DNA from: Cucumis sativus
Taxonomy: Eukaryota; Streptophyta; Magnoliopsida; Cucurbitales; Cucurbitaceae
Direction of reading: 5' to 3'
Assembly: GCF_000004075.3 (NCBI RefSeq)
Contig: NC_026659.2
Span: forward strand, 27,918,272-27,982,271
DNA: 64,000 bases
Shown here in pieces: positions 1 through 64,000 of this stretch (positions within the stretch are counted from its first letter, which is position 1; the number at the start of each line of letters is the position of its first letter). Below the pieces are notes generated by a model. It saw nothing but the letters and a program-made list of their open reading frames with translations. It was not told the DNA's origin and did no database searches. A program made the translations under genes and the position numbers.

Positions 1-954
1 TTTCTATGAATCACAAGTTATAAAGATTTGGTTTTGGTAATTAATTTCTGTTCTTTTTATTTCTGATGTTTATGAAATTTACATTTATTTTTTCTTTACA
101 ACTAGTATTTGTTCGTTCGTAAACAAAATCAGATTTTGTTTTTATTTTTTAAAATTATTCCTAAGAAGTTAGCATTGGAACAAGAAAATGATTAATGAAA
201 GTAGTTAATTAATTAACCAACGTAAAGACAATAAGTTTTTTTTCTTCTTGTTATTTATTTATCATGGTTAGATATCGAGTAACACGAAACACTCGTAGAT
301 CGATTCTACGATATAAGTAATTAAGTGGTATATACAAATGTTCAACTTTAATTTTAAAAATAAAATTTTAAACAATAATTATAAAAATACTTAAAAACTA
401 ATCTTATAATTTAATCGAAGATCAACGGAAGCGTAAGATACGTATATTTAATAATCGAAAAAGAAGAAGAGGAAGAGAGTGGAGAATAATTGACCTATGG
501 TGAAGAGTTGTTTCAAAGCAAAGGAAGAAGCCACCATATATGAATAAAGAATAATCAAAATGATCAAAACCATTTCTCTTCCTCTTCTTCCCATTTTTCT
601 CTCTGTTATCACTCTGATGTGTTAATGAAACTAATTAATGCAAACACTGTTATGAGAAATGGGAATTTATGTGGATATATATATATATATCTGTGTGTAG
701 AATAGAATAAATAAAATATCTTTTTTTTTTGTTACTTATTCAATTTCATTTAAGAATTTTTAAACGTGTAATTTTAGTTTTATTATAATTTAATAAATAT
801 TTTATTTATTTAATAAAATTTATCAGTGAAAGGAAATTGCTAGGGATAGAAAAAAAAATGATTTTTTTTTTAATTTATTGCGATGAATTTTGCTATATTT
901 TGTTATTCCCGTAAGTGTTTGTTTTTTTAAATAAATATTTACATGATGTAATTT

Positions 955-1225
955 TTTATAAAGAGAATTACCAAAAACAACAAATTTGATAATATATTTG
1001 CAACAAATAACAAAATTTTTATATTCTATTAATTATAGAGATTAATGATTATTAATATATTTCTATCAATGACACTGATAGACAGCGATAAAAGATAAAA
1101 GAAGTTTATCAATGTAACAATAAATATATTCAAAACAGAACAAATTCTTAAGCATAAAGATAAAAAAAAAGATAATTTACCTTTAATTAAAATATGAAAT
1201 GTTTCAATTTTCTTCATTGTTTTAA
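955..1225. repeat. Degenerate foldback (MITE-like) repeat copy
   Basis: It shares the pattern of a dispersed family in this window: an ATTTGCAACAAATA-like edge, an AAAATTTT step, then a TCTATCAATGACACTGATAG core with opposed CTATCA/TGATAG words. The arms are too diverged to define exact ends or a target-site duplication. Probably a decayed non-autonomous DNA element. Confidence 0.35.
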
Positions 1226-1462
1226 ACATGTTGTTGCCTTTTGTTTTTATTTTAACAAATTATCATCATCATTTGGTTATTATAAAAAAACGTTTATTTA
1301 CAAAGATTCTCGCTTTTGGTTAATTTCAGTTAATGTGTTTTGCTTTCGGCTGATACTCTAATAAACTACCATTGTTTGGTTCATTATGAAATTCGGTACA
1401 AAATTAAGTTTTACACAAAAAAAAAAATCAATCATCAAAATCGTAAAAAATAAAAAAAAAAT

Positions 1463-1522
1463 CAGATTCTATCAATAGACATACTGATAAAAGTTTATCA
1501 ATGACTATTATTGATAGAATTC
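1463..1522. repeat. Foldback repeat with inverted ATTCTATCAATA arms
   Basis: The left arm AGATTCTATCAATA is mirrored on the right by TATTGATAGAATTC, with a second inner CTGATAAA/TTTATCA pair. This is the same core seen at 41451-41575 and at several other intergenic sites. It carries no coding capacity, and the outer ends are unclear. Confidence 0.45.
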
Positions 1523-2064
1523 AATGTTTTGTTATAGCTGATAAATATGTCAATTTCTTTTGCTACTTTTGAAAATGTTCTTATGCTTTAATGACTTTTT
1601 TTATATGTATATTTGTGAGTGTTGGGACAGATGATAGTTGTTAACACACAATAGTTAATGTAAAATATGAGAAGGTTTAAGTAAATTTACAACAATTCAT
1701 GATATATATTGACTTCAACGATCAATGAATAATCGGCTTTGAAATGATTTTAACTATGTATTTTTTAGATGAAATAAATAATAATTAAAGTATTTTTAAG
1801 CTTATTTTTCTATTATAAAAAAATGGGTGAGAATTTGAACCACAACCCTTCATACATACAAATATCAGTTAAGGTGAGATGTTATCGATTCGAGTCAACT
1901 AATCTCCAACTAATTTCATCCACAAAATATGTTCACTTTGAGTACGAGTTTTAATAAAAATGATAGTTCGTGCTGTTCATCATGTATGAATGATATTGAG
2001 ATTTACGAAATTGAAAATACTTCATTTTTAATCTTCTATTAACTAAGAATCACGTATGTATTCC

Positions 2065-2200
2065 TATAATTCATTTGTACATTTGACAATTGAAAAGGCT
2101 TATACACGTGTGTGAATTGATGCATGAATGATTATAATTCATTTGTACATTTGACAATTGAAGAGGCTTATACACGTGTGTGAATTGATGCATGAATGAT
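2065..2200. repeat. 68-bp tandem duplication, two copies, each with a CACGTG
   Basis: Copies at 2065-2132 and 2133-2200 differ by one base (AAAAG versus AAGAG). Each contains ACACGTGT, a palindrome with the CACGTG G-box core, at 2105-2110 and 2173-2178. They lie about 0.8 kb upstream of the DUF2996 start codon. The near identity implies a recent slippage-type duplication. Confidence 0.9.
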
Positions 2201-2374
2201 GATAAGTAACTTTAATAAAATGATCTAAATTGATTTTATTAATACAAATCATCGTCACGATTTTAATATATAGATATAACTACAAAATTATCAAAAGTTG
2301 AGAGATGTCGGGACTGTTTTCAAATAAAGCAAAATGTAAAAAAGTAAGTTATTTACGAAGGAAAATTATCAAAA

Positions 2375-2545
2375 TTGACAAAATATTTACAACATATAAA
2401 TAAAATTTCAGATTCTATCAATAATAGATATTGATAGATATTGACATACTTAAGTGACAGTGATAAAAATGTATCCGTTTCTATTCCAAATTTTTGATAT
2501 CTTATAAATATTTTAATTTATTTGGTTATTTTTAAAAATGTTTTA
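2375..2545. repeat. Degenerate foldback (MITE-like) repeat copy
   Basis: It begins with AAAATATTTACAACATATAA, then has AGATTCTATCAATAATAGAT and ends with a TATAAATATTTTAATTTATT-like edge. These words match the arms of the better preserved copy at 41451-41575. No coding capacity. Confidence 0.4.
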
Positions 2546-2964
2546 TTTATAAATATATCAAAACATCATTTATACGTACCGATAAACATAAATAAATTAC
2601 TATCACCTATGGGAAAGATGTCTTATTATCTTCCACTGATATACTATGAATTTTTGCTATATTTATAAATATTTTCAAGACGTTTAAAACAAAATACAAA
2701 ATATTTGAGGTATAATTTTAATATAATTTTAAATTTTTTATATGAAAAAAAAAATGAAAATGGGTAGGAAAAAGAAAAAGGAAGCAGTGGCAGAAATTGC
2801 TTTGGATGAGTATGTGGATCACAAAACTCTGTTAACACTGAATAATGAGAAGCCATTCCATTCGCCATTGTTGTCAGCTTCCTTACACCAACGATTCACC
2901 TCTAATCTTCACTACCTATCATAATTCTCTACCCTAAATTCCCATCTCCTCCATTCTGTTTCAG

Positions 2965-5754
2965 ATGGCAATGATTCTCAAAGGAGGACGTGGAATTGGA
3001 GTTTCAACTGCTACTTACTTCCCCCACAATCCTAAACCTTCTCCACTTTTCTCCCTTCACATGGTATGTTTTCTCATGCCCATTCCGATTCCGTGTTGCT
3101 CTTCTCAATTTGTTCTTGTTTTGATTCTCTTCTGAATAGACCTTCAATTTTAGTTATACCCTTTTGGAATTTCGTATTCTTTTTTACAGCACAGTTCTTA
3201 AGGAACTCGTGGTTGATTTTGATTCGTTATGTTCTTCCGATTGTGACTAGCTGTGTGATGTTTGAGTTATACGAGAGAAAAGAGGAAAATGAAGCTTAAA
3301 AACTGTCATGTTAGGTAGTTTTGGTTTGCAAAACTAGATGCCAGATTAAAGTAGTTAGCAGAAGAGAAAATTAGTATTGGGACTTCGAAATAATCTGTAC
3401 TTGAACTACTTCAAGGATTGATATGTTATATTATTATTGATCACCCAAGCTTAAACTGATTGAGTTACGATAAATTTAGTTAATAAATCCATATTCATAA
3501 TATTTCCTGTCACTTGTGGGATTGGAAATTAGCACATGGTGAAACAAATAGTTATCAATATTAATGGCAGAAGAAACAACTTCATAAGTGTTTGAACTTA
3601 GAATATATAGCTAACCCAAAAATTAAAGTTGAGGGATTGTGGTAAAAACAAATTAATTATCAATGATTCTTGCCGGCGTTTGGCTATTTCTTTGCTCTCC
3701 TGTTTCAATTGGGAGCAGAGTGATAAACAAGAGAGAGAGCAGGGGAGGAGAGATTCAGTTATGTATAGAGAGTTCAAAATGGGCTCATAAGATAAAGAAG
3801 ACGATAGCCATACCCTCAACTCACTGTACTAGATAGAATCATGAAGGTAATATGATCCTATAGGTATGATTAGATTAATTAGTATTTAGATCATGAATAT
3901 TACAATATAAATATAGAAAAGAGAATTCAAATCCAAGATATGAGGCACTTATAAGTTAATAACTACTTTACTCAAGCAGTGATATGATATAGGTAGTTGT
4001 GGCAAAGGACATCAGAATGGTTTAGCCATAATTTGTACCTTAGCTATTTTTTTCTTTGAATTGTTTCTAGAAATATAAGCTTTTCTTCCGTTCATTATCT
4101 TGTTGTATTTCTTCCATCCATGATCTTGTTGTAGCCTGTATTTGTTAGCATAGCAAAATCTAATAAAACAGTGGAGTGATATATCACCTAGCTTTTGTGA
4201 TTATAGTTGGAATCTATCATCTCTGTTCGGCATTACAGATAGCATCCTGCTCTTCATTATATATACGTACGTATATATGTATATGTATATATAGGCATGT
4301 ATTATGTACGTATAAATGTATAAATGTTAACAAAAGGAGTAGATGTAACTTAAGTTGACTTGTGCAGATGGTACATAAGCTTGCAGCTGAACGCAAAGTC
4401 ATATGCTGCTCTACCTTGCAGGAATCATCTACTCCTACAGGTTAGGTGCTCGCGGAGACATATAGACACTATACAAACATGGATACACGTTATTTTTAAG
4501 AAGTCTAGAACTCCGACACAGCAAGAGCGTGTGTATTAAAATTACATATCATTTTTATATCAAAAGGGGATTCAACATCAACAAGTTTATGCATTTATAT
4601 GGTAAAAAAAGAGTTTGCTTAGACTTAACGAGTGCTTAGTATGTTTGTAATAAACGTTGGACTTGTATTTAATTAGCCCAATGTGCTAAAAGGTATCCTG
4701 TCTAATAAGTGTTGGAGTGATCAAGTCTCCGACATGTGTCGGACAAAGATGCTAGCCAAACTAGAGTGTCTTGCTTCTCAGGTGACTATAATATTTTTAC
4801 TATCTTTTCTCTTCCAAACGAAAAGGGTCAGGCTTTGGTTCATTTGTTTCTTTCTGCTGTGTTTATTCATACTCAGTTTATGGCATCTGCTGAAATAGAA
4901 GTCTTTTTCTATCAGTTGCTGCCGAACCAAAGGAGATAAAGACAGTTCCAAAGGAAGCTCCAGCAAAGGCCAAACCGCCAGCAAAAGCCCCAGTGAAGCC
5001 ACTGCCTGAGTTGATGGACGAAGAAGTCATACCTTCATTGAAAGCAATTCTTGAAGCACAAGCCGATGTCTCCGATGTTGCATTATCATTCCAAGACGAC
5101 AGAGTTAGTTTCTCTCATCCTCAATTCTCTTTCACTGATCACAAACCCATAGCTTTTGTCTCACTGAATTTGAATTGACCACGGCAGTTGGATGGCTCGT
5201 TCTTGAAAAATGGAGTTCCTTACTCATTTTGGGCTTTCTTCCCCAATGGCCTCACAGGTACATAGATTCTTAGATAATGTAAATTACAATAAGTACCCCA
5301 ACTACTCATATCCTTTCAAAAGTTATCATATTATCATTGACTTTTCATATAGTTTTTGAAAACTGCTTTTGGACCTGAAACAGTGTAGCGGTAACTTCGA
5401 ATAGAAATTAGGACTTGAACACCACCATATCTATTCTAGGTTATGATTCCCATCTTAAATTCCAACGGATTTCTATTCTAAGTGGTAGTTTTTCAATCTT
5501 AACGAAAGGTTAGGGGTAATATTACAACTTTTAAAATAACATGGAAAAAAATATCTAAGCTCCATATTTGGGACTCTTCAATGGTTGGATTACGAACAGG
5601 TCCAAAAGGGTTTTCACTATCTTCATATGGCAATGGAGGAAGCTCTGTTGAGCCCTTTTTGGTCGATGAGAAGAAAGTTTCGGGAAAGCTTATAGTTTTC
5701 TGGATTGAGAAGCGTTTGGCTGCACAAGGAATTATTCCAGTCTGGAAGGACTAA
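2965..5754 (+). CDS. DUF2996 family protein, chloroplast-targeted
   Basis: Five exons join in frame: 2965-3063, 4368-4440, 4916-5103, 5188-5257 and 5600-5754, giving about 194 residues. The N-terminus is rich in Ser, Thr, Pro and basic residues with few acidic ones, as in a plastid transit peptide. A Lys/Pro/Ala-rich linker (AKAKPPAKAPVKP) follows. The conserved half runs from PELMDEEVIPSLKAIL through VPYSFWAFFPNG, FSISSYGNGG and VEPFLVDEKKVSGKLIVFWI to the end. This order of motifs is that of DUF2996, a family shared by cyanobacteria and plant plastids whose biochemical role I do not know. ATG 2965 is the first ATG in frame; exon 2 also opens with ATG. Intron 1 (1.3 kb) carries a TA-rich microsatellite near 4260-4290. 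Exon borders are inferred from GT/AG and frame only. Confidence 0.78.
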
Positions 5755-6239
5755 TCAACAAAATTATTCTTTTTTTTTCCTTTTCTTTTTAATTTTTTTT
5801 GGTAGGGGCTTATTTGCAAATGATGTATAGCATAATTCTCCATTCTATTGCAATTTGCTCCTTCAACAATGTTAGCCCATCCTATGTAATATTACAACTT
5901 TTTAGTCCCAGAAGATAAATCTCTCTTTTTATACTATTAGGAGCTTAATGTGAATCCTTACCAAAAAGAATGTAAATTCCATAAAATTTTCAATTACCTC
6001 GTCGTCTTGGATGATTAGTACAAATTTGATCGATTTGGTGATACATCGGTTTGTTTTTAGTTTTTAAAATTTATGTGTGGTGTATCTTTTGAACGGTAAA
6101 ATTTGTACAAAATCTCAGTGATCAATCTCAATCAACATGAATTGTGAAATATTGTTTGAACGGTTGTTTAAAAAATGATGCTAGTTTTGTAAAATGAAAA
6201 TCCAACCATATCAAATGATAGAAAAATTATTTTAAATGA

Positions 6240-6345
6240 TAAAAGCTTTTAAAAATATTTACAAATATAGTCAAATATCACTGTCTATATGCATTAGACA
6301 TAATAGTAATATAATTTGTAAATATTTTGATTTATTTTGCTAACC
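6240..6345. repeat. Short foldback (MITE-like) repeat
   Basis: The left edge TAAAAATATTTACAAATATA is opposed by AATTTGTAAATATTTTGATT on the right, giving inverted terminal arms around a ~60-bp core with CACTGTCTAT. It belongs to the same loose family as the copies at 1463, 2375 and 41451. Confidence 0.45.
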
Positions 6346-6414
6346 TAAATGATTAGACTCATTCTAGGAACCGGCTAAATGATAATGACTTAAAAATCAA
6401 TAAATAAATGAGGT

Positions 6415-6600
6415 ATTTTCAAATATAGTAAATTAAATTAAAATATTTACAAATTGTAACAAAATTTTGGATTCAATCGAAAATAGAAACCGATAAACTT
6501 CTATTGTTATCCATGTGTCTATTATGAATAAAATTTAAATTTTGTTATATTTAGTTAGAAAAAAAAAATCAACAAAAATGGAATAAATAACAAAATTTTG
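6415..6600. repeat. Degenerate foldback (MITE-like) repeat
   Basis: It starts with AAATTAAAATATTTACAAAT and an AAAATTTTGGATTCAAT step, and ends with AAATTTTGTTATATTTAG. It is a further decayed copy of the family, directly abutting the RPA3 promoter elements. Confidence 0.4.
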
Positions 6601-6606
6601 GCATAA

Positions 6607-6628
6607 ATTCCCGCCAGAAATTCCCGCC
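6607..6628 (+). promoter_or_regulatory. Paired E2F-like sites upstream of RPA3
   Basis: ATTCCCGCC occurs twice, at 6607-6615 and 6620-6628, 13 bp apart, in otherwise AT-rich DNA. TTCCCGCC matches the E2F/DP consensus (TTTSSCGS type). The sites lie just before a CT-rich leader (about 6655-6675) and the probable non-coding first exon of RPA3. S-phase control by E2F is established for replication genes in plants; its action here is inferred. Confidence 0.6.
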
Positions 6629-6705
6629 TCTTCGCAGTTAGTCACTTAAAATTCTCAATCTCTCTCTCTCTCTGAATCGTGCAAGGAAGACTCGTCGTCT
6701 CACAG

Positions 6706-7659
6706 GTACGCATTAGAAATGGTTCTGAGCCACCAGATTTAGGGTTTGAGACTCTCTCCTACTTAGATCGTTCAGTTATGTAACAACTTGAACTTCTTCT
6801 ATATTGTACGTAAGGTAGTTGCTGTGATAATCTGTTCGAAATGTTTCATTTGATCGATTGTAATCTTCTTCGCACAAAACAGTGTAATTGATTGCTCTTT
6901 CCGTGTTTGTTTCTTTTAAAGTTGGATTCTGTTTCTGCATCAATTTTGTTATACGCAACGCCATGAGTTGAGCAGAGTTACTACAGGTCATGATATTAAT
7001 TGTCTGTTGTGCTAAATGTTATAGTTGCATTAAGTTGTTTGTTCCTGATGTTTTACCGTTGAGACTAAAGGATGATGTTTATTTATTTGGTGAAAGACAT
7101 TTTACTTCTGTGGAATAGAGTTCTTAATTTGCTTTCCAACGCTTTTGCTTTATCCCTTGAATGTAGAAGGAGTGCTATCATATTAGATTTATAAGGGGGA
7201 AATCCCTTTATAATTATAATCTAAACATTGAACTTGTTGATCCAAGCCTTTAACTTTGAACATTGAATCAATTTAGACCTTTCCGATTAGAATTAGTTTT
7301 AATACTGTTAATGCAACCTAGCTACTTTGGTAATTTGTTGAATGCCATTATTTATAGATGATTTCGAACTTTTTAAATGGATGTAAAAATAGCTATTGAT
7401 TACTAGTAATTGATTTGAATTGATTCATTGTTTATATTTTAAATTGATACAAATATAGTTTGACGTTTAGTGATACAATCTCCAAAGTTCAAGGGTAAAA
7501 CTATAAACTGATTTTTGCCTTGATTTATTCAATTTGTAAGTGTAGACTACACATGTTTCCAGTTAATTTAGTCTGGATTGAACATTATACTGTCGTGATG
7601 TTATCACACTAACTGTACTATCCCAAGCATCATGCCATTCGTCATTGTTGATTTTTCAG
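6706..7659 (+). other. Intron in the 5' UTR of RPA3
   Basis: A CT-rich leader ends in CTCACAG followed by GTACGC at 6706. A polypyrimidine tract ending in CAG at 7657-7659 lies three bases before the start codon. The 954-bp stretch between has no supported coding frame. A telo-box-like TTTAGGGTTT sits at 6738-6747. Confidence 0.6.
6738..6747 (+). promoter_or_regulatory. Telo-box-like motif
   Basis: TTTAGGGTTT is the reverse complement of the plant telo-box AAACCCTAAA, which is common near transcription starts of genes active in dividing cells. It lies about 30 bp into the 5' UTR intron of RPA3. Confidence 0.4.
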
Positions 7660-7662
7660 GAT

Positions 7663-8541
7663 ATGGATACGTCAAACCCTGCAGTTTTTGTTAATGGTGA
7701 GTTATTGAGCATGCATTGTGGAAGAAAGATTCGAGCAGTGGTTCAAGTTATCCAAAGTGATGGTGGAATTGTTACGGGAAAGTCTACGGATGAACAACAA
7801 TTGACTATTCATGGCTTGCCCACGGTCCCTCACATGAACTTCGTAGAGGTAGTTGGTATTGCTGAAAGCAACAAGACCATCAAGGTTGAAGATTGGACAG
7901 ACTTTGGAACCACTTTTGGTATGCATTCTAACCATTTCTTTATGTTATCCTTATGAGGTAAGGATAATAAACAATCATGGATCCATCTAGTAGTAAAAAA
8001 AGAGACAGCCTCACAAACTAACTAAAAGGTTATGAGTTCAATTGACCACCTACTAGGAGTTAATTTTCTAGAATTCCCTTCCCACACAAATGTCGTAGAG
8101 TGAAACAGGTAGTCCCACAATATTAGTTTCACACGGGTTTGAAAGCTTGGCAAATGCCATTTGTTCTTTTCATGATCTATCTTTTCTCTTATCCATCATA
8201 AATGCTAGATTACATGAACTGTTTGGTATTCGGTCATAAACATATTGACAGATTTTTTTTTGTATGTTGACAAAGATCGTCTTTTCTTTTATTCCATTGT
8301 GAATCATCGTGGAATTACCGAAAGGGAGAATAGGTTTTTGTGGCGTTTTGCCTTCCCCTGACTTGCCATCCTCTGTTGTTAAGGAGGAGCAGTGTTATAC
8401 CCAATTTTGCTCGGGCTTTAATGATTTGTTTTTTAAATGTTCATCAACTAAACTTGAAACTTACCTCTTTTTTCAGATACTGCATCTTACAATCAGCTAT
8501 GCCAACTTGCAAATGGGGAATTCAGAAGTTTATTTATTTAG
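7663..8541 (+). CDS. RPA3: Replication protein A 14 kDa subunit (RPA3)
   Basis: This is the smallest subunit of the heterotrimeric single-stranded-DNA-binding complex RPA, acting in nuclear replication and repair. Two coding exons (7663-7918, 8477-8541) join in frame to give 106 residues, the length I recall for plant RPA3. The protein opens MDTSNPAVFVNGELL and continues with GRKIRAVVQVIQSDGG, KSTDEQQLTIHG and FVEVVGIAESNKTIKVEDW; it ends with YNQLCQLANGEFRSLFI. This is a single OB-fold in the pattern of the plant family. The codon at 7645 that could extend the frame upstream is not ATG and lies before the CAG acceptor at 7659, so ATG 7663 is chosen. Two E2F-like sites lie upstream, fitting S-phase expression. 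No defects are seen. Confidence 0.92.
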
Positions 8542-9883
8542 TGATTTGTAGGTACAGCATGAGAAGAAGCAAGAGGTACAATTTGTTATGTGATTTTGAG
8601 TCTTCTATGCTTGTAACTCACGTGGGAGTGTTGAACTGCTAATCTATTAAAAGAACTCCTGTTTTGGTCAATATGTATTGTACTAAGCTATAAGCTAGGA
8701 GCTAGGTACGGAATTTTCATGGACTTCTTAAGGTTCCAATTTTCACATTTTTCACTAGGAAAAACCTAAGTGTAGTTGGGTGCACACATCTTTTGTATAG
8801 TTCGACTGCCATCCAATTAGAATGTGTTAGGTTGCAGTTGCACTTTGTCGTTGGTCTTTTTCATTGGGTCATACTATTCAATCACTAGTTTTTCTTATTT
8901 GGAAATGATTATGAAATGGTGAAAATTCATTTTCATTATCCAAAAGCTACTCCGAATACATATTCAATGGTTTGAAATCAATTTAGGTCTTTTAGTTTTA
9001 GACCAAGGACAACCATTTTTATGCCAATAGCAAACACCTTTTTGTGATTGAAGACATGTTTGGAGTGAGTTTTGACCTAACAAAAATTCATTTTTAACCA
9101 TTTAAAATCACAATTATAATATACCTATAGTTTTTAGCTGTACACAGTCAACCAATTTTCTCAAATCTCTTTAGCATTAGAATATGTTTATTAGGGGAAC
9201 TTTCTCCAACAATCCTATCAATCAAATCAAAGTTGTTTACAAGGGAGGATTCCTCAATTTGTAGAGGATTAAATGTAAGATGGCATCCTAAATGGATGGT
9301 TAAAAGGAAACTTAAAACTAATTAGAAAACCCAAATGTAATTATTCAAGGATTAACCAATTGTTTTTTTGGTTTAGTTACAATTTACTTTCTATATTTTT
9401 AAAATGTTTGATTTTGTACATATACACACAATATTTTTCTATTAATTCTTAGTTTTTAGTTACATTCTTTTCTAAAATTCATGTTAAAATTTTGTAAATA
9501 GGAACCAAAATAGTAAATTTTAAAAATATATCGATTATAAATAGATTAGATAGTTCAAAAATACAATAATCAAACTAAACTAAAATTGAAAATACAAACA
9601 AAGTAGTATCAAGTTTAACTAATTTAACATTTATAACAAACCCAAGTTTGAAATTGAATAGACTTACTTGATTAATAATTTGAAAGCATTTCATATAGAT
9701 AATTTTTAGAAAATGAGAGATTTTAAAATAGAAAAAATTGATATAACTAAAACTACTAAAAATAAAATTTATTACATTTCATTTTTACATAATCTAAATA
9801 TATTGTCAAGTTCTATTTTTTAGAATGAAGTAATAAAAATATTTGTTCAATTAAAAAATGTTGGATTCGAGTATTCAACAACA
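8542..9883. other. Intergenic between RPA3 and tRNA-Ser
   Basis: No gene is seen. The first few hundred bases would be the RPA3 3' UTR. The rest is AT-rich, with long A/T runs from 9360 to 9860 and no recognisable element. Confidence 0.6.
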
Positions 9884-9965
9884 GTCGCTTTGGCCGAGTG
9901 GTTAAGGCGTGTGCCTGCTAAGTACATGGGGTTTCCCCGCGAGAGTTCGAATCTCTCAGGCGACG
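9884..9965 (+). tRNA. trnS-GCU: tRNA-Ser (anticodon GCT)
   Basis: The 82-nt gene folds as a class II (long variable arm) tRNA. The acceptor arm GTCGCTT pairs with AGGCGAC, with discriminator G at 9965. The D arm holds TGGCCGAGTGG (box A), the anticodon stem TGTGC/GTACA closes the loop CTGCTAA with GCT at 9917-9919, and the variable arm TGGGGTTTCCCC is a hairpin. The T arm GAGAGTTCGAATCTCTC contains box B. No intron. CAA repeats just upstream (9878-9882) match the CAA motif common before plant tRNA genes, and a TTTT terminator follows directly. It decodes AGC/AGU serine codons. Confidence 0.96.
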
Positions 9966-9969
9966 TTTT
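9966..9969 (+). terminator. RNA polymerase III terminator of tRNA-Ser
   Basis: TTTT directly follows the discriminator base. Longer T runs behind it (from about 9972) offer backup termination. Confidence 0.8.
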
Positions 9970-10128
9970 CTTTTTTTCTTTTTCTTAATAACCATTTAAA
10001 AATAATAATTTTCAATTTAACAAAATTACGACAATTGTACTTCAAGCAAAATGCGTATATCGGAAAACACTCGAAAGTTGTAATCTGCGGAGGAGAAAAT
10101 TGATCGATAGGCAACAAGAGGTGAGAAA

Positions 10129-12338
10129 ATGGCAGCTTCTTCGTCTTCCTTTTTCGCCGCCGCTTCTCAGAAGGCCGGACCAGCCGCTCGCCGCCAAATT
10201 CTTACTCTCACGGAGGCAGCCGCCGCTAGAATTCGGCAACTTCTTCAACAGCGCCAACGTCCGTTCCTTCGTCTTGGCGTCAAGGCGCGCGGTTGTAATG
10301 GTTTATCCTATACTCTCAACTACGCAGGTCCGTAATAGTCTAATGAATTTCAACTTTTTATTGATTCTACGTAATTTCTCTTTTACCCATGTGATTGAAT
10401 TTGTCGATTTTTTATCTCTTTTCTTTGAATCAGATTTCGATTTTGGATTTTATTGGAGATAAATAGGTGTTTGGTGTATGTGAGCGATACAACCTGATAG
10501 TTTAGACGAGATGTTTCGGAACTAGTCTTTTAGAAGATGTTTTTTTTTTATCTTTGTACTGTTTCCAGCTCCGATTACCAAAATTAGGATTTTAAAACCG
10601 ATGATCTATTATTATGATTAGACGTAAAAAATTAAGAAGGTCAAATGATTCTGTAATTGTTATAACCGGAATTAGGCATGGTATGGTATGTAAGTTGTTC
10701 GGAAATGAGCTGTTGAGTTCTTGCTAGACGTAAAAAATTAAGAAGGTCAAATGATTCTGTAATTGTTATAACCGGAATTAGGCATGGTATGGTATGTAAG
10801 TTGTTCGGAAATGAGCTGTTGAGTTCTTGCTAGGCTTAACAACGGCAAATCTGAACGATAAAACTTGATGTTTCTGAATGCATAAGTTGATAAACTATCG
10901 ATGATTTTACATACAGGGCCAGGGACCTATCTAACTACTTCAGTCTGTAAATCATTCTGTATCTTATAGAATCAGTTATGAATTATTGGTGCTATGGGAC
11001 AGAAAGTTTGGATTCCATGATTTCCTTCTCCAACCTATGGCACAGGGATTATTGTGTTATTGATATATCAAAATGTCAAACTAAATGCACGGTCCACCAA
11101 AATTTTGTGGTGAACATTTGCTTCCATCAAGCACCATTTAGATTGTGATGTATGTTGGCTATTGTGAGAACATAGCAGGATTGGATTGGGTATCTATGGT
11201 TAATTATAATGTTATTAGACCAAAGTGCTATTTCTGTTCACTTAGAAGATAAATGGGTTAGCAATTCTCCATGGGTCAGCTTGAAGAGAATAGTTATTAA
11301 CATGTTTGGTGGTTGAAATTTGAGATTTTATGCTCTTTGTGGCTTGGGATTCTTTTATTCCTTGTGCTTATTTAATATGACTGTCTTCTCAGTTAACAGT
11401 ATTTACAATTTAATTTTGTATGGAGTTGCTCATTATTGGAGAGTTTTCTAACTTGGCATTACCTCAAATTTTTTTGTTATCGCATTATCGTTAACATTTT
11501 CTTTATGCAAGAAACAGGATTCATCTTTGATCTCCGTTTGGCATAAATTGATTATAGTTACGATCTCTATCTTTCAAAATACTTTAAGATTGCAGTATTT
11601 CATTTAACAGTTTCCTTTTGCAAATATTTCAGATGAGAAAGGGAAGTTTGATGAGCTGGTTGAGGATCAAAATGTGAAAATACTGATTGAACCAAAGGCT
11701 CTAATGCACGTAATAGGAACAAAGATGGATTTTGTCGATGACAAATTAAGGTATTTGATAAATCTCTTTCCTAGAATTTAATGTATTCAGCTCTATATAT
11801 CCATCCTTAAGTTGATGAAATATCCTGCTTGTTACAAGAGTTAGTGATGTAATTGCTCTAGTTAGGATTTATTGTGGGTTGTATTAAGTCCATCATAAAT
11901 ACAGAATTCAATGTTAGTTCTCAAGGTTAATTAATTCTTTTAATTAGTTCTCAAGCTCGAGAGTTGATTTAGATCATCTTTAACACATCCACAAGCTGGT
12001 GAATATAATTAATACAGCTTAAGAGAGAACTGTTAAGTTTATTAGATTCAGTTCATCTGACTATAGCTCAGTGGGTTTGATCCTCTACCTTGCAATGGAT
12101 GGACAAAAAAAGGGTTGATTAGATTCGGGTTATTTTGAGTCTCTATATCAATTCAAATTCAAATTCAAATTCAATCTTTTAACCTCTTGTATTCAGTGGG
12201 CATTGAAACTTATTTTTCTCTCTCTTTTCTCTGGTTGGTAGATCTGAGTTTATCTTTATCAATCCAAATTCCAAAGGTCAGTGTGGCTGTGGGGAGTCCT
12301 TTATGACAACAAGTAGTGCAGAAGCCAACAAAAAATGA
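10129..12338 (+). CDS. ISCA1: Iron-sulfur assembly protein IscA-like 1, mitochondrial type
   Basis: Three exons (10129-10327, 11633-11750, 12242-12338) join in frame to 137 residues. ISCA/HesB-family proteins bind iron or an Fe-S cluster and help build [4Fe-4S] clusters. The three family cysteines are present: C56 in [11 protein letters not shown], and C120 and C122 in the C-terminal CGCGESF. The N-terminus ([15 protein letters not shown], then AARR) is Ser/Ala-rich with arginines and no acidic residue before [12 protein letters not shown], as in a mitochondrial presequence. Length and layout match plant mitochondrial ISCA1 rather than plastid CpIscA, which carries a longer transit peptide. 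Intron 1 contains a perfect 106-bp tandem duplication. The frame at 10100, which reads through the region in another phase, is a shadow. Start ATG 10129 is the first ATG of this frame. Confidence 0.92.
10621..10832. repeat. Perfect 106-bp tandem duplication in ISCA1 intron 1
   Basis: Copies at 10621-10726 and 10727-10832 look identical base for base. Both start GACGTAAAAAATTAAGAAGG and end GTTGAGTTCTTGCTA. The duplication is wholly intronic and away from the splice sites. Its identity implies a recent origin, or an assembly duplication. Confidence 0.92.
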
Positions 12339-13605
12339 GGCAGTTCGAGCAATGAGCGTTGTTTTTAAGAACTCAAAACTCACAGTTGCTGATTTGTTGT
12401 GTATTTTGCTGGAATTACAAAGACAATGATCAAGAGAGTTCTCTGACAACAACTTTAAACATTTGTAAGAATATTTCTATATTGGCTGATTATATTCTTA
12501 GAAAGCCTGTTAAGAGTTGTACTCTGCTAATTTTTCTTTCTTTAAACATATTTTGTATGTATATTACTGTAGATTAAACTGGCTGATGAGAGCCTATGAG
12601 GTAATAAAATTCGTCCACGACTTTCTTTTGTTAAAGTCATAGAACTTGGTAACTAAAAAACGAGCACAACTCAGCTAATATTTTCTGAACTTGTTTCCTT
12701 CAAAGGGAGATTCAAATGTCTTCTGTTGTTGGTGTCTTTTTTGTAAGAGTACTCCGCATTTTGTTAAGATAAGCGAAAAAGTTTTGAACTCCTATATCTC
12801 GAGAATGATATTTGTTGGGGGGTTAGGGTTTTGAGGGGTAAAAAGCTAATTTAATCTATAAACACTAAATTTACTTGTTTTTTCTTAAAAAAGAAACATT
12901 GTTTTTACTTATCACAAACCACCCCTCAACATTAAGGAGATGAAATTGAAATGATTTTCCTTCCATGTTTTGAGCTTTAAATACCAATTTTTCTGATTCT
13001 ACTTTTTTGCTTAAAAATAAAGTGTTTTTGGAAAAAATTTATTTTTATTTATTTATTTTTTAAATGTTAGATTTTATGAAATATTTACAATTTACAGGAA
13101 ACTCTATCCCGAATAGTCATTAATATGTTATACTAATATAATTTAAAATTTTATTATAACTTGTAAATATTTTAATTTATTTTACTATTTTTAAAAATAC
13201 TCCTACATGTTTTTTATAATTTTTTTAAAAAAATATATCCAAAGAACTTTCTAATTTTTTTAAATAACTTATTTTAAAAATTGAAACGCTTACAAATATA
13301 TTCAAACTATTTAAACTTGGTAAATACAAAACTATTACATATGTTTTCTTATAAGATGTAAATATTTGGTCAAATATTTTATTTTTAATAATTTTTCTTT
13401 TATATATATTATTTATAAAAGAATCTTAAGTTTATATTTGAGTGAACAAATAATTTATTAAATTAAAAACAAATGTAGAAGCTTACGTAAGTTGGCGGGT
13501 GTCATCTTCGGATTCCCCAAGACAAGGAGGGAAAGGAACAGAGTGACAGAGAGACAGAGAGGGAAAACGTAAAAACCTTGAAGAAGCTTATGTAAGCTGG
13601 TAGCT
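12339..13605. other. Intergenic between ISCA1 and the PPTase gene
   Basis: The first part is the ISCA1 3' UTR. 13055-13200 holds a degenerate foldback repeat (ATATTTACAATTTACAGG on one side, ACTTGTAAATATTTTAATTT on the other). The rest is very AT-rich. The 5' leader of the next gene begins near 13480. Confidence 0.55.
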
Positions 13606-15796
13606 ATGGAAAGGGGCGTCCAGAGATGGGCTGTTGACATTTCTCAGTGGAACCCTTCTCCTCGTGAGTTCTCCTCTGCCCTAACTCTTCTCCCTCGCCA
13701 TGAGCATTCCTCCATCCTTAGGTTACATTCTGCAACTCAATTTCTCCTGTTTTATATTTGCTTCCTTTTCTTTTATGTCTGTGTTTCCGTCTTTGAAAAA
13801 TTCATATAAATCGACATTTGACTTCTGGAAACAAGAATTTTGAATGGTCACTTGATTACTCCATATTTGTTTGTTTGTCCAGAATATTGACTTAGAAATT
13901 GATATTGATTGTAAGTTTGTTACTCTTTCTGAGATCAGTTGTGGAATTCTTGCGTAGTTTGCCGTAGAATATTTGGCATAACTCGTGGAGAATATAAATA
14001 TTTCGTAGTTTTTATGTAGATATAAACTTCGTTTTGTTCAAGAACTCTCAAACAAGGTCACCATAGCTTGAAGACGTACATTTTTATGTTCTTTACGATC
14101 TTCACTTACTTTTATTAACCATTGCCCCAACTTTGTTAGCTGATGGGATTTAAATCTGTTTACGTTTTTTTGTTCTTTTTTTAGCATTTGAGTAAGATCT
14201 TCTTCTCATTAGCAACGATTATCTTTTCAATAAACAACCGAAATTGCAGTATACTCTTAAATAATAGTTGTGGATGACCTCCGTGTATTTCCTTGTTCAT
14301 AGATTTTTTAAGATGGAAGACAGGAAACGTGCACTTGTGAGTCGTTTGCTTCAGTATGCTCTTGTACATTATATATTGAAAATCCCATTCGATGAAATAA
14401 TTATAAAGCGGACGTTGGAAGGCAAGCCATATCTGGTATGGTTGTAATATAAAAATAACATGTTACACTTATTTTTGTTATCCAGATTAGTATGATCCAA
14501 CTCAACCAACAATTTTAAACATCATCATGTATCTTTCTCAACTGTCATTTTTCATGGATGTTTGCTTGTTTTACCATATTAAAAATCATGTTAACTAATA
14601 TTATCCAAATCTTATACTTTTTTTTTCCAGGAATGTGATAAACTTGCCTCAGAATTTCCCAATTTCAATTTCAATGTATCACATCATGGTGATTTTGTGG
14701 TTATAGCATCAGAACCTCTGTGCCTTGTGGGGTTGGACGTTGTCTCTTACACCACTCCCCAAAATGAGGATACCATTGAATTTGTTGAAAACTTCTCTTC
14801 TTACTTTTCAAGTTTAGAATGGAAGAATATCATGGATGCTGGCTCTAGCTTCAGTGTTTTAGTTGAATTCTACAGGTTTGATTGAACTCTCTCTTTGTTG
14901 TTGAGCTCTCAGCTAAATGCATTTTGGAAGAAGAAGAAAGAAAAAACAAGTTCTTAACTGCTTTTGTTGTGAAGCAGATACTGGTCTCTCAAAGAAGCAT
15001 ATGTGAAAGCTATTGGAAGTGGAATGGCAACCGGGCTGGAGCAGGTCGAGTTTCTTCATATTGAGTGGAATGACATACAGGTTAAAGTTGGAGGGGAAAT
15101 TCTGAAAGAATGGAGATGTTGGATCTCAGAGCTGGGAAATGGACATTGTGTAAGTTGCACTACTTTTGTTATTTTCTTTCAACAAGAAATACTCTTCAAA
15201 TTTCATCGCTGTGGTTGGAAAACCAAACAAACAAACAAGTGAGAACCAAACTCTATCACTTCTCGAGTTCTGTATTTTCTTAATGTCAGCCTCTGAATCT
15301 TAATCTTCCCCACAGCCTGAGCTAGAAATTTTCATACATATAATCTTTCCATTCTAAAAATTTGGAGGGAACAAAAAATTAGAGAGAAAAGTTATAAAAA
15401 GATCAACTTTTCATATATTATTTTATACCTAAGATGAACCGAGAGGGGGCGTTCATAAGATCTGGACTAACCATGTTAAAAGTAACTGTATCCTAAACAT
15501 TCATTGTAAATCTGTTGAAATTAGCTAAAAGCTATAGAACTTTGATTGTTGTTTGCTCACTGTTGAGTTTTAATGGAGTTACTGAATGCTGGTGATTCTC
15601 TACTCCTGTTTATGTTTTCTAATGATATCAGGTGGCAGTTGCCAAGGGGCACCCGAGATTCGCTACCGAGAGCTACCGGGTGACTCTAAGGAGGTCGGAG
15701 TTTGACGGTAATGAGTATCATGCTGGTCTTCTTCTTCCTAATGTCAGCTTTGTGGCAAAAACTGTAGAACAACTCATCTTCATGTCCATTGAGTGA
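13606..15796 (+). CDS. 4'-phosphopantetheinyl transferase (Sfp/AASDHPPT type)
   Basis: The enzyme moves the 4'-phosphopantetheine arm of CoA onto carrier-protein serines. Five exons (13606-13721, 14303-14435, 14631-14875, 14978-15149, 15632-15796) join in frame to 276 residues. The N-terminal part opens MERGVQRWAVDISQWNP. The family signatures follow: FNVSHHGDFVV (about 97-107), GLDVV (117-121, putative Mg2+-binding D119) and YWSLKEAYVKAIGSG (166-180, with E171 and K175 as the WxxKEA...K catalytic motif). The single-chain, two-half layout is the Sfp/LYS5 group, which in plants modifies mitochondrial and possibly other carrier proteins. The start is the first ATG and matches the usual start a few residues before the WxVD motif. 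No defects are seen. Two small frames around 14882-15242 are shadows or intron read-through. Confidence 0.88.
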
Positions 15797-17156
15797 GGCT
15801 TTGATCCCTGAAGACAGATTGCAAAAGACATATTAATGGATATACTCTCAAATGTTTAAATAAATTTAGTTTGTGTAGTTTCAATGAATTTTGAAAATAA
15901 TCCATGTCTTAGTTAAATTTTTTAGATGAAAATCCATCTAAATTGATTGTTAAGCTTTCTAAAAAAACAAATTAGTCACTATGACTATGATTATTTTATG
16001 TAGGACAACCATTTTGTCAAGAATGTTATTTTAGATGACAAATTTTTTTAAAAAAAATGTTTATAAATATAGCAAAATAGATTGTGTCTATCATGATACA
16101 TAAAAAATACGGTAATCTTATCTTGATCTATTCACAATCTATTATAAATAGAATGTTATATCTTGTGATGCTTCATTTTTTTATATTTTGAATTCGATAT
16201 AAGTTAACTTTAGATGATAATTTTTTATTATTAGACCATAGGAGGAAGTTCAAATATTTTAACCTAAACCTCTTAAAAAGAAATAGAAAATGGAGTTGGG
16301 AATTGGAATTGAGGTGGGGCGAATCTGGGGTGAGATCAGTTCAAACAGTAAAATACAAAAGCTCAACTGGTCCAATTATTACAATATTTATAAATCATTT
16401 ATGTCATTTCCATCTGAGAAAAGAAAATTAAATCCAACATAAATTTAGCCAAATCTCCACCTTTAAGTTTATTACAATATTTAAAAAGGGAGAAAAACAA
16501 AATATTTGTATTTTCTTAGTTAAAATATCATTTAGTTTGTTTAATTTTAGTTTATATATATATACTATAAAGAAAACCCTTTTTGTTAATTATAAGCATG
16601 ATGAATTTCAGAAAAATATATTTACCTATTATATTTCATTGGCTGAAAAACTATTATTATTATTTAACAAGTTTTGATAAAGACTAATTTGGAAGGACTA
16701 AATTTAAAATAGAAGAACTAAAATTTGAAAATTAAAAAGTTTGACTAACATTGAACAAAATCGAGGAAAAAGTAGCATTTGAATATTTTTTTATTTTATT
16801 TTTCCTTTTGATTTCTAATCTTGGTTGCTTTCCTAAATTCCAAACCATAATGAAAGTAATTGAAAGAAGATAAGACTTTTAAGCTCAATCAAAAACTCCA
16901 CCGGATAAAGCATTAGAAAAGGGAAGCAAAAGCAAACAAACCAAACCACCAATTATTTTGGCTTAGCTAATCCATTCTCTTCTTTCCCAAGCAAAGTTTT
17001 CTAAAAGAAGAAGCCACCACATAGCAATTAAAATTTACCAAAACCCACCACTTTTTAGCCAATTTTGTTACATTTTTTCATTTCTATATCTTAGTTCATA
17101 TACCAAAGTCATCTCAAATATCCCAAGCTAAACTCATATACGTCTTGCTTTCAGAA
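15797..17156. other. Intergenic between PPTase and germin-like genes
   Basis: No gene is seen. 16035-16170 resembles a degenerate foldback copy (TTTATAAATATAGCAAAATA then opposed CTATCA/GATAGA-like words). The last ~250 bp are A/C-rich and would be the germin-like promoter and leader. Confidence 0.55.
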
Positions 17157-17786
17157 ATGTTGGTTTTGTTTTTCATCATCCTCTTCCATCGTTCTCTGAC
17201 CTTGGCATCAGATCCCGATCCGGTATTCGACTTCTGCTTGCCGAACGAAACGTCTGCAGGCAGTTCTCATTCGTTGTGCAAGAACTCTTCTCTAGCTAGA
17301 GTAGAAGACTTCATTTTTTCTGGCATAAAGTTTCCTGGAAAGTTCAATGGTTCTGGCTTTTCGTCCATAGCTGTTAATTCAAAAGTATTTCCCGGTCTAA
17401 ACACGCTCGGAATGTCTCTAGTTCGGGCGGATTTCGACGTTGGAGGTGTTAATGTTCCACATTTCCATCCTAGAGCAACCGAAGTTGCTGTTGTTCTTGA
17501 AGGTAAGGTATATTCTGGATTTGTTGATACTAATAACCAAATTTTTGCTAAGGTGATTGAGAAAGGTGAAGTTATGGTGTTCCCGAGAGGCTTAGTTCAC
17601 TTCCAAATGAATGTTGGGGAAATTCCAGCAACAATTATAGGGAGTTTTGACAGCCAAAATCCAGGACTAATGAAAATTCCAAGTGCTGTTTTTGGATCCG
17701 GGATTAAAGAAGAGCTCTTGGAGAAGGCTTTCGGGTTGAGCCCCGAGGAGCTCGTGAAGCTGAAAAAGAGGCATGCTCCCCATTGA
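17157..17786 (+). CDS. Germin-like protein (cupin), secreted
   Basis: An intron-free frame of 209 residues. A hydrophobic signal peptide (about 1-18, LVLFFIILFHRSLTLAS) precedes the mature DPDPVFDFC start. C27 and C41 are the conserved germin disulfide pair. The cupin metal ligands are all present: H102, H104 and E109 in VPHFHPRATEV (germin box 1) and H148 in FPRGLVHFQMN (box 2). Asn-X-Ser/Thr sites occur at N30, N43 and N64. The C-terminus ELLEKAFGLSPEELVKLKKR is typical. Germin-like proteins are apoplastic Mn-binding cupins, some with oxalate oxidase or superoxide dismutase activity; the activity here cannot be told. The frame is open upstream to a TTG at 17145, but the first ATG is 17157 and gives a normal signal peptide, so it is chosen. 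Confidence 0.92.
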   Translation: MLVLFFIILFHRSLTLASDPDPVFDFCLPNETSAGSSHSLCKNSSLARVEDFIFSGIKFPGKFNGSGFSSIAVNSKVFPGLNTLGMSLVRADFDVGGVNVPHFHPRATEVAVVLEGKVYSGFVDTNNQIFAKVIEKGEVMVFPRGLVHFQMNVGEIPATIIGSFDSQNPGLMKIPSAVFGSGIKEELLEKAFGLSPEELVKLKKRHAPH

Positions 17787-18601
17787 TAAAGCTAGAGCTC
17801 TAAGATTGTTTTATTACATCTTAAAAGTTACACACACACATATTAATCGTCGTCAACGGGGCATCTCAATAATGCACTGTTGAGTTGAAGAAGCTTGGAG
17901 ATGTCTTATTCGTGTCAACGACATTATTTATATCCAAAAGCTTGGAATTCCATTCATGACAATGATATCACTTATATTTATCTTGTTCTACAAGCTTTTG
18001 TGCATATCAATAGCATATGAACATGACTCTACAACTCTTTCTTAGAAAAATAAATTACAATTTTTTAGTATCCAATGTTTCATATTTTTCAATCATATTT
18101 GGATTAGATTTACTTATTTAGAAAGAGGTCATGATATTTGGATTTCCTTATTTAGAAAGAGGTCATGAGTTCAATCCATGGTGACAACTTACTTAAATTA
18201 ATTTTCTACAAGTTTTTTTGACAAACAAATGTTGTAGGATCCGACCGGTTGTCTCATTAGATTAGTCAAGGTACATATATAAAAGTTGATCCGGATACTC
18301 ACGGATATAAAAAAACAAGCTTCTTTGGAACATCTAACAGTGAATTTCAGTTAATATCAAACTTCTCTATCACTCTCTTTCAAGATACATTATCCAGAGT
18401 TGGATTTGGAAGTTCATAGTTAGATGATAACATATATCGCCCGTCTCCGGGTACAGTTTTGCAATACAACACTGAACACACTAAGCAGTAACTAACAATT
18501 ATAGAAACACGAGAAGTGAGATCAAGAGATAAACAAACCTATGGTGGCAGAAGAGTGACTCTAATCACTTCACAATGGAACTCTTCCAGCAATATTTCAA
18601 C
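17787..18601. other. Intergenic between convergent germin-like and TBL genes
   Basis: It holds the 3' UTRs of two convergent genes. A short imperfect direct repeat (TTATTTAGAAAGAGGTCATG at about 18114 and 18149) is present. Nothing else is recognised. Confidence 0.55.
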
Positions 18602-20497
18602 TCAGAGCAAGGCACTTAACATCTCATTCCAAATGTCAGGCACACCAGGGAGGCACCAATGGCTACAATCAGAGGATAAACTTTCCTGGTGTTGCTTCCC
18701 TTCTTGACTCAAATTGTTACGGTACACGGACGGGTGGCCATCTCTTCGAAGTGCAGACATTGATGTGATGTCTTGAAGGTATACTGGGAATCTCATCTTT
18801 TTCAATACTGCCTGAAGCACGTGCAACTGCCCCGGAACGTGCTGATGGCTGAAGTAGGCTAAAGGCTGCCTTTGGTTATAGCATTTCCAACCATTGTTTC
18901 TGGAAAAACAACAGAAACAGATGAATATGAATTTCAAAGTTTTTCACAAACTTACAATAGATATATTTTTTTTTTACCTGTTATGCCTAGGAGACATGCT
19001 TCGAAAAATTACTCGGGTTTTTTCGGGATTCAAGTTCAAATCTACCCATTTGGCCCATGTGGTGAGTCCCTTCTCATATGCAATCATTGGATTCATGTAC
19101 TTGTACATAGTCTGGCCCTCCATGTAGTAATCCCATCTAAAACAAAATAGATCACAAATCACAACACCTGCTAACACTTTCCTTCTTCTTCAAGATATAA
19201 GCAACTTTCTTGAGAAATTAGATAAACAAAACAGTTTTCTTAAACACCTATAAACTTAAAGTTCATTTGAAGCCTCGGTAATCAAACAATGTTCGTGTTT
19301 TCTTTTTCATCGCAAAATCAAAGTGTTTGTTGATTATATGACATAAACTTCCAATCAGCAAATGCAAAAATAGATTTGAGTAATAATCAGATAATGTTAA
19401 CTAAAAATGCTAAAATGATCTAGAAATGAAGTCTTTGTATTCACTCTCTTACGAGCTCCATTGTTGAGAATGAGTCCACCAGTGAGCTGAATCAAACACA
19501 AGAATATCAACTCCTGTCCAATATTTGGCATTCTCTTCGATCCTATCCAAATGCAAAACTCTCTTGTTTTCAGGTCCTTTGTTCAGCTCAACAAGAAGTG
19601 GAGCCCATGAAAACTCAATTGAAGTCTCAAAATCCTGTTCAAGAGAATCAAAATACTTGAATTTATAATACCCAAAAGAGAGATTTCAGAATTTCAAATT
19701 CACTCATATCACTCACCATAGCATGGAAAGCCATGGAAGGACCATTATATGTTACCCTTTTTCTACCCGTTGGTACAACTCCTTGCACTAAGCAAACGAG
19801 AGATTCCCATTGGTTTCTCATTATAGAATCTCCCACTAACATTATCCTTTTACTTCGCATTTTCCCGAGAAAATTCAAAGCATCAAACCTGTAAATCAGA
19901 GTGCAGATATAGAAACAAAATCTTAGTAATCATATCATAAACCTCAAATTTCACGACTACACTACCTCACTTTGTACTCTTTCCCGTGGTTAAAAGCAAA
20001 TTTTCAATCAAAATAGTCATAATCACTTTAGAGAGTGCTTTGCAATGTCTTCTTTATCACCCAAGCACTTCGAAAACACTCTCTGTAAGTGTGTAAAAGT
20101 AAAACCAAAGTAATTCGTTCTTAAGTGCTTTCTACGAAATTTCCAACACAAGTTTGATTCACGTAAAGAACCTGCGAATGGAGCAACTGTGTGGCTTCCA
20201 TTTCCACTTCTCGTAGTCAGAATCCGGCCGGCCATTCCTTTGACAAGCGACGGCCGAGCTAAGATACGGACATGAGGAATCATACAACGGATAAGATCGA
20301 TCAAAACTCCACTTCCCGTCGGAAAAATCACACCTTCTATGTGAATCAGCGCCGCTCTGAACAATGTGAACTTCGTCGTCTTCCTCAGTCAGCCAAGACT
20401 GGTCGTCCTCTGAACCAAACAACGATGAGTTTCCATGGTAAAAACAGAGGAAGATGAAGAATATGAAGAGAAGAAAGTGAAGACTTGGTTTCGCCAT
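18602..20497 (-). CDS. Trichome birefringence-like (TBL/PMR5) O-acetyltransferase
   Basis: Five exons on the minus strand (20172-20497, 19717-19888, 19453-19634, 18978-19136, 18602-18899) join in frame to 378 residues. A hydrophobic N-terminus (about 5-20) is a signal anchor for the Golgi. The PMR5N part starts at C56 (CDFSDGKW...[17 protein letters not shown]) and includes [16 protein letters not shown]. The esterase-like part carries [12 protein letters not shown] (Gly-Asp-Ser at 128-130) and ends with the DxxH motif in [16 protein letters not shown] (D357, H360). TBL proteins acetylate cell-wall polysaccharides such as xylan. The closest Arabidopsis group by feel is TBL36-38, stated from memory. 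The usual CSIPRF reads CSIRRF here, across the exon 1/2 junction. Frames on the plus strand in this region are shadows. Confidence 0.9.
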
Positions 20498-21326
20498 TGA
20501 AGAGGTGAAGAAGGTGGTTTGTGCAGTGAAGGCAAAATTGCATTTTTGTTGATGATCGAAGCTTTCCTTTAATGCATGACTGGCGGAGGGTGTGGGGGCA
20601 ATTTTAAGCTTCTTTTTTTACTTTATTGTCCCTTGATCATAGCAACTAATGCCCACTTCCTCTTTTTTCTTTCATCTTTGTCCAAAAGGTTTCTTGACAA
20701 ATAACTAAAATAAGGTTAAAATTGTAGCAAACCCTATCAAAAAAAAAAAAAATAGGATAATAGAATCAACGTCACACTATTTTCTAGATGTGTAAAAGTA
20801 ACAAATTTAAAAGTAATGATCATCTCATAGTCCTATGGTTACTATCTGATAGCCTTTAGAAAGAAAGAAGTAGTGGGTTATTATGGTTACGTTATGATAG
20901 TCAATGTTTTAGTATATATTATTTTAGTTTGGGTTACAGTAGTATGTGTTTGGTGTGTAAATCATTTTAGTTTGGTAAAAAAATTATAATCAATAAATAA
21001 TAAATATGGTAGGTTTTGAAATAGTGTATGATGTAGTTAACTATGAACTTTTACACTATATTTATTGTAGCAATAAGTACTTATTATAGTCTTATATAGT
21101 TTTTGCTCCAAACTGCAATTATCTTTAGAGTTCGTTCATAGTTGGGAGTTCCTACCTGTTGTATGTTGATGAGATTAAAATGTGATTTAAGGGTGCATTG
21201 CGATTTCTACAAAATAGAAACAAATGATCATTGTTAAACTGTAAACTGTTGCAAAATTTGGTCATTTGTACTAAACTCTAAAAAACTAAATACGTTAATG
21301 AGATCGAACCTTTTACTAACTCTCTT
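20498..21326. other. TBL promoter region and unique flank of the duplication
   Basis: AT-rich and gene-free. It includes the minus-strand TBL promoter and an A12 run near 20740. It ends at the left breakpoint of the segmental duplication: sequence left of 21327 is not repeated before units B and C. Confidence 0.6.
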
Positions 21327-22415
21327 CGTTAGTTGTGAGCTCAACTGGGATTGAGAGTACAATTGTCCCGCATATCATTCATTCCATTAGCTAATCGCTT
21401 CTGTTGTGATCCTTGGTGGTTCAACCCATTTGTTCTTTCATATCAATCGTAGTACAACCCAATCGCTCTTAAGTTGACTTCTCATACTTATAGATTATGA
21501 TTCTCAATTATTTGGCTAAGATAACTTCCATCGTTGAGCCTCCCTCTACTCATTCCAATCACATTTCTTAACTTTGGTTTCTCTCATTATTTGTTGTCAT
21601 TTGCTCAACAAGTATTTATATAAATCATCCCAAATCAACTCCCACTTTTCAGATTTCCATGGATATAAAAAGAAATGGTGGCTCATCATTCGTACCATTT
21701 CTTTTGTTGATGGGCATGAATTACGGGTCATTATGAACTCACCAACAAGCAACCAACCATTTTGACTCCTTGTTAGTACTTAAAAGTTAACAACTTTAAT
21801 CATCTTCTACTAGATAAAATAAGTTGTGTTTTCAAAGTTCATGTGTAAAGCAAAAGAGATTGTCTTATAGTGACTTTAACATAGATTACACTCCCATTGT
21901 GAAATAATATATAACTATATTTATATCAACTATATATTACATATATAACAAAACCCTAAAATAAAGTTAAGTTGTCCAAAATAACAAACTAGCGTCCTCC
22001 TTGAAAAATTATAAAAATTTCAAGTTAGATTGTCTTGGATTTTAGGATGTATTAAGGCTATCTCCATGTATTAGAGAATATAAGAAATTCTATTTAACAA
22101 TTTAAAAAATTATAAGATTTTTTTGTAGCCTTATCCTTGCAATTGAAGTAGGAGATTAAATCCGAAACTCTTGTCGAAATTGGGCAAGCATGCTAGCCTG
22201 AAAAGATTGGTTCCGTCGGAAAACAAGAGGGGTTGGTCAATATCGGTTTCAGAAAGTTTCAAATTGAAAACTTTAAAAAATTATTTATAAGTCGATCAAC
22301 CCAATTAATATCAACTGACACTTACTCATCAATGTCGATTTTGTAAAAAATACCATCTCCGACCGACCGATTAACACCGAAGTCGGGAACTTACGCATAC
22401 TAGATAAGTGTAGAG

Positions 22416-22423
22416 TATATATA
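22416..22423 (+). promoter_or_regulatory. Candidate TATA box of PELP1 copy A
   Basis: TATATATA lies about 80 bp before the GC-rich leader (TTCCCGCC at 22493) and about 630 bp before the start codon. The same sequence occurs at 44939 (B) and 63519 (C). Placement is by sequence only. Confidence 0.4.
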
Positions 22424-22492
22424 TCTTTTTCAAATTTGATTAAATTACCAAATATTATATCCAATTCTCTCTCTACCCTTTTTTTATCTGCG

Positions 22493-22500
22493 TTCCCGCC
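22493..22500 (+). promoter_or_regulatory. E2F-like TTCCCGCC before PELP1 copy A
   Basis: TTCCCGCC inside GCGTTCCCGCCCGCCGC is a local GC island in AT-rich sequence, at the probable transcription start. It is also present in unit B (one base shorter right after it) and unit C. Confidence 0.35.
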
Positions 22501-22617
22501 CGCCGCTCGGTGAACTCATTTGCGCAGCTCTTTCCTCTTTCTCTTCTTTGTCTTCCTCTCGGCTTCACAATCTTCATCGTCAATCTTTGATCCAGCCTAA
22601 GAAGGCGCTGTACATTA

Positions 22618-22625
22618 TAGGGTTT
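22618..22625 (+). promoter_or_regulatory. Telo-box-like TAGGGTTT in PELP1 leader
   Basis: TAGGGTTTTA, the reverse telo-box, sits just before a likely 5' UTR donor (AGAAG then GTGAGT at 22636). A second, TTAGGGTTTT, is at 22883-22892. Telo-boxes are known near starts of plant ribosome-biogenesis genes, which fits a RIX1-complex gene. Confidence 0.4.
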
Positions 22626-23044
22626 TAAGTAGAAGGTGAGTTTTCAGATTGCTTTTATATCTTCTGTCAAGCTATGATGCTTTTGGTACTTATCGACCAC
22701 TTTCTCATGCAAGAATATTTGAGTTTGAGAATTATTTGCTGAAATTTTTATGGGTTTATGGAGTATTTTCTACTTTGTTTTGGCGGAGTTGAGTTTGCTT
22801 CTTAGGTGTAGAGAAGTTTGTTCAGTGTTGTTTTTGTTTTTGAGGCTACAACTCAATGAAAAAACTCATTGAGTTCATGGAATTAGGGTTTTATCTTGTT
22901 TAATGGGGAACAGGCATGTTTGGTATTGATTTTGTGCATTGTACTGGTAGTCGAGATCGCATTGCCATCTTACAGTTGCTTATTCTTTTTTTTCTTATTT
23001 TCTTGATAGTTATTAGACAATTGAAACCTCATAATTCAACCAAA

Positions 23045-26000
23045 ATGGCGGCCTTCAATCTCGTTGCGGATATGTATGACCCGGCCTTGAAGCCTCGCTT
23101 GCTACATAAACTTCTTAGGGAGCACGTTCCCGACGATAAGCGTGCATTTTCTGATTATTCAGAACTTTCAAATGTGGTTTCTATGATCACATCCCACGAT
23201 CTTCTCTCTGAATCCTCGTCTTCCAAGGACCAAAAGCTGATTGATAGCTGGAAATCCGCTGTTGATTCCTGGGTCAACCGTTTGTTTCTTCTTCTCTCCA
23301 ACGATATGGTATAAGCATGCATTAAATTCTATTTAAATAATTTTTTTAATAATACATAGCTTTTGCTTTATACTCCCGTGGATTTGACTATTTGTCGGCT
23401 GCCGGGCTTATGTGTAGCTTGTTCGAAGAACAGCTGGAACGAAGTTCAGTGGAACTTGTTAAGTTTCATAATCAATGAGTTCGCTGCTGGTTATTGAGAG
23501 AAAATTTATAGTTAGTGTTAATCTAGAAAGTTTGTCGCCTTAGAGCGCCCTTTGCGCTTTGAAAACACCGTTTAATTCTTAGAAACTGAACATTTGAACC
23601 TTGCTTGCATATTTGGCAATTCATTGGCATGCAGGAAGATAGGGAATAATATTGACTGTCTTTATTACTTTGTTTTTTAGATATTGCTCAACTTCCTTTT
23701 GTGGGTTACTAATTTTAGCATCCAATCTTTCTAAAGCCTGATAAATGTTGGGCGGGAATCATTTTACTTGGAGTGACTTGTCAACGATGCAGCTCTAGTC
23801 GTTTCTTGGCATCATATACAGAATGGCTTCACAAGCTTTTACCTCACATGCAGGTAACAGTTAGTTTTTTATGGGATTGATTCTATATTATTTCTTTACA
23901 TGTATTAAGTGGCAAAAATGTTAAATTATAGTGTACACATGAAGAAGAATAAGAGTTAAATGATAAGTTATTCCATCAGAACTAAGATACCGGTTACTGT
24001 TTGGGACACATAACTGCAATAATTCAACTATGCTTTTGAGCATGTGATGTGGCTGGATCGTCTTTGACAGTCGACCTGTTTGACTACAGTAAATATGTTT
24101 GTTCTGAAATTTGGGTATGATTGGTTGTAAGATATTCATCAAAATGAGTTCTGGACATGATTTGTGACAATAAGTGATTATTGTTTCTTGGAAAGAATGC
24201 AAAATCACGCATTGGGGGTTTCCAAGCTCTTATTCTTTTCATTAATATAGGATTGAACAAGTAAGATAAACTACGGATGAAATAGCAGGTCTAACCAGCT
24301 CTCCTCGTACATGAGGGTCCCCAAAGACATGCATCGGGCATGTATCTGATTAGCATAAGATAGCCTTTGGCAACACTTAATGATTGTGGAGCTACTGAAG
24401 GACCTAATGCACTGCTATTCTTGAGCATGGTTATCTGATATTTTATCAAGTGTTATACAAAGTGCAATTTTTTTTTCTTCTGAAGACACAAAAGAATATA
24501 TTGATCACAAATAGTGTGTGACGTAGTTCCAGAGCAATGTCAAGTTCCTTCTTTTTCTGTTCCTTTTATTTATATTGTTTCTGTCTTTAGCTTTACAACT
24601 TATAATCATCAATGCTTTTTTTTATACTTGAATGCTACCAAGAATTTTACAACGTTTTCATTTTTTGTGTTTTTATTGTTCAATAGACAGATTCTCAGTT
24701 TCTGAAGGTGGCCTCTTGTGCTTCAATCTATGATTTATTCTCGAGGTACATCTTCATTTGACCTTGGCAGAAATCTATCACACGAAGTTGTCCCTCAAAC
24801 ACAACCCTTTTTTTTATTCGAAATGGTAACAATGTCATTGATAAGATGAAATTATAAAAGGATACCTATCAATTGGATTACAAAAAACTCTTCCATCGAG
24901 TAATAAGAGAAACTAAATCATAATTATAAAAAGGGGTAACCAATTCACCCCAAGTGAGGGTTGTATGTGTCACTCAAACACAAATTGATTTGTTAACTAT
25001 ACCCCTTCCAAAAGCGAAATTTTTATGTGCCTTGTGTATATTTAACTGAATACCTCTTAGGATTTGTTTATTGTTGATTCTACATCGACTTTGTGGTCTG
25101 TGGATTCAACTATTGAATGCTGACTTGAGAATAATAGATAACTGATTGAATCACATTCTGTAAGTTATTACTGTCAAGTCGTTTTATTGCCAATATGAGC
25201 ATAGAACTATTGGTTAAGGCATATATCCCACCTCCATATGTTGTTGAGCTTAAAAATAAAAATTGTCTATTTATTTATTTTTTAAAATAAAATAACCACT
25301 TTCATTGAGCAAAATCAAAGAAAATTGTCTAAAACTTTTAAGCAATATGCTTGACCATATTATTGCTTGTTTCGTGACTTTTTAAGATGTATCTTTTACA
25401 AATTAGATTGGGTAGATTTCAAAGTGTAAAGAAAGATGGGACTTCTTGTGCTGGGAAGGTCATTCAACCTGTTGCATGATGATAATACTGAAGCTGTTTT
25501 GGTAAGTCCATTTTTCATGGACTATTTTCATGCATTCATGAGCTAAATAATTTTGTAACAATGGTATTTTAATTATCTATGCCAACTGAGATCCTCTTTT
25601 GTAAAAATTTCTTAGTCTTTTGTGAAATTTTTCATCTCTCTTTTTGTACTCTTGCTTGGTATTGGTAGTTGCAACTTTTGTTTTAAAATATGTAACTATC
25701 TGCATGTTGTTTGATGCAGGATAATGCGGTTAATCTGTTATGCACCTTGATAGATTTCTTCCCCTTCACAATCCATCGTCATTATGACTCTGTAAGTGCT
25801 TTAACAAATAATGTGATATTGATTCTGTTTTAAATTACAATTTTGGAACTCTGGTAGCTTTCTGACTTTTCTGTTCACTGGTGATGTAATCTAAGCTTCC
25901 GAAGTTTGTTATTATTATCGTTATTATTTTTAATTTGATTTAGTTTAATTTTTTTCCTTCACAAAAAAACTGCTATAAAAAACTGGAAAGAGAGTGTTTG

Positions 26001-29000
26001 TATTACCATTAGAAGCTGAAATAATTAAATTTTCTCCCATAATTGCACTCAACATCTTCAGCACATATGGCTTCATGCTGTCACTTGTCAGCATGTTGTT
26101 TATCTATAGATCACTATCTTTGTAATTCAAAAACTGACAAAGTTTAAATTCCATGCCAAATAGAAAAAAAGGATTTATGTTGAAATAGTTGATTTTGTTT
26201 CTTCCTGATGAATTGGATATATTCTATAGGCCGAAGCTGCAATTGTTTCAAAAATATTTTCAGGGAAGTGTAGTTCTAACATGCTGAAGGTACTGTGCCT
26301 CTTATGTAGTTTTAATCATAGTACAGTAGATATTAACGTCAAATGTCCCCCATAATTTTCTCTGTGTTTTATATTTCAAATTTAGAAGCTTGCCCATTGC
26401 CTGGCATCACTTCCAAAATCAAAAGGAGACGAAGATAGCTGGTCTTTACTAATTCAGAAGATTTTGTTATCCATCAATAGTCACTTGAATGAGGCCTTCC
26501 AAGGCATCGGTGAAGGTATACTGAACTGTAAAACAAGTAAAGCTATCTCAATTTATGAAAATGGTGACAATGATGCATTTGAATGTTTTTTGTAGATTCA
26601 AAAGGCATTGAAGTTGTAAGGTTACTGATTCTACCAGGAAAAGATCCTCCACCACCTTTAGGTTGTTGTTCACAATCAGAAGGTTCCTTGGACAAAATAA
26701 AAAAGAGCTCAGAGCGGATGTTAACATCTAGTATTTCAACCTTGATGGTTTGCTGTTCCACAATGATAACAAGTTCATACAACCATCAGGTAGCAACACG
26801 TCATCCATTTTTTTGTTATGCTCATATTAAAAGAGGAAATGTTCCCCTCTATATGAATCTATATACATCTACTGTGACACCTCACTTTCTTAATTAATAT
26901 AATGAAATAAAGAAAGTGGTGTTAAATTGATCTTTATTTGTATTATATCAGGTGGCAGTTCCCATTCGCCCGTTATTAGCTCTTGTTGAGAGAGTGCTGA
27001 CGATGGATGGTTCTTTGCCACCCACTTCAGTGCCATTTATGACATCTCTGCAGCAAGAATCAATGTGTTTAGAACTTCCGGTGCTGCATTCAGTCAGTTT
27101 GGATCTCCTCGTTGCCATCATTAAGAGCCTTCGCAGGTGAGGCATCTACTATTCAACTACACGGACTATATACCATAAAACCTTTATGCAGACCCAGACT
27201 TTTTCAGTAATCAATACCCATCCATAAACATATCACATGTGCTTTCTTCCACCTCTACAAGATGCGATCAACAATGATCTTTCATGTTTATATGAATACG
27301 AAAATGATCCAATGGTATACAAAGTTTCCACTTAGATAAGTTGGGAAGAAAATGTGTGAAGTCTAGCCTGTCAATTGCCACTGAAAAAAATATGGATGCC
27401 ATATTTTTGTTTATATAATTATTATTAAATTCCTTTTCAGTCAATTGTTGCCACATGCTGCATCAATTGTACGACTCATTGTGAAGTACTTCAAGAAGTG
27501 TGTCTCTGCAGAACTGAGAGTAAAAGTCTACGCAGTTGCTAAGTCATTGATGACGTCTTTGGGTGTTGGTAAGAATTATATTGTGTTTCATTTGGCATGG
27601 AGATAATTATAATTATTGTTTTAATGTCTATATGGAAACATTGTTTTGGGATGTATACTTATTCAATGCCGCATTTGAATCAGGAATGGCTGCATCTCTT
27701 TCTCGAGATGTGATTGACAATGTACTAGGTGATTTGAACCCTGTAAATAATGAGAGTTCTGATCCATCTAATGTGAATCCAAAGGACACGCAAAGAGATT
27801 TACCGCAACACCATAATAAGAGAAAACGCCCTTCAGTTCCCACTTCCATGAAAGGGCAGCACGAGAGGAATGAACCAGAGGACATTACCAGCAGCTGTAG
27901 CTATACCTCAGTCCACTTGAGGATAGCTGCACTTGAGGCTTTGAAGACTCTTCTTACATCGGTGGGCATTATATATGTTATTTGTCTCTTTGGTTAATTA
28001 TTTTGCATACGAATTTATTAAAAAAAGTTATTAATGGGAATATTTTTGGTTCATTTGTGTCAAATGGTTTTTAACTGCTGACTGCTTTATTTATTTATTT
28101 GTTTGTTTGTTTTTCGTTGATTATTTGTATAGGCTGGTGCTTTGAGATCTGAAGAAGGATGGCGTGCAAAAGTTGAACATCTTTTAATAACAACTGCAAC
28201 ATCTTCTCTTCAATGGCCACGAGCCTCGGACGACACCTTTTTCCAAGCCAATGAATCTATTGAGGTTTGGGTGGATTATCAGTTGGCGGCATTTCATGCA
28301 CTACTGGCTTCTTTTTTGTCTGCTGTCCATGTACGCCCACTGGCTTTGGCTCAAGGTCTCGAGCTCTTTCGTAAAGGTAAATCTCTTTTGATATTTCGTT
28401 TGATCATGTGGAAGGCTGGGTTTGAGAACGAGGATGCTAGATCACCTTATTTATGAGTCAAACTGATAGGCATTTTCTTCTTCAGGTAAACAAGAAAATG
28501 GAACCAAACTTGGTGAGTTTTGTGCCCATGCTCTCTTAGCCATGGAGGTTCTAATACATCCGAGGGTCCTTCCCCTCTCGGATTTCTTGCCATTGCGCTT
28601 GAGCTCTCCTGAACCACAAGCTGCCTTTAAATTCCAGGAAGATCTGTACTTCAACAGTAACGATTCTAGGAAATTGTTGAAGGTCGGCCCGCAAAGCATG
28701 GAGCAGATGGCCTCCGAGGCTCTAATTAGTGATGATGTGGTAGATAACAATGAAATGACGTATAGCACCTCAAATGATATTGAAAAGGAGCCCTCTGCAA
28801 ATGGCATAGCGAATATAGAAATGCCCAAGAGAACCGAACAGGCCACTGCAGCAGCCATCTCAGAAGTAGGGGTTGTAGCGGAAGATGACGTTGAATTTGC
28901 TAATGCAAGTATGAATAGTTCCCCCATGTCATCAAAATCAGATAAAATCGAAGATTTTGGACGGGATTCGAGCTCGAATTTATTGCTAGAAGATGACTTT

Positions 29001-29045
29001 CCTGATATTATTGATGCAGATCCTGATACAGACTATGAAGAGTGA
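23045..29045 (+). CDS. PELP1/RIX1-like ribosome biogenesis protein, copy A (exon 4 frame broken)
   Basis: PELP1/Rix1 is part of the nuclear Rix1 complex that matures 60S pre-ribosomes. Thirteen coding exons are seen: 23045-23308, 23737-23853, 24687-24745, 25407-25501, 25720-25791, 26230-26289, 26386-26515, 26596-26789, 26952-27136, 27441-27568, 27684-27961, 28133-28376, 28486-29045; about 795 codons. The protein starts MAAFNLVADMYDPALKPRLL, continues through helical-repeat sequence (KCWAGIILLGVTCQRCSSSR, SKIFSGKCSSNMLKKLAHCL), has a basic HHNKRKRP patch (probable nuclear signal) and ends in an acidic tail. All exons join in frame except exon 4: its first half reads GRFQSVKKDGTSCAGKVIQP, its second half LLHDDNTEAVL is in another frame, and the first frame meets a TGA. 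Upstream in-frame ATG 22916 adds a hydrophobic stretch and is probably leader. Whether this copy works is open. Confidence 0.85.
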
Positions 29046-29311
29046 AAAAGGTATTGTCAATCATTGACTCAATTTTGTAGTTTTAAGGCTTAAGGGTGTT
29101 GTTCAGAACTCAAAATCAATTATTATTGTTGTGTTCTATTCATGTAGCCATAGATGGCTTGAACTGATGATCGAGAATGGTTATGTATATAAAAAGGTGA
29201 AAGTTAGACAAATTTCAAAAGCTTTGATTGCTAGTTTCTGATAAATTTTCTTTCAATCATTTTTATTTTTTTTCATTCTTAGATAATGGGGTGCCGATTT
29301 GCAATATACGT

Positions 29312-29431
29312 TAGGACAACGATTAGATGCATTATAGAATATACCATCTTTTAAGTAATGGTATTAGATACGGTAGGACAACGATTAGATGTATTATAGA
29401 ATATACCATCTCGTAAGTAATATGGTATCTT
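29312..29431. repeat. 62-bp tandem duplication
   Basis: TAGGACAACGATTAGATG opens both copies (29312 and 29374). They differ by a few bases and both include ATTATAGAATATACCATCT. Shared by unit B (about 51788-51908). Confidence 0.85.
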
Positions 29432-29685
29432 TTTGAAGTCCTAAAATGTTGAGGGATAAATTTGTGGGTATTACAATCTCGAGATGTAGTTAAGATCAAC
29501 AATATCTAAATAGGCAATTAAATAAACAATGTCTAAATAGACGATTAAATGAACCCTTTAGAAAGAGAGGCAAAAATAAAATGACAGAGTGAAGTTTCTT
29601 TAAAAAAACTTTTTAAAAATTATTGTTTTGATAATAACTGATCGTAGTTAACTACTAGTGCTCAGTCTCTTTTACATCTTACTCT

Positions 29686-29743
29686 AACTTATCATCATGT
29701 TTGAATCAATTTTTAACTTATCATCATGTTTGAATCAATTTTA
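29686..29743. repeat. 29-bp tandem duplication
   Basis: AACTTATCATCATGTTTGAA occurs at 29686 and 29715 with the same following ATCAATTTT. Also present in unit B. Confidence 0.9.
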
Positions 29744-31020
29744 GGGTTAAGTGAATGTCAAGTGAATGTATTTTGTTCTTACAACATATGTGTTAAGTGA
29801 ATGTATTTTGTTCAAACTCAATTAATTTAGGAAAAATGTTTTAAATAAAAAACTATTTAAAACATTTACAAATATTAAAATTTATATGTTTATTAGTATT
29901 TTTGTTAATTAATTTTGAAATTTTAGTCTGTTTTGTAAATATGGTTTATTTTGCTATTTTGAAAACAATCCATTTGAATGTTGTTTTGTTTAAATTATTA
30001 GAATTGTATTATTGGATAAATAGACATTTTAAAAAATAGCAAAATATTAAAACTATTTATACAAAATTCCTCAAACTTTTCATATATTTAAGTTTTTCTT
30101 TAAAATTATATTTCATAAATAGTTTTTTTTTATCCATAACAAATTTTCATGATAAATGGTAAAGCATATTAAATATGTAAATAGTTCAACTCAGTTAATT
30201 GTAATTTGGTCCATATCATACTAAAAAAGTTATATGTATGTTATTTTAAAAGAGTTCATATCATACAGTTTCTTAAATTTTAGGTACCAAACTTATAAGA
30301 TACAAAAATCAAAGTTTAAAAATAGAAAGTAAATATTTTGGCATTCTATTTCTAGAAAAAAAAACTCCTTATAATAATTACTAGTAAAAAAAAAAGTTGG
30401 TTGATTTTCATTTTTTTTTTAATCTCAACCTTTCATGTTAAAACTTTATATAAAGATTTTTTTTTAAATGACAAATTTAACAGTAAGATTTTATATTATA
30501 TCAATTTGATAAATATTGATAGACATTAATATGATAATAAATATGGATAGATATTCATATGTTTTTATCTGACAATAATAGAAGTTTATTTAGTTTATCT
30601 CGTTAATAAAATCTAAAATGTTTGTCTATGATGAATATTTTAGTTTATTTTTGTATTTTAAAAAATATCCCTCCAAAAAACGTAATTTTTTTCCACTAAA
30701 AGTTATTAAAATTTAATAACAAGAGTTGGTGAATTGCTACATTGTTATTTCATTTATATGTCATTTACATCCCATTGTAATTTACAGATTTTTTTTTTCA
30801 AATGGTATGGGTAAGTAATCAGTGCGGTTTAGTGTAAGGATTAGTTATATTCAAATTATAGCAAACTATCTTAATTTGAAACTTAACGGCGTCAACGACA
30901 AGCAACGGCTACATTTTTAGGTTTATTTACTTCATTCAACTCTCAAAACAATCTCCGTCGCCAATTTCTCTCTAGAATTTTCTTCTTCCGCCTCCGTGCA
31001 CAGCGTCGAATCTCCAAACC

Positions 31021-33155
31021 CTAATTTATAAATGCAATTCCGATCCACAAATTCTTATGCTACCTCGATCTCCTCTTTGGGAGCTTCTATTCCCTAATCT
31101 TTGATGTCTTGCTTCGTCTGCGGTTGAGGATCTCGGAGGACCGGAGTCACGGGAGGTCGCTGATTTGGATGAAGCCATGAGTCGATTGATGCTCCCTTTT
31201 TCATCTCCTAAGAAGAATTCCAAATCCTTGGATGTGGCTGATGCTGCTCCTGCCTATCATTTTTCATCCGCTTGATTTCCTTCCCTTTCTGGTTCAGCTT
31301 ATTCTGCTCTCGATAGGGTTTCCGAGGATGCTATCAATCAGGTTGATCAGTTCCTTCGTGAGGCTTTGCATAACCCTCGGAGCGTCTATCAAGTAAGTTG
31401 TTTATTTAGCTTTCCTTTATTGTAGATGGTCAATGGTGTGATTGGTTTCAGGAGTTGTCTAATGTCATGTTCTGTAGAGGGAGGAGATAGTTAAAAGTTG
31501 CTAGCTACGGCCTTCTCGAAGGTGGGCTGGAAGTGGCTGGTTGCTTCCCGGATTTTATCGGCATTTAAATCAATGGTATTAGAAATTTAGAAGTATTATT
31601 GCCAAAAACTACATGGTGGATTTCATGAAGATGTGATATATGTTTGGAACAGTATCGTGAAACTATGTGACATGATGTGCTTTTAGGTAATCCAAGACAA
31701 AGGTTGGATGGTTGTAAGACAATCTTGGGAAGATGTGTGGACTAGTGGAGGGTTTTTGGTTAACCGTTTTTCTAGTCGGTACAGGGTGGTGGATTCGAAG
31801 AATTAATTGCTGAAGGAGTTGTAGGACTTAAAAGCTGGGTTGCAAAATGAATGCAAGACGAAATTTAGAAGATGGAGAAGAAAGGGAGATTTTGTTGCTA
31901 TTGGATGTTCTGAATACTTAGAGCTAAATGATGAAAATAAAATAATTTACGAGCTAAACTTTTGCTGTGATTGGCGATGAATTCCGTCATGGGGGAAGGC
32001 ATGCAGTCTCTGATTATCATCCCCTTGGCCCTTAGGCTTTTTAAATGAGGCTTTTTCCGTCTTAATAATATTTCTTGTTTCTCATCAAGAAGATAAATGG
32101 AGTTATATCTTTTCAGCCTACCAAGCAAAATTGTTTCTAAAAAAAAAACTATCACTATCTAAAAGCATTAGGAATTAAATTTACTGTAGTCAAGAAGATG
32201 CTCAGTAACTGGAAAGCATTTTTTACCTGTTTTGACACTGAAGCTTCGTTAAACCAAAAGAAAAAGGAGACAACCTATTGGTAGAAAGGTCTTTACAATG
32301 ATGTATTGATGCCTACAAAATTATTTTTTTTGTCTAACATGGTTCTGACTAGTACCATAACTTCAAGTGCTTAATTATTATCATGCACTTATTATATTGT
32401 TGAAAACATGGTGTTAATTATCTATTCCCTTCAACTGATATTTATTTATCATTGCTTTAGTTTTGCGCATGGAGCAAGATGTTGAAAAGTTTATTCATGA
32501 TCCTGCTTGACAGCAGCTGCCTACTTCATATTTACGGTTAGCTGCGCATCAGATTGTCCAACATTACTCGCTGCAATCCATGGTTCTATTGGATAATAGT
32601 TTACCTGATGGTCTGGTTCCAAAATTATCGTTTGCGATACTTCTGAATGTCGTCTTCCAGCTATCCGCCTTGCAGATATTCCTGTAAATCTACCAGCAGA
32701 GGAATATAGTAGCATAAAGGTTGCTATTAAACAGAGGCCACAGAAGTGGTCCCAACTAGCAAGAGATGCAAGTGCAAATTCATCAAAAACGAGGGATTCC
32801 AAAAGTGTGGAAGAGAGGAAAAGGAGTATAATAAAGCTCGTGCTCAAATATTTAACTCCAGCAGCAATTCAGGCTGTCATGCAAGTGAGAAAGTAGATGC
32901 TGATCCTAGACCACAGGATAGTTATCGTGGTTGTTTGAGTGCTGCAAAGGTTGAGGAGAAGATGATTCTGGAGTTCCTGATATAAATTTTAGTAGGGGTT
33001 TGATTGACTGTTCCACGAGTAGCAGTAGAATAAATAGAAGGTAGGACTGACAAGGAGCTGCCTAGTAGGCAGTACAAACCAAATAGTAGGGTAGCCATTC
33101 TTAGAGATCGTGAGATTGGCAGCAAGGACCCTGATTATGACAGGAGTTATGATAG
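31021..33155 (+). pseudogene. R3H-SUZ domain protein pseudogene, copy A, truncated
   Basis: It is recognisable by VDQFLREALHNP, then across an intron (31393-32460) LRMEQDVEKFIHDPA, PTSYLRLAAHQIVQHYSLQ (R3H core, Arg-x3-His), MVLLDNSLPDG and, further on, SKVDADPRPQDSY-like and VAILRDREIGSKDPDYDRSY pieces (SUZ region). Plant R3H-SUZ proteins bind single-stranded nucleic acid. A stop follows FIHDPA in both copies (GCTTGACAG), and one more interrupts SSA*ISFPF early on. Copy A has further single-base losses, for example after DNSLPDG. Homology ends at a likely donor (GATAG then GTATG, 33155); about 40 bp later the 393-bp array begins, so the 3' half of the gene is missing. The retained intron argues for a DNA-level duplicate, not a retrocopy. 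The upstream limit is approximate. Confidence 0.8.
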
Positions 33156-33195
33156 GTATGAAATGCAATCCTTTATTCTCTTGGTTTGATCTCAA

Positions 33196-36100
33196 TGTGT
33201 GTGTATATACATATATATTTGCAAAATCTCTCGTTTAAAAGGTCTATCCAAAAACATGTTCTAAAAGTTTTCTCGCTTCAAACTCTGTTTACGAACTCTT
33301 TCCAAAACACTTCTTGGACATTTCTCTTTGTTTTTGTTTGTTTTTTTTCTTTGAAAAATAAGATATTTTACAAAACTTCTGAAAAACTGCATGAGCAAGG
33401 ATGTTGCCACACACAGGGCAATGAGCAGCAAGGCAACATGCACCATGGTGCGCGGAAGATGTTGTCTTGGTGCCATCTTTGCACATGCGGAAGCGAACTT
33501 TCAAATGCATTTACAAAACATTGTGGAAAACACTTTTTTTTCTTCCTATTTTCTTCTAGAAAGTCTTTCCAGAACATATGTATATATGTGTGTGTGTATA
33601 TACATATATATTTGCAAAATCTCTCGTTTAAAAGGTCTATACAAGAACATGTTCTAAAAGTTTTCTCGCTTCAAATTCTGTTTACGAACTCTTTCCAAAA
33701 CACTTCTTGGACGTTTCTTTTTTTTTGTTTTTTTGTTTTTTTCTTTGAAAAATAAGATATTTTACAAAACTTTTGAAAAACTGCATGAGCAAGGATGTTG
33801 GCCACACACAGGGCAATGAGCAGCAAGGCAACATGCACCATGGTGCGCGGAAGATGTTGTCTTGGTGCCATCTTTGCACATGCGGAAGCGAACTTTCAAA
33901 TGGCATTTACAAAACATTGTGGAAAACACTTTTTTTCTTCCTATTTTCTTCTAGAAAGTCTTTCCAGAACATATGTATATATATGTGTGTGTATATACAT
34001 ATATATTTGCAAAATCTCTCGTTTAAAAGGTCTATACAAGAACATGTTCTAAAAGTTTTCTCGCTTCAAATTCTGTTTACGAACTCTTTCCAACACACTT
34101 CTTGGACGTTTCTTTTTGTTTTTGTTTTTGTTTTTTTTTTCTTTGAAAAATAAGATATTTTACAAAACTTTTGAAAAACTGCATGAGCAAGGATGTTGGC
34201 CACACACAGGGCAATGAGCAGCAAGGCAACATGCACCATGGTGCGCGGAAGATGTTGTCTTGGTGCCATCTTTGCACATGCGGAAGCGACTTTCAAATGG
34301 CATTTACAAAACATTGTGGAAAACACTTTTTTTCTTCCTATTTTCTTCTAGAAAGTCTTTCCAGAACATATGTATATATATGTGTGTGTATATACATATA
34401 TATTTGCAAAATCTCTCGTTTAAAAGGTCTATACAAGAACATGTTCTAAAAGTTTTCTCGCTTCAAATTCTGTTTACGAACTCTTTCCAAAACACTTCTT
34501 GGACGTTTCTTTTTGTTTTTGTTTTTGTTTTTTTCTTTGAAAAATAAGATATTTTACAAAACTTTTGAAAAACTGCATGAGCAAGGATGTTGGCCACACA
34601 CAGGGCAATGAGCAGCAAGGCAACATGCACCATGGTGCGCGGAAGATGTTGTCTTGGTGCCATCTTTGCACATGCGGAAGCGAACTTTCAAATGGCATTT
34701 AAAACATTGTGGAAAACATTTTTTTCTTCCTATTTTCTTCTAGAAAGTCTTTCCAGAACATATGTATATATATGTGTGTGTATATACATATATTTGCAAA
34801 ATCTCTCGTTTAAAAGGTCTATACAAGAACATGTTCTAAAAGTTTTCTCGCTTCAAATTCTGTTTACGAACTCTTTCCAAACACTTCTTGGACGTTTCTT
34901 TTTGTTTTTGTTTTTGTTTTTTCTTTGAAAAATAAGATATTTTACAAAACTTTTGAAAAACTGCATGAGCAAGGATGTTGGCCACACACAGGGCAATGAG
35001 CAGCAAGGCAACATGCACCATGGTGCGCGAAGATGTTGTCTTGGTGCCATCTTTGCACATGCGGAAGCGAACTTTCAAATGGCATTTGCAAAACATTGTG
35101 GAAAACACTTTTTTTCTTCCTATTTTCTTCTAGAAAGTTTTCCAGAACATATGTATATATATGTGTGTGTATATACATATATATTTGCAAAATCTCTCGT
35201 TTAAAAGGTCTATACAAGAACATGTTCTAAAAGTTTTCTCGCTTCAAATTCTGTTTACGAACTCTTTCCAAAACACTTCTTGGACGTTTCTTTTGTTTTT
35301 GTTTTTGTTTTTTCTTTGAAAAATAAGATATTTTACAAAACTTTTGAAAAACTGCATGAGCAAGGATGTTGCCACACACAGGGCAATGAGCAGCAAGGCA
35401 ACATGCACCATGCGTGCGCGGAAGATGTTGTCTTGGTGCCATCTTTGAACATGCGGAAGCGAACTTTCAAATGGCATTTACAAAACATTGTGGAAAAACA
35501 CATTTTTTTCTTCCTTTTCTTCTAGAAAGTCTTTCCAGAACATATGTATATATATGTGTGTGTATATTACATATATATTTGCAAAATCTCTCGTTTAAAA
35601 GGGTCTATACAAGAACATGTTCTAAAAGTTTTCTCGCTTCAAATTCTGTTTACGAACTCTTTCCAACACACTTCTTGGACGTTTCTTTTTGTTTTTGTTT
35701 TTGTTTTTTCTTTGAAAAATAAGATATTTTACAAAACTTTTGAAAAACTGCATGAGCAAGGATGTTGGCCACAACAGGCAATGAGCAGCAAGGCAACATG
35801 CACCATGGTGCGCGGAAGATGTTGTCTTGGTGCCATCTTTGCACATGCGGAAGCGAACTTTCAAATGGCATTTGCAAACATTGTGGAAAACACTTTTTTT
35901 TCTTCCTATTTTCTTCTAGAAAGTCTTTCCAGAACATATGTATATATATGTGTGTGTATATACATATATATTTGCAAAATCTCTCGTTTAAAAGGTCTAT
36001 ACAAGAACATGTTCTAAAAGTTTTCTCGCTTCAAATTCTGTTTACGAACTCTTTCCAAAACACTTCTTGGACGTTTCTTTTTGTTTTGTTTTTGTTTTTT

Positions 36101-38340
36101 TCTTTGAAAAATAAGATATTTTACAAAACTTTTGAAAAACTGCATGAGCAAGGATGTTGGCCACACACAGGGCAATGAGCAGCAAGGCAACATGCACCAT
36201 GGTGCGCGGAAAGATGTTGTCTTGGTGCCATCTTTGCACATGCGGAAGCGAACTTTCAAATGGCATTTACAAAACATTGTGGAAAACACTTTTTTTCTCC
36301 TATTTTCTTCTAGAAAGTCTTTCCAGAACATATGTATATATATGTGTGTGTATATACATATATATTTGCAAAATCTCTCGTTTAAAAGGTCTATACAAGA
36401 AATGTTCTAAAAGTTTTCTCGCTTCAAATTCTGTTTACGAACTCTTTCCAAAACACTTCTTGGACGTTTCTTTTTGTTTTTGTTTTTTTTTTTCTTTGAA
36501 AAATAAGATATTTACAAAACTTTTGAAAAACTGCATGAGCAAGGATGTTGGCCACACACAGGGCAATGACAGCAAGGCAACATGCACCATGGTGCGCGGA
36601 AGATGTTGTCTTGGTGCCATCTTTGAACATGCGGAAGCGAACTTTTAAATGGCATTTACAAAACATTGTGAAAACACTTTTTTTCTTCCTATTTTCTTCT
36701 AGAAAGTCTTTCCAGAACATATGTATATATATGTGTGTGTATATACATATATATTTGCAAAATCTCTCGTTTAAAAGGTCTATACAAAACATGTTCTAAA
36801 AGTTTTCTCGCTTCAAATTCTGTTTACGAACTCTTTCCAAAACACTTCTTGGACGTTTCTTTTTGTTTTTGTTTTTGTTTTTTCTTTGAAAAATAAGATA
36901 TTTTACAAAACTTTTGAAAAACTGCATGAGCAAGGATGTTGGCCACACACAGGACAATGAGCAGCAAGGCAACATGCCCATGGTGCGCGAAGATGTTGTC
37001 TTGGTGCCATCTTTGCACATGCGGAAGCGAACTTTCAAATGGCATTTACAAAACATTGTGGAAAACACTTTTTTTTCTTCCTATTTTCTTCTAGAAAGTC
37101 TTTCCAGAACATATGTATATATATGTGTGTGTATATACATATATATTTGCAAAATCTCTCGTTTAAAATGGTCTATACAAGAACATGTTCTAAAAGTTTT
37201 CTCGCTTCAAATTCTGTTTACGAACTCTTTCCAAAACACTTCTTGGACGTTTCTTTTTGTTTTGTTTTTGTTTTTTTCTTTGAAAAATAAGATATTTTAC
37301 AAAACTTTTGAAAAACTGCATGAGCAAGGATGTTTGCCACACACAGGGCAATGAGCAGCAAGGCAACATGCACCATGGTGCGCGGAAGATGTTGTCTTGG
37401 TGCCATCTTTGCACATGCGGAAGCGAACTTTCAAATGGCATTTGCAAAGCATTGTGGAAAACACTTTTTTTTCTTCCTATTTTCTTCTAGAAAGTCTTTC
37501 CAGAACATATGTATATATATGTGTGTGTATATATATATATTTGCAAAATCTCTCGTTTAAAAGGTCTATACAAGAACATGTTCTAAAAGTTTTCTCGCTT
37601 CAAATTCTGTTTACGAACTCTTTTCCAAAACACTTCTTGGACGTTTCTTTTTGTTTTTGTTTTTGTTTTTTTCTTTGAAAAATAAGATATTTTACAAAAC
37701 TTTTGAAAAACTGCATGAGCAAGGATGTTTGCCACACACGGCAATGGCAGCAAGGCAACATGCACCATGGTGCGCGGAAGATGTTGTCTTGGTGCCATCT
37801 TTGCACATGCGGAAGCGAACTTTCAAATGGCATTTACAAAACATTGGGAAAACACTTTTTTTCTTCCTATTTTCTTCTAGAAAGTCTTTCCAGAACATAT
37901 GTGTATATATGTGTGTGTATATACATATATATTTGCAAAATCTCTCGTTTAAAAGGTCTATACAAGAACATGTTCTAAAAGTTTTCTCGCTTCAAATTCT
38001 GTTTACGAACTCTTTCCAAAACACTTCTTGGACGTTTCTTTTTGTTTTTGTTTTTGTTTTTTTCTTTGAAAAATAAGATATTTTACAAAATTTTGAAAAA
38101 CTGCATGAGCAAGGATGTTGGCCACACACAGGCAATGAGCAGCAAGGCAACATGCATCATGGTGCACGGAAGATGTTGTCTTGGTGCCATCTTTGCACAT
38201 GCGGAAGCGAACTTTCAAATGGCATTTACAAAACATTGTGAAAACACTTTTTTTTCTTCCTATTTTCTTCTAGAAAGTCTTTCCAGAACATATGTATATA
38301 TGTGTGTGTATATACATATATTTGCAAAATCTCTCGTTTA
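33196..38340 (+). repeat. 393-bp tandem repeat array, unit A (about 13 periods)
   Basis: The anchor GAACTCTTTCCAA recurs at 33293, 33686, 34081, 34478, 34868, 35259, 35654, 36046, 36439, 36828, 37222, 37615, 38008 and (diverged) 38395, spacing 387-397. Units differ mainly by single-base indels. Each holds a T/G-rich run, a GC-richer 110-bp island with the perfect palindrome GCACCATGGTGC, a TA/TG microsatellite and a second palindrome AGAACATGTTCT. Because 393 is divisible by 3, long frames run through several units on both strands. They show no conserved protein and are not called. I do not recognise the family. Confidence 0.97.
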
Positions 38341-38825
38341 AACAGTCTATCTAAATTATTTTCTAAAGGTTTTATCGCTTTAAATTCTATTTACGAACTC
38401 TTTCCAACATATTTCTTGAATTGTTGTCTTCCTTTGCGGTTTTGTTTTGTTTTCCTCAAAAATGATATTTCACATAACTTTCGATAAACTGCACGAGCAA
38501 GGGTATTGGCCACACAGGGCAAATTTTATTTTAAAAGGCCTATCCATTAACAGTTTCTAAAAGTTTTCTCACTTCAAATTTTGTTTTTAAAATCGTTTCA
38601 GAATCTTTTCTTGAAGTTTCGTCTTCAACTTTTTTTATAAAGAAAAAAAAAACATTTCATTCAACTTTCAATATACTCGGCGAGCAAGACAGCATACAGT
38701 CGATGTGTGGAAGACACAGCCTTGGTGCCACTATGGCACAGGCAGTCAAACAAACTTACATAATATTGTCTTACCTTTTTTCTCTTCTTTTTTTTCTCTA
38801 AAAAACTCTTTCCAAAACACATTTT
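38341..38825 (+). repeat. Degenerate edge of the 393-bp array, unit A
   Basis: 38341-38519 is a strongly diverged partial unit (TTTACGAACTCTTTCCAACA, then CTGCACGAGCAAGGGTATTG and GGCCACACAGGGC). A further, more decayed one runs to about 38825 (GGCGAGCAAGACAGCATAC, CCTTGGTGCCACTATGGCAC). Edge units diverging while the centre is homogeneous is normal for satellite-type arrays. The same edge is at 56918-57401 in B. Confidence 0.8.
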
Positions 38826-38894
38826 CAATTTAGAAAAAACACATTCTCTCCAATGTAGATTTTGCAAAATAAATTCTGTGTATAAATATTACTT

Positions 38895-39250
38895 GAGAGT
38901 GAATTTTCACTTTTGTGTTTTTTCTATATCTTACATTTATCTCTTCATGATTATTGGATATGTGCTGTAACTTTTCTCGTATGTTTCCATATAAATTACA
39001 AATGTTGTATAACATTTATCAATGTAGAAAAAATCTTAGGTGATTAAAGGAAAGTTGATTGTCCAGAAATTACTTTTTCCTATTTCATCATCAACCGACC
39101 TCAAGGCCTCCTATGGTTGTTCTATTTTTCATTTTTATTTTCTTGAAATTAAGTCTATAAACGCTCATTCTACCTTTAGTTATACGTTCTAAAATTATAT
39201 TATATTTTAGTTTGACTTCTTGTATATTATTATTTTGGTACATTTCTACC
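38895..39250. repeat. Diverged direct repeat, left copy
   Basis: It matches 40482-40792 in order: TTTTCACTTTTGT, GTTGTATAA, GGTGATTAAAG, TTGATTGTCC, AGTCTATAAACGCTCATTCT and CTTGTATATTATTATTTTGG. The two copies are about 1.55-1.59 kb apart and visibly diverged, so they are old. No terminal dinucleotides or coding body support an LTR pair. Confidence 0.6.
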
Positions 39251-39688
39251 ATTTCTACATTTTATTTGCACATAATTATATGTTCTTTTTATAATGATAG
39301 ATAACTTCTTTGTTACAATGTCCAGTTATTTGACAATCATTCATTTCTAGTTCTGATTAATTTTTCTTTGTTATCACGGGGCACTTTACAGGTATTTTTA
39401 TTTTACTTCTTTTGATGGATTTATTTTTCTTTAGTTTTTCTTCCAACATTTTCTCTCTCATCTTTTTCTACTTTTCTTAAGTATATTATTAAATTTTATA
39501 TCTCTGGAGTCTTGGTAGAAGTTATTTATTTTTGCGGTAGGGGTGATTTCTCTTTTTTGCCCATTCTGTTTTCTTGGTTCTCTTTCTTTTTTTATACAAT
39601 GGTAACTGAAACATTCAAAGCCTTGCTTTCGGCTTCCCTAGCTAGCCACAGTGATGTATTATATGCAAATGGCAGTTTTCCTTTGGAC

Positions 39689-39950
39689 ACTGAGAAAAGG
39701 CAAATGCAAATGGCAACTGCACGGTACACCTTACAGGACAGTTTTTGATGCTTTTGCAGGTAATTTGTATTAGTTGTGTTATGTCTGGAAGTGATTTTAT
39801 ATTATTATAGTTGTACTAGATGTTCTATCCTTGGGACGCAGAGAAAAGGCAAATGCAAATGAAGAGTACACACTGTCCTGGATGATACTTTGCAGGTAAT
39901 TTGTATTAGTTGTTATGTCTGGAAGCGATTTTATATTATCATAGTTTGTT
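39689..39950. repeat. Imperfect tandem duplication of ~140 bp
   Basis: GAGAAAAGGCAAATGCAAAT occurs twice (about 39691 and 39840). Each is followed by TTTGCAGGTAATTTGTATTA and a GTCTGGAAG(T/C)GATTTTATAT block. The second copy is shorter. Conserved in B near 58265-58520. Confidence 0.8.
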
Positions 39951-40481
39951 GTTAGTTGTTATAAGTAATTCTGAAGTCTGACAATGATTATTTAGAGTGA
40001 AATCTGGGCAGGTTTGTTGGAGACAAACCGTCTGACATACATGATTTATGTTCTTTGTAGTTCTGTGCTCATTGCCTATGTGAGTATAGTCTACTTTCTT
40101 GTCCTCACAATCTTTTCCCAACCTTTTCATGTCTTTCATATTTTGAACTGCATTCATGGTTTTCGTATAACTATAATAGACGCTCTTATTCTTTTACTGT
40201 GAAACCACTTTTAGTTATCTATTTGCAATATGCTGTATGTTCTATTAGACAGCTACTTGTAGGAGTATAGATGATGAAATAAACAGATTTATTTTGTTAG
40301 ACGAAATCTAGTTGAGGAATTTGACGTTTTTCTTCCTTTATGTAAAATCCTAATATTAGAAAACTAAGCAAAAGCAGAAATAGTTTGCAGAGCTGTAGCT
40401 TAGGAATTATTTTCCTCAATTTGACTTGATGTTTGACGCAGGTATATGGATGGGTGATGGATATATTGCTTTTGAGTGATT

Positions 40482-40792
40482 TTTCACTTTTGTATTCATT
40501 TCTCTTTACCATTACGGGATCTGTCTTATAACCTTTCTCATGATTTTCTACGTGAATTGCAATTGTTGTATAATATTTTATCATATTAGAAAGATATGAG
40601 GTGATTAAAGAAAAATTGATTGTCCGGAAATCAATTTTTCTTATTACACCTCATGTCAATGCCCAAATTCCATAACCATTTGGTTATTGTTATCTTAAAA
40701 TTTTGAAAATTGAGTCTATAAACACTCATTCTACTAGAATTATATCATATTCTTTAGTTTGATATCTTGTATATTATTATTTTGGTACATTT
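40482..40792. repeat. Diverged direct repeat, right copy
   Basis: Partner of 38895-39250. It contains a long imperfect hairpin at 40596-40654 that is better preserved here than in the left copy. Confidence 0.6.
40596..40654. repeat. Imperfect inverted repeat (hairpin), ~26-bp arms
   Basis: The left arm ATGAGGTGATTAAAGAAAAA continues to TTGATT; the right arm AATCAATTTTTCTTATTACA ends in CCTCAT. Loop GTCCGGA. The inner 11 bp pair perfectly. B copy at 59172-59230. Confidence 0.75.
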
Positions 40793-41450
40793 CTTTTGTC
40801 TTATTCGCACCAAATACCACGTTTCTTTGTTTGTTTGCATGCGGTGCTTTCAAGGTATTTTTCCTTTACCTCTGTTGACAAAAAAATATTTTGTGTACTT
40901 CTTCTTGGTACATTTTCCTTTTCTTCTCATCATTTGCTACTTTATTTTAAAGTAGATTATGAAATTTTATTTATTTATTTTTGGTGGATGAATTTTTGTT
41001 TTTGTTTTTTTTTTTTTTTGCCATTTATGATCTCTTGTTGGTTCTTTTTCTTTTTTGATGTTAGTTTTTTTAGTTTTGGAAATGAATTGATATTTACTCC
41101 TTTTGAATGTGGTCTTTTATGAGAAGGTAAAAAAATTTATCTTACTTTTTAATGCCATTCATTGTAATTTTATTTTTGGTATCTTTTTTTTTTACTTCAC
41201 TTGTGTAATTTATTTTTCTTGGATGGTGAAATTTTTTTCACCATTTAGCTGTGTTTAGTTTCTTTTTATGTTACATTCTTATTTTGTTTGCTTTCTCTAG
41301 TTTTATTTTGTTTTTTTTTTCAATTATTTGTAATTTGTTTTACCATTTTTATAATATTATTTTCTTTAGGTCTATTATTATCAGATATATATTTTGTGGT
41401 CATGGTAGATTTTTTCATTAAGGATATTTTTTTAAATTGCAAAATAAATT

Positions 41451-41575
41451 AAAATATTTAGTCTATTGTAAAATTTTGAATTCTATCAACGATAAAAATG
41501 ATAGACATTTATCACTGTCTGTTATTGTTTATTATTGATAGAATCTAAAATTTTGCTATATGTTGTAAATATTTT
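41451..41575. repeat. Foldback (MITE-like) repeat, best-preserved copy in unit A
   Basis: The arms start AAAATATTTAGTCTATTG and, read inversely from the right end, AAAATATTTACAACATATAG. They stay alignable for about 58 bp (AAAATTTT step, then ATTCTATCAA). The loop centre is TAGACATTTATCACTGTCTG. No coding capacity; a candidate non-autonomous DNA element. B copy at 60024-60148. Confidence 0.6.
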
Positions 41576-42157
41576 GTCAAATTTGTCATTTTTGACATTT
41601 TCACTTTTCATTATCGTCATGGATTCTCTTTTTTCACACTTCGTCTCTTTTCTTTTATTTAACCTTTCTTTATGAAATGTTGTATCTTTCTGCTTTTCTC
41701 TCAAGTGAAATATTAGATTTGGTACTTTTTCTTTTACTCATTTGGTACATTTCTTGTTGAACCAAGGTATAATTTGTTCTTCTTTGATGGTTCAAAATAA
41801 TCACTCTACGTTTGACTTTGGTTCTTTTATTATCTGGCACAACTTTTATATATAGTTATTTTCTTTGGTAAATTTATTATATTATTAGATATATTAATTT
41901 GTTAGTTTTGTGTACTATCCAAGGCAGTAAAGAAGTGTAGAATGACAACTCCTTTCTATTTTCTAATTCACTTTTACAAATATTAGTTTTAGTAGTTTTT
42001 TATTTTACTCATTTGGTCATATATTTCTTTTCTTTTGGAATGGATGTGTAATTTTATTTTTGTTGGATGGTTTGAAATATTTAGGTTCATGTTGTCATTC
42101 TTCTAGTTTTATTTTTGAATAATTATAATTTGTGACAATTTTTAGAATAATGACTAA

Positions 42158-42765
42158 GTGTAGTAATTAGAGGTTTAAGAATAACTTGGGTAATCCAACA
42201 ACTTGGATTATCCAATCCATATTATATGGGTTGGGTTGGGTTAGGTTAAAATATGGATTGGATTGGGTTGGGTTGAAAAAATGAATTTTTTTTAGTTGGG
42301 TTTAGTCTCGGGTTGTAAGGTTGAAAAATTCGATCATATATATATATATATATATAAATAAATATTCCTCTCTTCTCACTCTCAATCCTCCTTTGCGCGT
42401 CGCATCCCTTTTATTCTCACATCTCCTACGTCTTCGACATCTCCTTCGTCTCTACTTTCCTTCATCTCTGACTCTCCTTGTCCTACTTATCCCGCGCATT
42501 CCTTATATTATCACATCTCCTCCGTCTTCGACATCTTCATTTCTAACTCTCCTCTATCTTTGATCTTCACAGTTCATCTCGTTAGATCTCAGATCTCATA
42601 TACTCGCAGTTCGACGTCATGTTCTTCTTTGTCAATCTCTTCAGCTTCTGAATAACCCGACAATCCAATTTATATTTTATGGGTTGGTTTAGAAACTTGA
42701 TTTAACCCAAATAACCTAAAAGTATGGGTTTGGTTGAGATGTTTCTCAACCCAACCTTACTACAC
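42158..42765. mobile_element. Possible non-autonomous DNA element, ~608 bp
   Basis: GTGTAGTAA at 42158-42166 is inverted as TTACTACAC at 42757-42765, giving short terminal inverted repeats. Inside each end lies a GGGTT/AACCC-rich stretch (GGGTTGGGTTGGGTT near 42230; TTCTCAACCCAACC near 42743) and repeated ATCCAATCCATATTATATGG-like words. The middle holds an AT microsatellite (42335-42357) and a CT-rich part. No target-site duplication can be fixed. B copy about 60728-61346. Identity as a mobile element is tentative. Confidence 0.35.
42335..42357. repeat. AT dinucleotide microsatellite
   Basis: About 11 AT units; unit B (about 60918-60938) differs in flank and length. Confidence 0.85.
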
Positions 42766-42784
42766 CCTTAACAGCAACTTTTTT

Positions 42785-42930
42785 AAAAATTGCAGATATA
42801 GCAAAATTCTTTAGTGATAAACTTCTATCGCTCATAGATTATTATGGTCTATCATGATTGATTTTGACAGATTTTGCTTTATTTGTAAATTTTTTAAAAT
42901 GTTGCTATATATTTAATTATTTTAAATTTA
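42785..42930. repeat. Degenerate foldback (MITE-like) repeat
   Basis: GCAGATATAGCAAAATTCTT with ACTTCTATCGCTCATAGAT and opposed TGACAGATTTTGCTTTATTT. Same loose family as 41451-41575; B copy about 61375-61505. Confidence 0.4.
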
Positions 42931-43282
42931 ATTACTATATTTGCAACTATTCTTTTATTTTGTGTGGTTCTTCTATTATTTGGTACACTTTATATATTAT
43001 TATTTTCTTTGGTTTTATTATATTATGAGATATATTCTGTTAATTTTGTGCAAAATACTCTACACATATTTTACTTGCTATATGTTTCTTTTCTTTGATT
43101 CTTCCATTTATCTTTTAATTCTCTTTTGAATATTTATTTTCTTGAAAATCTTGGATTGTATTTTGTGGATTTTTTTTCTTAACGTGCACTTCATCTTTTG
43201 AGGTCAAATGTTTAATCTATCATTTGATTTATGTATCATGGTCTTATTATTTAAGAACGAGTTCACTACATTCGAAAAATCA

Positions 43283-43838
43283 AGACTCTGTTTACGAACT
43301 CTTTCCAAAACACTTCTTGGACGTTTCTTTTTGTTTTTGTTTTTGTTTTTTTCTTTGAAAAATAAGATATTTTACAAAACTTTTGAAAAACTGCATGAGC
43401 AAGGATGTTGGCCACACACAGGGCAATGAGCAGCAAGGCAACATGCACCATGGTGCGCGGAAGATGTTGTCTTGGTGCCATCTTTGCACATGCGGAAGCG
43501 AACTTTCAAATGGCATTTACAAAACATTGGGAAAACACTTTTTTTTCTTCCTATTTTCTTCTAGAAAGTCTTTCCAGAACATATGTATATATATGTGTGT
43601 GTATATACATATATATTTGCAAAATCTCTCGTTTAAAAGGTCTATACAAGAACATGTTCTAAAAGTTTTCTCGCTTCAAATTCTGTTTACGAACTCTTTC
43701 CAAAACACTTCTTGGACGTTTCTTTTTGTTTTTGTTTTTGTTTTTTCTTTGAAAAATAAGATATTTTACAAAACTTTTGAAAAACTGCATGAGCAAGGAT
43801 GTTGGCCACACACACGGCAATGAGCAGCAAGGCAACAT
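43283..43838 (+). repeat. Partial 393-bp repeat copies (about 1.4) at the A/B junction
   Basis: It starts abruptly within a unit (GACTCTGTTTACGAACTC), with anchors at 43296 and 43691, and stops after GCAAGGCAACATG. A short filler and then unit B follow. The unit sequence is the homogeneous array type, not the degenerate edge type. Confidence 0.95.
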
Positions 43839-44938
43839 GGCCACACACTCGTTAGTTGTGAGCTCAACTGGGATTGAGAGTACAATTGTCCCGCATATCA
43901 TTCATTCCATTAGCTAATCGCTTCTGTTGCGATCCTTGGTGGTTCAACCCATTTGTTCTTTCATATCAATCGTAGTACAACCCAATCGCTCTTAAGTTGA
44001 CTTCTCATACTTATAGATTATGATTCTCAATTATTTGGCTAAGATAACTTCCATCGTTGAGCCTCCCTCTACTCATTCCAATCACATTTCTTAACTTTGT
44101 TTTCTCTCATTATTTGTTGTCATTTGCTCAACAAGTATTTATATAAATCATCCCAAATCAACTCCCACTTTTCAGATTTCCATGGATATAAAAAGAAATG
44201 GTGGCTCATCATTCGTACCATTTCTTTTGTTGATGGGCATGAATTACGGGTCATTATGAACTCACCAACAAGCAACCAACCATTTTGACTCCTTGTTAGT
44301 ACTTAAAAGTTAACAACTTTAATCATCTTCTACTAGATAAAATAAGTTGTGTTTTCAAAGTTCATGTGTAAAGCAAAAGAGATTGTCTTATAGTGACTTT
44401 AACATAGATTACACTCCCATTGTGAAATAATATATAACTATATTTATATCAACTATATATTACATATATAACAAAACCCTAAAATAAAGTTAAGTTGTCC
44501 AAAATAACAAACTAGCGTCCTCCTTGAAAAATTATAAAAATTTCAAGTTAGATTGTCTTGGATTTTAGGATGTATTAAGGCTATCTCCATGTATTAGAGA
44601 ATATAAGAAATTCTATTTAACAATTTAAAAAATTATAAGATTTTTTTGTAGCCTTATCCTTGCAATTGAAGTAGGAGATTAAATCCGAAACTCTTGTCGA
44701 AATTGGGCAAGCATGCTAGCCTGAAAAGATTGGTTCCGTCGGAAAACAAGAGGGGTTGGTCAATATCGGTTTCAGAAAGTTTCAAATTGAAAACTTTAAA
44801 AAATTATTTATAAGTCGATCAACCCAATTAATATCAACTGACACTTACTCATCAATGTCGATTTTGTAAAAAATACCATCTCCGACCGACCGATTAACAC
44901 CGAAGTCGGGAACTTACGCATACTAGATAAGTGTAGAG

Positions 44939-44946
44939 TATATATA
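44939..44946 (+). promoter_or_regulatory. Candidate TATA box of PELP1 copy B
   Basis: Copy of the TATATATA at 22416. The TTCCCGCC near 45016 and the telo-box in the leader are also kept, so the whole proximal promoter was duplicated. Confidence 0.4.
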
Positions 44947-45564
44947 TCTTTTTCAAATTTGATTAAATTACCAAATATTATATCCAATTCTCTCTCTACC
45001 CTTTTTTTATCTGCGTTCCCGCCCGCGCTCGGTGAACTCATTTGCGCAGCTCTTTCCTCTTTCTCTTCTTTGTCTTCCTCTCGGCTTCACAATCTTCATC
45101 GTCAATCTTTGATCCAGCCTAAGAAGGCGCTGTACATTATAGGGTTTTAAGTAGAAGGTGAGTTTTCAGATTGCTTTTATATCTTCTGTCAAGCTATGAT
45201 GCTTTTGGTACTTATCGACCACTTTCTCATGCAAGAATATTTGAGTTTGAGAATTATTTGCTGAAATTTTTATGGGTTTATGGAGTATTTTCTACTTTGT
45301 TTTGGCGGAGTTGAGTTTGCTTCTTAGGTGTAGAGAAGTTTGTTCAGTGTTGTTTTTGTTTTTGAGGCTACAACTCAATGAAAAAACTCATTGTTCATGG
45401 AATTAGGGTTTTATCTTGTTTAATGGGGAACAGGCATGTTTGGTATTGATTTTGTGCATTGTACTGGTAGTCGAGATCGCATTGCCATCTTACAGTTGCT
45501 TATTCTTTTTTTTCTTATTTTCTTGATAGTTATTAGACAATTGAAACCTCATAATTCAACCAAA

Positions 45565-48500
45565 ATGGCGGCCTTCAATCTCGTTGCGGATATGTATGAC
45601 CCGGCCTTGAAGCCTCGCTTGCTACATAAACTTCTTAGGGAGCACGTTCCCGACGATAAGCGTGCATTTTCTGATTATTCAGAACTTTCAAATGTGGTTT
45701 CTATGATCACATCCCACGATCTTCTCTCTGAATCCTCGTCTTCCAAGGACCAAAAGCTGATTGATAGCTGGAAATCCGCTGTTGATTCCTGGGTCAACCG
45801 TTTGTTTCTTCTTCTCTCCAACGATATGGTATAAGCATGCATTAAATTCTATTTAAATAATTTTTTTAATAATACATAGCTTTTGCTTTATACTCCCGTG
45901 GATTTGACTATTTGTCGGCTGCCGGGCTTATGTGTAGCTTGTTCGAAGAACAGCTGGAACGAAGTTCAGTGGAACTTGTTAAGTTTCATAATCAATGAGT
46001 TCGCTGCTGGTTATTGAGAGAAAATTTATAGTTAGTGTTAATCTAGAAAGTTTGTCGCCTTAGAGCGCCCTTTGCGCTTTGAAAACACCGTTTAATTCTT
46101 AGAAACTGAACATTTGAACCTTGCTTGCATATTTGGCAATTCATTGGCATGCAGGAAGATAGGGAATAATATTGACTGTCTTTATTACTTTGTTTTTTAG
46201 ATATTGCTCAACTTCCTTTTGTGGGTTACTAATTTTAGCATCCAATCTTTCTAAAGCCTGATAAATGTTGGGCGGGAATCATTTTACTTGGAGTGACTTG
46301 TCAACGATGCAGCTCTAGTCGTTTCTTGGCATCATATACAGAATGGCTTCACAAGCTTTTACCTCACATGCAGGTAACAGTTAGTTTTTTATGGGATTGA
46401 TTCTATATTATTTCTTTACATGTATTAAGTGGCAAAAATGTTAAATTATAGTGTACACATGAAGAAGAATAAGAGTTAAATGATAAGTTATTCCATCAGA
46501 ACTAAGATACCGGTTACTGTTTGGGACACATAACTGCAATAATTCAACTATGCTTTTGAGCATGTGATGTGGCTGGATCGTCTTTGACAGTCGACCTGTT
46601 TGACTACAGTAAATATGTTTGTTCTGAAATTTGGGTATGATTGGTTGTAAGATATTCATCAAAATGAGTTCTGGACATTATTTGTGACAATAAGTGATTA
46701 TTGTTTCTTGGAAAGAATGCAAAATCACGCATTGGGGGTTTCCAAGCTCTTATTCTTTTCATTAATATAGGATTGAACAAGTTAAGATAAACTACGGATG
46801 AAATAGCAGGTCTAACCAGCTCTCCTCGTACATGGGTCCCCAAAGACATGCATCGGCATGTATCTGATTAGCATAAGATAGCCTTTGGCAACACTTAATG
46901 ATTGTGGAGCTACTGAAGGACCTAATGCACTGCTATTCTTGAGCATGGTTATCTGATATTTTATCAAGTGTTATACAAAGTGCAATTTTTTTTTCTTCTG
47001 AAGACACAAAAGAATATATTGATCACAAATAGTGTGTACGTAGTTCCAGAGCAATGTCAAGTTCCTTCTTTTTCTGTTCCTTTTATTTATATTGTTTCTG
47101 TCTTTAGCTTTACAACTTATAATCATCAATGCTTTTTTTATACTTGAATGCTACCAAGAATTTACAACGTTTTCATTTTTTGTGTTTTTATTGTTCAATA
47201 GACAGATTCTCAGTTTCTGAAGGTGGCCTCTTGTGCTTCAATCTATGATTTATTCTCGAGTACATCTTCATTTGACCTTGGCAGAAATCTATCACACGAA
47301 GTTGTCCCTCAAACACAACCCTTTTTTTTATTCGAAATGGTAACAATGTCATTGATAAGATGAAATTATAAAAGGATACCTATCAATTGGATTACAAAAA
47401 ACTCTTCCATCGAGTAATAAGAGAAACTAAATCATAATTATAAAAAGGGTAACCAATTCACCCCAAGTGAGGGTTGTATGTGTCACTCAAACACAAATTG
47501 ATTTGTTAACTATACCCCTTCCAAAAGCGAAATTTTTATGTGCCTTGTGTATATTTAACTGAATACCTCTTAGGATTTGTTTATTGTTGATTCTACATCG
47601 ACTTTGTGGTCTGTGGATTCAACTATTGAATGCTGACTTGAGAATAATAGATAACTGATTGAATCACATTCTGTAAGTTATTACTGTCAAGTCGTTTTAT
47701 TGCCAATATGAGCATAGAACTATTGGTTAAGCATATATCCCACCTCCATATGTTGTTGAGCTTAAAAATAAAAATTGTCTATTTATTTATTTTTTAAAAT
47801 AAAATAACCACTTTCATTGAGCAAAATCAAAGAAAATTGTCTAAAACTTTTAAGCAATATGCTTGACCATATTATTGCTTGTTTCGTGACTTTTTAAGAT
47901 GTATCTTTTACAAATTAGATTGGGTAGATTTCAAAGTGTAAAGAAAGATGGACTTCTTGTGCTGGAAGTCATTCAACCTGTTGCATGATGATAATACTGA
48001 AGCTGTTTTGGTAAGTCCATTTTTCATGGACTATTTTCATGCATTCATGAGCTAAATAATTTTGTAACAATGGTATTTTAATTATCTATGCAACTGAGAT
48101 CCTCTTTTGTAAAAATTTCTTAGTCTTTTGTGAAATTTTTCATCTCTCTTTTTGTACTCTTGCTTGGTATTGGTAGTTGCAACTTTGTTTTAAAATATGT
48201 AACTATCTGCATGTTGTTTGATGCAGGATAATGCGGTTAATCTGTTATGCACCTTGATAGATTTCTTCCCCTTCACAATCCATCGTCATTATGACTCTGT
48301 AAGTGCTTTAACAAATAATGTGATATTGATTCTGTTTTAAATTACAATTTTGGAACTCTGGTAGCTTTCTGACTTTTCTGTTCACTGGTGATGTAATCTA
48401 AGCTTCCGAAGTTTGTTATTATTATCGTTATTATTTTTAATTTGATTTAGTTTAATTTTTTTCCTTCACAAAAAAACTGCTATAAAAAACTGGAAAGAGA

Positions 48501-51500
48501 GTGTTTGTATTACCATTAGAAGCTGAAATAATTAAATTTTCTCCCATAATTGCACTCAACATCTTCAGCACATATGGCTTCATGCTGTCACTTGTCAGCA
48601 TGTTGTTTATCTATAGATCACTATCTTTGTAATTCAAAAACTGACAAAGTTTAAATTCCATGCCAAATAGAAAAAAAGGATTTATGTTGAAATAGTTGAT
48701 TTTGTTTCTTCCTGATGAATTGGATATATTCTATAGGCCGAAGCTGCAATTGTTTCAAAAATATTTTCAGGAAGTGTAGTTCTAACATGCTGAAGGTACT
48801 GTGCCTCTTATGTAGTTTTAATCATAGTACAGTAGATATTAACGTCAAATGTCCCCATAATTTTCTCGTGTTTTATATTTCAAATTTAGAAGCTTGCCCA
48901 TTGCCTGCATCACTTCCAAAATCAAAAGGAGACGAAGATAGCTGGTCTTTACTAATTCAGAAGATTTTGTTATCCATCAATAGTCACTTGAATGAGGCCT
49001 TCCAAGGCATCGGTGAAGGTATACTGAACTGTAAAACAAGTAAAGCTATCTCAATTTATGAAAATGGTGACAATGATGCATTTGAATGTTTTTTGTAGAT
49101 TCAAAAGGCATTGAAGTTGTAAGGTTACTGATTCTACCAGGAAAAGATCCTCCACCACCTTTAGGTTGTTGTTCACAATCAGAAGGTTCCTTGGACAAAA
49201 TAAAAAAGAGCTCAGAGCGGATGTTAACATCTAGTATTTCAACCTTGATGGTTTGCTGTTCCACAATGATAACAAGTTCATACAACCATCAGTAGCAACA
49301 CGTCATCCATTTTTTGTTATGCTCATATTAAAAGAGGAAATGTTCCCCTCTATATGAATCTATATACATCTACTGTGACACCTCACTTTCTTAATTAATA
49401 TAATGAAATAAAGAAAGTGGTGTTAAATTGATCTTTATTTGTATTATATCAGGTGGCAGTTCCCATTCGCCCGTTATTAGCTCTTGTTGAGAGAGTGCTG
49501 ACGATGGATGGTTCTTTGCCACCCACTTCAGTGCCATTTATGACATCTCTGCAGCAAGAATCAATGTGTTTAGAACTTCCGGTGCTGCATTCAGTCAGTT
49601 TGGATCTCCTCGTTCCATCATTAAGAGCCTTCGCAGTGAGGCATCTACTATTCAACTACACGACTATATACCATAAAACCTTTATGCAGACCCAGACTTT
49701 TTCAGTAATCAATACCCATCCATAAACATATCACATGTGCTTTCTTCCACCTCTACAAGATGCGATCAACAATGATCTTTCATGTTATATGAATACGAAA
49801 ATGATCCAATGTATACAAAGTTTCCACTTAGATAAGTTGGAAGAAAATGTGTGAAGTCTAGCCTGTCAATTGCCACTGAAAAAAATATGGATGCCATATT
49901 TTGTTTATATAATTATTATTAAATTCCTTTTCAGTCAATTGTTGCCACATGCTGCATCAATTGTACGACTCATTGTGAAGTACTTCAAGAAGTGTGTCTC
50001 TGCAGAACTGAGAGTAAAAGTCTACGCAGTTGCTAAGTCATTGATGACGTCTTTGGGTGTTGGTAAGAATTATATTGTGTTTCATTTGCATGGAGATAAT
50101 TATAATTATTGTTTTAATGTCTATATGGAAACATTGTTTTGGATGTATACTTATTCAATGCCGCATTTGAATCAGGAATGGCTGCATCTCTTTCTCGAGA
50201 TGTGATTGACAATGTACTAGGTGATTTGAACCCTGTAAATAATGAGAGTTCTGATCCATCTAATGTGAATCCAAAGGACACGCAAAGAGATTACCGCAAC
50301 ACCATAATAAGAGAAAACGCCCTTCAGTTCCCACTTCCATGAAAGGCAGCACGAGAGGAATGAACCAGAGGACATTACCAGCAGCTGTAGCTATACCTCA
50401 GTCCACTTGAGGATAGCTGCACTTGAGGCTTTGAAGACTCTTCTTACATCGGTGGGCATTATATATTTATTTGTCTCTTTGGTTAATTATTTTGCATACG
50501 AATTTATTAAAAAAGTTATTAATGGGAATATTTTTGGTTCATTTGTGTCAAATGGTTTTTAACTGCTGACTGCTTTATTTATTTATTTGTTTGTTTTTTT
50601 CGTTGATTATTTGTATAGGCTGGTGCTTTGAGATCTGAAGAAGGATGGCGTGCAAAAGTTGAACATCTTTTAATAACAACTGCAACATCTTCTCTTCAAT
50701 GGCCACGAGCCTCGACGACACCTTTTCCAAGCCAATGAATCTATTGAGGTTTGGGTGGATTATCAGTTGGCGGCATTTCATGCACTACTGGCTTCTTTTT
50801 TGTCTGCTGTCCATGTACGCCCACTGGCTTTGGCTCAAGGTCTCGAGCTCTTTCGTAAAGGTAAATCTCTTTTGATATTTCGTTTGATCATGTGGAAGGC
50901 TGGGTTTGAGAACGAGGATGCTAGATCACCTTATTTATGAGTCAAACTGATAGGCATTTTCTTCTTCAGGTAAACAAGAAAATGGAACCAAACTTGGTGA
51001 GTTTTGTGCCATGCTCTCTTAGCCATGGAGGTTCTAATACATCCGAGGGTCCTTCCCCTCTCGGATTTCTTGCCATTGCGCTTGAGCTCTCCTGAACCAC
51101 AAGCTGCCTTTAAATTCCAGGAAGATCTGTACTTCAACAGTAACGATTCTAGAAATTGTTGAAGGTCGGCCCGCAAAGCATGGAGCAGATGGCCTCCGAG
51201 GCTCTAATTAGTGATGATGTGGTAGATAACAATGAAATGACGTATAGCACCTCAAATGATATTGAAAAGGAGCCCTCTGCAAATGCATAGCGAATATAGA
51301 AATGCCCAAGAGAACCGAACAGGCCACTGCAGCAGCCATCTCAGAAGTAGGGTTGTAGCGGAAGATGACGTTGAATTTGCTAATGCAAGTATGAATAGTT
51401 CCCCCATGTCATCAAAATCAGATAAAATCGAAGATTTTGACGGGATTCGAGCTCGAATTTATTGCTAGAAGATGACTTTCCTGATATTATTGATGCAGAT

Positions 51501-51524
51501 CCTGATACAGACTATGAAGAGTGA
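45565..51524 (+). pseudogene. PELP1/RIX1-like gene, copy B, with many single-base losses
   Basis: This is the full-length copy of the gene at 23045-29045, with the same exons, introns and stop. As written it cannot be translated. Relative to A it lacks single bases in exon 4 (three G), exon 6, exon 7, exon 9, exon 11 (two), exon 12 (two) and exon 13 (at least five), and G at the donors of exons 3, 8 and 9. Almost all are losses of one base from runs of two to five, and none that I saw in coding exons are gains. Exons 1 and 2 are identical to A. That pattern is typical of unpolished long-read consensus in a repeat, so natural inactivation is not proven. The exon 4 problem of copy A (frame change after GKVIQP) is also here. 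Confidence 0.8.
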
Positions 51525-53345
51525 AAAAGGTATTGTCAATCATTGACTCAATTTTGTAGTTTTAAGGCTTAAGGGTGTTGTTCAGAACTCAAAATCAATT
51601 ATTATTGTTGTTTCTATTCATGTAGCCATAGATGGCTTGAACTGATGATCGAGAATGGTTATGTATATAAAAAGGTGAAAGTTAGACAAATTTCAAAAGC
51701 TTTGATTGCTAGTTTCTGATAAATTTTCTTTCAATCATTTTTATTTTTTTCATTCTTAGATAATGGGGTGCCGATTTGCAATATACGTTAGGACAACGAT
51801 TAGATGCATTATAGAATATACCATCTTTTAAGTAATGTATTAGATACGGTAGGACAACGATTAGAATGTATTATAGAATATACCATCTCGTAAGTAATAT
51901 GGTATCTTTTTGAAGTCCTAAAATGTTGAGGATAAATTTGTGGGTATTACAATCTCGAGATGTAGTTAAGATCAACAATATCTAAATAGGCAATTAAATA
52001 AACAATGTCTAAATAGACGATTAAATGAACCCTTTAGAAAGAGAGCAAAAATAAAATGACAGAGTGAAGTTTCTTTAAAAAAACTTTTTAAAAATTATTG
52101 TTTTGATAATAACTGATCGTAGTTAACTACTAGTGCTCAGTCTCTTTTACATCTTACTCTAACTTATCATCATGTTTGAATCAATTTTTAACTTATCATC
52201 ATGTTTGAATCAATTTTAGGGTTAAGTGAATGTCAAGTGAATGTATTTTGTTCTTACAACATATGTGTTAAGTGAATGTATTTTGTTCAAACTCAATTAA
52301 TTTAGGAAAAATGTTTTAAATAAAAACTATTTAAAACATTTACAAATATTAAAATTTATATGTTTATTAGTATTTTTGTTAATTAATTTTGAAATTTTAG
52401 TCTGTTTTGTAAATATGGTTTATTTTGCTATTTTGAAACAATCCATTTGAATGTTGTTTTGTTTAAATTATTAGAATTGTATTATTGGATAAAAGACATT
52501 TAAAAATAGCAAATATTAAAACTATTTATACAAAATTCCTCAAACTTTTCATATATTTAAGTTTTTCTTTAAAATTATATTTCATAAATAGTTTTTTTTT
52601 ATCCATAACAAATTTTCATGATAAATGGTAAAGCATATTAAATATGTAAATAGTTCAACTCAGTTAATTGTAATTTGGTCATATCATACTAAAAAAGTTA
52701 TATGTATGTTATTTAAAAGAGTTCATATCATACAGTTTCTTAAATTTTAGGTACCAAACTTATAAGATACAAAAATCAAAGTTTAAAAATAGAAAGTAAA
52801 TATTTTGGCATTCTATTTCTAAAAAAAAACTCCTTATAATAATTACTAGTAAAAAAAAAAGTTGGTTGATTTTCATTTTTTTTTTAATCTCAACCTTTCA
52901 TGTTAAACTTTATATAAAGATTTTTTTTTAAATGACAATTTAACAGTAAGATTTTATATTATATCAATTTGATAAATATTGATAGACATTAATATGATAA
53001 TAAATATGATAGATATTCATATGTTTTTATCTGACAATAATAGAAGTTTATTTAGTTTATCTCGTTAATAAAATCTAAAATGTTTGTCTATGATGAATAT
53101 TTTAGTTTATTTTTGTATTTAAAAAATATCCTCCAAAAAACGTAATTTTTTTCCACTAAAAGTTATTAAAATTTAATAACAAGAGTTGGTGAATTGCTAC
53201 ATTTTATTTCATTTATATGTCATTTACATCCCATTGTAATTTACAGATTTTTTTTTTCAAATGGTATGGGTAAGTAATCAGTGCGGTTTAGTGTAAGGAT
53301 TAGTTATATTCAAATTATAGCAAACTATCTTAATTTGAAACTTAA

Positions 53346-53383
53346 CGGCGTCAACGACAAGCAACGGCGTCAACGACAAGCAA
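53346..53383. repeat. 19-bp tandem duplication private to unit B
   Basis: CGGCGTCAACGACAAGCAA occurs twice in B, once in A (about 30887). Confidence 0.9.
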
Positions 53384-53514
53384 CGGCTACATTTTTAGGT
53401 TTATTTACTTCATTCAACTCTCAAAACAATCTCCGTCGCAATTTCTCTCTAGAATTTTCTTCTTCCGCCTCCGTGCACAGCGTCGAATCTCCAAACCCTA
53501 ATTATAAATGCAAT

Positions 53515-55651
53515 TCCGATCCACAAATTCTTATGCTACCTCGATCCCTCTTTGGGAGCTTCTATTCCCTAATCTTTGATGTCTTGCTTCGTCTGCGGTT
53601 GAGGATCTCGGAGGACCGGAGTCACGGGAGGTCGCTGATTTGGATGAAGCCATGAGTCGATTGATGCTCCCTTTTTCATCTCCTAAGAAGAATTCCAAAT
53701 CCTTGGATGTGGCTGATGCTGCTCCTGCCTATCATTTTTCATCCGCTTGATTTCCTTCCCTTTCTGGTTCAGCTTATTCTGCTCTCGATAGGGTTTCCGA
53801 GGATGCTATCAATCAGGTTGATCAGTTCCTTCGTGAGGCTTTGCATAACCCTCGGAGCGTCTATCAAGTAAGTTGTTTATTTAGCTTTCCTTTATTGTAG
53901 ATGGTCAATGGTGTATTGGTTTCAGGAGTTGTCTAATGTCATGTTCTGTAGAGGAGGAGATAGTTAAAAGTTGCTAGCTACGGCCTTCTCGAAGGTGGGC
54001 TGGAAGTGGCTGGTTGCTTCCCGGATTTGTAGGCTTTTAGTTTGTTCTAGTCTTTCGAATGCCTCATTTAAATCAATGGTATTAGAAATTTAGAAGTATT
54101 ATTGCCAAAAACTACATGGTGGATTTCATGAAGATGTGATATATGTTTGGAACAGTATGTGAAACTATGTGACATGATGTGCTTTTAGGTAATCCAAGAC
54201 AAAGGTTGGATGGTTGTAAGACAATCTTGGGAAGATGTGTGGACTAGTGGAGGGTTTTTGGTTTAACCGTTTTTCTAGTCGGTACGGGTGGTGGATTCGA
54301 AGAATTAATTGCTGAAGGAGTTGTAGGACTTAAAAGCTGGGTTGCAAAATGAATGCAAGACGAAATTTAGAAGATGGAGAAGAAAGGGAGATTTTGTTGC
54401 TATTGGATGTTCTGAATACTTAGAGCTAAATGATGAAAATAAAATAATTTACGAGCTAAACTTTTGCTGTGATTGGCGATGAATTCCGTCATGGGGGAAG
54501 GCATGCAGTCTCTGATTATCATCCCCTTGGCCCTTAGGCTTTTTAAATGAGGCTTTTTCCGTCTTAATAATATTTCTTGTTTCTCATCAAGAAGATAAAT
54601 GGAGTTATATCTTTTCAGCCTACCAAGCAAATTGTTTCTAAAAAAAAACTATCACTATCTAAAAGCATTAGGAATTAAATTTACTGTAGTCAAGAAGATG
54701 CTCAGTAACTGGAAAGCATTTTTACCTGTTTTGACACTGAAGCTTCGTTAAACCAAAAGAAAAAGGAGACAACCTATTGGTAGAAAGGTCTTTACAATGA
54801 TGTATTGATGCCTACAAAATTTTTTTTGTCCTAACATGGTTCTGACTAGTACCATAACTTCAAGTGCTTAATTATTATCATGCACTTATTATATTGTTGA
54901 AAACATGGTGTTAATTATCTATTCCTTCAACTGATATTTATTTATCATTGCTTTAGTTTTGCGCATGGAGCAAGATGTTGAAAAGTTTATTCATGATCCT
55001 GCTTGACAGCAGCTGCCTACTTCATATTTACGGTTAGCTGCGCATCAGATTGTCCAACATTACTCGCTGCAATCCATGGTTCTATTGGATAATAGTTTAC
55101 CTGATGGGTCTGGTTCCAAAATTATCGTTTGCGATACTTCTGAATGTCGTCTTCCAGCTATCCGCCTTGCAGATATTCCTGTAAATCTACCAGCAGAGAA
55201 TATAGTAGCATAAAGGTTGCTATTAAACAGAGCCACAGAAGTGGTCCCAACTAGCAAGAGATGCAAGTGCAAATTCATCAAAAACGAGGATTCCAAAAGT
55301 GTGGAAGAGAGGAAAGAGGAGTATAATAAAGCTAGTGCTCAAATATTTAACTCCAGCAGCAATTCAGGCTGTCATGCAAGTGAGAAAGTAGATGCTGATC
55401 CTAGACCACAGGATAGTTATCGTGGTTGTTTGAGTGCTGCAAAGGTTGAGAGAAAGATGATTCTTGGAGTTCCTGATATAAATTTTAGTAGGGGTTTGAT
55501 TGACTGTTCCACGAGTAGCAGTAGAATAAATAGAAGGTAGGACTGACAAGGAGCTGCCTAGTAGGCAGTACAAACCAAATAGTAGGGTAGCCATTCTTAG
55601 AGATCGTGAGATTGGCAGCAAGGACCCTGATTATGACAGGAGTTATGATAG
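53515..55651 (+). pseudogene. R3H-SUZ domain protein pseudogene, copy B, truncated
   Basis: Copy of 31021-33155, with its intron at 53878-54956. It shares the stop after FIHDPA and the early one, so the gene was already broken before the duplication. It keeps the frame in places where A lost it: DNSLPDGSGSKIIV and ILGVPDINFSRGLID read through. It has its own losses elsewhere (for example near PVNLPAEN). The 3' end abuts the array exactly as in A. Confidence 0.8.
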
Positions 55652-55691
55652 GTATGAAATGCAATCCTTTATTCTCTTGGTTTGATCTCAA

Positions 55692-56917
55692 TGTGTGTGT
55701 ATATACATATATATTTGCAAAATCTCTCGTTTAAAAGGTCTATCCAAAAACATGTTCTAAAAGTTTTCTCGCTTCAAAACTCTGTTTACGAACTCTTTCC
55801 ACAACACTTCTTGGACGTTTCTTTTTGTTTTGTTTTTGTTTTTTTTCTTTGAAAAATAAGATATTTTACAAAACTTTTGAAAAAACTGCATGAGCAAGGA
55901 TGTTTGCCACACACAGGGCAATGAGCAGCAAGGCAACATGCACCATGGTGCGCGAAGATGTTGTCTTGGTGCCATCTTGCACATGCGGAAGCGACCTTTC
56001 AAATGGCATTTACAAACATTGTGGAAAACACTTTTTTTTCTTCCTATTTTCTTCTAGAAAGTCTTTCCAGAACATATGTATATATATGTGTGTGATATAC
56101 ATATATATTTGCAAAATCTCTCGTTTAAAAGGTCTATACAAGAACATGTTCTAAAAGTTTTCTCGCTTCAAATTCTGTTTACGAACTCTTTCCAAAACAC
56201 TTCTTGGACGTTTCTTTTTGTTTTTGTTTTTGTTTTTTTCTTTGAAAAATAAGATATTTTACAAAACTTTTGAAAAACTGCATGAGCAAGGATGTTTGCC
56301 ACACACAGGGCAATGAGCAGCAAGGCAACATGCACCATGGTGCGCGGAAGATGTTGTCTTGGTGCCATCTTTGCACATGCGGAAGCGAACTTTCAAATGG
56401 CATTTGCAAAGCATTGTGGAAAACACTTTTTTTTCTTCCTATTTTCTTCTAGAAAGTCTTTCCATAACATATGTATATATGTGTGTGTATATACATATAT
56501 ATTTGCAAAATCTCTCGTTTAAAAGGTCTATACAAGAACATGTTCTAAAAGTTTTCTCGCTTCAAATTCTGTTTACGAACTCTTTCCAAAACACTTCTTG
56601 GACGTTTCTTTTGTTTTTGTTTTTGTTTTGTTTTTTCTTTGAAAAATAAGATATTTTACAAAACTTTTGAAAAACTGCATGAGCAAGGATGTTGGCCACA
56701 CACAGGGCAATGAGCAGCAAGGCAACATGCACATGGTGCGCGGAAGATGTTGTCTTGGTGCCATCTTTGCACATGCGGAAGCGACCTTTCAAATGGCATT
56801 TACAAAACATTGTGGAAAACACTTTTTTTCTTCCTATTTTCTTCTAGAAAGTCTTTCCAGAACATATGTATATATATGTGTGTGTATATACATATATTTG
56901 CAAAATCTCTCGTTTAA
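55692..56917 (+). repeat. 393-bp tandem repeat array, unit B (about 3 periods)
   Basis: Anchors GAACTCTTTCCAA-like at 55790, 56183, 56578 and (diverged) 56972. First-unit variants (CCAAAAACATG) and the last-unit variants (AACAGTCTATCT) are shared with A, so only interior units differ in number. Confidence 0.97.
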
Positions 56918-57401
56918 ACAGTCTATCTAAAATTATTTTCTAAAGGTTTTATCGCTTTAAATTCTATTTACGAACTCTTTCCAACATATTCTTTGAATTG
57001 TTGTCTTCCTTTGCGGTTTTGTTTTGTTTTCCTCAAAAATATGATATTTCACATAACTTTCGATAAACTGCACGAGCAAGGGTATTGGCCACACAGGGCA
57101 AATTTTATTTTAAAAGGCCTATCCATTAACAGCTTCTAAAAGTTTTCTCACTTCAAATTTTGTTTTTAAAATCGTTTCAGAATCTTTTCTTGAAGTTTCG
57201 TCTTCAACTTTTTTTATAAAGAAAAAAAAAAACATTTCATTCAACTTTCAATATACTCGGCGAGCAAGACAGCATACAGTCGATGTGTGGAAGACACAGC
57301 CTTGGTGCCACTATGGCACAGGCAGTCAAACAAACTTACATAATATTGTCTTACCTTTTTTCTCTTCTTTTTTTTCTCTAAAAAACTCTTTCCAAAACAC
57401 A
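56918..57401 (+). repeat. Degenerate edge of the 393-bp array, unit B
   Basis: Matches 38341-38825 almost exactly, including CTGCACGAGCAAGGGTATTG and the more decayed second part. Confidence 0.8.
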
Positions 57402-60023
57402 TTTTCAATTTAGAAAAAACACATTCTCTCCAATGTAGATTTTGCAAAATAAATTCTGTGTATAAATATTACTTGAGAGTGAATTTTCACTTTTGTGTTT
57501 TTTCTATATCTTACATTTATCTCTTCATGATTATTGGATATGTGCTGTAACTTTTCTCGTATGTTTCCATATAAATTACAAATGTTGTATAACATTTATC
57601 AATGTAGAAAAAATCTTAGGTGATTAAAGGAAAGTTGATTGTCCAGAAATTACTTTTTCCTATTTCATCATCAACCGACCTCAAGGCCTCCTATGGTTGT
57701 TCTATTTTTCATTTTTATTTTCTTGAAATTAAGTCTATAAACGCTCATTCTACCTTTAGTTATACGTTCTAAAATTATATTATATTTTAGTTTGACTTCT
57801 TGTATATTATTATTTTGGTACATTTCTACCATTTCTACATTTTATTTGCACATAATTATATGTTCTTTTTATAATGATAGATAACTTCTTTGTTACAATG
57901 TCCAGTTATTTGACAATCATTCATTTCTAGTTCTGATTAATTTTTCTTTGTTATCACGGGCACTTTACAGGTATTTTTATTTTACTTCTTTTGATGGATT
58001 TATTTTTTAGTTTTTCTTCCAACATTTTCTCTCTCATCTTTTTCTACTTTTCTTAAGTATATTATTAAATTTTATATCTCTGGAGTCTTGGTAGAAGTTA
58101 TTTATTTTTGCGGTAGGGGTGATTTCTCTTTTTTGCCCATTCTGTTTTCTTGGTTCTCTTTCTTTTTTTATACAATGGTAACTGAAACATTCAAAGCCTT
58201 GCTTTCGGCTTCCCTAGCTAGCCACAGTGATGTATTATATGCAAATGGCAGTTTTCCTTTGGACACTGAGAAAAGGCAAATGCAAATGGCAACTGCACGG
58301 TACACCTTACAGGACAGTTTTTGATGCTTTTGCAGGTAATTTGTATTAGTTGTGTTATGTCTGGAAGTGATTTTATATTATTATAGTTGTACTAGATGTT
58401 CTATCCTTGGGACGCAGAGAAAAGGCAAATGCAAATGAAGAGTACACACTGTCCTGGATGATACTTTGCAGGTAATTTGTATTAGTTGTTATGTCTGGAA
58501 GCGATTTTATATTATCATAGTTTGTTGTTAGTTGTTATAAGTAATTCTGAAGTCTGACAATGATTATTTAGAGTGAAATCTGGGCAGGTTTGTTGGAGAC
58601 AAACCGTCTGACATACATGATTTATGTTCTTTGTAGTTCTGTGCTCATTGCCTATGTGAGTATAGTCTACTTTCTTGTCCTCACAATCTTTTCCCAACCT
58701 TTTCATGTCTTTCATATTTTGAACTGCATTCATGGTTTTCGTATAACTATAATAGACGCTCTTATTCTTTTACTGTGAAACCACTTTTAGTTATCTATTT
58801 GCAATATGCTGTATGTTCTATTAGACAGCTACTTGTAGGAGTATAGATGATGAAATAAACAGATTTATTTTGTTAGACGAAATCTAGTTGAGGAATTTGA
58901 CGTTTTTCTTCCTTTATGTAAAATCCTAATATTAGAAAACTAAGCAAAAGCAGAAATAGTTTGCAGAGCTGTAGCTTAGGAATTATTTTCCTCAATTTGA
59001 CTTGATGTTTGACGCAGGTATATGGATGGGTGATGGATATATTGCTTTTGAGTGATTTTTCACTTTTGTATTCATTTCTCTTTACCATTACGGGATCTGT
59101 CTTATAACCTTTCTCATGATTTTCTACGTGAATTGCAATTGTTGTATAATATTTTATCATATTAGAAAGATATGAGGTGATTAAAGAAAAATTGATTGTC
59201 CGGAAATCAATTTTTCTTATTACACCTCATGTCAATGCCCAAATTCCATAACCATTTGGTTATTGTTATCTTAAAATTTTGAAAATTGAGTCTATAAACA
59301 CTCATTCTACTAGAATTATATCATATTCTTTAGTTTGATATCTTGTATATTATTATTTTGGTACATTTCTTTTGTCTTATTCGCACCAAATACCACGTTT
59401 CTTTGTTTGTTTGCATGGTGCTTTCAAGGTATTTTTCCTTTACCTCTGTTGACAAAAAATATTTTGTGTACTTCTTCTTGGTACATTTTCCTTTTCTTCT
59501 CATCATTTGCTACTTTATTTTAAAGTAGATTATGAAATTTTATTTATTTATTTTTGGTGGATGAATTTTTGTTTTTGTTTTTGTTTTTTTTTTGCCATTT
59601 ATGATCTCTTGTTGGTTCTTTTTCTTTTTTGATGTTAGTTTTTTTAGTTTTGGATTTGAATTGATATTTACTCCTTTTGAATGTGGTCTTTTATGAGAAG
59701 GTAAAAAAATTTATCTTACTTTTTAATGCCATTCATTGTAATTTTATTTTTGGTATCTTTTTTTTTACTTCACTTGTGTAATTTATTTTTCTTGGATGGT
59801 GAAATTTTTTTCACCATTTAGCTGTGTTTAGTTTCTTTTTATGTTACATTCTTATTTTGTTTGCTTTCTCTAGTTTTATTTTGTTTTTTTTTTCAATTAT
59901 TTGTAATTTGTTTTACCATTTTTATAATATTATTTTCTTTAGGTCTATTATTATCAGATATATATTTTGTGGTCATGGTAGATTTTTTCATTAAGGATAT
60001 TTTTTTAAATTGCAAAATAAATT

Positions 60024-60148
60024 AAAATATTTAGTCTATTGTAAAATTTTGAATTCTATCAACGATAAAAATGATAGACATTTATCACTGTCTATTATTG
60101 TTTATTATTGATAGAATCTAAAATTTTGCTATATGTTGTAAATATTTT
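60024..60148. repeat. Foldback (MITE-like) repeat, unit B copy
   Basis: Nearly identical to 41451-41575 (one change, CTGTCTATTATT for CTGTCTGTTATT). Confidence 0.6.
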
Positions 60149-60727
60149 GTCAAATTTGTCATTTTTGACATTTTCACTTTTCATTATCGTCATGGATTCT
60201 CTTTTTTCACACTTCGTCTCTTTTCTTTTATTTAACCTTTCTTTATGAAATGTTGTATCTTTCTGCTTTTCTCTCAAGTGAAATATTAGATTTGGTACTT
60301 TTTCTTTTACTCATTTGGTACATTTCTTGTTGAACCAAGGTATAATTTGTTCTTCTTTGATGGTTCAAAATAATCACTCTACGTTTGACTTTGGTTCTTT
60401 TATTATCTGGCACAACTTTTATATATAGTTATTTTCTTTGGTAAATTTATTATATTATTAGATATATTAATTTGTTAGTTTTGTGTACTATCCAAGGCAG
60501 TAAAGAAGTGTAGAATGACAACTCCTTTCTATTTTCTAATTCACTTTTACAAATATTAGTTTTAGTAGTTTTTTATTTTACTCATTTGGTCATATATTTC
60601 TTTTCTTTTGGAATGGATGTGTAATTTTATTTTTGTTGGATGGTTTGAAATATTTAGGTTCATTGTCATTCTTCTAGTTTTATTTTGAATAATTATAATT
60701 TGTGACAATTTTTAGAATAATGACTAA

Positions 60728-61346
60728 GTGTATAGTAATTAGAGGTTTAAGAATAACTTGGGTAATCCAACAACTTGGATTATCCAATCCATATTATATG
60801 GGTTGGGTTGGGTTAGGTTAAAATATGGATTGGATTGGGTTGGGTTGAAAAAAATGAATTTTTTTTAGTTGGGTTTAGTCTCGGGTTGTAAGGTTGAAAA
60901 ATTCGATCAAATTAATCATATATATATATATATATATAAATAAATATTCCTCTCTTCTCACTCTCAATCCTCCTTTGCGCGTCGCATCCCTTTTATTCTC
61001 ACATCTCCTACGTCTTCGACATCTCCTTCGTCTCTACTTTCCTTCATCTCTGACTCTCCTTGTCCTACTTATCCCGCGCATTCCTTATATTATCACATCT
61101 CCTCCGTCTTCGACATCTTCATTTCTAACTCTCCTCTATCTTTGATCTTCACAGTTCATCTCGTTAGATCTCAGATCTCATATACTCGCAGTTCGACGTC
61201 ATGTTCTTCTTTGTCAATCTCTTCAGCTTCTGAATAACCGACAATCCAATTTATATTTTATGGGTTGGTTTAGAAACTTGATTTAACCCAAATAACCTAA
61301 AAGTATGGGTTTGGTTGAGATGTTTCTCAACCCAACCTTACTACAC
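60728..61346. mobile_element. Possible non-autonomous DNA element, unit B copy
   Basis: Copy of 42158-42765. The left terminal word reads GTGTATAGTAA (two extra bases), and there are small indels around the AT microsatellite. Tentative, as for the A copy. Confidence 0.35.
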
Positions 61347-61863
61347 CCTTAACAGCAACTTTTTTAAAAATTGCAGATATAGCAAAATTCTTTAGTGATA
61401 AACTTCTATCGCTCATAGATTATTATGGTCTATCATGATTGATTTTGACAGATTTTGCTTTATTTGTAAATTTTTAAAATGTTGCTATATATTTAATTAT
61501 TTTAAATTTAATTACTATATTTGCAACTATTCTTTTATTTTGTGTGGTTCTTCTATTATTTGGTACACTTTATATATTATTATTTTCTTTGGTTTTATTA
61601 TATTATGAGATATATTCTGTTAATTTTGTGCAAAATACTCTACACATATTTTACTTGCTATATGTTTCTTTTCTTTGATTCTTCCATTTATCTTTTAATT
61701 CTCTTTTGAATATTTATTTTCTTGAAAATCTTGGATTGTATTTTGTGGATTTTTTTTCTTAACGTGCACTTCATCTTTTGAGGTCAAATGTTTAATCTAT
61801 CATTTGATTTATGTATCATGGTCTTATTTAAGAACGGAAGAGTTCACTACATGCGAAAAATCA

Positions 61864-62418
61864 AGACTCTGTTTACGAACTCTTTCCAAAACACTTCTTG
61901 GACGTTTCTTTTTGTTTTTGTTTTTGTTTTTTTCTTTGAAAAATAAGATATTTTACAAAACTTTTGAAAAACTGCATGAGCAAGGATGTTGGCCACACAC
62001 AGGGCAATGAGCAGCAAGGCAACATGCACCATGGTGCGCGGAAGATGTTGTCTTGGTGCCATCTTTGCACATGCGGAAGCGAACTTTCAAATGGCATTTA
62101 CAAAACATTGGGAAAACACTTTTTTTTCTTCCTATTTTCTTCTAGAAAGTCTTTCCAGAACATATGTATATATATGTGTGTGTATATACATATATATTTG
62201 CAAAATCTCTCGTTTAAAAGGTCTATACAAGAACATGTTCTAAAAGTTTTCTCGCTTCAAATTCTGTTTACGAACTCTTTCCAAAACACTTCTTGGACGT
62301 TTCTTTTTGTTTTTGTTTTTTTTTTTCTTTGAAAAATAAGATATTTTACAAAACTTTTGAAAAACTGCATGAGCAAGGATGTTGGCCACACACACGGCAA
62401 TGAGCAGCAAGGCAACAT
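61864..62418 (+). repeat. Partial 393-bp repeat copies at the B/C junction
   Basis: Anchors at 61878 and 62272. Start point, stop point and the trailing filler are the same as at 43283-43849. Confidence 0.95.
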
Positions 62419-62429
62419 GGCCACACACT

Positions 62430-64000
62430 CGTTAGTTGTGAGCTCAACTGGGATTGAGAGTACAATTGTCCCGCATATCATTCATTCCATTAGCTAATCG
62501 CTTCTGTTGCGATCCTTGGTGGTTCAACCCATTTGTTCTTTCATATCAATCGTAGTACAACCCAATCGCTCTTAAGTTGACTTCTCATACTTATAGATTA
62601 TGATTCTCAATTATTTGGCTAAGATAACTTCCATCGTTGAGCCTCCCTCTACTCATTCCAATCACATTTCTTAACTTTGTTTTCTCTCATTATTTGTTGT
62701 CATTTGCTCAACAAGTATTTATATAAATCATCCCAAATCAACTCCCACTTTTCAGATTTCCATGGATATAAAAAGAAATGGTGGCTCATCATTCGTACCA
62801 TTTCTTTTGTTGATGGGCATGAATTACGGGTCATTATGAACTCACCAACAAGCAACCAACCATTTTGACTCCTTGTTAGTACTTAAAAGTTAACAACTTT
62901 AATCATCTTCTACTAGATAAAATAAGTTGTGTTTTCAAAGTTCATGTGTAAAGCAAAAGAGATTGTCTTATAGTGACTTTAACATAGATTACACTCCCAT
63001 TGTGAAATAATATATAACTATATTTATATCAACTATATATTACATATATAACAAAACCCTAAAATAAAGTTAAGTTGTCCAAAATAACAAACTAGCGTCC
63101 TCCTTGAAAAATTATAAAAATTTCAAGTTAGATTGTCTTGGATTTTAGGATGTATTAAGGCTATCTCCATGTATTAGAGAATATAAGAAATTCTATTTAA
63201 CAATTTAAAAAATTATAAGATTTTTTTGTAGCCTTATCCTTGCAATTGAAGTAGGAGATTAAATCCGAAACTCTTGTCGAAATTGGGCAAGCATGCTAGC
63301 CTGAAAAGATTGGTTCCGTCGGAAAACAAGAGGGGTTGGTCAATATCGGTTTCAGAAAGTTTCAAATTGAAAACTTTAAAAAATTATTTATAAGTCGATC
63401 AACCCAATTAATATCAACTGACACTTACTCATCAATGTCGATTTTGTAAAAAATACCATCTCCGACCGACCGATTAACACCGAAGTCGGGAACTTACGCA
63501 TACTAGATAAGTGTAGAGTATATATATCTTTTTCAAATTTGATTAAATTACCAAATATTATATCCAATTCTCTCTCTACCCTTTTTTTATCTGCGTTCCC
63601 GCCCGCCGCTCGGTGAACTCATTTGCGCAGCTCTTTCCTCTTTCTCTTCTTTGTCTTCCTCTCGGCTTCACAATCTTCATCGTCAATCTTTGATCCAGCC
63701 TAAGAAGGCGCTGTACATTATAGGGTTTTAAGTAGAAGGTGAGTTTTCAGATTGCTTTTATATCTTCTGTCAAGCTATGATGCTTTTGGTACTTATCGAC
63801 CACTTTCTCATGCAAGAATATTTGAGTTTGAGAATTATTTGCTGAAATTTTTATGGGTTTATGGAGTATTTTCTACTTTGTTTTGGCGGAGTTGAGTTTG
63901 CTTCTTAGGTGTAGAGAAGTTTGTTCAGTGTTGTTTTTGTTTTTGAGGCTACAACTCAATGAAAAAACTCATTGTTCATGGAATTAGGGTTTTATCTTGT
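62430..64000 (+). repeat. Tandem segmental duplication, unit C (cut by window end)
   Basis: The third copy starts with CGTTAGTTGTGAGCTCAACT and runs to the window end, about 145 bp before the expected PELP1 start codon. It shares three variants with B against A (TTGCGATCC, AACTTTGTTTTC, CATTGTTCATGG) but has the intact CCCGCCCGCCGCTCGG of A. Confidence 0.96.
63519..63526 (+). promoter_or_regulatory. Candidate TATA box of a third PELP1 copy
   Basis: The TATATATA, TTCCCGCC, telo-box and leader are all present, so a third complete promoter lies in the window, with its gene expected just outside. Confidence 0.4.

Follow-up and report, generated by a model that had tools for sequence, protein, structure and literature searches.

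The window analysed here, 64,000 nucleotides of cucumber contig C5 (C5:27918272-27982271), raises the question of how a gene of the RIX1/PELP1 type came to stand in nearly identical head-to-tail copies, and whether these copies are genuine and functional.

Extent and layout of the tandem array

To define the repeated segment, we compared the window with itself, a check proposed in the preliminary description. Positions 21326-31555 aligned with 43849-54028 at 99.07% identity over 10,251 columns (3 mismatches, 70 gap openings), 37123-45419 with 55691-64000 at 98.97%, and 21326-22899 with 62429-64000 at 99.75%, a self-similarity far beyond chance. The comparison recovered what had been described, two complete units and the beginning of a third standing head to tail, with a left border (21326) within one base of the position given there. 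The array itself is larger. Block mapping of the C5 sequence up to 28142271, with coordinates above 64000 continuing the window numbering rightwards, revealed eight complete units and one truncated unit, all on the + strand, which together span approximately 157 kb (C5:27.940-28.096 Mb) and are followed by other flanking sequence. The eight units start at 21326, 43849, 62429, 81100, 104002, 123317, 137806 and 157631; the truncated unit lies at 100399-102113 and ends at the ATG, and the final tail of the array stops near 178019. When a 1-kb unit probe was compared with the genome (226.6 Mb, 88 contigs), it matched eight places at C5 27.948-28.085 Mb and one on contig C7 with 96-100% identity, together with at least 35 further weak partial matches of 70-95%.

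Each unit is arranged in the order of 1.7 kb of upstream sequence, the PELP1-type gene, about 1.7 kb of further sequence, the head of a composite repeat, an R3H fragment, an array of 394-bp repeats, a 4.8-kb T-rich tail, and a 560-bp stub. The self-comparison, the domain matches and the block map together bear out the earlier view of head-to-tail amplification of a segment in which a PELP1/RIX1 gene is accompanied by an R3H pseudogene and a satellite-like array. Unit 1 (21326..43848, + strand, 22,523 bp) contains 13.5 copies of the 394-bp repeat at 33195..38522, the T-rich tail at 38523..43279, and the first junction, consisting of the 560-bp repeat stub plus 9 bp, at 43280..43848. Unit 2 (43849..62428, + strand, 18,580 bp) follows the same order, with a core that includes the second gene copy and R3H fragment (43849..55686), 3.6 copies of the 394-bp repeat (55691..57101), the tail (57102..61860), and the second junction, again stub plus 9 bp (61861..62428). 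The initial 1,572 bp of unit 3 (62429..64000, + strand) belong to the upstream region, and the window ends before its ATG.

The composite-repeat head of unit 1 (30718..31025, + strand) shares about 79% identity with copies on C2 and C5, and the R3H/SUZ gene fragment (30933..33195, + strand) is disabled. The fragment is a paralogue of an R3H-SUZ gene located on the right-hand side of the array near C5:28.099-28.102 Mb, the exons of which are open as judged by eye from the list of open reading frames (ORFs); one of its ORFs matches both SUZ (E 2.4e-14) and R3H (E 2.6e-8). Among the matches listed, the 394-bp repeat also occurs outside the array on C1, C2, C3, C5 and C29 with 74-88% identity, and several of these dispersed places share the head or the tail with the units. 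In the C2 copy, the place taken by R3H in the units, between head and array, is occupied by an ORF with an Alfin domain (E 5.9e-21). A transposase was sought in the dispersed copy L028, which has 19 ORFs of at least 70 aa; one of these was profile-scanned and matches Alfin, while the other 18 were viewed by eye; the left end of the composite repeat is visible by eye in two copies. The R3H piece and the 394-bp array look like parts of a dispersed, gene-fragment-bearing element.

The RIX1/PELP1-type gene and its exon 4

The gene of unit 1 (23045..29045, + strand) consists of 13 GT-AG exons, of which exons 1-7 are located at 23045-23308, 23737-23853, 24687-24745, 25407-25501, 25720-25791, 26230-26289 and 26386-26515, and exons 8-13 at 26596-26789, 26952-27136, 27441-27568, 27684-27961, 28133-28376 and 28486-29045. 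The exon-2 ORF matches the Pfam RIX1 profile (PF08167) with 31.2 bits against a cut-off of 27.4, and the exon-1 ORF reaches 21.9 bits, under the cut-off. With the frame break described below bridged by X, query residues 315-645 match PELP1 chains in the PDB (E 4.7e-8). No NUC202 match was found among ten ORFs scanned, and plant RIX1 proteins are reported to lack this domain (PMC12733202). Searching the genome with the RIX1 profile returned six places, all of them array units (two units were unlisted) and none outside the array, and searches with exons 9 and 12 each returned all eight units plus C7 and nothing elsewhere. A second RIX1 locus elsewhere in the assembly was therefore rejected, with no place found beyond the array and C7.

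Exon 4 of unit 1 (25407..25501, + strand) is 95 nt long and out of frame with its neighbours. Every other exon joins in frame; under conventional splicing the reading frame does not run through all exons and reaches a stop after 170 aa. The exon-4 length class is the same in nine of nine copies (95 or 92 nt), with small changes in units 2, 6 and 8, indicating that the fault is older than the amplification rather than a random error of the consensus. Since all nine copies have an out-of-frame exon 4, the term promoter-complete PELP1-like gene, used in the preliminary description, overstates what the units carry if it is taken to mean a working gene: the amplification of a PELP1 gene unit holds as a tandem array, and the completeness of the gene is at present unsupported. 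Judging from the frame and from plant relatives, exon 4 probably suffered a short deletion of about 11 bp. Alternative exon-4 donors (after 19 or 52 nt) or an alternative acceptor (25 nt in) would give predicted proteins of 769-786 aa, and further candidate sites are a donor after the first 64 nt and an acceptor at 52 nt. Rescue by skipping of exon 4 was rejected, as the skipped form meets a stop after 156 aa. The copies are thus probably for the most part pseudogenes, or would yield a full-length protein only through another exon-4 splice site.

Junctions, divergence and the origin of the array

The 141 bp spanning the join are identical at eight of eight junctions, including that of the truncated unit, which points to a single founding duplication that was then amplified, most likely through unequal exchange. 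Unit 1 lacks the 560-bp stub on its left side, and the tail of unit 8 passes into the other flank at approximately the stub position of the remaining units; for these two reasons we regard the stub as the mark of the founding join. The main arrays of units 1-8 contain 13.5, 3.6, 3.6, 6.0, 6.0, 6.6, 4.6 and 9.6 copies of the 394-bp repeat, respectively. Unit 6 has no tail, and its array leads directly into the next junction, while the stub of unit 7 comprises 3.4 copies instead of 1.4. The varying repeat numbers, the lost tail and the long stub all fit unequal exchange.

Pairwise comparison of the gene-bearing cores revealed 2-18 substitutions per approximately 10.2 kb, the highest counts being those of pairs that include unit 5, the differences of which are partly clustered. 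Indels are also distributed in patterns: a 19-bp deletion is common to units 1, 8 and the C7 copy, about 30 bp near 31560 occur in units 2-7 but are missing from units 1 and 8, and deletions of 12 to 29 bp occur at 29685 in units 3-6. Relative to the unit tail, that of unit 8 carries 30 mismatches over the approximately 1.6 kb beyond 41685, and such a more divergent outermost tail is expected if homogenisation is confined to the interior. Between the R3H fragment and the R3H gene there are 43 mismatches over approximately 0.66 kb and 61 over approximately 1.2 kb. Taken from these mismatch counts, as relative ages rather than calendar dates, the R3H duplication looks oldest and the array younger, with the interior apparently homogenised recently.

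We consider a real tandem segmental duplication of the plant genome, with about seven or eight units grown by unequal crossing over and conversion after a founding join via the 560-bp piece, to be the best explanation, with a probability of roughly two in three. The proposed course of events would begin with a composite repeat (head, R3H fragment, 394-bp array and T-rich tail) lying next to the one RIX1/PELP1-type gene that searches of the assembly found. In the founding duplication, a 560-bp stretch of 394-bp repeat would have linked the end of the tail to sequence lying 1.7 kb upstream of the gene. The resulting units of about 20 kb may then have multiplied to about seven or eight through unequal crossing over and conversion, aided by the 394-bp arrays, and the same exchange and conversion would keep the unit cores almost identical. 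Both this order of events and the unequal exchange are our reconstruction from the junctions and repeat numbers.

The quality of the assembly bears directly on the number of units. The core of unit 2 carries 60 one-base deletions, 51 of them adjoining the same base; these look like consensus errors, so the additional broken frames of this unit are probably not biology. Exon lengths other than that of exon 4 deviate from unit 1 in units 2, 5, 6, 7, 8 and C7, and these deviations are likewise taken as consensus errors. Units 4 and 5 repeat a block of 22.9 kb at 99.6% identity (14 mismatches, 39 gap openings) with the truncated unit between them, which looks like an unmerged contig overlap. The segment on C7 begins within the gene, at position 7910250 between exons 2 and 3, is continuous to 7944714, and was recovered at four sampled places up to 7992697; it measures at least 82 kb, about 65 kb of which are flank beyond the array. 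Some 20 kb farther on, C5:28180472 found no match in 4 kb of C7 at equal offset, where a large insertion could mask one. Two 0.8-kb samples of the flank showed no substitutions and 12 gap openings between C7 and C5. Over the first 24.5 kb there are 55 mismatches, mostly clustered, and 75 gaps, with 46 one-base deletions on C7 versus 7 on the C5 side. In the first mismatch cluster, the C7 letters are unit-like in 38 cases, the C5 flank letters in 18 and neither in 11, and in the second cluster the corresponding numbers are 26, 3 and 1; two control stretches contain 3 and 2 differences, the first of them being poorly aligned to the unit. We consider the C7 segment to be probably duplicated in the assembly rather than in the genome.

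Several of these observations would also be expected if unmerged contig ends and joins driven by repeats had inflated an array of two to four units, with C7 being the same DNA assembled twice. The 22.9-kb duplication with the ATG-truncated unit at its end, the substitution-free flank samples of the long C7 copy, the excess of one-base deletions on C7, and the poor consensus of unit 2 all favour such an artefact, and the unit-like C7 clusters are what mis-polishing would produce, as gene conversion would as well. In addition, the sub-read N50 reported for cucumber 9930 v3.0 is 10.8 kb (PMC6582320), which is less than one unit if that is the present assembly, so that a copy number of eight describes the assembly. 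Against an artefact, the units differ in repeat number and in shared substitutions, the indels are patterned across units as described above, and no N occurs in the C5 region, the first 30 kb of C7 or the sampled pieces. On balance, we judge an inflated array unlikely. A mere two-copy assembly duplication was rejected, because the eight units have variants of their own, differing in repeat number and sharing variants in patterns. The exact copy number is thus an assembly-based figure, and the amplification itself looks real.

The other alternative concerns function rather than structure, namely that the copies are working, expressed genes retained for the dosage of a ribosome-assembly factor. 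It draws on the in-frame joining of all exons but exon 4, on the identity of units 3 and 4 to unit 1 across all 2,386 exonic bases, and on the failure to find a RIX1 locus beyond the array and C7. The distribution of substitutions across copies adds a weak hint only: exons cover 23% of the core, and none of 17 events lies in them (P ~0.011), the events having been merged by hand from 26 columns and the test chosen after the data were seen, and counting one exonic difference of unit 2 beside a deletion changes the result to 1 of 18 (P ~0.054). The exon-4 frame break in every copy and the early stop under conventional splicing oppose this alternative, and we regard it as improbable. A variant in which the sole RIX1 gene was hurt by the small exon-4 deletion, lives via a less efficient splice site, and has its dose of ribosome-assembly factor restored by about eight copies with the same lesion is similarly a long shot; if true, amplification would offset damage to an essential gene. 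Returning to the tandem segmental duplication, the locus is a useful test case, as a ribosome-assembly gene is found only as a homogenised array with one common frame break. Transcripts with a rescuing splice would link gene damage, dosage and amplification. If there is no such splice, the locus would caution against reading eight pseudogenes as genes, and the assembly may then lack a working RIX1 gene.

Comparison with known systems

Plants commonly contain tandem copy-number arrays, and the array described here belongs to this known kind; the literature on cucumber, PELP1 and RIX1, as searched, names no such array. Non-autonomous elements of the Helitron and Pack type carry gene fragments. 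The composite repeat is likened to them by its layout, in which the copies share head, 394-bp array and tail, and the gene piece differs (R3H here, Alfin on C2). In comparison with the RIX1/PELP1 family (PF08167; PDB 9dum, 7uwf and 8fl2), the array gene is alike in the RIX1 domain of exons 1-2 and in residues 315-645, and differs in the exon-4 frame break and in the missing NUC202 match. The Femaleness (F) locus of cucumber is likewise reported to show copy-number variation altered by unequal crossover (PMC7072070), whereas it is another locus with other gene content, and nothing points to a phenotype of the RIX1 array. A further parallel is offered by the tandemly duplicated genes of cucumber v3.0, such as four tyrosylprotein sulfotransferases, which PMC6582320 describes as a gene that is single-copy in most plants and forms a tandem group revealed by long reads. 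The RIX1 array is alike in this respect, and differs from those cases in its unit of about 20 kb and in the composite repeat that the unit carries.

Array end on two contigs

Comparison of contigs within the assembly revealed a second copy of most of unit 8, the last unit of the array on contig C5, together with about 65 kb or more of its right flank, on contig C7, a different chromosome, extending from C7:7910250 to at least C7:7992697. Hardly any substitutions separate the C7 copy from the C5 sequence at the sampled places, and the array end and right flank on the two contigs are probably the same DNA assembled twice. Within the array, a truncated unit at C5:28020384, between units 4 and 5, stops at the PELP1 ATG with the tail directly adjoining, and possibly represents a contig join.

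Genes flanking the array

To the right of the window lies an R3H-SUZ gene with open exons (C5:28098930-28101991), to which the disrupted R3H fragment of each array unit is paralogous. Another, decayed R3H-like stretch, recognised by eye only, follows near C5:28105300. The right flank further contains two minus-strand ORFs, encoding an M18 aminopeptidase (C5, ~28.116 Mb) and a diphosphomevalonate decarboxylase (C5, ~28.124 Mb), with 1 kb spanning the latter ORF also present on C7. On the left side of the array, a plus-strand germin-like cupin gene is located at window positions 17145-17786 (Cupin_1, E = 6.2e-42).

Dispersed composite repeat

A copy of the composite repeat on contig C2 (L028:1541-10000, C2:15350741 onward) carries the head, 394-bp array, and tail as found in the units, and contains an Alfin-domain fragment. 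Further copies, sharing these three parts, are located on C29, at C1:13006165, and at C5:25167347, with the C2 and C29 copies giving equal search scores.
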